Part shown: one piece after another, positions 1 to 64,000 of the stretch | Layout of the letters: each line of letters opens with the position of its first letter | Position numbering within the stretch: position 1 is the stretch's first letter | From: Owenia fusiformis | Lineage: Eukaryota; Annelida; Polychaeta; Sabellida; Oweniidae | Direction: 5' to 3' | DNA: 64,000 bases | NCBI GenBank assembly: GCA_903813345.2 | Contig: CAIIXF020000011.1 | Coordinates: 12,062,842 to 12,126,841 of the forward strand | Notes under the pieces: model-generated | Seen by the model: the letters and a program-made list of their open reading frames with translations, nothing else | What the model was told of the DNA's origin: nothing | Database searches by the model: none | Made by a program: the position numbers and the translations under genes

Positions 1-73
1 TTTGAGGGGAGGTGTTCAACATTTCCAAGTCACTCATGTTAGGTGTTCCCAAGTTGACAGGCCTGTGTTCCAC

Positions 74-110
74 GTAGGTAGGTAGGTAGGTAGGTAGGTA
101 GGTAGGTAGG
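74..110. repeat. GGTA tetranucleotide microsatellite
   Basis: About nine uninterrupted copies of GGTA in a row. This is a simple sequence repeat with no coding context. Confidence 0.95.
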
Positions 111-113
111 AGG

Positions 114-606
114 TTTTTTATACAAAGCCTTATTTGGCTGGTTCTTAATGAGATTTGAATGAAGAAAGGGGTTTTAATCTCTCTGATTAAGTGAGACTGA
201 CTAAACGCCCCCTACAGAGTCACAACACCGTAAAGACTCCACAGGTCAATCAGCAGTCTGAACATGGATGGGAATGTGACCGTGAATTAATAGACTGGAA
301 CAATATCAATATATATTTTGGGTAATATTGACAATTTTCATGAAATGAAAATCAAAGCGACTATTATCGACCAATTCGATCCATCTATTAACAGAGACAA
401 AGGAGTGTACTTGGATCCCACTATACCAACAACTTTTGAGACGCCCCTCTGAATTTTCTCGCCATATTTAAGAAGTCATAATGGATGTAGGACGAAATAT
501 TTTACGTATATCTTTATCGAATATGTTCATGTCAGACAAATTTATAGTACTTCAATATGAACATTTCCGGACAGATGAACATTCATTTTCATGAATCTCA
601 TGGACA
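114..606. other. Non-coding stretch, nothing recognised
   Basis: AT-rich sequence with no open frame of note, no clear repeat and no splice-like arrangement that I could support. Confidence 0.6.
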
Positions 607-608
607 TA

Positions 609-1311
609 CAGGGCGTTCATAAAGTTCTTGCAAAAGTACTCTAATTTTTTATGTTTCTCATTCAATCTGGCTGAAGCGATAGGTATCGATATGGAAAACT
701 GAATTCAACAATGTTTTTCTCTTAAACCAATCATTGAAAACACTCTGTAAAAAAACATGGTATTTTATGTTATGTTGACTGATTGACAACAATTTAATGC
801 GAAAATTATTTAGAAATATTTTATAATAACTGTTTTTGTTAACATTTTTTGTTTTTTAGTGCAATTGTTTTTGCTCATTTCTACCACTAAATTCTTGAGA
901 ATGAAATAAAATGTCTTTCCGAACCTTGTTGGAACAAAATAGCATATACAACATGTTTTTAGACCTCTCAATATTAAAGTTATACAAAGGAATTTTTGGT
1001 TGATTTTAAAAAAGTATTCAAAATATTAAAACAAAATCCCCCCAAAATGGATAAAAATCAAGAAAAAACTTTTATTTCATTAACAAGATACTTTTTTAAA
1101 ATCAACCAAAATTTCTTTTGTACAATTACAATATTGAGAGACCTAAACATGTTGTGCTTATGTCGTTTTGTTCCAATGAGGACCAGCGTAATCGAGTGGA
1201 TCACCAGTGGATGTATGAATATACTTACGTATACTGAGTGGAAATTACAGCCAGATTGACTGAGATACAAAAGTTTTAAAGCACTTTTGCAAGAACTTTA
1301 TGAACGCCCTG
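609..1311. mobile_element. Non-autonomous mariner/Tc1-type element (MITE)
   Basis: The left end reads CAGGGCGTTCATAAAGTTCT and the right end is its inverse complement, with homology running about 65 bp inward. Both ends are flanked by TA (607-608 and 1312-1313), the target duplication typical of Tc1/mariner. An inner hairpin pairs TTGATTTTAAAAAAGTAT with its complement about 100 bp away. No transposase frame is present, and the short open frames here are accidental. A relative lacking these outer ends lies at 55018-55749. Confidence 0.75.
1182..1209. repeat. Terminal fragment of the CACTGGTG foldback family
   Basis: The stretch ends in GTAATCGAGTGGATCACCAG plus TG, matching the right terminus of the complete foldback at 53576-54104. 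It interrupts the mariner-type MITE where its relative at 55 kb reads straight on, so it is probably the remnant of an insertion. Confidence 0.7.
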
Positions 1312-1313
1312 TA

Positions 1314-2150
1314 TACAGCAACTATTGGAGGATGTAACCAATGGATGTCATGGACATGTACATTACAGTGATGATTTGGAGTCCACAACTATGGATCCGG
1401 ATCTCATTAAAACTAATTTTATTTTCTTTGTTTCGTTTCATCACCATGGAGGCTTTGCAACGTTAGTTTGGTTTAGTTTGTTTAAGTTCATTGTACTTAT
1501 GCGTTCACTACAGAGGGGATTTTATCACAGATGGCAGAATTTTTCTAAGAAAATACATCCTAAAGAAATTTATTTTGGATGTATTCTGCCATCTGTGGAT
1601 TTTATATAGGAGTCCATGCTAAATGCGTTTTGAAGTGTTCTCTAAAAGCAGGTGTTCACTTGAATGTTCCCAAAGACACGTTTTATGTATCAATATAGCA
1701 ACTCCTCTATTGGAATTATTGCTTCAACAGGGTTCGATTGATTAAAAACACAAACTTCATCAATCACACGATCTTAAAATAAAGGCTTATTTCTGTTCCA
1801 ACATGGGTTCAATCTTAGCAATATTTTCAAAGAAAGGAGAAAAATCAAGATGGAAACATATTCTAGGTCATCTTTTTACAGATTAATTCTTCAATAATAT
1901 TAGACAGCGATTTTGCCAGTCATTTCATTATTTTATGGACTTAAAATAAAATTACACCAGAGAAAATTGAAGCCAGTGAGAATATTTTCGTAAAACAGAT
2001 GTTCAAAGTAAAAGAAAGTACAAAAGTCAATATTGAATCAAGTGTGCTGTCCATGTTATATATAATTCATGGCTACATGTATTATGCATAACATCATATT
2101 TTTTCCAACACAGAATATGTAATCGCAGTCGTCTATGACTACGTACCACC
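1314..2150. other. Non-coding stretch with one hairpin and one dispersed repeat
   Basis: A hairpin at 1526-1597 has perfect 15-bp outer arms (CACAGATGGCAGAAT and its complement) and an inner arm AATACATCC that can pair with GGATGTATT. From about 1730 to 2200 the sequence resembles 15060-15330, including the phrase ACACAATATG-like followed by TAATCGCAGTC. It therefore looks like a single copy of the family that is tandemly repeated at 15.3-16.2 kb. No gene is seen. Confidence 0.5.
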
Positions 2151-2204
2151 ATCACTACAGTCTATAGTGACTCGAAGAGAAGATCTATATTTTTATACGC
2201 AAAA

Positions 2205-3286
2205 CGTTTTAAGAAGGATGTTGTATTCCTTCAGGAAACGCATTCAAGTATAGATGATAGTAAGATATGGGAAAATAAATGGGGTTGGGGAAGTGTATAT
2301 TTTCTCATGGCAGACTTAGAAATGAACGAGGGGTAGCTATTTTATTGGGTAACGACAGTATATCCATCATAAAACAGTTGAGTGACATTGAAGGAAGATA
2401 CATCATCATTCAAATACAAAGTGAGGGTAAAAACTACACGTTGTACGCAATATATGCTCCAAATGATGAAAATGCTAGGAAAGAGTTTTTCGATCATGTA
2501 TCAGCAATTATAATAACAACAGAATTTTCACACGAAAATCTGACTCTAGGGCGGGGGGATTTTAATGTTACCATGTATAATAGATTAGACATATATTTAA
2601 GAAATGTTCAACATATCCAAAATAACGATGCATCTCGTGGGGCCCACCTAGATTTAATTAAATTTTATGACCTCGTTGATATATAAAGGCATAAGAACCC
2701 GACAAAAATTCAATATACCTATGAATCTTCTGCAAAATATGACATGCGAAATTCTCTTTCCAAAAGTAGGTAAGATACATGTATGTGACTCATTAAAAAG
2801 AATATGGGTAACGGTATACCTCTGTAAGATAGCTCCATTGGTTAAGTCTAATCACACATGTGTATTACTGGACACTATGTCAAATGGAAACAACAAACAA
2901 GGCCCTGGCTTTTATAAAATTAATAATAAACTGATTGAGAACGATGCATTTCAAAATATTATCAGAAAATTAGTGAAAGATGTCAAAACAGAATACAATG
3001 ACCTTAATAATATCCAAATGTGGGAATTTCTAAAATATAAAATTTAAGTTCAAACTATTGAGTTTTCAAAGCAAAAAAGCTAGGGCACTTAGGGCCCAAG
3101 AGATACAGCTTATTAAATCATTAGAGAATCTAGACAGTGGATTGGTTAACAAAATTAATCTCAATGCAGACAACTGTAGGAAATACGATGAAGCAAAATC
3201 TAAGCTAAATGACATTTATCAGTATAAAGAGCAGGGCAAGAATAGAGGGATCTTTGGGGTTCTCCCCACAGAAAATTTGCAAAATT
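2205..3286 (+). mobile_element. L1-like LINE fragment (endonuclease and start of RT), broken
   Basis: An apurinic endonuclease domain is recognisable in pieces. VVFLQETH lies in one frame near 2213. After a frameshift near 2290, a second frame carries GVAILLGN, EGRYII, YAIYAPND and GDFNV (2279-2686). A third frame, from about 2667, carries the linker GPGFYKINNKLIEND and WEFLKYKI, and a fourth segment (3058-3286) ends in KEQGKNRG. This order is that of L1/Tx1-type LINE ORF2. There are at least two frameshifts, no RT catalytic motif (YADD) and no 3' end, so the copy is dead and truncated where the palindrome at 3306 begins. Confidence 0.8.
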
Positions 3287-3305
3287 GAACATCATTCGGT
3301 TCATT

Positions 3306-3628
3306 GACTTGCGGTAAGTACAGAGGTACCGCACGATAATGACGTAATTCTCGCGGTACCGCAAGATATCTGCGGTGATGCTGACTTTGCGGTCTCTTTG
3401 TGAATTGGAAATAGCGGTACCGCTGTGAGTTGCGGAATTGCGCAGGCTTGCGGAGCAAGTTTGCGTGTCCGAGGCCTAATTCATGAAAGCTCCGCATTCC
3501 GCAACTCACTGCGGTACCGCTATTTCCAATTCACAAAGGGACCGCAAAGTCAGCATCACCGCAGATATCTTGCGGTACCGCGAGAATTACATCATTATCG
3601 TGCGGTACCTCTGTACTTACCGCAAGTC
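3306..3628. repeat. Long GGTACC-rich palindrome (foldback element)
   Basis: The left arm starts GACTTGCGGTAAGTACAGAG and the right arm ends with its inverse complement. Arms of roughly 130 bp or more are separated by a short spacer around 3450-3490. Each arm contains several GCGGTACCGC palindromes, so the whole can form a long hairpin. GC content is clearly higher than in the flanks. Open frames on both strands here are by-products of the symmetry. Confidence 0.85.
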
Positions 3629-3639
3629 ACTCTCTGGAA

Positions 3640-4630
3640 ATTCTCTGTAATGAATCCTCTTGAAAAAACACTTAACATTACCTTTCAGTGATGGTAATAC
3701 ATACGTGTGTAAACCTGGTATTGTCCTTTTCGGTCATTCCACATATAAGCAGACATTCGTGTCGCCAAGGGTTTTTTCTCAACCGTTAATAGATATATAT
3801 AGAATTTTTTTAAGAACATCTACTTAGGACCAATACCCACTTGTACAACCACCAAACAGCAAATTTTAATTGTTTGGTAGTAAGTGAGAATTTTTTCTAA
3901 CTTCATTTGCTGACAAATTCCTCAGGTACGTTATGTCGCCAGAGTGCATAGTGATGTTTTATAAGCATAACTGGAGTAGTTATAGATTTCAGAACACATC
4001 CAAACTTCCTGAAAAGATACCTGTGGGTATATACTGTATTTTACCAACGTTTCGAGTAATTTAATCCTTTCCAAATACCTTTCTAAAATACCACTTTAGA
4101 TATTTCAATTTCTAGAGAATGCACGAATCACTTAAATGTTTAATCAAAAGTGATATTTTATCAGAAAATGATTTATCAAAATGCATGCAAAGTTTCAAAA
4201 CTGTATTCTATCCAGAACAAAAGTTATAGGTCATAAAGGTGTCATTTTTCAATTCAAAAGATAAGGATTTTAAGGTACGTTACAACATTTCCCAACATTT
4301 TGTAATAGCTTGATGGAATTAGTAAATAAATTCTTGAATATGACAAGGCGGACATTCAATATAATGTGCTCATTACCTTTGTTCGCTCTGTTATATTGCT
4401 TTATTGGAACATGTAATGAGTTTTCCTCATGTACGTTGCAATAAGGTACGTTACGGAAAGTGCGAAATAAGTTGATTAGCTCAGCAATAAATGCTGCTAA
4501 TCCAGTGGAGGAGATCATCACGTGGTCTCATGATACGTCATACTTTATTTGCAGTCAAATGAAATGGGATTTCTTCCTAAAAATCCCTAAATAATACAGC
4601 AATCGCGTAAGTACAACACCTGTATCTTTT
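3640..4630. other. Non-coding stretch
   Basis: No gene is supported. The short motif AGGTACGTTA occurs near 3921, 4271 and 4444, close to the GGTACGTT terminus of the next foldback. It could be end fragments of related elements, but this is weak. Confidence 0.4.
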
Positions 4631-4637
4631 GCCTAAA

Positions 4638-6062
4638 GGTACGTTCACACCAACGGCGAATGCCACGCTTTAAATCGGCGAGCAAAGCGCCGTCATTTTT
4701 GTCATTTTTCTTCATACCAACGGCGCTTTGATGGCGCTTTAAAGCGGCTTGTAAAGCGGCACCAAAGCGTAACAAAGTTTGATTAAAGCGTCGGGGTCGT
4801 AATAGGTCGTAGAAAAGCTCAGAGTAAAACGGGATATTCGGCAAGAGCGCCAAAAAATTTTAAACTCTTAAAGAATTTTGGGCGCTCTGTTACGAATTGA
4901 TTAAGCGCCGAGAGCGTATCAAAGCTTAACAAACCGTAACAAAGCTCAGAAAAACTTGATCCAAAGCGTAGGAAAGCTTAACATAGCTCTAAAAGGTTCC
5001 TCACGCTTTGATCCCGCTTTGATCAGGCTTTGTTACGCTTGAAATCACGCTTTGAAAAGCTTTGATAAGCATTATTACGCTTTGATGCGATTATGACGCT
5101 TTAAATCAGGCTCTGATACGATTGCAAAACTCTGTTGTGCATTGTTACGCTCTGTTAAGCTCTGGCACGCATTGGAAAATGTCGAGATCGCCGATTCCAT
5201 GCCGCTTTTGATCCAATGACTATATAAAGATGCAGTAGATCCATAAAACCATTGCATCTTTGACTCGAGAACACGATGGCAGAACAACGAGATCCAGAAA
5301 TTCCAGATGGACCAGAGCATGACCTATCTGAAGAAGACATGACGTTTGTCGCACGGCGTGATATAGCGTGTGAAAACTTTCAAGCGTAACAAAGCCTAGC
5401 AAAGCGTTTCAATCCTTGATTAAAGCGTCTCAATTCGTTAGAAAGCTTGAGAGTCCCTCAGGAAAGTGTAACAAAGAGTGTCAGATATTGATAAAAGCGT
5501 CTGACCTCGTGTCAGATCTTCATGCCAGATCGTAGCAAATCTTGAGACATCTTAACGAAGCGTGTCAAGTGGTAACAGACCGTGAATAGACTGGGGTCCC
5601 CGCTTTGAACCAAGCTGTGTTAAGCTTTCCTACGCTTTGAGTCAAGCTTTGTTGAGCTTTGTTACGGTTTGTTAAGCTTTGATACGCTCTCGGCGCTTCA
5701 ATCAATTCGTAACAGAGCGCCCAAAATTTTTAAACAGTTTAACATTTTTTGGCGCTCTTGCCGAATATCCCGCTTTACTCCGAACTTTTCTACGACCTAT
5801 TACGATCCCGACGCTTTAATCAAGCTTTGTTACGCTTTGGTGCCGCTTTACAATCCGCTTTAAAGCGCCATCAAAGCGCCGTTGGTGCGAACGCTTAAAC
5901 AGTTTAAATTTTTTAGCGCTCTTGCCGAATATCCCGCTTTACTCCCGAGCTTTTCTACGACCTATTACGACCCCGACGCTTTAATTAAGCTTTGTTACGC
6001 TTTGGTGCCGCTTTACAAGCCGCTTTAAAGCGCCATCAAAGCGCCGTTGGTGTGAACGTACC
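4638..6062. mobile_element. 1.4 kb foldback element with GGTACGTTCACACC ends
   Basis: Both termini are GGTACGTTCACACCAACGGC in inverted orientation (right end at about 6040-6062). The interior is filled with inverted, AAAGC/GCTTT-rich sequence such as CAAAGCGTAACAAAG and its complement. The right arm is present twice in tandem (about 5700-5885 and 5890-6062) and an internal copy of the terminus occurs near 4710, so the element is nested or partly duplicated. No transposase is encoded and no clear target duplication was found. Confidence 0.8.
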
Positions 6063-6390
6063 ATAAGCAAAGCTGGTTAATCAAAGATCTAGGATATCCC
6101 GATTCGGTTGAAAGATATTCTAAATAAACAACTTAATTGGTCATTGTTAAAACATGATGTCAACTTTTTTCCCAAACCGCTACGACTTGAGTTTTATATC
6201 AATTAAGCTACGTTGCTTTTGATAACGTTTAATAACGCTTAATACTTGTTTTATTTCTGTCTTAATAGTGGTAACTAACCCGGGAATTCACAATTTGTTG
6301 CTGTATGGCCAAGACTAAACCAGAAATTCAAAATAATTAAAGAGAAAGAAAGAAAAGAATCGAGGGACAAAAATACCTTGAAAAGTAACG

Positions 6391-6992
6391 ATGAAGGCTG
6401 TCAAGTTCATTTGGTTAAGTTCCGAAAGATGCGCAGTCAAAAAGAATGAGCTTGAACTTCGTGACAAAGTCAAACCTTTGAAAGGGACATTCAAGCTACA
6501 TGCAATTTCTGGGATCGGGAACAACATTGTCATGATGAGCGATGTCAGCTGTTATTGCAAACGCTGTTTAAACGGAGACTTTTGTGACAAGTGGACTGGA
6601 GCAAAACTCACTAATACAAAGTCTAAAAATTAATCCAGCTCAGAGAAAAGTGATGTAAACAATAATGCACAAGTAAACAACGAAATATCAGCAATGAGAT
6701 ACATCAAAGATGAGTTTTGTGCTGCGTTATATGTTAGAAATTGGTATATTGGAAAGATTGTGGACAGAGATGAGGAGGACGGACAATATGAAATTAATTT
6801 CATGAAGAAAAAGGGCAGTTATTCCAATGGCCCAAGAAAACAGATCTAATTTGGGTTAAGGAAAATGATATTTTGTGTAAAATTTCAGACCCACTTGCAA
6901 CTGGGAAGCACGCACGAATGATGAAAATCGCCGCCAGTGACATGCAATTGATCTTGCAAAAGTGGAGCACATTTAGTGAAAACGTTGGCTAA
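6391..6992 (+). pseudogene. Decayed fragment of an invertebrate uncharacterised-protein C-terminal region
   Basis: The first part reads MKAVKFIWLSSERCAVKKNE and contains GIGNNIVMMSDVSCYCKRCL (6391-6633), then meets a TAA. The same frame continues with AALYVRNWYIGKIVDRDEED and INFMKKKG. A one-base shift near 6836 then leads into DLIWVKENDILCKISDPL and ends at TAA 6990-6992. From memory, this order (a Cys-containing GNN segment, then a chromo/Tudor-like beta module ending ILCKI) is common at the C-terminus of unannotated invertebrate proteins. That family recollection is not verified. An AATAAA lies about 15 bp after the last stop. One stop and one frameshift argue for a pseudogene, or an unrecognised intron may remove the stop. 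Confidence 0.55.
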
Positions 6993-9630
6993 AACCTTAT
7001 TCCAGTGAAATAAACATTTGACATTTGTAAAGGAACGAAATGTCTTAGATTTATGCGACGTTCTCTTTCATATGCCTCTGCTATGAAGCATTTTATGTTT
7101 TGTTGTTTTGTTGTTTAAGAAGTTGTTATTGTTTGTAGTTGGTCATATCACGAGTTTATATTCTTCTAAACAAATAAGTAAATGGTATTGATCGAGTTAA
7201 AATGTTTTGATAATGATATTAAGATACGTTATTATTTTGTAATTTTGTAATTTTGTATCTCTATTAAAAGATATAAAATGGTTTATGGTGACAATACAAT
7301 GGACAGGAGCTTGTGTTTTAAGACTGGATATATACGAGAAAGATTCGGTGGGTTAACAATTGCGTCAATTTTTACTTTAAAGATTCTCGCAATCTTTATC
7401 CAATCAGCGTTTGCCATGTGTACCGGCTCACGTATAAAAGGCGAATCCAACTCAAATCCATGCAGGGGTGTATGAGGTACTCGAATAGGAAAGAGCTCGT
7501 GAAATCTGAATTTATATGCACATGGTCAATGTTTACACATGTTTGGAGTTATTGAAGAAAATTTGATATGGGTGTGGTTCCGAACTTGAAGTCATTGCTG
7601 GAAAATATGATTTTAATACGTCAAATTATATCGATAAATACAGCACTAAAAATAACAGTACACATGAAGTACATGTATGATTGTGTCCAGAAATGTTTGA
7701 AACCCTTACGGAAAATTCTGTCTGCATTTTGTCACCATTGCTCTTTCTTCCCGCATTCTAGTGCTGTTTGAATGAATATATTAATTAATGTATTTCTAAC
7801 TAAAATATATCACTTTTTTTTATAAACCACAAACATTTATATCATAAAAAATTATTCAATACTTGAGTGAGCACGATATGCAAGGGTTACTAAGTTGACA
7901 CAGTATGACCACTGATAATGTGTTAGTCCATGCACACAGCGTAACACCCCTCACATGCATAGTGAAGTGACTAATTGGTTTATGTTTACGTTTTAATGTG
8001 TTTTGTGTTCCTTGTTACAGCAAGGGGGGCCAGTAAAGTAGACTAACATGTTTGCATGGCAATTTTTGATCGAATATGTGAGACACTTTAAGCGACGTTG
8101 TTTTGCACTGACAAGTTTAACTTATTTCTGATTATTACTAGATGTCTTTGCCACATACAAATATATGATGATTTGAAAGCGAAATCCCATAGTTTCATTG
8201 TATGCCCAAAATAACTTTTCACATGTTGTGTTAAACATCATGAGAATACATGACAGTGTTGCTTTTGTAAAACAATTTTTTTGAGAAGCGACGGCATTTA
8301 TGCATTACAACGTAAATTTATGTTATTTCTTGATTAAAATGATTAGTGATTTCCCAAATGCAATTTATAGTTTTGTTTCTTAGTGATCTATAGAATAGAG
8401 ATTACCAGAGGAAGGCATCGCATATCAAGTTAGCTAAAATCCCCTTAGAATAAAACAGGTATCGAGAACGAATCTTAAACTATACGCTTTTTATAATTTT
8501 ACACCTCTTATTTTCAAAATAGTGTAACTTTTGATATATAAAAGTTAAAATGCCAAAACTTGGGGATTTTATAGGGGATACATAAAACAAAATCAAAATC
8601 TGAAAATTAATGCAATGAAACAAAGTTCATTTTTCAAAAGTTTGGAACCTTAAATGTCTCCTTATATGTGGAATGACTGTTTTATCAGGTTAAGTTTCCC
8701 AATAAAAAAATTAAAAATTGAATGTGATATAGACGTTCAAATATGAATGTAAAAGCAACCTGTTTTTAAGATTTTTAAGGTTGCGGAACATCGCAACTTT
8801 AAGGTTAGTTTGTATGTTAGGAATTTTGCTGCAATCCTCAATAAAGTCACATGTTATTTTTCAATTAGGAATCACTCCTTCATCACATTCATTGTCTATA
8901 TTTTCAGTTTTGCACAAAAAAGTGCACTTATGTACCTAGAAAAGACTGGTGAGAACATTTGCTTCGTAAAATGCATAAAAACGAGAAAATTCAGTGACAG
9001 AAGGTTAATTACGAACATACACGACAACCTTAATACAATTATCGTCATTTTGAATATCAATTAATAAGTACTCTCTGGAAGCAATTGGAGAAACGTGAGA
9101 CGTAAACGTGTCCACCGTATTTGAATAAGGGGGTGCGTTTTACAGAAAATATAGATGGCTAGACAAATGATTGCTTGGAAGAAGGCCGCGCATCTGGGGT
9201 CCGGGGCATGCTTCCTCGTGGACAAATTTTGTCATTGAAGACGTTGTTTGGTGCAATCTGAGCGTTTTAAAGGACCATTAATAGTTGTTTTCTCACATAA
9301 AATAGCATTTTTGAAGTTTCACTGAGGAATCTTATCAAAAAGAATTTTTGAGCAGACAGCGCATGCGTGAAGTTGAAAACGTTTACTTTTTTGGCTCTAT
9401 TATTTTGTGAAATATACATGATATGCTTGTACTGGGTCTCAATGGATATATTACACATTAAATCGGAAATTCTCGTGATCAAGATGGATAGTCGATACTT
9501 TATGTAGGACAAGAAAGACGGTTATTAGTTGCTCTTTGATTCTACATTCAATAATATAAACTTTTCTCTGGACGCCATTGTATATATTTAGTCTGTGTAA
9601 TAGACTAATCCGTATAGAGACATATTACAC
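6993..9630. other. Long non-coding stretch
   Basis: Only short, unconvincing open frames occur (for example 7278-7475, 7568-7771 and 8810-9064). No domain-like sequence, clear repeat or splice pattern was seen. Confidence 0.5.
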
Positions 9631-9636
9631 GGGTCG

Positions 9637-9812
9637 TGCCGGTGTGAAAGAAATTATGGTCCCCCAGGGATAATGGTCCCCCCTTTTAAAGGCCCTTTCT
9701 GGCCCTGATTGTGTATAAGATAATAAGGGAAAGAGCACAAAGAGGTCACCATATAAATCAATGGAGAGTAAGACCATAAATTAATAGGACCTCCTACCTT
9801 TTTACACCGGCA
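9637..9812. repeat. Small inverted-repeat element (MITE-like)
   Basis: The ends are TGCCGGTGTGAAA and its near inverse complement TTTACACCGGCA, with partly matching ATTATGGTCC / GACCATAA inside. It is short, has no coding capacity, and lies just before the LINE at 9995. Confidence 0.5.
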
Positions 9813-9994
9813 ATTTTACCTGGGCCAGTGAAAGAGGCTAATTCGTCTTTGTGTCTTCGTTGAATTCGAACAGTGCATATTGAACTGCAGTGACATCTTT
9901 GGAATAATAACGCAACAATTTGAGAACTACATGGTGATCATAACTACCCTTATGAACTCGAGCGACATCTATTTTGAGACCTAAGAGCAATAAA

Positions 9995-11532
9995 ATGTCG
10001 TCAACTCCAACACCTAAATCAAAGTTCTTTGTGCCAGCAAAAGTAGAAATTACGTCAAGTGATTCCGATGAATACGTTTCCAACAGTACATTTAGTGCCG
10101 ATGATTCACAAGATGAACCAATATACACTCAGACCGAGTCGGATATTCTTGATCACATCAGGAATTCATGCGGAACGCTCACAAAACCACTTTGCATCCA
10201 AAGAATCACTGCTGAACAAGATACATCTGGGCTAGCATCAGTCCGAGAGGCACTTTACGACTACGTGAGGATTCACAAGTCCAACACCATGCCACCTGGG
10301 GCACTAATACGCAGACGTCCCAAACGTAGAGGAACTGGTGACAACATAACAGCGATATTAGCAAGTGATATATACACGCTCTATATGTTTATAGAAGGAG
10401 CTGCAAACATTTCAGAGGTCAAACTGATGCTCAACACAAAATCAAAATCTCGGAAATCAATGGTGGCTTCACAAAAATCTATTGAGTTAAGCTCAAAATC
10501 CATAGATCCAACATCATATAACTTAGTTAACCATGATCAAATCGCAACACTGCTAGCAAGCACGATTGAAATGAAATAAAAACCATCTTTGATGAAGGTC
10601 TCGTGCAAATTAAATCAGAAATTACAAGTTTAAAGAAAGAAAAAGAAGCTGAGTTGAAGAAAAAGGTGGATCTGCTAACAAATGAATTAAGTCGAAGCAA
10701 AGACTCTGAACAAAAGCTAAAAAATGAAGCAAAGCTAGCAGTTAAAACAATTAATGATCAAAAACAAGAAATTAAAGACCTAAACAAAACAATATCTGAA
10801 ACAAAGACTTTAGTTAAAAACTTGCATGCGTTGCAAAGCAAAGTTCACGATCTTGAGAAGCGATGTGCCCCGATGTTGCACTACCAAAACCGTGGTCTTC
10901 AGAAAGAAACCGAGCACAAAGTGGCCCACCACGCAAGTTTGTCCGACTACAAACCCGCTGTGGCAGCAGTAACGTCGGTCTGGAGCTTACCTTCCGTTGA
11001 ACAACTAAAGTCATCCTTAGAGTCGAAAACCTCAACATCGATTCCAAGCACGTCAACTCAGAAGAAAGATGCTACGCATATACAAACTGCTACTAAAATC
11101 ATTACCACTTCATTATCGAGTTCTACAAGTCAAACCTCGCTTCGCCCTACACATGCACAACCTGCATGCAGTACTACTTCAGCACTGCACTCTGGTGCAT
11201 CTACAACAATCACCAACGCTCCCTCTCGGCACAACCTTGCATCAACCAACAACGTAAAGCTGACTCTTCACAGCAACCTAAGAATTCAATATCTACATGG
11301 CCTGAAAAGCAAGCTGCAGAACATGCAGTTAAGGCTAAACAGGCTAAACGGTCATCTACTAGCCATGAGTTGTATAAGATGCCCATTCATAGTGTTAAAA
11401 CCAGTACGACGAAACCATCATCAGACGATATCCCTCAAGCAGAATACGAATCACGTTACTGTGTTAGCTAAAGACTATTCAAAGGCAAGACATAGTCAAT
11501 TCTGCCCCAAAAGCATTGGATGTCGAGACTAG
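9995..11532 (+). pseudogene. LINE ORF1-like region, frameshifted
   Basis: The first frame starts at ATG 9995 (MSSTPTPKSKFFVPAKVEIT) and runs to TAA at 10579. The second frame (about 10590-11532) continues directly with a strong heptad-like coiled coil, LKKEKEAELKKKVDLLTNEL, followed by a Ser/Thr-rich linker. The change of frame near 10580 suggests one frameshift in an originally single ORF1. The order coiled coil, disordered linker, then a downstream endonuclease fits a non-LTR retrotransposon ORF1. No clear RNA-binding zinc knuckle is seen. It belongs with the endonuclease and RT pieces downstream. Confidence 0.65.
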
Positions 11533-11607
11533 CTCTCGCCTAGTCAATATAACAAGAATAAAATCCCATATCGTCGCACGGAGTCTGGTCACTACTGTAA
11601 CGGGGTA

Positions 11608-12060
11608 ATGTATGGCAGTCCATATCTTACAAGCATTATGAAAAAGATGCGTGTAATTGTGTTAACAGAACATTGGCTATATCCAGACAATCTTAATTTT
11701 CTGAATTCCCTTGATCTGAACTATATTTCACACGGTGTTAGTCAAAAAGGGTTATCAGTTGATGATGTTGCATGTAGAGGCCATGGTGGAGTAGCCATAA
11801 TTTACAAAAAAAGTCTAATAGTGAGGAACAAAATTACCATAAATGATAGAATATGTGGTATAGAGATCGGAACGGAAGAAGATTGTAGGCTTTTTATTTT
11901 TGCTGTTTACATTTTACATATGGTCCAAAACACACATTTTATCGAAACGATGTTTCATCATGTGTAGATTTTACATTTATACAAGCTTCAAAACTAGATT
12001 TAGTCAGTGAATGTTTTGTTGTTACTGACCACCCTTTAACTCATCAGATCATCAGCTTCC
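11608..12060 (+). pseudogene. LINE endonuclease domain, partial
   Basis: The frame at 11608-11967 contains VIVLTEHWLYP and CRGHGGVAIIYKK, the signature of the LINE apurinic endonuclease core. Shortly after the stop, another frame (near 12000-12030) gives CFVVTDHPLTHQ, resembling the conserved S/T-DH near the domain end. Part of the domain is missing or out of frame. The piece lies between ORF1 and the RT fragments of the same element. Confidence 0.7.
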
Positions 12061-12064
12061 TGGT

Positions 12065-12154
12065 CAACTCAACCCCAAGTCAACTCAACCCTTAGTCAAG
12101 TCGACCCCAGGTCAAGTCGACCCTTGTCAAGTCGACCCCAAGTCATCTCGACCC
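12065..12154. repeat. ~16-bp tandem repeat inside the LINE
   Basis: About six units of a 15-16 bp motif like CAAGTCGACCCCAAGT sit between the endonuclease and RT segments. The first two units are CAACTCAACC variants. It looks like a local expansion in the decaying element. Confidence 0.8.
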
Positions 12155-12167
12155 GACATATATCGAT

Positions 12168-13160
12168 CAAGAATTTTACAAGTTATGGGAACAGTCATTT
12201 GAAAATTCTTATTGTATTTTTGCAGACCCCATTAATGAAAATGAAGTTATAGATAGCATAGCTACATATACAAACAATAAAGCACCTGGTCATGATATGG
12301 TAACAGTTGAGCATCTTAAGTATAGTGATCATAGCTTAACTGATTTGTTATAGATAATATTCAACGCTATGATAAGTCTGTGTTCGATACCAAAAACCTT
12401 TAAAGGGTTCCGATTAGCATCCCGTATAAAAACAATATGGCGGCTCCAGGCGAATCAACTGGATCAGTCCATTTTTAAGAAATAAGGGGAGTTCTGTAAA
12501 ATCCAGTTTATTGAAATTGTCTTTGAGATAAAGTAATCCGTTTATAATGATTTTGAAAACGTTATCCAAAGAGTGATTGCGTTCAATTAATACATGTACA
12601 ACAGCCAATATAAATTCTTGTATTAGAAACCGGTTTGTCTTGCTTTGTTTCATTTGTAGGATATTTCATATGCCAAGCTGTGTGCTATTACGTTATGGGG
12701 AAATTTAGATGCCAATTTTTCCTTATTATACACAAATAGAAGATCCTGAAACTTCACCTATAAATGTGGAATTGATTTGTCAAAATAAAAATCACCCTTT
12801 TATAAATGTGTGACGATCTATAATATACTTATGCTATATAACAGTTAGAGGTGTTGACACAACGACCTCGAACCTGTGAACCCTTGAGTATTATTCCGGG
12901 ATCGGGCCTTTTATACTAAACGGTGAGCAACACCAGAAACGAGCGTTCGATTTGCTAAACGATATGCGTCACCCTTTAAGATTGGGATTATGATTTCTTT
13001 ATTTAAAGGGAAGGGAAAAGACCCTACCGATACAAATAATTTTCGAGTACTCACGCTTACGTTGAAGGCTCATGGTTGTCCACACAGTCTGCAATTTGCC
13101 TATCAGGAAGGCTCATGTAGTCAGTTTACTAGTACACTATTATAACGAAAGACATAGCTT
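12168..13160 (+). pseudogene. LINE reverse transcriptase fragment, interrupted
   Basis: The first segment (12168-12403) has the start of an RT domain: IATYTNNKAPGHDMVTVEHL, a TAG stop near 12351, then IPKTFK. The second segment (from 12980) continues with GIMISLFKGKGKDPTDTNNF and, near 13110, LQFAYQEGSC. Removing the 572-bp insertion with one TTAA copy rejoins both in one frame, which supports the insertion call. The catalytic part of RT is not present, and a foldback element begins at about 13266. Confidence 0.8.
12404..12975. mobile_element. TTAA-flanked 572-bp insertion in the LINE
   Basis: TTAA occurs at 12400-12403 and again at 12976-12979, and the ends read AGGGT...ACCCT, a short inverted repeat. 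TTAA duplication is known for piggyBac- and Kolobok-type transposons. Which family this is cannot be told from 5-bp ends. An accidental 79-codon frame on the minus strand (12414-12653) resembles nothing I know. Confidence 0.75.
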
Positions 13161-13265
13161 ACTCTATACACGGTGGTAGAGTGGATATTTGCATAAATGA
13201 TGATATTTACGATCAGTTCACCATTGAGTGTGCTACATCTCTCTATCATTTAGACAGTTACTTTA

Positions 13266-13830
13266 AGGTGCTATGGAAGTTAACAGGAAATGACAAAACA
13301 GGAAGTGTCAACTTTTTTTGCATTTTTAGACATTTTTTGAACAAAGATAACAGAGTTGTGTTTTGACCTCCAGTCGATTCAACTAGTTCCAAATACCATT
13401 TACAGGTCCAGGATCACAATGTGCAGGGTCAGAATGACCCTAAACATGATGAAATAACCTTTTTAGCCCTTTGAAAGTGTGACTGAAAAAAAGCTAAAAG
13501 TAGGAGCTAGGGAAGGTCACTGAACAGAATCTTTTGAATTTTTCAGAAAATGTGCCCAATATAATGCTCTAACTGATACAATCTTTGAAACTTTAGAAAA
13601 TTGTCTTAAACAAAAATGGCAGTCATAAAAAGGAAAATAAATCGCTTTTAAAATCAGATTTTTCATTTTTTTTCTTTTTCCATGAATGATATCAAATTTT
13701 CAAAGATTGTATCATTTAGAGCAATATATTGGGCACATTTTCTGAAAAATTCAAAAGATTCTGTTCAGTGACCTTTCCTACCCTCCTACTTTTAGCTTTT
13801 AGCTAATTAAATTAAAGCCGTGACTATGGA
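13266..13830. mobile_element. Foldback element, copy 1 (AACAGAGTT...GACCTCCA family)
   Basis: The left part contains ACAGGAAATGACAAAACAGG and TTTTGAACAAAGATAACAGA. The interior is a large inverted repeat: GAACAGAATCTTTTGAATTT near 13523 pairs with its complement near 13752, and CAATCTTTGAAACTTT pairs near 13700. The same sequence occurs complete at about 46190-47275 and as a single arm at 16692-16800. No protein is encoded. Confidence 0.75.
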
Positions 13831-15280
13831 TCTCCAGTGATCATTGGAAGTTTACAATTATGGATCTTGGACATACATGTATTCAGTGATAATTTGAAGC
13901 TGATATCTTTTGATCTTCAACATATTAAGAGATCAATGAAAGCCGAGAACCATGGATCACATGAAAACTTGTAGATAGAGTAAATCACGATTGACACAAA
14001 ACATTATTTATTCTTTGTTAAATAAAGGTTTACAATTTTACTTTGGCATATCAACAAGGCCTTCTAGTTGCATTTCAGTAGACTTTAGAGAAATCAAATT
14101 GGAAAGGATGAGTCTGGATATATATGCCCTTTTGGTCCCTCGGTTAAATGTATGTGAAATATGATTTTTATAACTGTCCTAGTTATATTTGTTAAGTATA
14201 TGTACTTTTTCATGAGTTTTGATGCATAATTAACCCCCTGCTGAGAGTCAAAATAAGTATCCTAACAGAAAACAAATAAGCATGATCATAGAAAAAACAC
14301 TAATTGCAACATGTATGACATGTAAAATAGAAATAACTCAAAAGACCCATGAAGAATTATAAAAAGAAATTCATATTTTTGAAATATATTTAAGGATTGA
14401 ATTTTTTTCACTTCAATCCTTCAATTTTTGAATTTCCCGCCAGTTTAATTTGAAGGGGGAAAAACAAGATGGCTGCAATTTGATGTAAGAAATATCAGAA
14501 AAAAGTTGCTGGACTTTTAGTTTTCACAATGAGCACAGTTTTCCGGTTTGAGTTTTTTGACTGATTCGGACTCTTCATCAGCAGGGTCATGTATAGAGAT
14601 TATAAAATTGAAACCAAAATGTTGTGCTCAGCATGAATTGGACTGAAATATGTATAATTTCACCAACAAAAGTGTCAAAACTGGATGCTCAGTGACTTTG
14701 AGTGACTACAATCCCTTGATTACTCAGATAAATACCAATTTACTTATCAAAAAATACCATTCAATGTCTATACAAACAAAGTAAGCAATGTTTTGGAGGA
14801 TATGTTTCAAATTTTTAGTATAAACTATTCATTTAGTATTTGCACTTGAATCTTTTTCAACTGTGGCAATGTCATATGCATTCTCTTTGATGCCAATATT
14901 CTTCATTTATTGTGATACAAATTGATATCTTTGTACTCTCAGAAGAAGAAGAAGATATTGAAGTTTAATAATATGTGTGATTGAGTTGGTTTTTCAGACA
15001 TTACAATTTTCAATATTTTCAAAGTCGATATCCAGACTCATTCCCAGACTCCTCCTTTCTACTGAACGTATTACTTCAACTGTGTTCAATAGATTAAAAA
15101 ACGCACACATCATCAATATTTTCAAAAACTGAGAACTCTTTGTAAACAGGAAATCCATCGTTTATGCCACCTTTTAGCAGATTAAGGAAGAAGAAGTAAA
15201 CACAAAATATTAATCATTTTTATTGTACACATGTTTATATATATATTTTTGGTTTTTGGTAGAGTATGTTAGATCACAAT
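13831..15280. other. Non-coding stretch with one dispersed repeat
   Basis: Positions 14247-14360 (starting GAGTCAAAATAAGTATCC) recur at about 16579-16689 with small differences. A GAAGAAGAAGAAG run lies near 14942. From 15060 the sequence resembles 1730-2110. No gene was recognised. Confidence 0.5.
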
Positions 15281-15289
15281 TTTTCAACA

Positions 15290-16215
15290 CACAATATGCA
15301 ATTACAGTCAATCACACGATAGAGTCATTGGTGGTGCCACTGAAGAGTATGATAATGTTTTTCTCTCAAGGGTAGGGATTACAAACAATATATAACCGCA
15401 GTCCATAAGTTAATTTCTCGCTATAGTCTATGTAGATTATTAAAGTCAAGAGTGCAATTATGTTGTTCTCTTCAAGTTAAGGATTGCACACAATATGTAA
15501 TATGAGTCCATAACTAAGTTCTTTCACCATTAAAGGTGGAAGGTAGCTAAGTTACAGAGTCATTAGTGCTGCACACAAGAGTATGATCATGTTGCTCTCT
15601 CTCTCTACAAAGTAAAGGATTGCACACAATATGTAATTCCAGTCCATAGCTAAGTTCCACCACCATTGCAGTCTAGAGTCAGAGTCGGGGTGCCACACAA
15701 GAGTCTGATAAGGTTGTTCACTTCAATGTAAGGATTGCACAAAAGTAATCGAAGTCCATAACTAAGCTCTGCCTACCACCGTTATAGTCTAAGTAACAGA
15801 TTCATTAGTGATGCCACACAAGAGTACGATAATGTTGTTCTATCCAAGGTGAAGATTGCACACAATATGTAATCACAGTCAAAAACGAAGTTCCACCACC
15901 ATTAAAGTCTCGATAACAGAGTCCATTGTGGTGCATACAAGAGCACGATAATGTTGTTCTCTCCAAGGTAAGGATTGCACATATGTGAACACAATCCATA
16001 ACTAAGTTCCTCCACTATTGTAGTCTTGGTAATAGAGTCATTAAGGGTGCCACAGAAGAGTACGATAATGATGTTCCCTCTAACGTAAGGATTACACACA
16101 ATATAAATCGCCAGTACATGTATGTCCCACCACCATTGTAGTTTAGGTGACATTGTCATCAGTAGTGCCACACGAAAGTATGGTAATGTTGTTCTCTCCA
16201 AGGAACAGATCACAG
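15290..16215. repeat. Degenerate ~118-bp tandem repeat
   Basis: The phrase GGATTGCACACAATATG, or a close variant, recurs near 15376, 15483, 15618, 15731, 15853, 15971 and 16089. Each is preceded by ATGTTGTTCTCTCCAAGGTA and followed by AGTCCATAACTAAGTTC-like sequence. That gives roughly seven to eight copies of about 107-135 bp. Minus-strand open frames here are produced by the repeat. A single related copy lies near 2106. Confidence 0.85.
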
Positions 16216-16280
16216 AACTGAAAGTAGATAAAATGAGGGAAATCAACAATTATTTAACTTTTCAGAGATGAGTATGTTTT

Positions 16281-16385
16281 ACCATGGGCTTTCAACTAAA
16301 AAAGCCCATGGTTTTACTAATCACTTAAGGAAACAAGTCATTCACAATAACATGCCCTGTTACATTTTACATGTTATTGTGAATG
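16281..16385. repeat. Two adjacent short hairpins
   Basis: Hairpin 1 (16281-16312) has 12-bp arms ACCATGGGCTTT. Hairpin 2 (16339-16385) has perfect 16-bp arms CATTCACAATAACATG. Both are AT-rich, just left of the tandem array. Confidence 0.7.
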
Positions 16386-16691
16386 TGTAACACCAGAGGC
16401 CAATTTAACATTTAATTAATTTAAAACGCTTTCAACAAAATGAAATTTGGCAAAATCAAAAGCTTACAAGATAACATTTAGTTATCAAGACCATTTTGAA
16501 AGTATCCAACACCAAAGTGGAAAACGAAACTGAGGCTTAGAATAAAGGTATATTCCAGACCAAAAAACATTATCAAGAGAGTCAAAATAAGTATCCAAAC
16601 AGAAAATAAATAATCATTATCGTAGAAAAAACACCAATGGCAACATGTATGACATATGAAGTAAAAATAACTTAAAACCCCATGAAGAATT

Positions 16692-16800
16692 AAGGTGCAG
16701 TGGTACTTAAAAGGGAATGACAAAACAGGAAGTGACAAAAAATGTGGCATTTTTTGACATTCTTTGAACAAAGATAGCAGAGTTCTGTTTTGACCTCCAC
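16692..16800. repeat. Single arm of the GACCTCCA foldback, at the array edge
   Basis: The sequence matches the terminal arm of the foldbacks at 13266 and 46190 (TGCAGTGGTACTTAA, TGACAAAACAGGAAGTGACA, GAACAAAGATAGCAGAGTTC). It breaks off at the point where the 19-bp minisatellite begins, so the array boundary coincides with a truncated mobile element. Confidence 0.75.
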
Positions 16801-16817
16801 TGAACTGAACAGAATCA

Positions 16818-17440
16818 CACATCTTCCAGTGGCTTGCTCATCTTCCAGTGGTTTGCTCATCTTCCAGAGGGTCGCTCATCTTCCAGTGGATTGCTCATCT
16901 TTCAGTGGCTGGCTCATCTTCCAGTGGCGTGCTCATCTTCCAGAGGCGTGCTCATTTTCCAAGGGGTGGATCATCTAGCGGTTGGATCATCTTCAAGGTT
17001 GCTCTTCTTCCACCAGATAGATCATCTTCAACTGGGAACTTGGTTTCCAATGGGTGACTTGTTTTGCAGTGTGTGGCTTGACTTCAAGTGGATCATCTTC
17101 AAGCGGGTGGATCATCTTCAAGCAGGTAGCTCATCTTCCAATGGAGGGATCATTTTCTAGAGGATAGCTTGCTTTCCAATGGGTAACTGGGCTTGCTCAT
17201 CTTCCAGTGAGTTGCTCATCTTCCAGTGAGTTGCTCATATCCAGGGAGTTGCTCATCTTCCAGCGGGTGAATTATCTTCCAGCGTGTGGATCATCTTCCA
17301 GTGGTTGGATCATCTTCTAGCAGTTTGATCATCTTCAAGGTTGCCATCTTCCACCAGATAGATCATCTTCAATTCTGGAGCTTGGCTTTCCAATGGGCGA
17401 CTTGTCTTGCAGTGTGTGGCTTCCAGTGTGTGGCTCAGGA
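16818..17440. repeat. Minisatellite block 0 (degenerate left edge)
   Basis: 19-bp units of the type GTTGCTCATCTTCCAGTGG are mixed with GTGGATCATCTTCAAGCGG variants and broken units. It is more diverged than the interior blocks. Open frames in all three plus frames result from the repeat. Confidence 0.85.
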
Positions 17441-17521
17441 GCTAGTGGGCTGATCACCTCCAAGCTAAAGGTAAATCTGGAAGAAATATTGTACATTAGG
17501 AAATAAAAATACTGTACTTAC

Positions 17522-17705
17522 TTGAACCCCACATCCTAGAGATATATCTTCCATCACAGACAGTGCTTCTTCAGCAACACACAGATATCACCAGAATAAC
17601 AATATATGAAGATACAGACGCTGCAGGCAGATGGTGTATATTGTAGTTACTCTCATAAACTCCTCGGAAAAACAGAAGCTTATCTTCAGGGGAAGAGGAG
17701 TGCAT
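17522..17705 (-). pseudogene. Degenerate exon A (relic of the array gene's last exon), unit 1
   Basis: On the minus strand an acceptor GTATGTACTTTCAG precedes ATGCAC, and a donor TTCAA/GTAAGTACAG ends the segment. The middle, CATCTGCCTGCAGCGTCTG, aligns base for base with CAGCTGTTTGCAGTGTTTG of the array gene's terminal exon, but all three frames contain stops. It is therefore a decayed copy of that exon with intact-looking splice sites. It could serve as a non-coding exon of the next gene copy. Equivalent segments begin near 22225, 27017, 32560 and 37230 in the other units. Confidence 0.6.
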
Positions 17706-18209
17706 CTGAAAGTACATACAAAATAGGAAAAGCTTAGCAGTGGTTTCAATTTTCAACAAGGTTTCAGTGATCAAGACACTATAATAACAGGTGGAGGAGG
17801 GAATACGAATCTCCAGTGAGATCATCTTTCAGCAGGTTGATCATCTTCCACCAGGTGGATCATCTTCCAGCTGATGGGTCATCTTTCAGGGAGTAGTTTG
17901 TCTTCAGATGAGTGGCTTGACTTTCAGCAGATGGCTTGTAATCTGGTAGAATGCTCGTATTGCAGGAGCTGGCTAATATTCTAGTGGGTGCCTCATCTTC
18001 CAGTGGATGGCTGGTCTTCAAATGATTTTTTTTATCTTTTTGAGGGTGGTTCCTCTTCCAGAGGATGGATAATCTTCCAGACGGCATTTTCTGTTCCAGT
18101 TGGTTACTTGGCTTCCAGTTTGTGGCTTAGATTCTAGTGGGCTGATCACCCCCATGCTAAAGGCAAATCTGAAATACTCTAAATTTGGAAATAAAACTTC
18201 TGTACTTAC

Positions 18210-18395
18210 TTGAGCAGGATCCTAGAGACTTTTCTCATCTTGAACAAAGCTACTGCAGTCGCAAAATGACATCACCAGAACAACAACATTTTATGTAGGT
18301 ACAGGTGCTAAAGACACAAGCTCCTTATTGTAGTTACGCTTTGAACCATCTCAGAAAGGGTAGACGTTTCTACCTCCAGGGTAAGAGAAGTGCAT
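18210..18395 (-). pseudogene. Degenerate exon B (relic of the array gene's last exon), unit 1
   Basis: It has the same architecture as exon A: acceptor ACTTACAG before ATGCAC and donor CTCAA/GTAAGTACAG. It aligns with exon A through GTAACTACAATA and CTGTACCTACATAAAATGTT. Stops occur in all frames. In copy 2 it starts at 22913. The upstream intron phrase GTCAGCAATGATTTAA is shared with the true last exon, which supports common origin. Confidence 0.6.
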
Positions 18396-18715
18396 CTGTA
18401 AGTACCTGTAAAATATGAAGTCAGCAATGATTTAAATTTTGATTTGTAGTTACAATGCCAAAATGATCGAGCCACTTTACAGGCGGAGGAGGGAATGCAA
18501 GGCATTCCTTTTATTGATCCTAGTAAATATCTCTTGGCCTTGTACCCCTCCCGGCTCAAGATTTACATCATCAAATCAACTAACTGCCTGAACAGAAGTA
18601 TCTCTGTAGAACATGAATTAAAATTATGTTTTTGAATATTGAATTGCCCCCACCCCCAAGACCAATATAATGAATAGTTTTATTTATCTTTTGATATGTA
18701 AAGCCAACATACACA

Positions 18716-21220
18716 TTATCTCCACATTTGCTCTACACTATAGCTACCCTCGTCCACGTGGGTGTAACGTTCCTGTTGTTTCTTTAGTTGCAGACACCTA
18801 TTAGTACAAGCAATAGCAACATGCTTTGTAGATACAAACACTGCAAACAGCTGACCCAAATCATTGATCCACTCCAAAACATCACAACCAGGGTAGAAAT
18901 TGTTATGACCTGAAAGTACTAAAAAAAAGGAAAAAAGTCAGCAATGATTTGACTTTTTTCCTTAAAAGAAATGAGTAAATATACCCATCTCACTGAAATG
19001 GCCATTTTCAGATATGAGTACATTTACATATTACTTTTAAGAGAATGCATGAACATGCAAAATGTCACCACTGGCCATGTGTTAAAGATGCATTTAGTTC
19101 CAGTAAGCCGAACACTAACTGATTACTGCCATCAAGAAGTTTCGTCCACTCACCAGTTTGAGAATATAACAATATGTCAACACTCTGTAGTGACATAAAA
19201 GTCAAATCATTGCCCAGTAAGTACAGTTGATTAAAAACTATAAACAAAAATCATAGCATTACTGAATTAATGGTCAAATTGTTGCTTTAAAAGCTAGCAT
19301 TATAATATTCAAATGATCAAGACCAAATTGATAGAACTAGAAATATTTTGTTGGTATAAGTCTCAGAATGAAAATTACCAAACACATGCAAACAGAACCA
19401 TTGTTCCCTGTGTTGCACCCAAGAACCTGCTTTGCTGGAAATACAAAAAATATGCTGTAATACTTGTTAAACTTAATATAACAATTTACATAAATTGCCC
19501 AAAATTAAAATCGAACAGAATGGGAGGGATGGAGTAAGGTAGTAATATATCTTAACTAAGTAATAAAATATTGCTTCCAGCTGTTCCCTGTGTGGCTGCT
19601 ACCAAGGTCATTCTTCTGGTGGACGTGTGATTCTGTGCAAGGAGAAAATTCATTTATGAGTAACTTCTGCATGAAACAGTAGTAGTTGTAGTCCAGAACA
19701 TTAGTAGTCTTTTATCTTCTTCACAACACCTACATTGAGAAAATGATTTAATTGACTACCTTAACTCCAAAGCATGCAAGGGATTATCATTTATTGCAAA
19801 AAATAACCTTAAAAATCTGAACAAGTCACCTTTGTCAATCAGAGTCTAGATCATAAATACCTAGACGGTTGATTGCTTTTTGGACCAAAACATGGTCGCA
19901 TTTACACTGACCTCAAAACAAGAAAAAAACAAGTTAAATTGAAAAATTGATGAAAGTTAAGATCATCTACCAACTCGCACTAAAAAAGAGAATGGAAGTC
20001 GAAAACTGAGATTAACATACTAAGGTATGTTAAGTCTCAGGTGAAAATGAGTTTACAAAAAAAAATATGAAGACAATATTTTCCAAATATGGCACACGTC
20101 TCTTCCATTTTGATATAAACCAGGTGGATTCCATTATTCTTTCATTTCAGAACATAGAATCTGTTAGGAAGCTTTCAGGCCAACACACCTTAACAAAGGA
20201 TCAAACAATGGGTGACCATCCCTTCGCTCATGTCGTATGCTGTCTAGAGAGATTAAGAAGAATAACAAGAATGACATCCTCGGCCATGCATAATTAGGAT
20301 ACATCACATTAAAAAGATGAAATACAAGACCATACCACTATCAATTCCCAATAGTATCTTTACTGTAACACTGATAAGCAATGTCTACCTACCTAAAGAG
20401 TGCAAGGTAACATGTATCAACCCCGAGGCCATTCCGTACAGATCCAAGTGGAATCTTGCTGCGTCCTCACAAGATCTCTGGATCACACTATATCCGTCAT
20501 AGCCAACTACTAACATTACAATACCAGCAAGTAAAAATGAGTGGACCTTCACCAGAGATCGACAATACCCCTCCAGAACGACCCAATGCATGCCGGCACC
20601 ACAGAATGCATTGAAGAAAGAAAATTCAGAATACCTCCTCCTGGTGGGTGCAAGACCCATCATTTTCACTCGCAAGTAAAGAATGTTTTCGCCAGCCATC
20701 AGAATATAGGCGAAACAAAGAACCAAGCTCAACAATAAGAATCCAACATGGAAACTGTTGGTCGGGACTTACAAGGAATCGATACCTGAAACCCATGCAT
20801 CCAGAGATTGATAGACACTGATCATCAGAATCACAGTGGAGGTACTACGAGGAACATCAAACGGTATGACCGAGTAAACCAGAGCTCTCAATGCAATGGA
20901 TCAGAATGACCCATGCTCAACAATGCCATTCTTAGATATTCCTCAAAATCAATCGGGACAACATAAAACCTGAACAATGGAAGGCCTCCCAACACTTGAT
21001 CCAGTGTTAAGACATGTTTAGCAATCCAGCCTCATAGCAGATTCCAGGTTCCTTCACTCCAGAATAATGGGTTGGCCAACAAAATCCACTGGTTCAATCA
21101 AAATGGAAAGTGTCCCACTAATCCAGAAGAATCGGCCGCTCCTAAATACCATAGAAAACCATAGATGGAAAACATGTCTAGCTGGCAGATGACCCCATAT
21201 GGAATGACTAATAGGATAAC
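18716..21220 (-). pseudogene. Array gene copy 1: multi-exon, putative membrane protein (intact 3' part, damaged 5' part)
   Basis: Product not recognised. Exons on the minus strand are: large exon ending 20393 (donor TTTAG/GTAGGT); 20243-20189; 19729-19665; 19632-19603; 19434-19379; 19184-19154; last exon 18909-18716. Phases agree at every junction, and AATAAA lies at 18684-18679, 32 bp past the stop. The large exon encodes hydrophobic stretches (FLLLSLVLCFAYIL, FLLAGIVMLVVGY), suggesting membrane segments. The last exon encodes DVLEWINDLGQLFAVFVSTK and ends EQMWR. The large exon has an in-frame TAA before VPTNSFHVGFLL, a frameshift near 20888, and further stops upstream (an extra TGA here). 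Either the copy is a pseudogene, or translation starts at the later MAGENILYL and gives about 245 residues. Confidence 0.6.
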
Positions 21221-21293
21221 TCAACAAATTTACTTAACTTAGGTGACAGGATCATCGCGATGAAGCTCATCTTTAGGTAGTGGATTCAAGGAG

Positions 21294-21960
21294 GTGACTC
21301 ATCTTCCAGTGGATGGCTCCTCTTCCAGTGGGTGGCTCCTCTTCCATGGGATTGTTCATCTTCCAGCGCCCAACGGGTGGCTTATCTTGCAGCGGGTGGC
21401 TTATCTTCCAGCGAGTTGCTCCTTTTCCAGCAAGTTGCTCCTCTTCCAGCGAGTTGCTCCTCTTCCAGCGAGTTGCTCATCTTCCAGTGAGTTGCTCCTC
21501 TTCCAGTGAGTTGCTCCTCTTCCAGTGAGTTGCTCCTCTTCCAGTGAGTTGCTCCTCTTCCAATGAGTTGCTTCTCTTCCAGTGAGTTGCTCATCTTCCA
21601 GTGAGTTGCTCATCTTCCAGTGGGTTGCTCCTCTTCCATTGGGTTGTTCATCTTCCAGTGGGTTGCTCATCTTCCAGTGGGTTGCTCATCTTCCAGTGGG
21701 TTGCTCATCTTCCAGTGAGTTGCTCATCTTCTAGATAGTTGCTCATCTTCCAGTGGGTTGCTCATCTTCCAGCGGATGAATTATCTTCCAGCGGGTGGAT
21801 CATCTTCTAGAAGTTTGATCATCTTCAAGGTTGCCATCTTCCACCAGATAGAACATCTTCAACTGGGAACTTGGCTTTCCAATGGGTGACTTGTCTTGCA
21901 GTGTGTGGCTTGCAGTGTGTGGCTTGCAGTGCGTGGCTTCCAGTGTGTGGCTCAGGTGCT
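21294..21960. repeat. Minisatellite block 1
   Basis: About 25 units of 19 bp (consensus GTTGCTCCTCTTCCAGYGA), then degenerate GGTGGATCATCTTC-type units and TGTGTGGCTTGCAG repeats. Because 19 is not a multiple of three, every frame on a strand gives the same periodic peptide. The apparent proteins (SSSELLLFQRVA on plus, SLEEEQLTGRGATHWKR on minus) are therefore not evidence of coding. Confidence 0.95.
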
Positions 21961-23233
21961 AGTGGGCTGATCACCTCCAAGCTAAAGGTAAATCTGGAAG
22001 AAATATTGTACATTAGGAAATAAAAATACTGTACTTACTTGAACCCCACATCCTAGAGATATATCTTCCATCACAGACAGTGCTTCTTCAGCAACACACA
22101 GATATCACCAGAATAACAATATCCTATGAAGATACAGACGCTGCAGACAGATGGTGTATATTGTAGTTACTCTCATAAACTCCTCGGAAAAACAGAAGCT
22201 TATCTTCAGGGGAAGAGGAGTGCATCTGAAAGTACATACAAAATAGGAAAAGCTTAGCAGTGGTTTCAATTTTCAACAAGGTTTCAGTGATCAAGACACT
22301 ATAATAACAGGTGGAGGAGGGAATACGAATCTCCAGTGAGATCATCTTTTAGCAGGTTGATCATCTTCCACCAGGTGGATCATCTTCCAGCTGATGGGTC
22401 ATCTTTCAGGGAGTAGCTTGTCTTCAGATGAGTGGCTTGACTTTCAGCAGATGGCTTGTAATCTGGTAGAATGCTCGTATTCCAGGAGCTGGCTAATATT
22501 CTAGTTGGTGCCTCATCTTCCAGTGGATGGCTGGTCTTCAAATGATTTTTTATCTTTTTGAGGGTGGTTCCTCTTCCAGAGGATGGATAATCTTCCAGAC
22601 GGCATTTTCTGTTCCAGTTGGTTACTTTGCTTCCAGTTTGTGGCTTAGATTCTAGTGGGCTGATCACCCCCATGCTAAAGGCAAATCTGAAATACTCTAA
22701 ATTTGGAAATAAAACTTCTGTACTTACGTGAGCAGGATCCTAGAGACTTTTCTCATCTTGAACAAAGCTACTGCAGTCGCACAATGACATCACCAGAATA
22801 ACAACATTTTATGTAGGTACAGGTGCTAAAGACACAAGCTCCTTATTGTAGTTACGCTTTGAACCATCTCAGAAAGGGTAGACGTTTCTACCTCCAGGGT
22901 AAGAGAAGTGCATCTGTAAGTACCTGTAAAATATGAAGTCAGCAATGATTTAATTTTTGATTTGTAGTTACAATGCCAAAATGATCGAGCCACTTTACAG
23001 GCGGAGGAGGGAATGCAAGGCATTCCTTTTATTGATCCTAGTAAATATCTCTTGGCCTTGTACCCCTCCCGGCTCAAGATTTACATCATCAAATCAACTA
23101 ACTGCCTGAACAGAAGTATCTCTGTAGAACATGAATTAAAATTATGTTTTTGAATATTGAATTGCCCCCACCCCCAAGACCAATATAATGAATAGTTTTA
23201 TTTATCTTTTGATATGTAAAGCCAACATACACA

Positions 23234-25737
23234 TTATCTCCACATTTGCTCTACACTATAGCTACCCTCGTCCACGTGGGTGTAACGTTCCTGTTGTTTC
23301 TTTAGTTGCAGACACCTATTAGTACCAGCAATAGCAACATGCTTTGTAGATACAAACACTGCAAACAGCTGACCCAAATCATTGATCCACTCCAAAACAT
23401 CACAACCAGGGTAGAAATTGTTATGACCTGAAAGTACTAAAAAAAGGAAAAAAGTCAGCAATGATTTGACTTTTTTCCTTAAAAGAAATGAGTAAATATA
23501 CCCATCTCACTGAAATGGCCATTTTCAGATATGAGTACATTTACATATTACTTTTAAGAGAATGCATGAACATGCAAAATGTCACCACTGGCCATGTGTT
23601 AAAGATGCATTTAGTTCCAGTAAGCCGAACACTAACTGATTACTGCCATCAAGAAGTTTCGTCCACTCACCAGTTTGAGAATATAACAATATGTCAACAC
23701 TCTGTAGTGACATAAAAGTCAAATCATTGCCCAGTAAGTACAGTTGATTAAAAACTATAAACAAAAATCATAGCATTACTGAATTAATGGTCAAATTGTT
23801 GCTTTAAAAGCTAGCATTATAATATTCAAATGATCAAGACCAAATTGATAGAACTAGAAATATTTTGTTGGTATAAGTCTCAGAATGAAAATTACCAAAC
23901 ACATGCAAACAGAACCATTGTTCCCTGTGTTGCACCCAAGAACCTGCTTTGCTGGAAATACAAAAAATATGCTGTAATACTTGTTAAACTTAATATAACA
24001 ATTTACATAAATTGCCCAAAATTAAAATCGAACAGAATGGGAGGGATGGAGTAAGGTAGTAATATATCTTAACTAAGTAATGAAATATTGCTTCCAGCTG
24101 TTCCCTGTGTGGCTGCTACCAAGGTCATTCTTCTGGTGGACGTGTGATTCTGTGCAAGGAGAAAATTCATTTATGAGTAACTTCTGCATGAAACAGTAGT
24201 AGTTGTAGTCCAGAACATTAGTAGTCTTTTATCTTCTTCACAACACCTACATTGAGAAAATGATTTAATTGACTACCTTAACTCCAAAGCATGCAAGGGA
24301 TTATCATTTATTGCAAAAAATAACCTTAAAAATCTGAACAAGTCACGTTTGTCAATCAGAGTCTAGATCATAAATACCTAGACGGTTGATTGCTTTTTGG
24401 ACCAAAACATGGTCGCATTTACACTGACCTCAAAACAAGAAAAAAAAAAGTTAAATTGAAAAATTGATGAAAGTTAAGATCATCTACCAACTCGCACCAA
24501 AAAAGAGAATGGAAGTCGAAAACTGAGATTAACATACTAAGGTATGTTAAGTCTCAGGTGAAAATGAGTTTACAAAAAAAAATATGAAGACAATATTTTC
24601 CAAATATGGCACACGTCTCTTCCATTTTGATATAAACCAGGTGGATTCCATTATTCTTTCATTTCAGAACATAGAATCTGTTAGGAAGCTTTCAGGCCAA
24701 CACACCTTAACAAAGGATCAAACAATGGGTGACCATCCCTTCGCTCATGTCGTATGCTGTCTAGAGAGATTAAGAAGAATAACAAGAATGACATCCTCGG
24801 CCATGCATAATTAGGATACATCACATTAAAAAGATGAAATACAAGACCATACCACTATCAATTCCCAATAGTATCTTTACTGTAACACTGATAAGCAATG
24901 TCTACCTACCTAAAGAGTGCAAGGTAACATGTATCAACCCCGAGGCCATTCCGTACAGATCCAAGTGGAATCTTGCTGCGTCCTCACAAGATCTCTGGAT
25001 CACACTATATCCGTCATAGCCAACTACTAACATTACAATACCAGCAAGTAAAAATGAGTGGACCTTCACCAGAGATCGACAATACCCCTCCAGAACGACC
25101 CAATGCATGCCAGCACCACAGAATGCATTGAAGAAAGAAAATTCAGAATACCTCCTCCTGGTGGGTGCAAGACCCATCATTTTCACTCGCAAGTAAAGAA
25201 TGTTTTCGCCAGCCATCAGAATATAGGCGAAACAAAGAACCAAGCTCAACAATAAGAATCCAACATGGAAACTGTTGGTCGGGACTTACAAGGAATCGAT
25301 ACCTGAAACCCATGCATCCAGAGATTGATAGACACTGATCATCAGAATCACAGTGGAGGTACTACGAGGAACATCAAACGGTATGACCGAGTAAACCAGA
25401 GCTCTCAATGCAATGGATCAGAATGACCCATGCTCAACAATGCCATTCTTAGATATTCCTCAAAATCAATCGGGACAACATAAAACATGAACAATGGAAG
25501 GCCTCCCAACACTTGATCCAGTGTTAAGACATGTTTAGCAATCCAGCCTCCTAGCAGATTCCAGGTTCCTTCACTCCAGAATAATGGGTTGGCCAACAAA
25601 ATCCACTGGTTCAATCAAAATGGAAGGTGTCCCACTAAACCAGAAGAATCGGCCGCTCCTAAATATCATAGAAAACCATAGATGGAAAACATGTCTAGCT
25701 GGCAGATGACCCCATATGGAATGACTAATAGGATAAC
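23234..25737 (-). pseudogene. Array gene copy 2
   Basis: Same exon set as copy 1, shifted by 4517 bp. Last exon 23427-23234, then 23701-23671, 23951-23896, 24149-24120, 24246-24182 and 24760-24706, with the large exon ending at 24910. All splice dinucleotides and phases are retained. The last exon differs by C to G in VAIAGTNRC. The in-frame TAA in the large exon is shared, but the TGA near 25550 present in copy 1 is absent, so the 69-codon upstream frame 25405-25614 (LFMFYVVPIDFEEYL) stays open. AATAAA follows the stop. The product is unknown and the coding status is uncertain, as for copy 1. Confidence 0.6.
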
Positions 25738-25810
25738 TCAACAAATTTACTTAACTTAGGTGACAGGATCATCGCGATGAAGCTCATCTTTAGGTAGTGG
25801 ATTCAAGGAG

Positions 25811-26740
25811 GTGACTCATCTTCCAGTGGATGGCTCCTCTTCCAGTGGGTGGCTCCTCTTCCAGTGGGTGGCTCCTCTTACATGGGATTGCTCATCTTCC
25901 AGCGCCAAACGGGTGGCTTATCTTGCAGCGGGGGGCTTATCTTCCAGCGAGTTGCTCCTCTTCCAGCGAGTTGCTCCTCTTCCAGCGAGTTGCTCCTCTT
26001 CCAGCGAGTTGCTCCTCTTCCAGCGAGTTGCTCCTCTTCCAGCGAGTTGCTCCTCTTCCAGCGAGTTGCTCCTCTTCAAGCGAGTTGTTCATCTTCCAGC
26101 GAGTTGCTCCTCTTCCAGCGAGTTGCTCCTCTTTCAGTGAGTTGCTCCTCTTCCAGTGAGTTGCTCCTCTTCCAGTGAGTTGCTTCTCTTCCAGTGAGTT
26201 GCTCATCTTCCAGTGAGTTGCTCATCTTCCAGTGAGTTGCTCATCTTCCAGTGAGTTGCTCTTCCAGTGAGTTGCTCCTCTTCCAGTGAGTTGCTTCTCT
26301 TCCAGTGAGTTGCTCATCTTCCAGTGAGTTGCTCATCTTCCAGTGGGTTGCTCCTCTTCCAATGGGTTGTTCATCTTCCAGTGGGTTGCTCATCTTCCAG
26401 TGGGTTGCTCATCTTCCAGTGGGTTGCTCATCTTCCAGTGAGTTGCTCATCTTCCAGTGAGTTGCTCATCTTCCAGTGAGTTGCTCATCTTCCAGTGAGT
26501 TGCTCATCTTCCAGATAGTTGCTCATATTCCAGATAGTTGCTCATCTTCCAGTGGGTTGCTCATCTTCCAGCGGATGAATTATCTTCCAGCGGGTGGATC
26601 ATCTTCTAGAAGTTTGATCATCTTCAAGGTTGCCATCTTCCACCAGATAGAACATCTTCAACTGGGAACTTGGCTTTCCAATGGGTGACTTGTCTTGCAG
26701 TGTGTGGCTTGCAGTGTGTGGCTTCCAGTGTGTGGCTCAG
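25811..26740. repeat. Minisatellite block 2 (longest regular block)
   Basis: Around 40 units of 19 bp occur in ordered variant zones: GTGGGTGG units, then CGAG units, then TGAG, GGG, TGAG and ATAG types. One 16-bp unit lacking CAT (TTGCTCTTCCAGTGAG) lies near 26255. The same short unit recurs in blocks 3, 4 and 5 at a comparable place. Confidence 0.95.
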
Positions 26741-28015
26741 GTGCTAGTGGGCTGATCACCTCCAAGCTAAAGGTAAATCTGGAAGAAATATTGTACATTA
26801 GGAAATAAAAATACTGTACTTACTTGAACCCCACATCCTAGAGATATATCTTCCATCACAGACAGTCCTTCTTCAGCAACACACAGATATCACCAGAATA
26901 ACAATATCCTATGAAGATACAGACGCTGCAGGCAGATGGTGCATATTGTAGTTACTCTCATAAACTCCTCGGAGAAACAGAAGCTTATCTTCAGGGGAAG
27001 AGGAGTGCATCTGAAAGTACATACAAAATAGGAAAAGCTTAGCAGTGGTTTCAATTTTCAACAAGGTTTCAGTGATCAAGACACTATAATAACAGGTGGA
27101 GGAGGGAATACGAATCTCCAGTGAGATCATCTTTCAGCAGGTTGATCATCTTCCACCAGGTGGATCATCTTCCAGCTGATGGGTCATCTTTCAGGGAGTA
27201 GCTTGTCTTCAGATGAGTGGCTTGACTTTCAGCAGATGGCTTGTAATCTGGTAGAATGCTCGTATTCCAGGAGCTGGCTAATATTCTAGTGGGTGCCTCA
27301 TCTTCCAGTGGATGGCTGGTCTTCAAATGATTTTTATCTTTTTGAGGGTGGTTCCTCTTCCAGAGGATGAATAATCTTCCAGACGGCATTTTCTGTTCCA
27401 GTTGGTTACTTGGCTTCCAGTTTGTGGTTTAGATTCTAGTGGGCTGATCACCCCCATGCTAAAGGCAAATCTGAAATACTCTAAATTTGGAAATAAAACT
27501 TCTGTACTTACTTGAGCAGGGTCCTAGAGACTTTTCTCATCATGAACAAAGCCACTGCAGTCGCACAATGACATCAACAGAATAACAACATTTTATGTAG
27601 GTACAGGTGCTACAGACACAAGGTCCTTATTGTAGTTACGCTTTGAACCATCTCAGAAAGGGTAGACGTTTCTACCTCCAGGGTAAGAGAAGTGCATCTG
27701 TAAGTACCTGTAAAATATGAAGTCAGCAATGATTTAAATTTTGATTTGTAGTTACAATGCCAAAATGATCGAGCCACTTAACAGGCGGAGGAGGGAATGC
27801 AAGGCATTCCTTTTATTGATCCTAGTAAACATCTCTTGGCCTTGTACCCCTCCCGGCTCAAGATTTACATCATCAAATCAACTAACTACCTGAACAGAAG
27901 TATCTCTGTAGAACATGAATTAAAATTATGTTTTTGAATATTGAATTGCCCCCACCCCCAAGACCAATAATGAATAGTTTTATTTATCTTTTGATATGTA
28001 AAGCCAACATACACA

Positions 28016-31000
28016 TTATCTCCACATTTGCTCTACACTATAGCTACCCTCGTCCACGTGGGTGTAACGTTCCTGTTGTTTCTTTAGTTGCAGACTCCTA
28101 TTAGTACAAGCAATAGCAACATGCTTTGTAGATACAAACACTGCAAACAGCTGACCCAAATCATTGATCCACTCCAAAACATCACAACCAGGGTAGAAAT
28201 TGTTATGACCTGAAAGTACTAAAAAAAGGAAAAAAGTCAGCAATGATTTGACTTTTTTCCTTAAAAGCAATGAGTAAATATACCCATCTCACTGAAATGG
28301 CCATTTTCAGATATGAGTACATTTACATATTACTTTTAAGAGAATGCATGAACATGCAAAATGTCACCACTGGCCATGTGTTAAAGATGCATTTAGTTCC
28401 AGTAAGCCGAACACTAACTGATTACTGCCATCAAGAAGTTTCGTCCACTCACCAGTTTGAGAATATAAAAATATGTCAACACTCTGTAGTGACATAAAAG
28501 TCAAATCATTGCCCAGTAAGTACAGTTGATTAAAAACTATAAACAAAAATCATAGCATTACTGAATTAATGGTCAAATTGTTGCTTTAAAAGCTAGCATT
28601 ATAATATTCAAATGATCAAGACCAAATTGATAGAACTAGAAATATTTTGTTGGTATAAGTCTCAGAATGAAAATTACCAAACACATGCAAACAGAACCAT
28701 TGTTCCCTGTGTTGCACCCAAGAACCTGCTTTGCTGGAAATACAAAAAATATGCTGTAATACTTGTTAAACTTAATATAACAATTTACATAAATTGCCCA
28801 AAATTAAAATCGAACAGAATGGGAGGGATGGAGTAAGGTAGTAATATATCTTAACTAAGTAATGAAATATTGCTTCCAGCTGTTCCCTGTGTGGCTGCTA
28901 CCAAGGTCATTCTTCTGGTGGACGTGTGATTCTGTGCAAGGAGAAAATTCATTTATGAGTAACTTCTGCATGAAACAGTAGTAGTTGTAGTCCAGAACAT
29001 TAGTAGTCTTTTATCTTCTTCACAACACCTACATTGAGAAAATGATTTAATTGACTACCTTAACTCCAAAGCATGCAAGGGATTATCATTTATTGCAAAA
29101 AATAACCTTAAAAATCTGAACAAGTCACCTTTGTCAATCAGAGTCTAGATCATAAATACCTAGACGGTTGATTGCTTTTTGGACCAAAACATGGTCGCAT
29201 TTACACTGACCTCAAAACAAGAAAAAAAAAAGTTAAATTGAAAAATTGATGAAAGTTAAGATCATCTACCAACTCGCACCAAAAAAGAGAATGGAAGTCG
29301 AAAACTGAGATTAACATACTAAGGTATGTTAAGTCTCAGGTGAAAATGAGTTTACAAAAAAAAATATGAAGACAATATTTTCCAAATATGGCACACGTCT
29401 CTTCCATTTTGATATAAACCAGGTGGATTCCATTATTCTTTCATTTCAGAACATAGAATCTGTTAGGAAGCTTTAGAAATATTTTGTTGGTATAAGTCTC
29501 AGAATGAAAATTACCAAACACATGCAAACAGAACCATTGTTCCCTGTGTTGCACCCAAGAACCTGCTTTGCTGGAAATACAAAAGATATGCTGTAATACT
29601 TGTTAAACTTAATATAACAATTTACATAAATTGCCCAAAATTAAAATCGAACAGAATGGGAGGGATGGAGTAAGGTAGTAATATATCTTAACTAAGTAAT
29701 AAAATATTGCTTCCAGCTGTTCCCTGTGTGGCTGCTACCAAGGTCATTCTTCTGGTGGACGTGTGATTCTGTGCAAGGAGAAAATTCATTTATGAGTAAC
29801 TTCTGCATGAAACAGTAGTAGTTGTAGTCCAGAACATTAGTAGTCTTTTATCTTCTTCACAACACCTACATTGAGAAAATGATTTAATTAACTACCTTAA
29901 CTCCAAAGCATGCAAGGGATTATCATTTATTGCAAAAAATAACCTTAAAAATCTGAACAAGTCACCTTTGTCAATCAGAGTCTAGATCATAAATACCTAG
30001 ACGGTTGATTGCTTTTTGGACCAAAACATGGTCGCATTTACACTGACCTCAAAACAAGAAAAAAACAAGCTAAATTGAAAAATTGATGAAAGTTAAGATC
30101 ATCTACCAACTCGCACCAAAAAAGAGAATGGAAGTCGAAAACTGAGATTAACATACTAAGGTATGTTAAGTCTCAGGTGAAAATGAGTTTACAAAAAAAA
30201 ATATGAAGACAATATTTTCCAAATATGGCACACGTCTCTTCCATTTTGATATAAACCAGGTGGATTCCATTATTCTTTCATTTCAGAACATAGAATCTGT
30301 TAGGAAGCTTTCAGGCCAACACACCTTAACAAAGGATCAAACAATGGGTGACCATCCCTTCGCTCATGTCGTATGCTGTCTAGAGAGATTAAGAAGAATA
30401 ACAAGAATGACATCCTCGGCCATGCATAATTAGGATACATCACATTAAAAAGATGAAATACAAGACCATACCACTATCAATTCCCAATAGTATCTTTACT
30501 GTAACACTGATAAGCAATGTCTACCTACCTAAAGAGTGCAAGGTAACATGTATCAACCCCGAGGCCATTCCGTACAGATCCAAGTGGAATCTTGCTGCGT
30601 CCTCACAAGATCTCTGGATCACACTATATCCGTCATAGCCAACTACTAACATTACAATACCAGCAAGTAAAAATGAGTGGACCTTCACCAGAGATCGACA
30701 ATACCCCTCCAGAACGACCCAATGCATGCCGGCACCACAGAATGCATTGAAGAAAGAAAATTCAGAATACCTCCTCCTGGTGGGTGCAAGACCCATCATT
30801 TTCACTCGCAAGTAAAGAATGTTTTCGCCAGCCATCAGAATATAGGCGAAACAAAGAACCAAGCTCAACAATAAGAATCCAACATGGAAACTGTTGGTCG
30901 GGACTTACAAGGAATCGATACCTGAAACCCATGCATCCAGAGATTGATAGACACTGATCATCAGAATCACAGTGGAGGTACTACGAGGAACATCAAACGG

Positions 31001-31356
31001 TATGACCGAGTAAACCAGAGCTCTCAATGCAATGGATCAGAATGACCCATGCTCAACAATGCCATTCTTAGATATTCCTCAAAATCAATCGGGACAACAT
31101 AAAACATGAACAATGGAAGGCCTCCCAACACTTGATCCAGTGTTAAGACATGTTTAGCAATCCAGCCTCCTAGCAGATTCCAGGTTCCTTCACTCCAGAA
31201 TAATGGGTTGGCCAACAAAATCCACTGGTTCAATCAAAATGGAAGGTGTCCCACTAAACCAGAAGAATCGGCCGCTCCTAAATATCATAGAAAACCATAG
31301 ATGGAAAACATGTCTAGCTGGCAGATGACCCCATATGGAATGACTAATAGGATAAC
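28016..31356 (-). pseudogene. Array gene copy 3, with three exons duplicated
   Basis: Last exon 28209-28016, then 28483-28453, 28733-28678, 28931-28902 and 29028-28964. An 837-bp duplication then brings second copies of the last three at 29570-29515, 29768-29739 and 29865-29801. After that come 30379-30325 and the large exon ending at 30529. If transcribed, this copy could include three small exons twice. It shares the large-exon TAA with the other copies, while the upstream frame 31024-31233 is open. In the last exon there is a Cys to Ser change (TNRSLQ). AATAAA is retained. Confidence 0.6.
28636..30309. repeat. 837-bp internal tandem duplication in unit 3
   Basis: 28636-29472 is repeated as 29473-30309, with the junction at AAGCTT/TAGAAATATT showing at most 1-2 bp of microhomology. 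The right copy carries bases found otherwise only in unit 5: AAAAGATATG instead of AAAAAATATG, TTAATTAACT instead of TTAATTGACT, and AACAAGCTAAA instead of AACAAGTTAAA or AAAAGTTAAA. The left copy matches units 1, 2 and 4 at the first two sites. Confidence 0.9.
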
Positions 31357-31429
31357 TCAACAAATTTACTTAACTTAGGTGACAGGATCATCGCGATGAA
31401 GCTCAGCTTTAGGTAGTGGATTCAAGGAG

Positions 31430-32290
31430 GTGACTCATCTTCCAGTGGATGGCTCCTCTTCCAGTGGGTGGCTCCTCTTCCAGTGGGTGGCTCCTCTTCC
31501 ATGGGATTGCTCATCTTCCAGCGCCAAACGGGTGGCTTATCTTGCAGCGGGGGGCTTATCTTCCAGCGAGTTGCTCCTCTTCCAGCGAGTTGCTCCTCTT
31601 CCAGCGAGTTGCTCCTCTTCCAGCGAGTTGCTCCTCGTCAAGCGAGTTGCTCCTCGTCAAGCGAGTTGTTCATCTTCCAGCGAGTTGCTCCTCTTCCAGC
31701 GAGTTGCTCCTCTTTCAGTGAGTTGCTCCTCTTCCAGTGAGTTGCTTCTCTTCCAGTGAGTTGCTCATCTTCCAGTGAGTTGCTCATCTTCCAGTGAGTT
31801 GCTCTTCCAGTGAGTTGCTCCTCTTCCAGTGAGTTGCTTCTCTTCCAGTGAGTTGCTCATCTTCCAGTGAGTTGCTCATCTTCCAGTGGGTTGCTCCTCT
31901 TCCAGTGGGTTGTTCATCTTCCAGTGGGTTGCTCATCTTCCAGTGGGTTGCTCATCTTCCAGAAAGTTGCTCATCTTCCAGTGAGTTGCTCATCTTCCAG
32001 TGAGTTGCTCATCTTCCAGTGAGTTGCTCATCTTCCAGTAAGTTGCTCATGTTCCAGATAGTTGCGCATATTCCAGATAGTTGCTCATCTTCCAGTGGGT
32101 TGCTCATCTTCCAGCGGATGAATTATCTTCCAGCGGGTGGATCATCTTCTAGAAGTTTGATCATCTTCAAGGTTGCCATCTTCCACCAGATAGAACATCT
32201 TCAACTGGGAACTTGGCTTTCCAATGGGTGACTTGTCTTGCAGTGTGTGGCTTGCAGTGTGTGGCTTCCAGTGTGTGGCTCAGGTGCTAG
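31430..32290. repeat. Minisatellite block 3
   Basis: About 35 units of 19 bp with the same zone order as block 2 but fewer CGAG units. Two units have CTCCTCGTCAAGCGAG. The 16-bp short unit is near 31800. Confidence 0.95.
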
Positions 32291-33558
32291 TGGGCTGATC
32301 AACTCCAAGCTAAAGGTAAATCTGGAAGAAATATTGTACATTAGGAAATAAAAATACTGTACTTACTTGAACCCCACATCCTAGAGATATATCTTCCATC
32401 ACAGACAGTCCTTCTTCAGCAACACACAGATATCACCAGAATAACAATATCCTATGAAGATACAGACGCTGCAGGCAGATGGTGCATATTGTAGTTACTC
32501 TCATAAACTCCTCGGAGAAACAGAAGCTTATCTTCAGGGGAAGAGGAGTGCATCTGAAAGTACATACAAAATAGGAAAAGCTTAGCAGTGGTTTCAATTT
32601 TCAACAAGGTTTCAGTGATCAAGACACTATAATAACAGGTGGAGGAGGGAATACGAATCTCCAGTGAGATCATCTTTCAGCAGGTTGATCATCTTCCACC
32701 AGGTGGATCATCTTCCAGCTGATGGGTCATCTTTCAGGGAGTAGCTTGTCTTCAGATGAGTGGCTTGACTTTCAGCAGATGGCTTGTAATCTGGTAGAAT
32801 GCTCGTATTCCAGGAGCTGGCTAATATTCTAGTGGGTGCCTCATCTTCCAGTGGATGGCTGGTCTTCAAATGATTTTTATCTTTTTGAGGGTGGTTCCTC
32901 TTCCAGAGGATGGATAATCTTCCAGACGGCATTTTCTGTTTCAGTTGGTTACTTGGCTTCCAGTTTGTGGTTTAGATTCTAGTGGGCTGATCACCCCCAT
33001 GCTTAAGGCAAATCTAAAATACTCTAAATTTGGAAATAAAACTTCTGTACTTACTTGAGCAGGATCCTAGAGACTTTTCTCATCATTAACAAAGCCACTG
33101 CAGTCGCACAATGACATCAACAGAATAACAACATTTTATGTAGGTACAGGTGCTACAGACACAAGGTCCTTATTGTAGTTACGCTTTGAACCATCTCAGA
33201 AAGGGTAGACGTTTCTACCTCCAGGGTAAGAGAAGTGCATCTGTAAGTACCTGTAAAATATGAAGTCAGCAATGATTTAAATTTTGATTTGTAGTTACAA
33301 TGCCAAAATGATCGAGCCACTTAACAGGCGGAGGGGGGAATGCAAGGCATTCCTTTTATTGATCCTAGTAAATATCTCTTGGCCTTGTACCCTTCCCGGC
33401 TCAAGATTTACATCATCAAATCAACTAACTGCCTGAACAGAAGTATCTCTGTAGAACATGAATTAAAATTATGTTTTTGAATATTGAATTGCCCCCACCC
33501 CCAAGACCAATAATGAATAGTTTTATTTATCTTTTGATATGTAAAGCCAACATACACA

Positions 33559-36064
33559 TTATCTCCACATTTGGTCTACACTATAGCTACCCTCGTCCAC
33601 GTGGGTGTAACGTTCCTGTTGTTTCTTTAGTTGCAGACACCTATTAGTACAAGCAATAGCAACATGCTTTGTAGATACAAACACTGCAAACAGCTGACAA
33701 AAATCATTGATCCACTCCAAAACATCACAACCAGGGTAGAAATTGTTATGACCTGAAAGTACTAAAAAAAGGAAAAAAGTCAGCAATGATTTGACTTTTT
33801 TCCTTAAAAGAAATGAGTAAATATACCCATCTCACTGAAATGGCCATTTTCAGATATGAGTACATTTATATATTACTTTTAAGAGAATGCATGAACATGC
33901 AAAATGTCACCACTGGCCATGTGTTAAAGATGCATTTAGTTCCAGTAAGCCGAACACTAACTGATTACTGCCATCAAGAAGTTTCGTCCACTCACCAGTT
34001 TGAGAATATAAAAATATGTCAACACTCTGTAGTGACATAAAAGTCAAATCATTGCCCAGTAAGTACAGTTGATTAAAAACTATAAACAAAAATCATAGCA
34101 TTACTGAATTAATGGTCAAATTGTTGCTTTAAAAGCTAGCATTATAATATTCAAATGATCAAGACCAAATTGATAGAACTAGAAATATTTTGTTGGTATA
34201 AGTCTCAGAATGAAAATTACCAAACACATGCAAACAGAACCATTGTTCCCTGTGTTGCACCCAAGAACCTGCTTTGCTGGAAATACAAAAAATATGCTGT
34301 AATACTTGTTAAACTTAATATAACAATTTACATAAATTGCCCAAAATTAAAATCGAACAGAATGGGGGGGATGGAGTAAGGTAGTAATATATCTTAACTA
34401 AGTAATAAAATATTGCTTCCAGCTGTTATCTGTGTGGCTGCTACCAAGGTCATTCTTCTGGTGGACGTGTGATTCTGTGCAAGGAGAAAATTCATTTATG
34501 AGTAACTTCTGCATGAAACAGTAGTAGTTGTAGTCCAGAACATTAGTAGTCTTTTATCTTCTTCACAACACCTACATTGAGAAAATGATTTAATTGACTA
34601 CCTTAACTCCAAAGCATGCAAGGGATTATCATTTATTGCAAAAAATAACCTTAAAAATCTGAACAAGTCACCTTTGTCAATCAGAGTCTAGATCATAAAT
34701 ACCTAGACGGTTGATTGCTTTTTGGACCAAAACATGGTCGCATTTACACTGACCTCAAAACAAGAAAAAAAAACAAGTTAAATTGAAAAATTGATGAAAG
34801 TTAAGATCATCTACCAACTCGCACCAAAAAAGAGAATGGAAGTCGAAAACTGAGATTAACATACTAAGGTATGTTAAGTCTCAGGTGAAAATGAGTTTAC
34901 AAAAAAAAATATGAAGACAATATTTTCCAAATATGGCACACGTCTCTTCCATTTTGATATAAACCAGGTGGATTCCATTATTCTTTCATTTCAGAACATA
35001 GAATCTGTTAGGAAGCTTTCAGGCCAACACACCTTAACAAAGGATCAAACAATGGGTGACCATCCCTTCGCTCATGTCGTATGCTGTCTAGAGAGATTAA
35101 GAAGAATAACAAGAATGACATCCTCGGCCATGCATAATTAGGATACATCACATTAAAAAGATGAAATACAAGACCATACCACTATCAATTCCCAATAGTA
35201 TCTTTACTGTAACACTGATAAGCAATGTCTACCTACCTAAAGAGTGCAAGGTAACATGTATCAACCCCGAGGCCATTCCGTACAGATCCAAGTGGAATCT
35301 TGCTGCGTCCTCACAAGATCTCTGGATCACACTATATCCGTCATAGCCAACTACTAACATTACAATACCAGCAAGTAAAAATGAGTGGACCTTCACCAGA
35401 GATCGACAATACCCCTCCAGAACGACCCAATGCATGCCGGCACCACAGAATGCATTGAAGAAAGAAAATTCAGAATACCTCCTCCTGGTGGGTGCAAGAC
35501 CCATCATTTTCACTCGCAAGTAAAGAATGTTTTCGCCAGCCATCAGAATATAGGCGAAACAAAGAACCAAGCTCAACAATAAGAATCCAACATGGAAACT
35601 GTTGGTCGGGACTTACAAGGAATCGATACCTGAAACCCATGCATCCAGAGATTGATAGACACTGATCATCAGAATCACAGTGGAGGTACTACGAGGAACA
35701 TCAAACGGTATGACCGAGTAAACCAGAGCTCTCAATACAATGGATCAGAATGACCCATGCTCAACAATGCCATTCTTAGATATTCCTCAAAATCAATCGG
35801 GACAACATAAAACATGAACAATGGAAGGCCTCCCAACACTTGATCCAGTGTTAAGACATGTTTAGCAATCCAGCCTCCTAGCAGATTCCAGGTTCCTTCA
35901 CTCCAGAATAATGGGTTGGCCAACAAAATCCACTGGTTCAATCAAAATGGAAGGTGTCCCACTAAACCAGAAGAATCGGCCGCTCCTAAATATCATAGAA
36001 AACCATAAATGGAAAACATGTCTAGCTGGCAGATGACCCCATATGGAATGACTAATAGGATAAC
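33559..36064 (-). pseudogene. Array gene copy 4
   Basis: The exon pattern is that of copy 1, shifted by about 14842-14844 bp: last exon ending at stop 33559, 34026-33996, 34276-34221, 34474-34445, 34571-34507, 35087-35033, and the large exon ending near 35237. Small exon positions may be off by 1-2 bp because of poly-A length differences. Substitutions in the last exon give INDFCQLF and SVDQMWR. The 116-codon part of the large exon is identical in protein sequence to the other four copies. It shares the TAA, and the upstream frame 35732-35941 is open. Confidence 0.55.
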
Positions 36065-36137
36065 TCAACAAATTTACTTAACTTAGGTGACAGGATCATC
36101 GCGATGAAGCTCATCTTTAGGTAGTGGATTCAAGGAG

Positions 36138-36950
36138 GTGACTCATCTTCCAGTGGATGGCTCCTCTTCCAGTGGGTGGCTCCTCTTCCAGTGGGTGGCT
36201 CCTCTTCCATGGGATTGCTCATCTTCCAGAGCCAAACGGGTGGCTTATCTTGCAGCGGGGGGCTTATCTTCCAGCGAGTTGCTCCTCTTCCAGCGAGTTG
36301 CTCCTCTTCCAGCGAGTTGCTCCTCTTCAAGCGAGTTGTTCATCTTCCAGCGAGTTGCTCCTCTTCCAGCGAGTTGCTCCTCTTTCAGTGAGTTGCTCCT
36401 CTTCCAGTGAGTTGCTCCTCTTCCAGTGAGTTGCTTCTCTTCCAGTGAGTTGCTCATCTTCCAGTGAGTTGCTCATCTTCCAGTGAGTTGCTCTTCCAGT
36501 GAGTTGCTCCTCTTCCAGTGAGTTGCTTCTCTTCCAGTGAGTTGCTCATCTTCCAGTGAGTTGCTCATCTTCCAGTGGGTTGCTCCTCTTCCAGTGGGTT
36601 GTTCATCTTCCAGTGGGTTGCTCATCTTCCAGTGGGTTGCTCATCTTCCAGTGGGTTGCTCATCTTCCAGTGAGTTGCTCATCTTCCAGTGAGTTGCTCA
36701 TCTTCCAGTGAGTTGCTCATCTTCCAGATAGTTGCTCATATTCCAGATAGTTGCTCATCTTCCAGTGGGTTGCTCATCTTCCAGCGGATGAATTATCTTC
36801 CAGCGGGTGGATCATCTTCTAGAAGTTTGATCATCTTCAAGGTTGCCATCTTCCACCAGATAGAACATCTTCAACTGGGAACTTGGCTTTCCAATGGGTG
36901 ACTTGTCTTGCAGTGTGTGGCTTGCAGTGTGTGGCTTCCAGTGTGTGGCT
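36138..36950. repeat. Minisatellite block 4
   Basis: About 34 units of 19 bp, with the zone order of blocks 2 and 3 and fewer CGAG units. The 16-bp short unit is near 36487. Confidence 0.95.
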
Positions 36951-38228
36951 CAGGTGCTAGTGGGCTGATCACCTCCAAGCTAAAGGTAAATCTGGAAGAA
37001 ATATTGTACATTAGGAAATAAAAATACTGTACTTACTTGAACCCCACATCCTAGAGATATATCTTCCATCACAGACAGTCCTTCTTCAGCAACACACAGA
37101 TATCACCAGAATAACAATATCCTATGAAGATACAGACGCTGCAGGCAGATGGTGCATATTGTAGTTACTCTCATAAACTCCTCGGAGAAACAGAAGCTTA
37201 TCTTCAGGGGAAGAGGAGTGCATCTGAAAGTACATACAAAATAGGAAAAGCTTAGCAGTGGTTTCAATTTTCAACAAGGTTTCAGTGATCAAGACACTAT
37301 AATAACAGGTGGAGGAGGGAATACGAATCTCCAGTGAGATCATCTTTCAGCAGGTTGATCATCTTCCACCAGGTGGATCATCTTCCAGCTGATGGGTCAT
37401 CTTTCAGGGAGTAGCTTGTCTTCAGATGAGTGGCTTGACTTTCAGCAGATGGCTTGTAATCTGGTAGAATGCTCGTATTCCAGGAGCTGGCTAATATTCT
37501 AGTGGGTGCCTCATCTTCCAGTGGATGGCTGGTCTTCAAATGATTTTTATCTTTTTGAGGGTGGTTCCTCTTCCAGAGGATGAATAATCTTCCAGACGGC
37601 ATTTTCTGTTCCAGTTGGTTACTTGGCTTCCAGTTTGTGGTTTAGATTCTAGTGGGCTGATCACCCCCATGCTAAAGGCAAATCTGAAATACTCTAAATT
37701 TGGAAATAAAACTTCTGTACTTACTTGAGCAGGATCCTAGAGACTTTTCTCATCATGAACAAAGCCACTGCAGTCGCACAATGACATCAACAGAATAACA
37801 ACATTTTATGTAGGTACAGGTGCTACAGACACAAGGTCCTTATTGTAGTTACGCTTTGAACCATCTCAGAAAGGGTAGACGTTTCTACCTCCAGGGTAAG
37901 AGAAGTGCATCTGTAAGTACCTGTAAAATATGAAGTCAGCAATGATTTAAATTTTGATTTGTAGTTACAATGCCAAAATGATCGAGCCACTTAACAGGCG
38001 GAGGAGGGAATGCAAGGCATTCCTTTTATTGATCCTAGTAAATATCTCTTGGCCTTGTACCCCTCCCGGCTCAAGATTTACATCATCAAATCAACTAACT
38101 ACCTGAACAGAAGTATCTCTGTAGAACATGAATTAAAATTATGTTTTTGAATATTGAATTGCCCCCACCCCCAAGACCAATAATGAATAGTTTTATTTAT
38201 CTTTTGATATGTAAAGCCAACATACACC

Positions 38229-40734
38229 TTATCTCCACATTTGCTCTACACTATAGCTACCCTCGTCCACGTGGGTGTAACGTTCCTGTTGTTTCTTTAG
38301 TTGCAGACACCTATTAGTACAAGCAATAGCAACATGCTTTGTAGATACAAACACTGCAAACAGCTGACCCAAATCATTGATCCACTCCAAAACATCACAA
38401 CCAGGGTAGAAATTGTTATGACCTGAAAGTACTAAAAAAAGGAAAAAAGTCAGCAATGATTTGACTTTTTTCCTTAAAAGCAATGAGTAAATATACCCAT
38501 CTCACTGAAATGGCCATTTTCAGATATGAGTACATTTACATATTACTTTTAAGAGAATGCATGAACATGCAAAATGTCACCACTGGCCATGTGTTAAAGA
38601 TGCATTTAGTTCCAGTAAGCCGAACACTAACTGATTACTGCCATCAAGAAGTTTCGTCCACTCACCAGTTTGAGAATATAAAAATATGTCAACACTCTGT
38701 AGTGACATAAAAGTCAAATCATTGCCCAGTAAGTACAGTTGATTAAAAACTATAAACAAAAATCATAGCATCACTGAATTAATGGTCAAATTGTTGCTTT
38801 AAAAGCAAGCATTATAATATTCAAATGATCAAGACCAAATTGATAGAACTAGAAATATTTTGTTGGTATAAGTCTCAGAATGAAAATTACCAAACACATG
38901 CAAACAGAACCATTGTTCCCTGTGTTGCACCCAAGAACCTGCTTTGCTGGAAATACAAAAGATATGCTGTAATACTTGTTAAACTTAATATAACAATTTA
39001 CATAAATTGCCCAAAATTAAAATCGAACAGAATGGGAGGGATGGAGTAAGGTAGTAATATATCTTAACTAAGTAATAAAATATTGCTTCCAGCTGTTCCC
39101 TGTGTGGCTGCTACCAAGGTCATTCTTCTGGTGGACGTGTGATTCTGTGCAAGGAGAAAATTCATTTATGAGTAACTTCTGCATGAAACAGTAGTAGTTG
39201 TAGTCCAGAACATTAGTAGTCTTTTATCTTCTTCACAACACCTACATTGAGAAAATGATTTAATTAACTACCTTAACTCCAAAGCATGCAAGGGATTATC
39301 ATTTATTGCAAAAAATAACCTTAAAAATCTGAACAAGTCACCTTTGTCAATCAGAGTCTAGATCATAAATACCTAGACGGTTGATTGCTTTTTGGACCAA
39401 AACATGGTCGCATTTACACTGACCTCAAAACAAGAAAAAAACAAGCTAAATTGAAAAATTGATGAAAGTTAAGATCATCTACCAACTCGCACCAAAAAAG
39501 AGAATGGAAGTCGAAAACTGAGATTAACATACTAAGGTATGTTAAGTCTCAGGTGAAAATGAGTTTACAAAAAAAAATATGAAGACAATATTTTCCAAAT
39601 ATGGCACACGTCTCTTCCATTTTGATATAAACCAGGTGGATTCCATTATTCTTTCATTTCAGAACATAGAATCTGTTAGGAAGCTTTCAGGCCAACACAC
39701 CTTAACAAAGGATCAAACAATGGGTGACCATCCCTTCGCTCATGTCGTATGCTGTCTAGAGAGATTAAGAAGAATAACAAGAATGACATCCTCGGCCATG
39801 CATAATTAGGATACATCACATTAAAAAGATGAAATACAAGACCATACCACTATCAATTCCCAATAGTATCTTTACTGTAACACTGATAAGCAATGTCTAC
39901 CTACCTAAAGAGTGCAAGGTAACATGTATCAACCCCGAGGCCATTCCGTACAGATCCAAGTGGAATCTTGCTGCGTCCTCACAAGATCTCTGGATCACAC
40001 TATATCCGTCATAGCCAACTACTAACATTACAATACCAGCAAGTAAAAATGAGTGGACCTTCACCAGAGATCGACAATACCCCTCCAGAACGACCCAATG
40101 CATGCCGGCACCACAGAATGCATTGAAGAAAGAAAATTCAGAATACCTCCTCCTGGTGGGTGCAAGACCCATCATTTTCACTCGCAAGTAAAGAATGTTT
40201 TCGCCAGCCATCAGAATATAGGCGAAACAAAGAACCAAGCTCAACAATAAGAATCCAACATGGAAACTGTTGGTCGGGACTTACAAGGAATCGATACCTG
40301 AAACCCATGCATCCAGAGATTGATAGACACTGATCATCAGAATCACAGTGGAGGTACTACGAGGAACATCAAACGGTATGACCGAGTAAACCAGAGCTCT
40401 CAATGCAATGGATCAGAATGACCCATGCTCAACAATGCCATTCTTAGATATTCCTCAAAATCAATCGGGACAACATAAAACATGAACAATGGAAGGCCTC
40501 CCAACACTTGATCCAGTGTTAAGACATGTTTAGCAATCCAGCCTCATAGCAGATTCCAGGTTCCTTCACTCCAGAATAATGGGTTGGCCAACAAAATCCA
40601 CTGGTTCAATCAAAATGGAAGGTGTCCCACTAAACCAGAAGAATCGGCCGCTCCTAAATATCATAGAAAACCATAGATGGAATACATGTCTAGCTGGCAG
40701 ATGACCCCATATGGAATGACTAATAGGATAACTC
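38229..40734 (-). pseudogene. Array gene copy 5
   Basis: Exons follow copy 1 shifted by 19512 bp: last exon ending at stop 38229, 38696-38666, 38946-38891, 39144-39115, 39241-39177, 39755-39701, and the large exon ending at 39905. It carries AAAAGATATG, TTAATTAACT and AACAAGCTAAA, the variants also seen in the right half of the unit 3 duplication. Like copy 1 it has the TGA in the upstream frame (CCTCATAGCAG on plus). Splice sites, TAA and poly(A) signal are as in the others. Confidence 0.55.
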
Positions 40735-40807
40735 AACAAATTTACTTAACTTAGGTGACAGGATCATCGCGATGAAGCTCATCTTTAGGTAGTGGATTCA
40801 AGGAGGT

Positions 40808-41720
40808 GACTCATCTTCCAGTGGATGGCTCCTCTTCCAGTGGGTGGCTCCTCTTCCAGTGGGTGGCTCCTCTTCCATGGGATTGCTCCTCTTCCAGCAA
40901 GTTGCGCCTCTTCCAGCGAGTTGCTCCTCTTCCAGCGAGTCGCTCCTCTTCCAGCGGGTTGTTCATCTTCCAGTGAGTTGCTCCTCTTCCAGTGAGTTGC
41001 TCTTCCAGTGAGTTGCTCCTCTTCCAGTGAGTTGCTCCTCTTCCAGTGAGTTGCTTCTCTTCCAGTGAGTTGCTCATCTTCCAGTGAGTTGCTCATCTTC
41101 CAGTGGGTTGCTCCTCTTCCAGTGGGTTGTTCATCTTATCTTGCAGCGGGTGGCTTATCTTCCAGCGGGTTGCTCCTCTTCCAGTGAGTTGCTCCTCTTC
41201 CAGTGAGTTGCTCCTCTTCTAGTGGGTGGCTCCTCTTCCATGGGATTGCTTATCTTCCAGCGGGTGGATCGTCTTCCAGCGGGTCGTTCATCTTCCAGCG
41301 GGTGGATCATCTTCCAGCGGGTGGATCATCTTCCAGCGGGTGCATCATCTTCAAGCGGGTGGATCATCTTCCAGGGGTGGATCATCTTCCAGCGGGTGGA
41401 TCATTTTCCAGCAGGTGGATCATCTTTCAGTGGGTTGTTCATCTTCCAGTGGGTTGCTCATCTTCCAATGAGTTGCTCATCTGCCAGTGAGTTGCTCATC
41501 TTCCAGTGAGTTGCTCATCTTCCAGTGAGTTACCTATCTTCAAGTGGGTTGCTCATCTTCCAGTGAGTTGCTCCTCTTTCAGTGAGTTGCTCATCTTCCA
41601 GTGAGTTGCTCATCTTCCATTGGATGAATTATCTTCCAGTGGTTGGATCATCTTCAACTGGGAACTTGGCTTTTCAATGGGCGACTTGTCTTGCAGTGTG
41701 TGGCTTCCAGTGTGTGGCTC
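40808..41720. repeat. Minisatellite block 5 (diverged right edge)
   Basis: About 40 units of 19 bp, but with rearranged zones: a repeated CTTATCTTGCAGCGGGTGG start, a run of GGTGGATCATCTTCCAGCG units, and a missing CGAG zone. The 16-bp short unit is near 41003. It is less like blocks 2-4 than they are like one another. Confidence 0.9.
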
Positions 41721-42269
41721 AGGTGCTAGTGGGATGATCACCTTCAAGCTAAAGGTAAATCTGGAAGAAATATTGTACATTAGATAATAAAAATACTGTA
41801 CTTACTTGAACTGCATACCGATATATCTTCCATCCCGGACAATGCTTCTTCAGTAACACACAGATATCACCAGATTAACAATATCCTATGCAGGTACGGG
41901 CGCTGCAGGCAGATAGTGCATATTGTAGTTACTCTCTGAAACTCCTCGGAAAGGACAGAAACTTATTTCGGGGGAAAAGGAGTGCATCTGAAAGTACATA
42001 CAAAAAAGGAAAAGTTAGCAATGGTTTCAATTTTTAATTTTTCAACAAGACTTCACTGATCAAGACACTTCCATAACAGAGGGGAGGAGGGAATGCAAGA
42101 CATTCCTTGTATTGATTCTAGTAAATCTGTCTTAGCCTTGCACCACTCCGGGTCCAGATTTACATCATCAAGTCAACTGCCTGAAGAGAAGTATCTCTGT
42201 AGAGGTGAATCTGGTCTATATATTCTATTTCTTAGAACATGAATTATAATATTGTTTTTGAGTATTGAT
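41721..42269. repeat. Diverged partial unit 6, left piece (exon C relic)
   Basis: Homologous to the part of a unit from exon A onward but clearly more diverged. Exon C (41997-41806, minus) has acceptor ACTTTCAG before ATGCAC and donor TTCAA/GTAAGT. From about 42060 the sequence matches the region left of the gene in each unit (GGAGGAGGGAATGCAAG). It is cut by a foldback insertion at 42270. Confidence 0.8.
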
Positions 42270-42770
42270 ACTGGTGATCACTCAATTAAGCTGGTAAACA
42301 AACGTTTCGGTAACAAAATGTCGTAACGTCGAAGGTATGATTTTTCTTTTTTCCCTATTCCACGCGTTGTAGGCAGAATCTCCACGACGTTTTTTCTCAC
42401 AAACGTGTATCAGTATCATATGTTTTAGAAAATGTACATGTTTGCGAAAAAATAGCTCAGAAGACAACCGAATCGTCGATTTAATTCCTCACTTAAGTTA
42501 CAGAAAAGGTTTGGGTTAAAAGTGTAGATCTTAACTGTTTTTTTCGAAATACCGTTTCTGCAACTTAGTGAGGAATTAATTCAACGATTCTGTTTTCTTC
42601 TGAACTATTTGTTCCCAAATGTGTAGTTGAACACATGTTACTGATACACGTTTCTGTTAAAAATGCCGTGAGAATTCTGCCTTCAAGGTGTGAAATAAGG
42701 AAAAAAGAAAAATCGTAGCTTCGATGTTCCGACATTTTGTTACCGAAACGTTTGTTTCGGTAACCAGCGT
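42270..42770. mobile_element. Foldback element, CTGGTGATC family, copy 2
   Basis: Two long arms of roughly 240 bp face each other. ACGTCGAAGGTATGATTTTT on the left pairs with a complement ending near 42735, and GAATTAATTCAACGATTCTG pairs near 42475. It is the same family as 53576-54104. The right terminus is truncated: the sequence passes from TAACCAGCG straight into minisatellite-like CTTCCAGTGG. Confidence 0.85.
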
Positions 42771-43250
42771 CTTCCAGTGGATGGATCTTCTTCTAGAGGG
42801 CAGCCCCAGGAAGGCAGCTTGCCTTCAAATGGGGAACTTTACTTCCAGTTTGTGGCTCAGGGGCCTAATTTATGAAAGATTCTAGTGCAGTGGGCTGATG
42901 ACCTCCAAACTAAAGATAAATCTGGAAAAAATATTGTACATTAGGAAATAAAAATACTGTACTTACTTGAACTGCATCCTAGAGATGTATCTTCCACACT
43001 AGACAATGCTTCTTCAGTAAAACAGATATCACCAGAATAACAATATCATATGCAGATACAGGCGCTGCAGGGAGATGGTGCATATTGTAGTTACATTGTA
43101 CCTTCTAAAACCTCACAGAAAGGACAGAAACATATCTTTAAAGGAAGAGGAGTGCATCTGAAAGTACATACAAAAAAGGAAAGGTTAGCAATGATTTAAT
43201 TTTTCAATTTTTAAGAAGGCTTCGGTGATCAAGACATTTCCATAACATAG
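42771..43250. repeat. Diverged partial unit, right piece (exon D relic)
   Basis: A second degenerate copy of the 41660-42060 region: TGGGCTGATGACCTCCAAAC, then exon D (43157-42967, minus) with acceptor ACTTTCAG before ATGCAC and donor TTCAA/GTAAGT. Stops occur in all frames. Confidence 0.75.
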
Positions 43251-45980
43251 GCGATTAAAACTTAGCATGTGCTTTATACACTTTTCAGTGATACTATTTT
43301 TGGAAAGATTTAATTTGATCTAACATATTTTCTTTATATTAAGAAAACTTTTTTGAAGAGATTGCTATACCTGTACATGATATTTTCTGATACAAAGTAA
43401 AGTATGAAAGTCATGTGACCCCTTGGTTTTTTCAGGAAAGCCGAGGGTATATTACATGATGTCTTTCCTTAGTAAAAAGGTCAATAGTAACTCCAGAACA
43501 ATCTGATATTTCATGAAAAAATTCTCAAACTTCCTCAACAACACTGGACTGTCTATATAATTAATTCATAATTCACTAAACACAAGATGCAATAAGTATG
43601 CTTTTCAGAGAAAATGATAAAGAACACCCATCAGTGGTGGATCCAGGGGATGGGGCCCATGGGGGCGTGCATGTCTACATACCTGTACTTTTTTGTACCA
43701 GAAAGCTAGGATGAAGAAAAGTCATTTTCTTCATCCTAGCAGAAAATAACATATGCAGGTAGTCCAATAGCATTTTTTAAAATGTTTTCTTCCATAATCA
43801 CCTTGGACATTTACAATGCTCTCGTGCCTTCAATAAAGTAATTCCAAATTGCAAACATTTTCTTTATAATATAAAAGCTTGGATTATGATGTTCACAACG
43901 CAGAAAAGGACAGGTGGCAGTAAACCCCTCTTTTAGCCCCCCTACAAAACAAGTATATATTGACATGGAATTGAAGAGGAAGTATGACTTATCACTTGAA
44001 ATGTGATTCCTGAGAATTTTGACATTTGACCTTATCATTAGGGTGGTTTAAAGGTCAACTTTGAGAGATGCTATTTTTGTCAAAATTTTGCTGTTTTCTA
44101 ATACAAGAAATGAAAGCAATTGGCTTAATTTTGATTGTGACTGATAATAAGACATGTGAATGGAAATAAAAATATTTTTAATAAATTCTCACGGGCAATT
44201 ACATGAAAATCTTGAGAATAAATCCCCATATGGGCATTTTTGGGGGGACTAAATTTTCCTGTTTCAAAAATGAAGGTTCTTGTTGCCTTTTGAGACTCCA
44301 ACAGTATCCTAATATAAGCATGTTTTAAGAGTTGGGATGTGATTATTATTTTGAATGCCCATTGGCAATTAGGATAATATGGCTGCAATTAAATGCACAC
44401 AAGGGCACTTCCATGAGAATAGATTTTCTTATTTCAATTGCTTCTCGCCAGTTTTCTAAACATGTTTGCCATATTCTAAATAGTTATAGGGTCACTTTTA
44501 ATAAATGCCCATTGGCATTTGCATTGGAATTTGAAATTAAATGTCTGTATGGAGACTTAGTTTTAAAGTTATTTGCCAATTTGCAGTTCCCATATTTGAA
44601 TTTCAATATATGAGCCAGGCCACAGGAAAAGGGGTCTTATCACAGATTTTTTCAATATTCTTATTTTTGTTTATCTTAAAAAGCACAAAGAGACCTTTCA
44701 AATGAGCCATGACTTACACTGTATGTTTTAACAATTTTTCCTCGCATATATAGACCAAAATGTCGGATTTGAATTTAGCACATTTCCCTCTTAATCTTGG
44801 GCACAATTTTGGCTCTGTAGAACAATTTTAATTTTTGTGATAAGACCGGTTTTCCAATGGCCGGGCTCATATATCATAAAATATAAGGCAGCATCATGTA
44901 TTAATGGCATGACACTCAAAGGATTGCCTAAAATAATTTTTACTTATTCCCTATTTAGAAAAACACTTAGGCCATTCAAAGATTTTTTATTATTAATGTC
45001 ACTAAATTCTATGTTTTTCTCTGTACTTGTAATGCATATAAATGACAGAGGGAATTGTGATCTTGAATTATATTGTAGTGAAATGAGTTCCAAGATTGAT
45101 TAAAAACTACATGTATATAAGCTTTAGTATTATCTTCATTATCAAAGTCATCTGAATCAAGAGGTGTTACTTGCTTTGCCACAATGTGTTATTGCATTTT
45201 CACTATTAAATAATATATAAAACCCTTTAAATAAATAAAGGTTTTGTAGTTTTGAATATAAGGCTCTTCATCAGAATGCCAACATATAATTATTAATTTT
45301 GGATGGCCTAATCTGTACATGCAGTTATGTAGTGTACATGTATGCCCAGGTTAGCAGCCATATTGAAAACATAAACCAGTCAGCCTTATTTTCATTACAA
45401 AAGTTAAGTTTTAGTGGTGAGCCCACACTCCAACAACAATGATATTTGCAGAGAAGATACTTTACAGTCTCTGCATTATACAGTTTCAATATCTTTTTTG
45501 TGGGAGTGTGGGCTGATGGTTAAATTTTCAACGAAAGGATATGAGCACCATGCTAAAACTTGATAACAAAGTGAACAAAAAATGAAAATGTTTTCCAGAT
45601 TTGCATTGGCAAACTTCATACATAGCTAGATTTTGTTACTGTTCTACTCCGAATGCTTGTAAGCAATATGTTCCATTAATAAATTGTATGTAATGATAAG
45701 TCTTGATATTATTCTGATGGTAAACATAGTGTGTACCCATATTCAGAGAGCCTTGTGATAGGGGTTCTTACTGCCAATTTTTCAAATAAACTGAAAAATA
45801 ATGCCACTTTTTGAAATTGCACATCTCAAGAAAAATGGTTTATCTACAACTTGCAATCGGTTTTAAAAGTAAATGGAAGAATGAGTTTTTTTTTAAAAGT
45901 CTAAGTGGACCAATAGTCTTCAAATTGATACTGATACCATAGTCTACTTCTACATGTATCAAATATATATTAATATATGT
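43251..45980. other. Non-coding stretch with hairpins
   Basis: It holds a perfect hairpin at 43705-43740 (arms GCTAGGATGAAGAAAA, 4-base loop) and an imperfect inverted repeat at about 45420-45524 (AGCCCACACTCC and complement). No frame with domain-like sequence was seen, and the short open frames (for example 44332-44613) look random. Confidence 0.5.
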
Positions 45981-47476
45981 ACAGCCCATTTCACTGTTTA
46001 ATTGTGTCAGTAAAACCTAAAAAAATAAGAAATGAAAGCATTATTATGCAATAATATATGGAAAGTATATTCCTATTGTACATAGATGACATTTGTTTAC
46101 CTTGGATTGCTTCTAGTTTGGCTAATAAAGTGTCTGGCCTCTTATATTTTGATGCTTCTCTGCCATAGTATTTTCAAAAAGATTAAGTTGGAGTGGTACT
46201 TAACAGGAAATGACAAAACATAAATGACAAAAATGTGGCCTTTTCGACATTTTTTGAACAAAGATAACAGAGTTCTGTTTTGACCTCCAGACAACTCCAA
46301 TAGTTCCACATATCATTTACAGGACCAGGATCACAATGTCCATGGTCAGAATAACCCTACAGTAAAATTTTAAATATTTGGAACTACTTTGAATTTGAAA
46401 AATAAGCAATCAAATGACTATACTGCAACAGTATATGAAAAAATGGAAACATATTTACAAGTCCTAACTTTCGTATATTTCAGATAGTTATGTATAATGT
46501 TCAGCAAAGCCTTGGCCTTTTGTAATTTAGGGAGTTTCAGCCATGTTAATTTTTCCGAAAATAACATGGCAGAGAAACATCAAAATACAAGAGGCCACAG
46601 ATATGATAGCCAAACTCCAAAACAAACTAAAATATACAAAAGTTAAGCCTTTGTAAGTGTTTTTTATTTTTACATACATCTACTGGTTCAATATTGTCCT
46701 TTGATTGCTTATTTTTTAAATTCAAAGTAGTAACTAACATTTAAAATTTTACTGTAAACATGATGAAATATAACTTTCAGTCCGCTGAAAATGTGACTGA
46801 ATAATAGCTTAAAAGTAGCAGATGGGTAACTGAACAGAATCTTTTGAATTTTTCAAAAAATGTACCCAATATATTGCTCTAACTGGTACAATCTTCGAAA
46901 TTTTAGAAAATTGTCTGAAACAAAAATGGCGGTAATAAAAAGGAAAATAGATCGCCTTTCAATTCATTTTTTTCATTTTTTCTGATATCACATGTTCAAA
47001 GATTGTATTAGTAATAAAGTGGGCACATCTTGGAAAAATTCAAAAGATTCTGTTCATTGACCTTTGCTAATCTCCTACTTTTAGCTATTTTCCAGTCACA
47101 TTTTCAGTGGGCTGAAAAAGTTATCATATTTAGGGTCATTCAGACCATTTACATTGTGATCCTTGTCCTGTAAATGATATTTGGAACTATTTGAATTGAG
47201 TGGAGGTCAAAACCCGGGGGTCAAAACAGAACTCCGTTATCTTTGTTCAAAAAATGTCAAGTACCACTGCACCTAACATGGCTCGAATTACAAGAGGGCA
47301 CAGGCCCCGGGGCACAGGCTTACCTATTGCACAAAAAACTATCTAATCTGAAATATACAAATGTCATCCATGTACAATATGAATATACTTTTCCATATAT
47401 TATTGCACAATGTCAATGGTCTCCGGATTCTTTAATTTGGGGCCTAGTGACGCATTAAAACAGTGAAATGGGCTGT
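45981..47476. mobile_element. Nested foldback element of about 1.5 kb
   Basis: The outer arms start ACAGCCCATTTCACTGTTTA and end with the inverse complement (47442-47476). A second long inverted repeat, related to 13266-13830 and 16692-16800, lies inside at about 46190-47275. Inner arms also pair, for example GGCCTCTTATATTTTGATG near 46136 with its complement near 46580. No transposase frame is present. Confidence 0.75.
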
Positions 47477-47538
47477 AGATGAAGCTTATATTATCTACTT
47501 TATGAACATGAAGGTTATCAATCGTTAGGATTATTATA

Positions 47539-47832
47539 TCAATGAGAAATATTACAAAATTTGGGATAAATTCTCACCAAGTGTTCCTCCATTATGTCCT
47601 TCTCCAATCTACAATCTGATTGGTTAGTGTAAGAAATGGCGGGAAATAATAGGGAGCATATATTATTGCATATTAAATTAGAGCAATTGATCACGGTGGG
47701 TAACTTTAACGCGCCGCCTCGAGCGCACCATATGCCCGGCGCTACTACCAACCAACCAAGTGCGTAAGATATCAAAAGTAACGCCCATCCTAACCCATCT
47801 AGATTTTCGATATTTTTATATTTTTGAGACAT
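47539..47832 (-). promoter_or_regulatory. Possible promoter/first exon (weak)
   Basis: On the minus strand TTTCCCGCC (E2F-like) is followed closely by ACCAATCAG (a CCAAT box) and then ATGGAGGAACACTTG directly before GTGAGA, a plausible donor. A longer open frame (97 codons) covers this stretch but may just be promoter DNA. No downstream exon was identified toward lower coordinates, so this remains a guess. Confidence 0.2.
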
Positions 47833-47839
47833 CTCGCCA

Positions 47840-48470
47840 TTTGAAATCTCGGTAGTAAAACTTCTTATTTTGTACTTGTAAAAAGTAGGTCACTAAATTT
47901 TCTCGTTTTTGATACATTTGATAAGCCTCCACTCTTTTCTCGGTACATCAGTGCACTCTTTGAGCAAAATTGAAAGATTTGGACAATATGTGTTACATAT
48001 TTGTAACATGTGACTCTATTATTCATTATTCACATCAAAATAGCGGAAAGCACACATCGACTTTATCGTATTTGTTTATACGTTTATGTTATAAAACCAT
48101 ACATACCTTCAGTATCCCAGCGCTTGACCTCCAATAGAAACTGCTGTTGCTTGTCGAAATCTGTGGCTTTTTCAGCTCCTCTTTAGATATTCAGCTGCTA
48201 AAGTGTTAGGAACTTACTGTATACATTTAGCTCGTGTCTATTTCCGCGGTTCTTCAAGTCTATGTAATCGTTAGGTTCTGTCACTGTCGGCAAGTAATTT
48301 CTTGACATTTTTGTAGACTGCATCTCTGTTTTCCCCTTTCAGATCTCGTTTGAAAGAAGTAAAAGAATCCCGCCATGATAAACGTCCAGTTTCAGTTTGC
48401 GATCAGATAAAAAAAACTATGTACACCTCCACGTGTCAAAGCTCAGAATGAAGTTACATGCTGCTCTATT
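47840..48470. other. Non-coding stretch, nothing recognised
   Basis: No repeats, splice patterns or domain-like frames could be supported here. Confidence 0.4.
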
Positions 48471-48763
48471 GCCTTGGTCACAATTGCTCCAATTTTCTCT
48501 ACGGCGCCCTGCCGATTGAGTATTTTGTTTAAAATTGAATACAATATTGAGCAAAACACTCAATCGGCCGGGCGCCGGCCGATGGATCGGGGCAAATGTG
48601 ACCCAGGCATCACCAAGGCATTATGCCTTGGTCACATATGCTCCGATCCATCGGCCGGCGCCCGGCCGATTGAGTGTTTTGTTCAATATTGTATTCAATT
48701 TTGAACAAAATACTCAATCGGCCGGGCGCCGTAGTGGAAATCGGAGCAAATGTGACCAAGGCA
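48471..48763. mobile_element. Two head-to-head palindromic MITEs with GCCTTGGTCACA ends
   Basis: Ends read GCCTTGGTCACAATTGCTCC on the left and GAGCAAATGTGACCAAGGC on the right. A junction at 48610-48630 (AAGGCATTATGCCTT) has a further copy of each end. Each half contains CAATCGGCCGGGCGCC and a TTGAATACAATATTGA-type core, so 48540-48705 forms a big hairpin centred on about 48622. The open frames 48474-48704 and 48535-49023 come from this symmetry. Confidence 0.75.
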
Positions 48764-48786
48764 TTACATGCATTCATCACTTTGGA

Positions 48787-48855
48787 TCAACTGGAAACGA
48801 AGACACAATGCCTCGATTCAACATGGCCGGACTTCCGGAAACAAATTTTGGTAAG
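48787..48855 (+). other. Exon-like segment, plus-strand member of an inverted pair
   Basis: It reads FNMAGLPETNF in frame and is followed by TTTTG/GTAAGA, a good donor. An inverted relative lies at 49862-49930. The function is unknown. It might be the 5' coding exon of a gene, or part of an element with long inverted ends. Confidence 0.3.
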
Positions 48856-48934
48856 ATCATTTGTTTTCTCGATTCATCTAAATTGCTTTCCTCCTTCAAA
48901 TTTCATTTGGATATTTTACCTCATAAAACGCAAT

Positions 48935-49861
48935 TGTTTGGATATACAAATCTATTTTCTCGATTAGGAAGCGAAGACAGTTTTCCGCTTTGTGTCAATG
49001 AAGCAAAGACACGTTTGACTTGAAACAGGGACAATTAGTTTATATGTATACATATCTGTATACATATTGTATATTATTGTATATCTGTATCGTGACCACT
49101 TTACTCAATGAATTCGGTGGACAATTTACTGTGACGATAATTTCTGGCCAAAGTTAGGATGTGGCCAGGCTTCATCTTTAGAATTTTATACAAGAAGGGA
49201 TAACTGAAATGGTACATTGAATCAGTACAAAGTACTGTTTGTCAGTCATACTACCATAAAGATCTGTCAAGACAACCAGGTGCGTAGGAAAGTGAAAATT
49301 CAACACTATGAAAATATATACTAAGGCGATATGTCAAATCGTATGTGTTAGAACACTACATTTACACTGGTGAAACGTCATTAATCAACAATGGTGTCCT
49401 TAAAGTATGTATATAGCCTTATATAGTATGTGTATAATTACATACCTAGTGAAGCATTTGTATGGAAGTCTATGGAGCTGAAGGTCGGCTAGACGGCTAT
49501 ATATTCCTGTATGGCCGCCAAACTTTTTTACCATGACAATCTTATATGCCTTTTATATGTCAATTATGTAGCGCCATCTTCCATGTTTTGTAAAAGCAAC
49601 AAACTGTACTATGACATATAAATACGATGTCTTCTTTTCATGCTCCAGAAAGCTATGTACGGCCGCTTCTTTTCTTTGAGCAAGTGTCTTCATTTTACAA
49701 GTGATATAGATAAAATTGCGGAAATATCCAATCTCTTTAAGTTTTGCATACTAGTATCTGATATATATTTTGAAACCTGAATATACGTACTAAATAAGTG
49801 CTAAATATTAAGTTCAAACTTAGAGGATAAAAGCGATTGAATCGAGATTACGAAAATTCTT
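48935..49861. other. Non-coding stretch between the inverted pair
   Basis: AT-rich, with no recognised gene or repeat. It may be the interior of whatever element the flanking inverted segments belong to. Confidence 0.35.
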
Positions 49862-49930
49862 ATCAAATTCAGATTCCGGAAGTCCGGCCATATTGAAACG
49901 AAGACCGTCTTCGTCTTCGCTTCCAGTTCC
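49862..49930 (-). other. Exon-like segment, minus-strand member of an inverted pair
   Basis: On the minus strand it reads GSEDEDGLRFNMAGLPESEF, similar to the plus-strand member, but the donor position is GATAAG instead of GTAAGA. The frame stays open about 48 codons, from about 49957 down to 49813. The product is not recognised. Confidence 0.3.
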
Positions 49931-50234
49931 AAGGATTCGTGCAACAACAATTAACTCAGCATCTACTCAAACCGCCTGTTCCATTTACACGACGCATAAA
50001 GAAATCATTCGCTCAAATATCGAAAGCACATGAATGTAAAGTGATCCGAACATGAACACAAATTATAAATAGATGGCATATACAAATCGCTTTCAAAACA
50101 AGTTAAATACTACTTTTACATACCACAGATATATATATATATGAATGACACCAGGCTCGTAGCCAGGATTTGCCAAGGGGGTTCATTTTTTAAAGATTTC
50201 CAGGGGGGTTCCTTTTTGACAACTTTGCCTCAAA

Positions 50235-51285
50235 TTATACCTACATGGTATAATACAAGGTATTCCACAAGAATGGAAGCGAAATATACAAGTTGAAAAT
50301 CCACATAATCAAATTCTTTGGGTTCAAACCCAGGTCACAGCACTTCTTGTGATTTGTCTTTGACCTATGACTGCTGACCTATACTGGCGATTACTAGAGT
50401 GCTGCTAACTCGATAAAAGGCTGGCGCTGGCTAGAATTGTCTATGGTTCTAGCCAGGATAAAGATACCAGTTCTTCAACTCGACAATGGGAAGAACTGCT
50501 CTACCTTAGTGACTAATATGTCATGATATGACATCTAAAGAGTCAATAAAAGATATATATACCACCAACTTACCAAGTCAATGAAATGTAAACCAGCAAA
50601 CACAGGCGAAATGGATAGAGAAATTGGATAATAACGTTGACATTAACTGGAAACAAGTGTACTTATTAACAAAAACAATCACAAACAACGTGAGACTACA
50701 GTACTTCCAATATAAAATGCTGCACAGAGCGCTTTACTTAAATAATAATTTATTAGTTAAAATGCATAAAAAACAATCTGCGCTGTGTGACATTTGTAAA
50801 CAAGATGAAGACTCAATTGAACATGCATTCATCTATTGCAACGACACTAAAATTTTCAAGCAGTCCTGCTTTAATATATGTAAGGTGAATTCCAACAATG
50901 AAGATTTCATTCTTGGCAACAATAGACTACCAAAATCTGAAAACCTACTTTACCTTAAGATGAAATACTACATATATAAACCCAAACTAGCACAAGAAAA
51001 ACCAGACTTACAAAGATTGAAGAACAGTGTGAAGCAAGATGTACTTTTAAGGGAAGGAAAGAGTTACAACGACAGTTGGAGCCTCTTAAAAAGATTCACA
51101 TGAGTCTCCTTACATCCCCAACTTATAAACTATGTTAAAAATGAAAAAGCCTCCTTACCAATGTGACATCTACCTCTATTTTCTTTTTTTTCCGGCACAA
51201 GTTTTTCTACTTTAATATAATATTATGTATATTGTGTATAATATAAATGAAATAAAAGGGCTATAAAAGCCGAAAAAACAAAAAA
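50235..51285 (+). mobile_element. 5'-truncated L1-like LINE insertion with 14-bp target duplication
   Basis: AACTTTGCCTCAAA occurs at 50221-50234 and at 51286-51299, directly after an A-rich tail, the mark of target-primed insertion. The frame 50624-51103 encodes a LINE ORF2 C-terminus: LQYFQYKMLHRALYLNNNLL, then a zinc-knuckle-like CDICKQDEDSIEHAFIYC (C-x2-C-x8-H-x4-C). In-frame sequence extends a little upstream (QTQAKWIEKLD). AAATAAAAGGG precedes the tail. A B-box-like GGTTCAAACCC near 50328 hints at other material in the 5' part of the insert. Confidence 0.8.
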
Positions 51286-51299
51286 AACTTTGCCTCAAA

Positions 51300-52455
51300 A
51301 ATGGCCGAAATCACTTGAAAAGTCCTCAGAATTTTCTCTCGAACCCCCGAACCTCTCCTCCTGCGCCCCTGGACCCGATGGAATCTAAAATGGAAGTGAG
51401 ACACGACTGAGAGCAAAATCACCGATATGTCCTGAATTAACAAACGATTTCGAGGATGGTAGATGTTAAACATAAGACAGTTATCGGAATATGCAACGCT
51501 TATTTTATAAGCTTTAAATTAACACTCCCTTGAAAATTTAGTATATTTATTAATGTGTGTGAATCCTCGTTTGCATAGCTTATAATTCTGTAAGTAAAAC
51601 AGAAAAATATATTTTTCCAATATTACTTCGTTTTAGACGTCAACATTTCTAGTATTAAAGTATTATTAAACATGTATTCACTCATAAAACTTCCATTTTG
51701 GTAAACATGTAAAATTGTGAATCGCGCACAAGAATTGTATTATTCTGGGGCCTCATCATCAACGGCCCGCAACCAAGGGGGGGGGGGTTAACAAACGTAT
51801 CCATTGATGTAATAGTATGAGTATTTTGGCGAGTTTTATATATTCTGAATAAATGATCAACTTGTACCTAAACTTCTAAATAAAAATACAGGGTGTTACA
51901 TAACGAAGACTATTAGTAAAAAAAATCGGATGTAACGTTCAAATGCAAACCATTTGTAACTTTCACTCTTGGTCTAAAGTAAAATGGGAAGTCCTATATC
52001 ATTACATACATTATAAGTCTTATCTTATCTTTTAGACGTCGCACGGGCGCCAGCAGAGTTTCATCGCAGAGATGAAAGTTCCCGATATGTTGGCGATTTT
52101 TTCTCAACCAAACTCATCGGTACCTTCCCGGCCGTGTCCCATACGGCCATCGTACGATTATCTTACGGTTCTCGGCGGCATCGTAGGGTCATCCAGGGGT
52201 TTTATTTAATTTTACACACTGATTTGTTTGATAATTCTTAATTATAATTACTAATATGGTATAAAAAATTTAAATATGATAAGGCTAGGAAATATAATTT
52301 CCCAGAACTTTTATCTGAAATATAAAAGAACGAATAGTATAACGAAATACAATTAAAACAATAACACATGTGGGTGGTGTGTGTGGGTGGATCTTTTCAT
52401 ACTTATTAGCTGCTTGTCAGTCTTTTCATTTAATCCTGTTGAACAGGATGATATA
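51300..52455. other. Non-coding stretch
   Basis: It begins with the continuation of the pre-existing repeat that the LINE entered (GGTTCC / GAACCCCCGAACC-type sequence). It then contains a poly-G run near 51777 and a solitary TACAGGGTGTTACATAACG near 51888, resembling a mariner-type end. No gene was recognised. Confidence 0.45.
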
Positions 52456-52460
52456 TTTTT

Positions 52461-52692
52461 TATCCTATGCCAAGTAGAGTTTTAGGGAGATAAGTTGGTA
52501 AGATATATCCCGTATTCTGATTTTGAGGTTTCCATATCCAGAACCTCCATATCTCCCGCTTCGGTGCATATCTTCCCGCTTCCGGTAAGTAGTGGAAATG
52601 CAATAAAATGACTTTGCATATGAATGATTTGTTTGTACACCTTGTACTATTAAGGGGCATAAGCCCCTGAAAACTCTACTTGGTATAGGATA
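52461..52692. mobile_element. 232-bp MITE with 23-bp inverted ends
   Basis: The left end TATCCTATGCCAAGTAGAGT and the right end ACTCTACTTGGTATAGGATA are inverse complements apart from one base. No coding capacity. A clear target duplication was not found. Confidence 0.7.
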
Positions 52693-52697
52693 AAGAA

Positions 52698-52836
52698 GTT
52701 ATGTACGGTCGGTTTGGATATTGGGTTCATCCCTCGTGAGATATGCACATCTACCTTCGGTCCCTACGGTCCCTCAGGTAGATATGCATATCTCCCTCTG
52801 GATAAACCCCATATCCAAAACCTCCCAGTACATAAC
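52698..52836. repeat. Imperfect inverted repeat
   Basis: The left arm (GTTATGTACGG, TTTGGATATTGGGTTCATCC, GATATGCACATCTACC) pairs with the right arm (GGTAGATATGCATATC, GGATAAACCCCATATCCAAA, GTACATAAC). It could form a long stem with a small loop near 52768. Confidence 0.7.
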
Positions 52837-53570
52837 CCTTATTTTAAATCCGTATATTCGATTCAATCATGCATACGAGACATGTGTTCAGTAAATAGAA
52901 AGGGATCACTTTATTGATGTTTTTTCTGTTATGTAGTAAAAGGTCTAACCCGTGAAAATAGAATAATCACAATTTTTGAAGAACACTGAATTGCTATGCA
53001 TTTTTTTAAATGAAAAGAAAATAGAACTTTACCATTGAAAGCAATGTTAATTAAACTAAAACATAAACGGTCAATTTTCACATATTTAGTTATACATCTA
53101 CATTAGTAGGCCTTTATCTTTCACCTTGAATTGTAGGTAAAAATCGGTCGACACTGAAGTTCTATCTTAATTCTTCCCACACATAATGTTTTCTACGAGA
53201 TCACCTAAAAATATGAAGGGTCAAATTGGCAAAGTATCAATTTCAATTTGTGGAGTCAAGTTGTCACCTTGACAAGCTGGAATCGGACACACCTTGCCTT
53301 ATATAGCTATGTGTGAAAGTATATTTAACAGGACATTTTATTTGTTCTCGATCTTGTTTCACTGGTCAGTATCAAGCGAAAGTAACGATTGTAACCTTCG
53401 CATCTAAGATGGCGGATGGTGATTGTCGAATTCGATATTTTAAGTTTTCATTGAATTAAAGTACGTTATAGTTGACGTAATGCTTTGATATTTGAACAAA
53501 ATCAGGCATGACATGACATGGGAACTATGGTATGATAATCTGTGCATATATCGAGCGCGGGCGCCACAGT
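52837..53570. other. Non-coding stretch, nothing recognised
   Basis: No supportable gene or repeat was seen. Confidence 0.4.
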
Positions 53571-53575
53571 TCAAG

Positions 53576-54104
53576 CACTGGTGATCCACTCGATTACGCT
53601 GGTTACCGAAACGGTTCGTTTTGGTAACAAAATGTCGGAACGTCGAAGGTACGATTTTTCTGTTTTCTTTATTCCACGCGTTGTAGACAGAATCCCCGCG
53701 ACGTTTTTTCTCACAAACGTATATCAGTATCATATGTTTTAGAAAATGTTCAAGTTTGCGAAAAAATAGCTCAGAAGACAACAGAATCGTCGATTTAATT
53801 CCTCACTTAAGTTACATAAACGGTTTGGGTTAAAAGTGTAGATCTTAACAGTTTTTCGAAAAACCGTTTATGTAACTTAAGTGAAGAATTAAATCGACGA
53901 TTCTGTTGTCTTCTGAACTATTTGTTCGCGTACATTTTCTTAAACATGTAATACTGATACACGTTTGTGTTAATAATGTCGTGGGAATTCTGCCTAAAGC
54001 GTGTGAAATAAGGAAAAGAGAAAAATCGTACCTTCGACGTTCCGACATTTTGTTACCAAAACGAACCGTTTCGGTAACTAGCGTAATCGAGTGGATCACC
54101 AGTG
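53576..54104. mobile_element. Complete foldback element with CACTGGTG ends and TCAAG target duplication
   Basis: The element begins CACTGGTGATCCACTCGATT and ends with its inverse complement. Both sides are flanked by TCAAG (53571-53575 and 54105-54109). Arms extend about 240 bp to a centre near 53845, where GTTTTTCGAAAAAC sits. No transposase is present, and minus- and plus-strand open frames here mirror each other. A relative is at 42270-42770 and a terminus fragment at 1182-1209. Confidence 0.85.
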
Positions 54105-54109
54105 TCAAG

Positions 54110-55010
54110 GATATCTTGCACCGCTCAATGGAAGGTAACTGGTAACATTGTGTATAACCCAGACGCTCCTACATACACGACGGAGCGTTTCATTACTGAA
54201 TCTAAACAACGTGGGTAATGTTCGATGGTCATGTTAGTTTTCAATACACTGTAACTGGACATCTTAGCTGTCCATTATAATTCTCATAACTGCATCACTC
54301 TATATCAGTTATCTTATCATCTGTAATACCAAAGTCCCAGTTAGGTTCATGATTCCCTGAAGCGGTGGAATATATTTATTTATTCTTCAAGTACATCCAC
54401 ACCCCTTGGGGTCAAGTACATGTACAAACAAAAAATTATAACAATTATAAAGGAAGGAAAAAGAAGACATTTACATGTAAAAAAAACTATTAGTATTACT
54501 ATTAATGATGATGATGCATTGGTGCACTATCTAGAGATATAGCTATTGGAACTGGATGTAAATATATATTACTAATCACGACACAAAGTTGGAAATATTG
54601 TATTTGAATTGGATTTACACTTGGCTTTTGAAGAATAAATGTTCGGGCCTTTACAAGTAAGTAAGTAAGTCTTATGTTCGATTTATATTAGAAACACGAA
54701 CCCGCAAACTGTTTCAGAGGCTGTATTCATATTTCTTTATTTTCTATTGAATTCAAGTCTATTGAATTGAAGTGTAAACTTAGTGAATGCATATCATCAA
54801 TATAGTATTGTGTGATTTATCCATAGGCACGCAATTTAAGTCAATACTTGAAATGTATTCATTCATTTATTTTGTAGAAAAACATCAACCACATTTTGAT
54901 CCACTTTATGTTTGATTTATACAGATTTATACAGACATACATTCGCCTCCATAAGTTTGTGGCAATCCCAACTCCCCTATTGGATTATGTGTTACAGCCT
55001 CTTCATGTTT
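54110..55010. other. Non-coding stretch
   Basis: It contains a TATTTATTTATTC-type stretch near 54372 that could be the A-rich tail of a minus-strand retroelement, and a GTAAGTAAGTAAGT run near 54657. No gene was recognised. Confidence 0.4.
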
Positions 55011-55017
55011 TTGTAAA

Positions 55018-55749
55018 GGATTGGTATCGATATGGTGAACTGAATTCAACAATGTTTTTCTCTTAAATCAATTATTGAAAACATCCTGTAAAAAATACGG
55101 TCCTTTATGTAATGTTGACTGATTGACAACAATTTAATGCAAAAACAATTGATATAAATTTTATTTAACTGTTTTTGTTATAACATTTTTTGTTTTTTAG
55201 TGCAATTGTTTTTTGTTCCTTTTTACCTGTTCTTGAGAATGAAATAAAATATCTTTCCGAAGCTTGTTAGAACAAACTAGCATATACAACATTTTCCTAG
55301 ACCTCTCAATATTATAGTTATACAAAGGATATTTTGGTTGATTTAACAAAAAGTATTCAAAAATTAAAACAAAACCCCCAAAATAGATAAAAATTAAGAT
55401 AAGCCTTTTATTTCATTAACAGGATACTTTTTTAAAATCAACCAAACTTTCCTTTGTACAATTACAATATTGAGAGACCTAAACACAATTGTGTTTATGT
55501 CATTTTATTCCAATGAGGTTCGGATAGATGTTTCATTTCATTCCGAACATATCATACCAAGAACAAAAGAAGTGTCTGATGTGTTTTCTAAAACAATATA
55601 GAGAAAAGTATATATATATATTTCAAATTATATTGTTAAAATTCAAAAGATGACCATTAAATTGACAATGTGTAAAATTTTCAGAATTTTTTGATGACTG
55701 GTTTAAGAGAAACGTGTGTTCAAAAAGTTCACCACATCGATACCCATCC
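55018..55749. mobile_element. Inverted-repeat element related to the 609-1311 MITE
   Basis: About 55020-55515 matches 683-1180 with scattered differences (TGACTGATTGACAACAATTT, ATATACAACAT, ATTGAGAGACCTAAACA). Here the ends are GGATTGGTATCGATATGGTG and, inverted, ACATCGATACCCATCC, so it has different outer limits from the first copy. Confidence 0.7.
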
Positions 55750-55801
55750 TTTTTATTTGAATAATCGATCTGTAAAGAAAAAACTTCTTTTAGGACTGGA
55801 C

Positions 55802-55916
55802 ATATAAATTGAAATCATTTGCAATACCTCCAATAATTTACCAATTTCATCATTTACGTCGTAAATGATGAAATTGGTAAATTATTGGAGGTATTGCAAA
55901 TGATTTCAATTTATAT
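55802..55916. repeat. Perfect 57-bp-arm palindrome with one-base centre
   Basis: 55802-55858 is the exact inverse complement of 55860-55916, with a single T at 55859 between the arms. I compared all 57 positions and found no mismatch. Confidence 0.95.
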
Positions 55917-55919
55917 ACT

Positions 55920-56734
55920 CGGAAATAAATGACAAATCTGATGAAATGTGATGACAGCCATTACACCTCATCAGAGACATTCCCTTGTTAACTTATGGTT
56001 TGCCGCAAATCATATTACGGAATATCAATCCATCCAAATTCTCTTAAGTAGATAATTAAATTTGCTATTATAACTTTATTCAACAAAAACTTCAGATTTA
56101 AAGGAATACAAAGTCTAAAAAACCTCCCTCTGAAAAAACACAGGAGGCGAAAAAATATTTTCAAAAATGACTTTGAAGCTCTGTAACTTTAGTGTTTAGT
56201 AAACCAAGCACTTAGCGTACAAAAAAGTTATATTAATTCAATTTTCTGAATAAAAATATGAATGATGATTCTTTTCCTTGATAGATATCCTAAAATCTTA
56301 TTTGTCCCGAACCCACCATTTCTCATTGGTTTACATGGGAATGACAATTTTAAAAAATCCAACAACTTTGTCATCAATTTTCGACATATTGTAACCTGGG
56401 AAAATTTTGGAAAATTTGAAGCTTAAGGAAATAAAATCAATTTGCATTTCTATTTTATTACAAGTATTTTATAACTAATATTTTATATAACTAAAACTTG
56501 TACATAAATAGCTATAAACGTTAACATGTATAGTCAAATGGGTGAGTAAGGGTTGCCAAACTTACGGAGATGATTGAACTTTTAAAAATAGGGCATGTTA
56601 ACCTGTTTTCACGTAGTTAAACATTTGTCACCTCTATGCTATTCATATGTTTTTCTGCACAGTCAATTCTTTTTGCCTTGAACAGACGTTACAATATTTT
56701 TATAGTCAATATATATTTAACAGCCAGTTTTGGG
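55920..56734. other. Non-coding, probably upstream region of the C1GALT1-like gene
   Basis: AT-rich with no frame of note. It may contain a promoter or 5' UTR exons, but no specific element could be supported. Confidence 0.4.
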
Positions 56735-57025
56735 ATTTTCTTACTAATCTTTCACACAGACGGTCATTCAACAATCGTTTAGCTGCAGTGATGTTGCGCG
56801 GATTTTGAATATAATTGAAATGTAAGCTGTGAGGTGGACTATACTTCATCTACTAATCATACTAAAAACCCGGGACTAAAAATAATTTTCTTACTAATCT
56901 TTCACACAGATTGACGGCCATTCAACAATCGTTTAGCTGCAGTGATGAATATAATTGAAATGTAAGCTGTGGAGTGGACTATACTTCATCTACTAATCAT
57001 ACTAAAAACCCGGGACTAAAAATAA
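56735..57025 (+). repeat. 150-bp tandem duplication carrying a 3' splice-site-like sequence
   Basis: 56735-56884 is repeated as about 56885-57025 with two short deletions and an insertion. Each copy has ATTTTCTTACTAATCTTTCA followed by CACAG, which looks like a branch point plus acceptor (AG at 56758-56759 and 56908-56909). This would give the galactosyltransferase gene two alternative acceptors for the exon that contains its start codon. Confidence 0.8.
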
Positions 57026-57061
57026 GCTGTTCAACAAAATCATTTAGTTTTGATAAGTAAA

Positions 57062-60000
57062 ATGGTCAATTTTAGAGTTAAGCTGTTTTTAATATGGGTT
57101 TTTCTGGTTTCATTGTATATTTGTCAGTATTTTTTATCAAGCCTATATAGTCAAAATGAAATTAAACTAAAAAGATGGATTACGAACGGCATGGCGAATG
57201 TACTCACCCAAGACTCACAAAAACGGAAACATCATAAAATTTTATGCTGGTTCTTGACAAGTCCTGATGTTCTGGAGAAAAAGGCAAGACACGTGAGGGA
57301 CACATGGGCAAAACACTGCGACATAGATTTGTATATGAGTTCCAAAGAAGACAAGACATTTCCAACAATTGGATTAAACGTTACTGAGGGGAGAGAGCAC
57401 TTAGCTGAGAAATCTAGATTAGCGTGGACTTATGTCTACGACCATTATTTTAACACTGCTGATTATTTTGTAAAAGCAGACACAGATACCTTTATAGTTG
57501 TGGAAAATTTGAGAAAAATGTTACAAAACTACGACCCGAAAAATGCAGAATTTTTTGGACATATGTACTATATAAATGGAAAAAGAACAGAAGACAAAAT
57601 GATTATGGCCGGTGGGCCCGGAATTGTCGTGAGCAAGGAAGCATTGAGGAGATTGGTCATGCTCGGAATAAAGAATGCTACGGGAGATTACAAATGCATT
57701 CCCGATGGGGGTAGTAAGTTATACGTTTTTTTTTGTTTATTGATGTAACATAAATACATTGTGATATAATTCCAATACGATATCTAGGATTCACCCCATG
57801 CAGACTGTGCTATACAAAAACAATCGGTGCGGATTTATGTGCGCGCATTGCGGATTTCAACGGTCAACAGAGTGATTTCGCAACTAACTTATAGCATGTT
57901 TGTTATTCCCGTATAACTTATAAAGCGTCACTATATATTGAGCATATGTATACGTCCAAGTGTGATATTCTTATAAAACATCGTCTTTACGCAAGAATAT
58001 CACATTCATGGACGTGTAGAGCTGCGTAATAAATGATGACGTAACCACATAAGTTATAATTATACGTTACGGGAATAATAATCATGCTTTGTCATGTATG
58101 TGAGCTGCGAAATCTCTATTTTTGGATTTGAGTTTGTTATATTTCATAAACCAAGGCATGTTGGGTACTCATTATATTCATATTTCTCTAGCTCTGTAGA
58201 AGATACCTAATAAAAAGAATTAATATGTGTATATTTTATTCTCTTTAAGCATTAAACCTGGCCGGTGCTGACATACCAAAATCAATAGATAAACCCAAGA
58301 CGCAGTTTTTTCTTATTGCATTTTATGCTATCGAAACAGTGTATGTGGTCCGATCATGTGACAATAGCATTAAAACAAGTCACGTAATCTCTGTTAGTCG
58401 ACGAACGGGTTATTCGCTATTTCAACTTTAAAATGATGGTTTAATTAAATGTTATTTAGGTCAGGTATTGGGGTTGACTCGATAGCTGTCACGATGCACG
58501 GTGGGAACTATTCATATCTAAATGGGTCATTAAATTACAATCAACCCGGCAGCCGGTAGTTGCATTAGAGGCATCGGCTAGACCTTGATATTGCGACTTT
58601 ATTGCGGGTAGCAAAGGGTACGTAAAATACGTATATCAAGGCGCTTTCAATGCGATTGCTTCTGCGAATAAGAATTTTAGCGATTTTGGCGAATGCTTTT
58701 GCGATGTCGCATAGAATGCTACACATTGTGAATAAGACCTCTGCTTGATATTGCAACTAGTATGGTGCCAATCGCTATATTGACCTCATTATTTCAGTTG
58801 AGGATGTCAAGACGTGTACCTGCATGTACAAGACGGGGTCTCGACCTGTTAACTCCACGGATGACAGTGGGAGGGAGCGGTTTCTTGTTTGGCCTCCGCA
58901 TAGTTACATATTACGTCTGCTACCAAAATGGTACCAAAACATTGATGGCGATAAAGGGAAAAATCAGGTAACATTTTAGAATTACGTTTTTGAAAGCCTT
59001 TTCTATATTTTCTAAATTAATTGTGTGTACGAAGCTTTGTAAGAGACACAATTTTTTTAAATTTTTTATTAAAAACCCATTAGATATTGTTCTAGCTTTA
59101 TCAAAAATTTTGCCTCTTGTATGTATGTATATATTTATTGCCCTTTATATAAAGGAGATACATGTATACAAATTATGTAAATGTTAAATTGAAAATAATC
59201 ACTATTTACAAACAAACAATATTGCTGTTTTTGACTGACGACGACGCCTAGCTACCGCGTAGACGCACGTCGCCGACCAAAATTGGCCTAGCACCTAATT
59301 GTAACGCAATTATAAAAAATGACTATATTTTACAAACATTCATTGTTTTGTTGTTGTTTTTTATACTGACGACGACGCCTAGCTACCGCGTAGACGCACG
59401 CCGTAGGCCTAGATAGACCTGTTACCTAACACTCTTGAGATTAATAAAATATGACATTATGGATCTGCATTTTCTATAAAATTAAAAGGAAGACATACAT
59501 GCATCTGAACGGCTGCAATTTGTTGTTGCTTTTTTGTACTGACGACGACGCCTAGCTACCGCGTAGACGCACGCCGTAGGCCTAGATAGACCTGTTACCT
59601 AACACTCTTGAGATTAATAAATAATGACATTATGGATCTGCATTTTCTATAAAGATAAAAGGAAGACATAGCATATCATCATACCTTCCCCAAGGTCGGT
59701 ACTGCAGTACTGTATGAAAGTATGAGATGCTTTCAATATCTTGTAAGCTAGTAAAAGAAATATACAATTTTTTGTAAATTGAAGAAAGGTGGTGTTGCCC
59801 TATGGTGCAATTCTAAATAAGTGTGTATAGTAAGTGTACATAAATATAAATACAAATATGCGAGTAAAACTAAAATGTATTTATAGCTGCTTAAGAGATA
59901 TAAATTTTCAAAATTTTCAATTAGAAATAACATGAATGAGTTTTAAAATCTGGATTTTTCTGAGAAATGGGTCCTCTCGATTAATCTAATTTAAATCGTA

Positions 60001-60289
60001 GTGTGTCGACTGTCGGGTTACTTTTAGAGATATAAGCGTCCATTTATTGTCAGTACTCAATCTTAATCTTAAAATTTATTGAAACAAATCATTCAAAGTC
60101 AAAATGATCAATTAAAGTTCTTTGATTTTCCAGGGAGTGGACTGTTGCAGTGATCATCCAATTGGGTTTCATTACATTTATCCCCAGCTGATGCATACCA
60201 TGTATTACCTGTTTTATAAAACAAAAGTGGATGCAACATTTCGTAAACAGCATGTCGATCTGAATAGTAATGTTACTCAAATCGTTTAG
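57062..60289 (+). CDS. C1GALT1-like glycoprotein-N-acetylgalactosamine 3-beta-galactosyltransferase
   Basis: The family adds galactose beta-1,3 to GalNAc-O-Ser/Thr in the Golgi, forming core 1 O-glycans. Three exons: 57062-57713, 58798-58967 and 60134-60289 (978 nt, 325 residues). Donors are A/GTAAGT and CAG/GTAACA, and acceptors are ATTTCAG and TTTTCCAG. The phases (1 and 0) fit and every exon is open. The start is the first ATG, and residues 6-27 form a type II signal anchor (LFLIWVFLVSLYICQYFL). Family signs in order are ILCWFLTSPDVLEKKARHVR, TWAKHC, the DxD metal site as KADTDTF, MAGGPGIVVSKEALRRLV, exon 2 with EDVKTCTC and GRERF, and exon 3 with GVDCCSDHPIGFHY. It is somewhat shorter than the human enzyme. 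Whether this paralogue keeps core-1 activity is not known. The donor of exon 1 could instead be 57711, which would give Val-Glu in place of Gly-Ile-Glu. Confidence 0.85.
57904..58077. repeat. Small inverted-repeat element in intron 1
   Basis: The outer ends are TATTCCCGTATAACTTAT and, inverted, ATAAGTTATAATTATACGTTACGGGAATA read as pieces. The inner arms ACGTCCAAGTGTGATATTCT pair with a complement ending ATGGACGT. It looks like a nested MITE. Confidence 0.65.
59232..59670. repeat. GC-rich tandem repeat in intron 2
   Basis: The phrase ACTGACGACGACGCCTAGCT followed by ACCGCGTAGACGCACG occurs at about 59233, 59365 and 59538. The last two copies share a further ~130 bp (AGGCCTAGATAGACCTGTTA onward) and form a ~173-bp tandem duplication. 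GC content is high against an AT-rich intron. Confidence 0.85.
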
Positions 60290-60496
60290 GAGGACAATAT
60301 ATAATGCAGTCATCACTTTAATACTTTTACTGAATGAGTTACTGAATGAATTCCGAAAGAACACGTGGAGAGAGATTACTAAAATGACCATCGCCGAGAT
60401 GGGAAATCTGTTTAAACAATTATTAGGAGTTTGGGGTATTTTCTCCTATGTGCGTCCAGCAAGATTTCAATTATATGCTCCTTTATATTAGTAACC

Positions 60497-60562
60497 TTTT
60501 TTTCAATATCAAAAATATTCCCGGTGAATAACACCCGTGAATATTTTTGATATTGAAAAAAA
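60497..60562 (+). other. Perfect 24-bp-stem hairpin in the 3' UTR
   Basis: 60497-60520 and 60539-60562 are exact inverse complements (TCAATATCAAAAATATTC core), separated by 18 bases. They lie about 210 bp after the galactosyltransferase stop codon and before its likely poly(A) signal, so the hairpin would be in the mRNA. Confidence 0.85.
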
Positions 60563-60936
60563 TATCGCATTGTCCCGCCCAATCCCGCTCATGAAAATCG
60601 TATTCACCTCCAAATCACGCTCACGAAAATGGTATTCACCTCCCGCGAATTTTTTCCAAAGAAAGATTCCTATAACATTCAGTTGGGTCGATATAGCGTA
60701 CTATAATGATGTTCTTATATGAGAAACGATATTTTCCAAACAAAATTGAAAATATAGATTTTGCAACATAAGAACTATGTGGATTAAACCTATTAATAGG
60801 CAAATTGTAATCTCATCATCATGCTCTGACACGGACAGTCAATGTCATAGAAATTTGAGCAATATGCGAATGCCCTGAGATGGACATGTTTACCTACTGT
60901 TAATTTTTTAATGTTGATGTGTTTATCATGTTGTAC

Positions 60937-60942
60937 AATAAA
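60937..60942 (+). terminator. Candidate poly(A) signal for the C1GALT1-like gene
   Basis: A canonical AATAAA about 650 bp downstream of the stop codon at 60289, followed by a GT-rich stretch. No earlier AATAAA on the plus strand was noticed. Confidence 0.45.
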
Positions 60943-60949
60943 GTTGTTA

Positions 60950-63100
60950 TGTAAAGTTAAGTCAAATTTTGTAGACTAAATAGTAGCCGGGACAGAACAA
61001 GTTCCAAGTCTGTATATTTACTCTCATTCCTTCACTTTTAGCATATTCCCTGGAGAAATCCTAACATAGAATTTATTTGGTTTTAATTCATGTAATTTAT
61101 TTGTTAAATATAGGGAAACATTTAATTCTTATTGGTCTATAATCAAAATTTGCCATTTTGTGCAACAAATGCAACATCTTTAAAATAAATCATGAATCTT
61201 CATTAAAAAATTATTTTATTCCAAGCAGACATTTCGCATTTTTATTTCATTAGATTTTCATATTTGCTAACCTCACTGCATTACTATACCTTGATCTATA
61301 TTTAAAAATATATTTTACATGAGCAATAACTTATGGTCTTAGGTCATGAAAAACATGTTCAATGGGATGGCCCCAGAGTGCATTATTCAAAATGTCCTAT
61401 AAAACTCATTCAAACATGTATTTCTGTGCGATAATGCAATGTTTAATGGCCACCTGAACATTATTTTACAATATATTATGGTTTCATAATGAACTGAGCA
61501 GTACCATTACTGGTAAAAGAGTGAAGTCATCACAGTGCATTATGATTTTGTAAAGAACTACACATGTAATGTAACAGTATTTAAATTGCAATAAGAATCC
61601 TGTATCTTACTTTATTGGATTTAAAAGTATTCATGAATGTACTAATTAAACCTATCCTCATAATCATTCTGGCTACACCCTCGTGCATTATGTGTTTGGG
61701 TTTGTACATGCACTTTTAAATTTCCAATAAAGAATGATACAGGATTCTTAATTATTATCATTTAGTCTTAATTAAGCTTTGACAAATATATAATAAATAG
61801 TACCATGGGTACTAGGCTCACATGTTGTAAGGGCTTCCAAAAGACCATTGTTAAACCTTTGAAAGTCATGTTTAAACTGAAGATTGAAAATATAACCTTT
61901 AAAATAAGAACATGAATAATTTCAAGCAAATAAGCTTTATGGAATATTTCTAGGCTAACCAATAAGGGCCAAAAACTTGATTTTGTGAATAAAGTGGTGG
62001 CAATTCTAAATTTCTATAAGATATTTGCCAAAACTTCTAGACATTGGTAGCCTATACATTTAGCTGCCGGAATAATTTCAACAATAAAAACAGAGCCCAT
62101 TCTAAATATTTGCCACATATTTTGCTGAAACTTGCAGATATTATTATTAACCTAAAGAAAATCTTGTCCATGGACAAATGCTGAAACACAGACTTTGGGA
62201 TATTCCAACAAAGAAAGTGGCAGCCATTTCGAATCTTAGGTGAAAGTTGGAGGCATTATTGTTAATCTATAAAATAAAGTATCTGTACAATTTCAAGCAA
62301 ATTGGAAGAATTCTTGTGGACTTATGACCAAAAAAGTTGAAACCTGATTTTTTGGCAATAAAAATGGAAGCCATTTTGAGCGGAGACAAGCTTTTGAAAC
62401 ACCACTAATGGACCATTTATAGAGACATATATAAAAAGAGGAACCATTTGAATTGTCATGGAGGATCTTAAATAAGTTACAGAAAAATGTGTGATTGCAA
62501 TAGCTCACACCATTTGAGCTAATAGTTATTAACATTATTTACATTATCATTAACATTATTCCAATTGGACATACTTCAATGTTTTACTAATAGTTATCAG
62601 AAAGTGGATGCAAGACAAATATACACAAAATTGAAATAAAATAAATATTTTTTGATATCAAATATTCGATCCTTGTAATAACAATCACTTACTTTACCAG
62701 GGGGTCACTGACAGAAACTTCATAAAGTTATGACTCCTAAATCAAGATGAAACTAATCTTGTCTAAAATGACATCAATAGACATTTTTCTGTTCTGTAGG
62801 CCAATCAAATTTTCAAAATCCATCAATTTTTTGAGAGTTTATAATATATTGCACCTACATATACAGCGAGGCTTCCTGATATTGAGTCAAATCATTGTCT
62901 GTCAGATGATTACATTTCAAACTATTCGGTCTTCACTCATAGAGTTATTCCATGTTTATCTTGGTACAGTTTTTTTGGGACACCCTGTATAAATATGATA
63001 TTGATAGAACGTTCATACTGTTAAACTAGTGTATTCCTTCAAGTAATACAGGTATATAATACATTGATGGATCAAGTCTGAACAATTGTCACTTATCTTT
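60950..63100. other. Intergenic stretch between two convergent genes
   Basis: AT-rich with no convincing frame. A mariner-type terminus, GGGACACCCTGTATA, lies at about 62978-62992, but its partner end was not found. An ATTAAA on the minus strand near 63098-63103 could be the poly(A) signal of the gene ending at 63185. Confidence 0.4.
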
Positions 63101-63184
63101 TAATAATTCAAGATCTACATTTTTATCTGTTCTACCTGCATCCACTTATAACTATAGCAAAACCTTAAATGAATACTTTTAATA

Positions 63185-63685
63185 CTATTCTATGTCCTCC
63201 TGGTGCTGAACTGGAGCTGTTATATGTTCAACATGAATCATATTACCCGGTGCCATCTCAGTATCATCTTGTACAGACATAAGAACATTTGCACCTTGAG
63301 TACCATTATCCTGGTTAGGGGAATTTTGGTCCCTGGCATCATGGTCCTCTATATTTGATTCTAAAACTGGGCCATCATTGTTATACTCCACTTTGTACAT
63401 TTCACCATTAATCTCAATATAATCCCCTGATGAAAGTTGGACGGCTTCACGCGATTCGCTCGTTTCAGGGTCAACCATTTTAATTTCTGTAGTATTCTCA
63501 TGAGCTGGGGGCATATTTTCAGACATAACATATGATTGATCATTATGATGGTTCATTGTTATTGGCTGAGACTCCTGGTGTGTAGGGCTGTTATTCTGTG
63601 ATGTCATAATGGTATTGAGCTGTTGTCTGTCAATTATGATGTTCGACTGTGTGGATGTTGGCCTGTTTGGCAACGTTTGGAGGCT
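63185..63685 (-). CDS. Last exon of an unidentified acidic, Gln/Asn-rich protein
   Basis: On the minus strand the acceptor ATATTTCAG precedes AGC at 63685, and the frame is open for 166 codons to TAG at 63185-63187. The start-like ATG twelve bases before the acceptor edge is within the intron, so this is an internal-to-last exon in phase 0, not a complete gene. The sequence is low in hydrophobic residues, rich in Gln, Asn, Ser, Asp and Glu, and contains SSGDYIEINGEMYKVEYNND as its most structured-looking part. It ends in HQEDIE. The composition is like the tail of a nuclear regulatory protein, but I do not recognise the family. Upstream exons lie beyond 64000. Confidence 0.6.
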   Translation of the reverse strand, partial: SLQTLPNRPTSTQSNIIIDRQQLNTIMTSQNNSPTHQESQPITMNHHNDQSYVMSENMPPAHENTTEIKMVDPETSESREAVQLSSGDYIEINGEMYKVEYNNDGPVLESNIEDHDARDQNSPNQDNGTQGANVLMSVQDDTEMAPGNMIHVEHITAPVQHQEDIE

Positions 63686-63754
63686 CTGAAATATCATTTT
63701 TTACCATATTAATAATTATTTAAATACAACCCATCTATTGTACCCTATGGAAAC

Positions 63755-64000
63755 ATCCTCCGATCACAGGGCTTCAAAATCCAGAATATATTCTTTCTTT
63801 TTACCCCCTGCGATAAGCAGTTAGCATTTCCCCGATTAAGAACTAGCAATCTGATTGGCTGTCGCAACACTGCGACAGAAATCATGTATAAGTCATTGCG
63901 CATAATTAGATCACGTGATTCAGTTTAATCGGGCGCTTCCAAATTGGTTATAGCAGGGGGAAGAAGGAAGTACGGATTCTGGATACCTGCTTAGGAGGAT
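63755..64000. mobile_element. Inverted-repeat element (MITE) in the upstream intron
   Basis: ATCCAGAAT at 63779 and ATTCTGGAT at 63976-63984 flank arms with ACCCCCTGCGATAAGCA / TTATAGCAGGGGG. The pairing may extend to ATCCTCC (63755) and GGAGGAT at the window edge. The interior holds GTCGCAACACTGCGAC. No coding capacity. Confidence 0.65.

What the first reader, a model, noticed from the sequence alone, without database searches (positions are those of the whole stretch)
16818..43250. Hierarchical tandem array built around a spliced gene
Repetition exists at four nested scales. There are five ~4.5-5.6 kb units, an 837-bp duplication inside one unit, two extra decayed copies of the gene's last exon in every unit, and a 19-bp minisatellite separating the units. 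A gene family amplified in this way, with the minisatellite possibly seeding unequal exchange, is not a structure I can match to a known named system.
Basis: partly seen in the sequence, partly recalled or inferred. Interest (0 to 1): 0.85.

Follow-up and report, generated by a model that had tools for sequence, protein, structure and literature searches.

The report
Amplified genes for giant hairpin RNA
What looked like a repeated protein gene is most likely a family of about 138 non-coding gene copies, each predicted to make an RNA that folds into a one-kilobase hairpin kept by natural selection, a larger and older relative in style of the hairpin genes that flies use to make silencing RNAs.

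Summary
The nested repetition is real: five 4.5-5.6 kb units, an 838-bp duplication in unit 3, repeated exon-like blocks and a 19-bp minisatellite between units. The "gene", however, is probably not protein-coding. Its 127-aa frame is open end to end in only 13 of 138 copies, has no Pfam or PDB match, and sits in the apex of an imperfect 1.08-kb inverted repeat. As minus-strand RNA this repeat folds into one giant hairpin (-433 kcal/mol, z -11.7; plus strand -278, z -6.1). Between a tandem and a dispersed type of copy the arms differ by 6-9%, the apex by 25%, the downstream DNA by 20-24%. Of 37 stem pairs that changed, 28 still pair, against 50% expected (0 of 5000 relocations). A 25-mer from the stem occurs 138 times in the 498-Mb genome with up to 3 mismatches, control 0. 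Best reading: a tandem and dispersed non-coding gene family whose right-to-left RNA forms a giant hairpin, probably a small-RNA precursor like Drosophila hpRNA clusters but larger, apparently older and less perfectly paired. Transcription, processing and targets are not shown.

The parts
20058..21137 (-). Giant hairpin, unit 1: 5' arm about 21120-20710, apex about 20709-20470, 3' arm about 20469-20075
   Evidence: Fold -433.3 kcal/mol for 20080-21130, z -11.7; 408 predicted pairs, 94.6% of cells paired across 28 copies, slid controls 39-46%
24575..25654 (-). Giant hairpin, unit 2
   Evidence: Row W2 of alignment A1; 99.6% identical to unit 1
30194..31273 (-). Giant hairpin, unit 3 (coordinates by offset)
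   Evidence: Offset from the match (99.6%)
34902..35981 (-). Giant hairpin, unit 4 (coordinates by offset)
   Evidence: Offset from the 127-aa frame; 99.2%
39570..40649 (-). Giant hairpin, unit 5 (coordinates by offset)
   Evidence: Offset from the 127-aa frame; 99.4%
20388..20768 (-). 127-aa stop-to-stop frame across the hairpin apex; judged a by-product, not a coding exon
   Evidence: Open end to end in 13 of 138 copies; no Pfam or PDB match
18963..19039 (-). Small stem-loop of pre-miRNA size, downstream of the giant hairpin
   Evidence: 160-nt stretch folds at -44.4 kcal/mol, z -6.0 in W1 and L004; -2.3, -3.7 and -4.8 in L028, L031 and L001
18928..18962 (-). 13-bp hairpin covering the branch point and pyrimidine tract before block c
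   Evidence: A-run and T-run 6/6 in W1 and 5/5 in L028, but 6/7 in L001
18720..18909 (-). Exon-like block c with conserved 3' splice-site-like end (lower end approximate)
18136..18440 (-). Exon-like block b, unit 1
   Evidence: About 73% identity to block a of the other units; acceptor and GTAAGT donor
17444..17756 (-). Exon-like block a, unit 1
42885..43250 (-). Most upstream exon-like block (z) at the right-hand, 5' end of the array
   Evidence: 85% to block a; alignment
41723..42082 (-). Exon-like block y at the 5' end of the array
16820..17336 (.). 19-bp minisatellite at the 3' end of the array
21298..21826 (.). 19-bp minisatellite between units 1 and 2
25815..26606 (.). 19-bp minisatellite between units 2 and 3
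31434..32149 (.). 19-bp minisatellite between units 3 and 4
36142..36855 (.). 19-bp minisatellite between units 4 and 5
40810..41655 (.). 19-bp minisatellite upstream of unit 5
28637..30311 (.). Tandem 838-bp duplication inside unit 3, junction at 29474

Best explanation
The array is one cluster of a non-coding gene family transcribed right to left (minus strand). Each unit is read from an exon-like block and minisatellite into a 1.08-kb sequence whose RNA folds back into a single giant hairpin (about 500 opposed positions, about 400 pairs including about 75 G.U), then into a small stem-loop and a hairpin-masked 3' splice site that leads to exon-like block c. Selection has kept the pairing of the stem, not a reading frame. 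Most likely the double-stranded stem is cut by Dicer-type enzymes into small RNAs, as in Drosophila hpRNA clusters, with copy number raising dose. Shown by computation: the predicted hairpin, its strand preference, its conservation, pair-keeping changes in the stem, and 138 copies. Inferred: transcription, splicing, Dicer processing (about 0.5 given the rest), dose and any target.
For: Minus-strand fold -433.3 against -305.8, sd 10.9, in 24 shuffles; plus strand -277.9 against -224.7, sd 8.6. Seven copies folded (window, three other places on C11, two on C12, one on C2; the broken L003 was left out) give -433 to -472 on this strand and -268 to -311 on the other. Stem pairs changed between the two consensus types: 28 of 37 kept on the tandem-type fold (null 0.50, sd 0.04, 0 of 5000), 26 of 41 on the dispersed-type fold (null 0.42, sd 0.04, 0 of 5000); changes on both sides that keep the pair 3 and 3 against about 0.6 expected, p 0.021 and 0.026. 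Strand-symmetric arm alignment of W1: 337 of 502 Watson-Crick, G.U 77, A.C 9. Hairpin less diverged than downstream DNA in separate contrasts: L028-L030 2.3-2.7% against 15.5%; W1-L002 2.5-5.1% against 12.8%. The same copy number, 138, from two different searches.
Against: No RNA data of any kind. G+T is also 0.46-0.60 in the non-hairpin stretch 20100-18150, so strand-biased mutation may explain part of the G.U excess. In the apex only 13 of 28 changed pairs are kept, and the apex is barely more stable than shuffles in five dispersed copies (z -1.1 to -2.2). W1-L028 and W1-L031 apices (27-28%) diverge more than downstream DNA (20-21%), and the close pair L030-L031 shows no contrast. The arms are only 67% Watson-Crick. 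No target was found: no Pfam family for the frames tried, and counts equal to family size for the two most conserved stem patches. Low hairpin divergence could also come from gene conversion between copies. The 27 loci were picked from apex-frame hits, which favours intact copies; one of them (L003) is broken.
Confidence: 0.66

Rival explanations
1. The hairpin acts as DNA, not RNA: a long imperfect palindrome that serves as a recombination, replication or chromatin element, with the strand bias left by transcription-linked mutation.
For: On the large contigs the copies lie in stretches of about 10 Mb of C2, C11 and C12, and the G+T excess extends, more weakly, beyond the hairpin.
Against: Changes keep G.U pairs of one strand beyond a null that holds the substitution types fixed, and A.C oppositions, which would be G.U on the other strand, are rare. 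A DNA palindrome should favour Watson-Crick matches equally on both strands; the arms are only 67% Watson-Crick.
Confidence: 0.14
2. Neutral satellite or transposon: the unit spreads by itself and the inverted repeat is a relic.
For: Tandem arrays with nearly identical units plus dispersed single copies with different flanks.
Against: In six of seven pairs compared the arms are 2 to 8 times less diverged than the downstream DNA (L030-L031 is the exception). No Rfam match, no Pfam match over its cut-off in the six frames tried. Scored matches are whole hairpins, apart from truncated pieces beside arrays (C11:11.97 and 12.71 Mb) and the duplicated piece in unit 3. No match outside C2, C11, C12 and three small contigs was scored.
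Confidence: 0.1
3. One reading: an amplified spliced protein-coding gene.
For: A 127-aa frame identical in all five window units and splice-like sites shared between copies.
Against: Frame open end to end in 13 of 138 copies; the apex, where the frame lies, is the part that differs most between types, 25%; the block a-b-c stretch carries stops in all three minus frames; no Pfam or PDB match.
Confidence: 0.05

Closest known systems
Drosophila hpRNA clusters (hp-CG4068, hp-tHMG; PMC10317233, passages and section 12 seen)
   Same: Hairpin genes in tandem copies (hp-CG4068: 20 in D. melanogaster, 9 in D. simulans; hp-tHMG cluster: 13), also dispersed copies; for hp-tHMG-solo a spliced transcript with the hairpin near its 5' end and a local duplication inside the locus.
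   Different: Here 138 copies, a 1.08-kb hairpin only 67% Watson-Crick (about 82% with G.U in W1), conserved between types on three large contigs, with a minisatellite between units and no known target or siRNAs. That fly hpRNAs as a class have nearly perfect arms is partly recalled; the passage seen says so for the hp-tHMG cluster.
MicroRNA precursors (recalled, not searched beyond Rfam)
   Same: Imperfect stem with G.U pairs and a freer loop; a stem-loop of pre-miRNA size lies downstream.
   Different: About ten times longer; no mature product known; no Rfam match over threshold.
Transcribed satellite DNA (recalled)
   Same: Head-to-tail arrays homogenised within a cluster.
   Different: Local conservation of pairing and of splice-like sites; dispersed single copies.

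Membership tests
hpRNA (endo-siRNA hairpin) loci | Long inverted repeat that folds into an extended hairpin in the RNA | tested here: met
   Predicted folds and shuffles; transcription itself not testable
hpRNA (endo-siRNA hairpin) loci | High, often near-perfect complementarity of the arms (general rule recalled; stated for hp-tHMG) | tested here: not met
   67% Watson-Crick, about 82% counting G.U in W1; 66-69% Watson-Crick in 11 copies
hpRNA (endo-siRNA hairpin) loci | Dicer-dependent siRNAs from the stem | not testable with these tools
   No small-RNA data
hpRNA (endo-siRNA hairpin) loci | Arms homologous to a target gene or group of loci | tested here: inconclusive
   No Pfam match; scored protein-mode matches lie at family loci or truncated pieces of them (150 of 281 candidates scored); two stem patches give 138 and 137 sites, the family size; the rest of the stem was not searched
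hpRNA (endo-siRNA hairpin) loci | Frequent tandem or dispersed amplification | tested here: met
Any Rfam RNA family | Score above the gathering threshold | tested here: not met
   0 in 64 kb; best sub-threshold match in 17400-22350 is a snoRNA model, 20.9 bits against 45, E 0.046
Protein-coding gene family | Open frame kept across copies | tested here: not met
   13 of 138
Dispersed transposon | Element proteins in the unit, or the repeat arm scattered alone through the genome | tested here: inconclusive
   None seen, but only six frames were scanned and the genome searches score only the best candidates; truncated pieces lie beside arrays

The most novel reading that the evidence does not exclude
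A previously undescribed class of giant structured non-coding RNA: a 1.08-kb, about 400-pair hairpin kept by selection in 138 copies that are confined to stretches of three large contigs, in two types with different apices, acting as a regulator specific to those chromosome regions (for example silencing selfish or amplified genes there) and not only as an ordinary siRNA source.
Probability: 0.27. Interest if true: 0.85.

Novelty: new variant of a known kind. Interest (0 to 1): 0.64.

Why it matters
The fly hairpin-RNA genes in the paper seen emerged recently and take part in conflicts with selfish genes (PMC10317233, section 12 and abstract). A hairpin family with lasting conservation of pairing, at this size and copy number, would show that such genes can become long-lived, and 138 copies make the question testable with one small-RNA library. 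It also shows that a reading frame conserved letter for letter in a recent array can be a by-product of RNA structure.

Tried and rejected
Protein reading of the apex: Pfam, PDB and genome searches speak against it; no structure prediction was run. One search gave one match below its cut-off for the 84-aa frame 18308-18562 (PF05815, E 0.03, 14.1 bits against 25), taken as chance. The 87-aa antisense frame and three X-masked hairpin frames against Pfam: nothing. Reading of the minisatellite as a coding repeat: each of three minus frames carries 7-16 stops per array, though runs of up to 116 aa stay open. Fixed 500-nt folding windows over the whole window ranked this hairpin only weakly (one apex, unit 3, at -2.3 robust sd) because it needs 1 kb; they showed other inverted repeats with nearly equal energy on both strands. 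Organism: COX1 and GFP models gave nothing, the arthropod cuticle model gave nothing and C1q gave three matches; no control rang for GFP, cuticle or C1q, so these are weak, and the organism stays unknown (an animal, by inference from C1q and a Fringe-type match). Target search by two stem patches: counts equal the family size (only the first 100 places of each were listed). Literature searches for a named match found the Drosophila hpRNA clusters and, in the rows listed, no description of this family; most subscription papers are not held. Of PMC4710571 only passages were seen; all other papers were seen as search listings only, except PMC10317233 (passages and section 12).
Full report
What was checked. 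The window is G000:C11:12062842-12126841 in a 498-Mb genome of 525 contigs. Units 2-5 are 99.2-99.6% identical to unit 1 over 18460-21140.

Not a protein gene. The one long frame, 127 aa on the minus strand, is identical in all five window units and looks membrane-like, but has no Pfam or PDB match. One search scored 150 of 155 candidates in the genome and gave 144 rows at 138 places; six places on C12 appear as two rows each because of a frameshift. The frame is open end to end at 13 of 138, all in the clusters at 11.96, 12.08 and 12.37-12.40 Mb. The other 78 of 91 copies of the main C11 region, the copy at C11:6.9 Mb and the 40 dispersed copies carry one or more stops. A second frame, on the plus strand in the 3' arm, is free of stops in part of the scored rows only.

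What it is. The frame lies in the apex of an imperfect inverted repeat of about 1.08 kb. As minus-strand RNA, 20080-21130 folds into one hairpin of -433.3 kcal/mol; 24 dinucleotide shuffles average -305.8, sd 10.9 (z -11.7). The plus strand gives -277.9 against -224.7, sd 8.6 (z -6.1). Seven copies folded give -433 to -472 on the minus strand and -268 to -311 on the plus strand, with 389-407 pairs, 67-77 of them G.U; the eighth aligned copy, L003, is broken and was not folded.

Conservation. I fetched 27 further loci and later 4 more. The full-length hairpin is present in 26 of the first 27 and in the 4 later ones; L003 (C11:6.9 Mb) is broken by deletions and an insertion with 47-bp inverted ends. 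The first 27 were chosen, so intact apices are favoured. Alignment A1 holds 28 hairpins: two window units and 26 loci, without L003. Two types exist: tandem (C11 arrays and C12:18.9 Mb) and dispersed (C2, C11 7-9 Mb, C12, small contigs). Between the type consensus sequences the arms differ by 6.3% and 9.2% and the apex by 24.9%; the downstream part differs by about 24% (W1 against L004, L030, L031) or 20-21% (W1 against L028, L031, shorter stretch). Within types the hairpin, apex included, differs by about 2-6% in the pairs compared, while downstream DNA differs by 10.5-15.5% in L028-L030, L029-L031, W1-L001 and W1-L002. The close pair L030-L031 shows no contrast (hairpin 1-3%, downstream 1.2%).

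Pairing is what is kept. On the predicted structure of unit 1, 94.6% of cells in 28 copies pair, against 39-46% when partners are slid by 1-3 columns; this control favours the source structure. The better test moves the observed substitutions to random stem sites of the same base. On the tandem-type consensus fold 28 of 37 changed stem pairs are kept (0.76; null 0.50, sd 0.04; 0 of 5000); on the dispersed-type fold 26 of 41 (0.63; null 0.42, sd 0.04; 0 of 5000). Changes on both sides that keep the pair number 3 in each, against about 0.6 expected (p 0.021 and 0.026). On the tandem-type fold 25 of the 28 kept changes are one-sided and go to or from G.U. In the apex the picture is different: 13 of 28 changed pairs are kept, and the dispersed type folds there into a branched shape hardly beyond shuffles. 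A strand-symmetric alignment of the two arms of unit 1 gives 337 of 502 Watson-Crick, 77 G.U and 9 A.C; ten other copies of the 28 were tested and are similar, 64-77 against 6-13. Against a purely structural reading: G+T, 0.52-0.63 in the hairpin, is 0.46-0.60 between 20100 and 18150, as transcription-linked mutation might give. That would itself point to minus-strand transcription, but it means the G.U excess is not proof alone.

Other parts. Downstream of the hairpin lie a stem-loop of about 77 nt and a 13-bp hairpin that covers the branch point and pyrimidine tract before block c (z of the 160-nt stretch -6.0 in W1 and L004, -2.3, -3.7 and -4.8 in L028, L031 and L001). The acceptor of the a/b blocks recurs in L004 and L005 and the GTAAGT donor in L003, L004 and L005; the acceptor of block c recurs in L004 and L028-L031. 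L003-L005 also keep the order block, minisatellite, hairpin, so this order seems part of the unit. These look like splice sites; no transcript data exist here.

Number and place. Counted: 91 copies in 19 clusters (my grouping; two are single copies) on C11 9.2-16.0 Mb, 1 at C11:6.9 Mb, 6 in an array at C12:18.9 Mb and 40 dispersed on C2, C11, C12 and contigs C124, C265 and C483. A 25-mer invariant in all 28 aligned hairpins has 138 sites in the genome with up to 3 mismatches (control 0); the 100 sites listed are perfect. A 22-mer of the other arm has 137 with up to 2 mismatches (control 0 forward, 1 reverse). The agreement supports 138 copies that hold apex and stem, and leaves no room for extra, target-like sites of the 25-mer. 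One search shows a few truncated pieces besides (C11:11.97 and 12.71 Mb).

How it most likely works. The anatomy (long minus-strand hairpin in an apparently spliced unit, tandem amplification, dispersed copies, local internal duplications) resembles what PMC10317233 describes for Drosophila hpRNA loci (passages and section 12): tandem hp-CG4068 with 20 copies, a 13-copy hp-tHMG cluster, and a spliced hp-tHMG-solo transcript with the hairpin near its 5' end. I therefore think a precursor of Dicer-made small RNAs most likely. I do not file it as an hpRNA: arm complementarity is lower than I expect of that class, and siRNAs and target could not be shown. A stable double-stranded RNA that binds proteins is the main alternative use.

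Limits. The organism is unknown; no expression data; cross-species comparison was impossible; the genome search scores only the best candidates for long queries.

Noticed in passing
window:3251-3750, 48251-49000, 42251-42750, 53501-54250, 13251-14000, 55501-56250: Other strong inverted repeats with nearly equal folding energy on both strands, probably MITE-like; the one at 42265-42782 sits inside the array and matches 53577-54108.
   Followed up: partly
window:15447-16249: 116-bp tandem repeat just outside the array; by eye, similar motifs follow block c in dispersed copies L028 and L029, so it may belong to the wider neighbourhood of the family.
   Followed up: no
window:57026-57745: Frame with a Fringe Pfam match over its cut-off and a galactosyltransferase match just under it, the only clear host-type protein match among the seven flanking frames scanned.
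   Followed up: no
window:50585-51100: zf-RVT match, remnant of a LINE-type element.
   Followed up: no
L003:2826-4113: Insertion of about 1.3 kb with 47-bp inverted ends inside a hairpin copy at C11:6.9 Mb, which is also deleted in part.
   Followed up: partly
L006:5125-5709: Insertion of about 580 bp inside the small stem-loop of one unit at C11:11.6 Mb.
   Followed up: no
G000 C2 9.6-20.0 Mb, C11 6.9-16.0 Mb, C12 15.1-25.9 Mb: All 138 places that are not on small contigs lie in stretches of about 10 Mb of only three large contigs (35.8, 37.3 and 36.7 Mb long); the reason is unknown.
   Followed up: no
hairpin apex, window:20470-20709: The apex is conserved within each of the two hairpin types but differs by 25% and by indels between them, as if two apex versions were kept.
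   Followed up: partly
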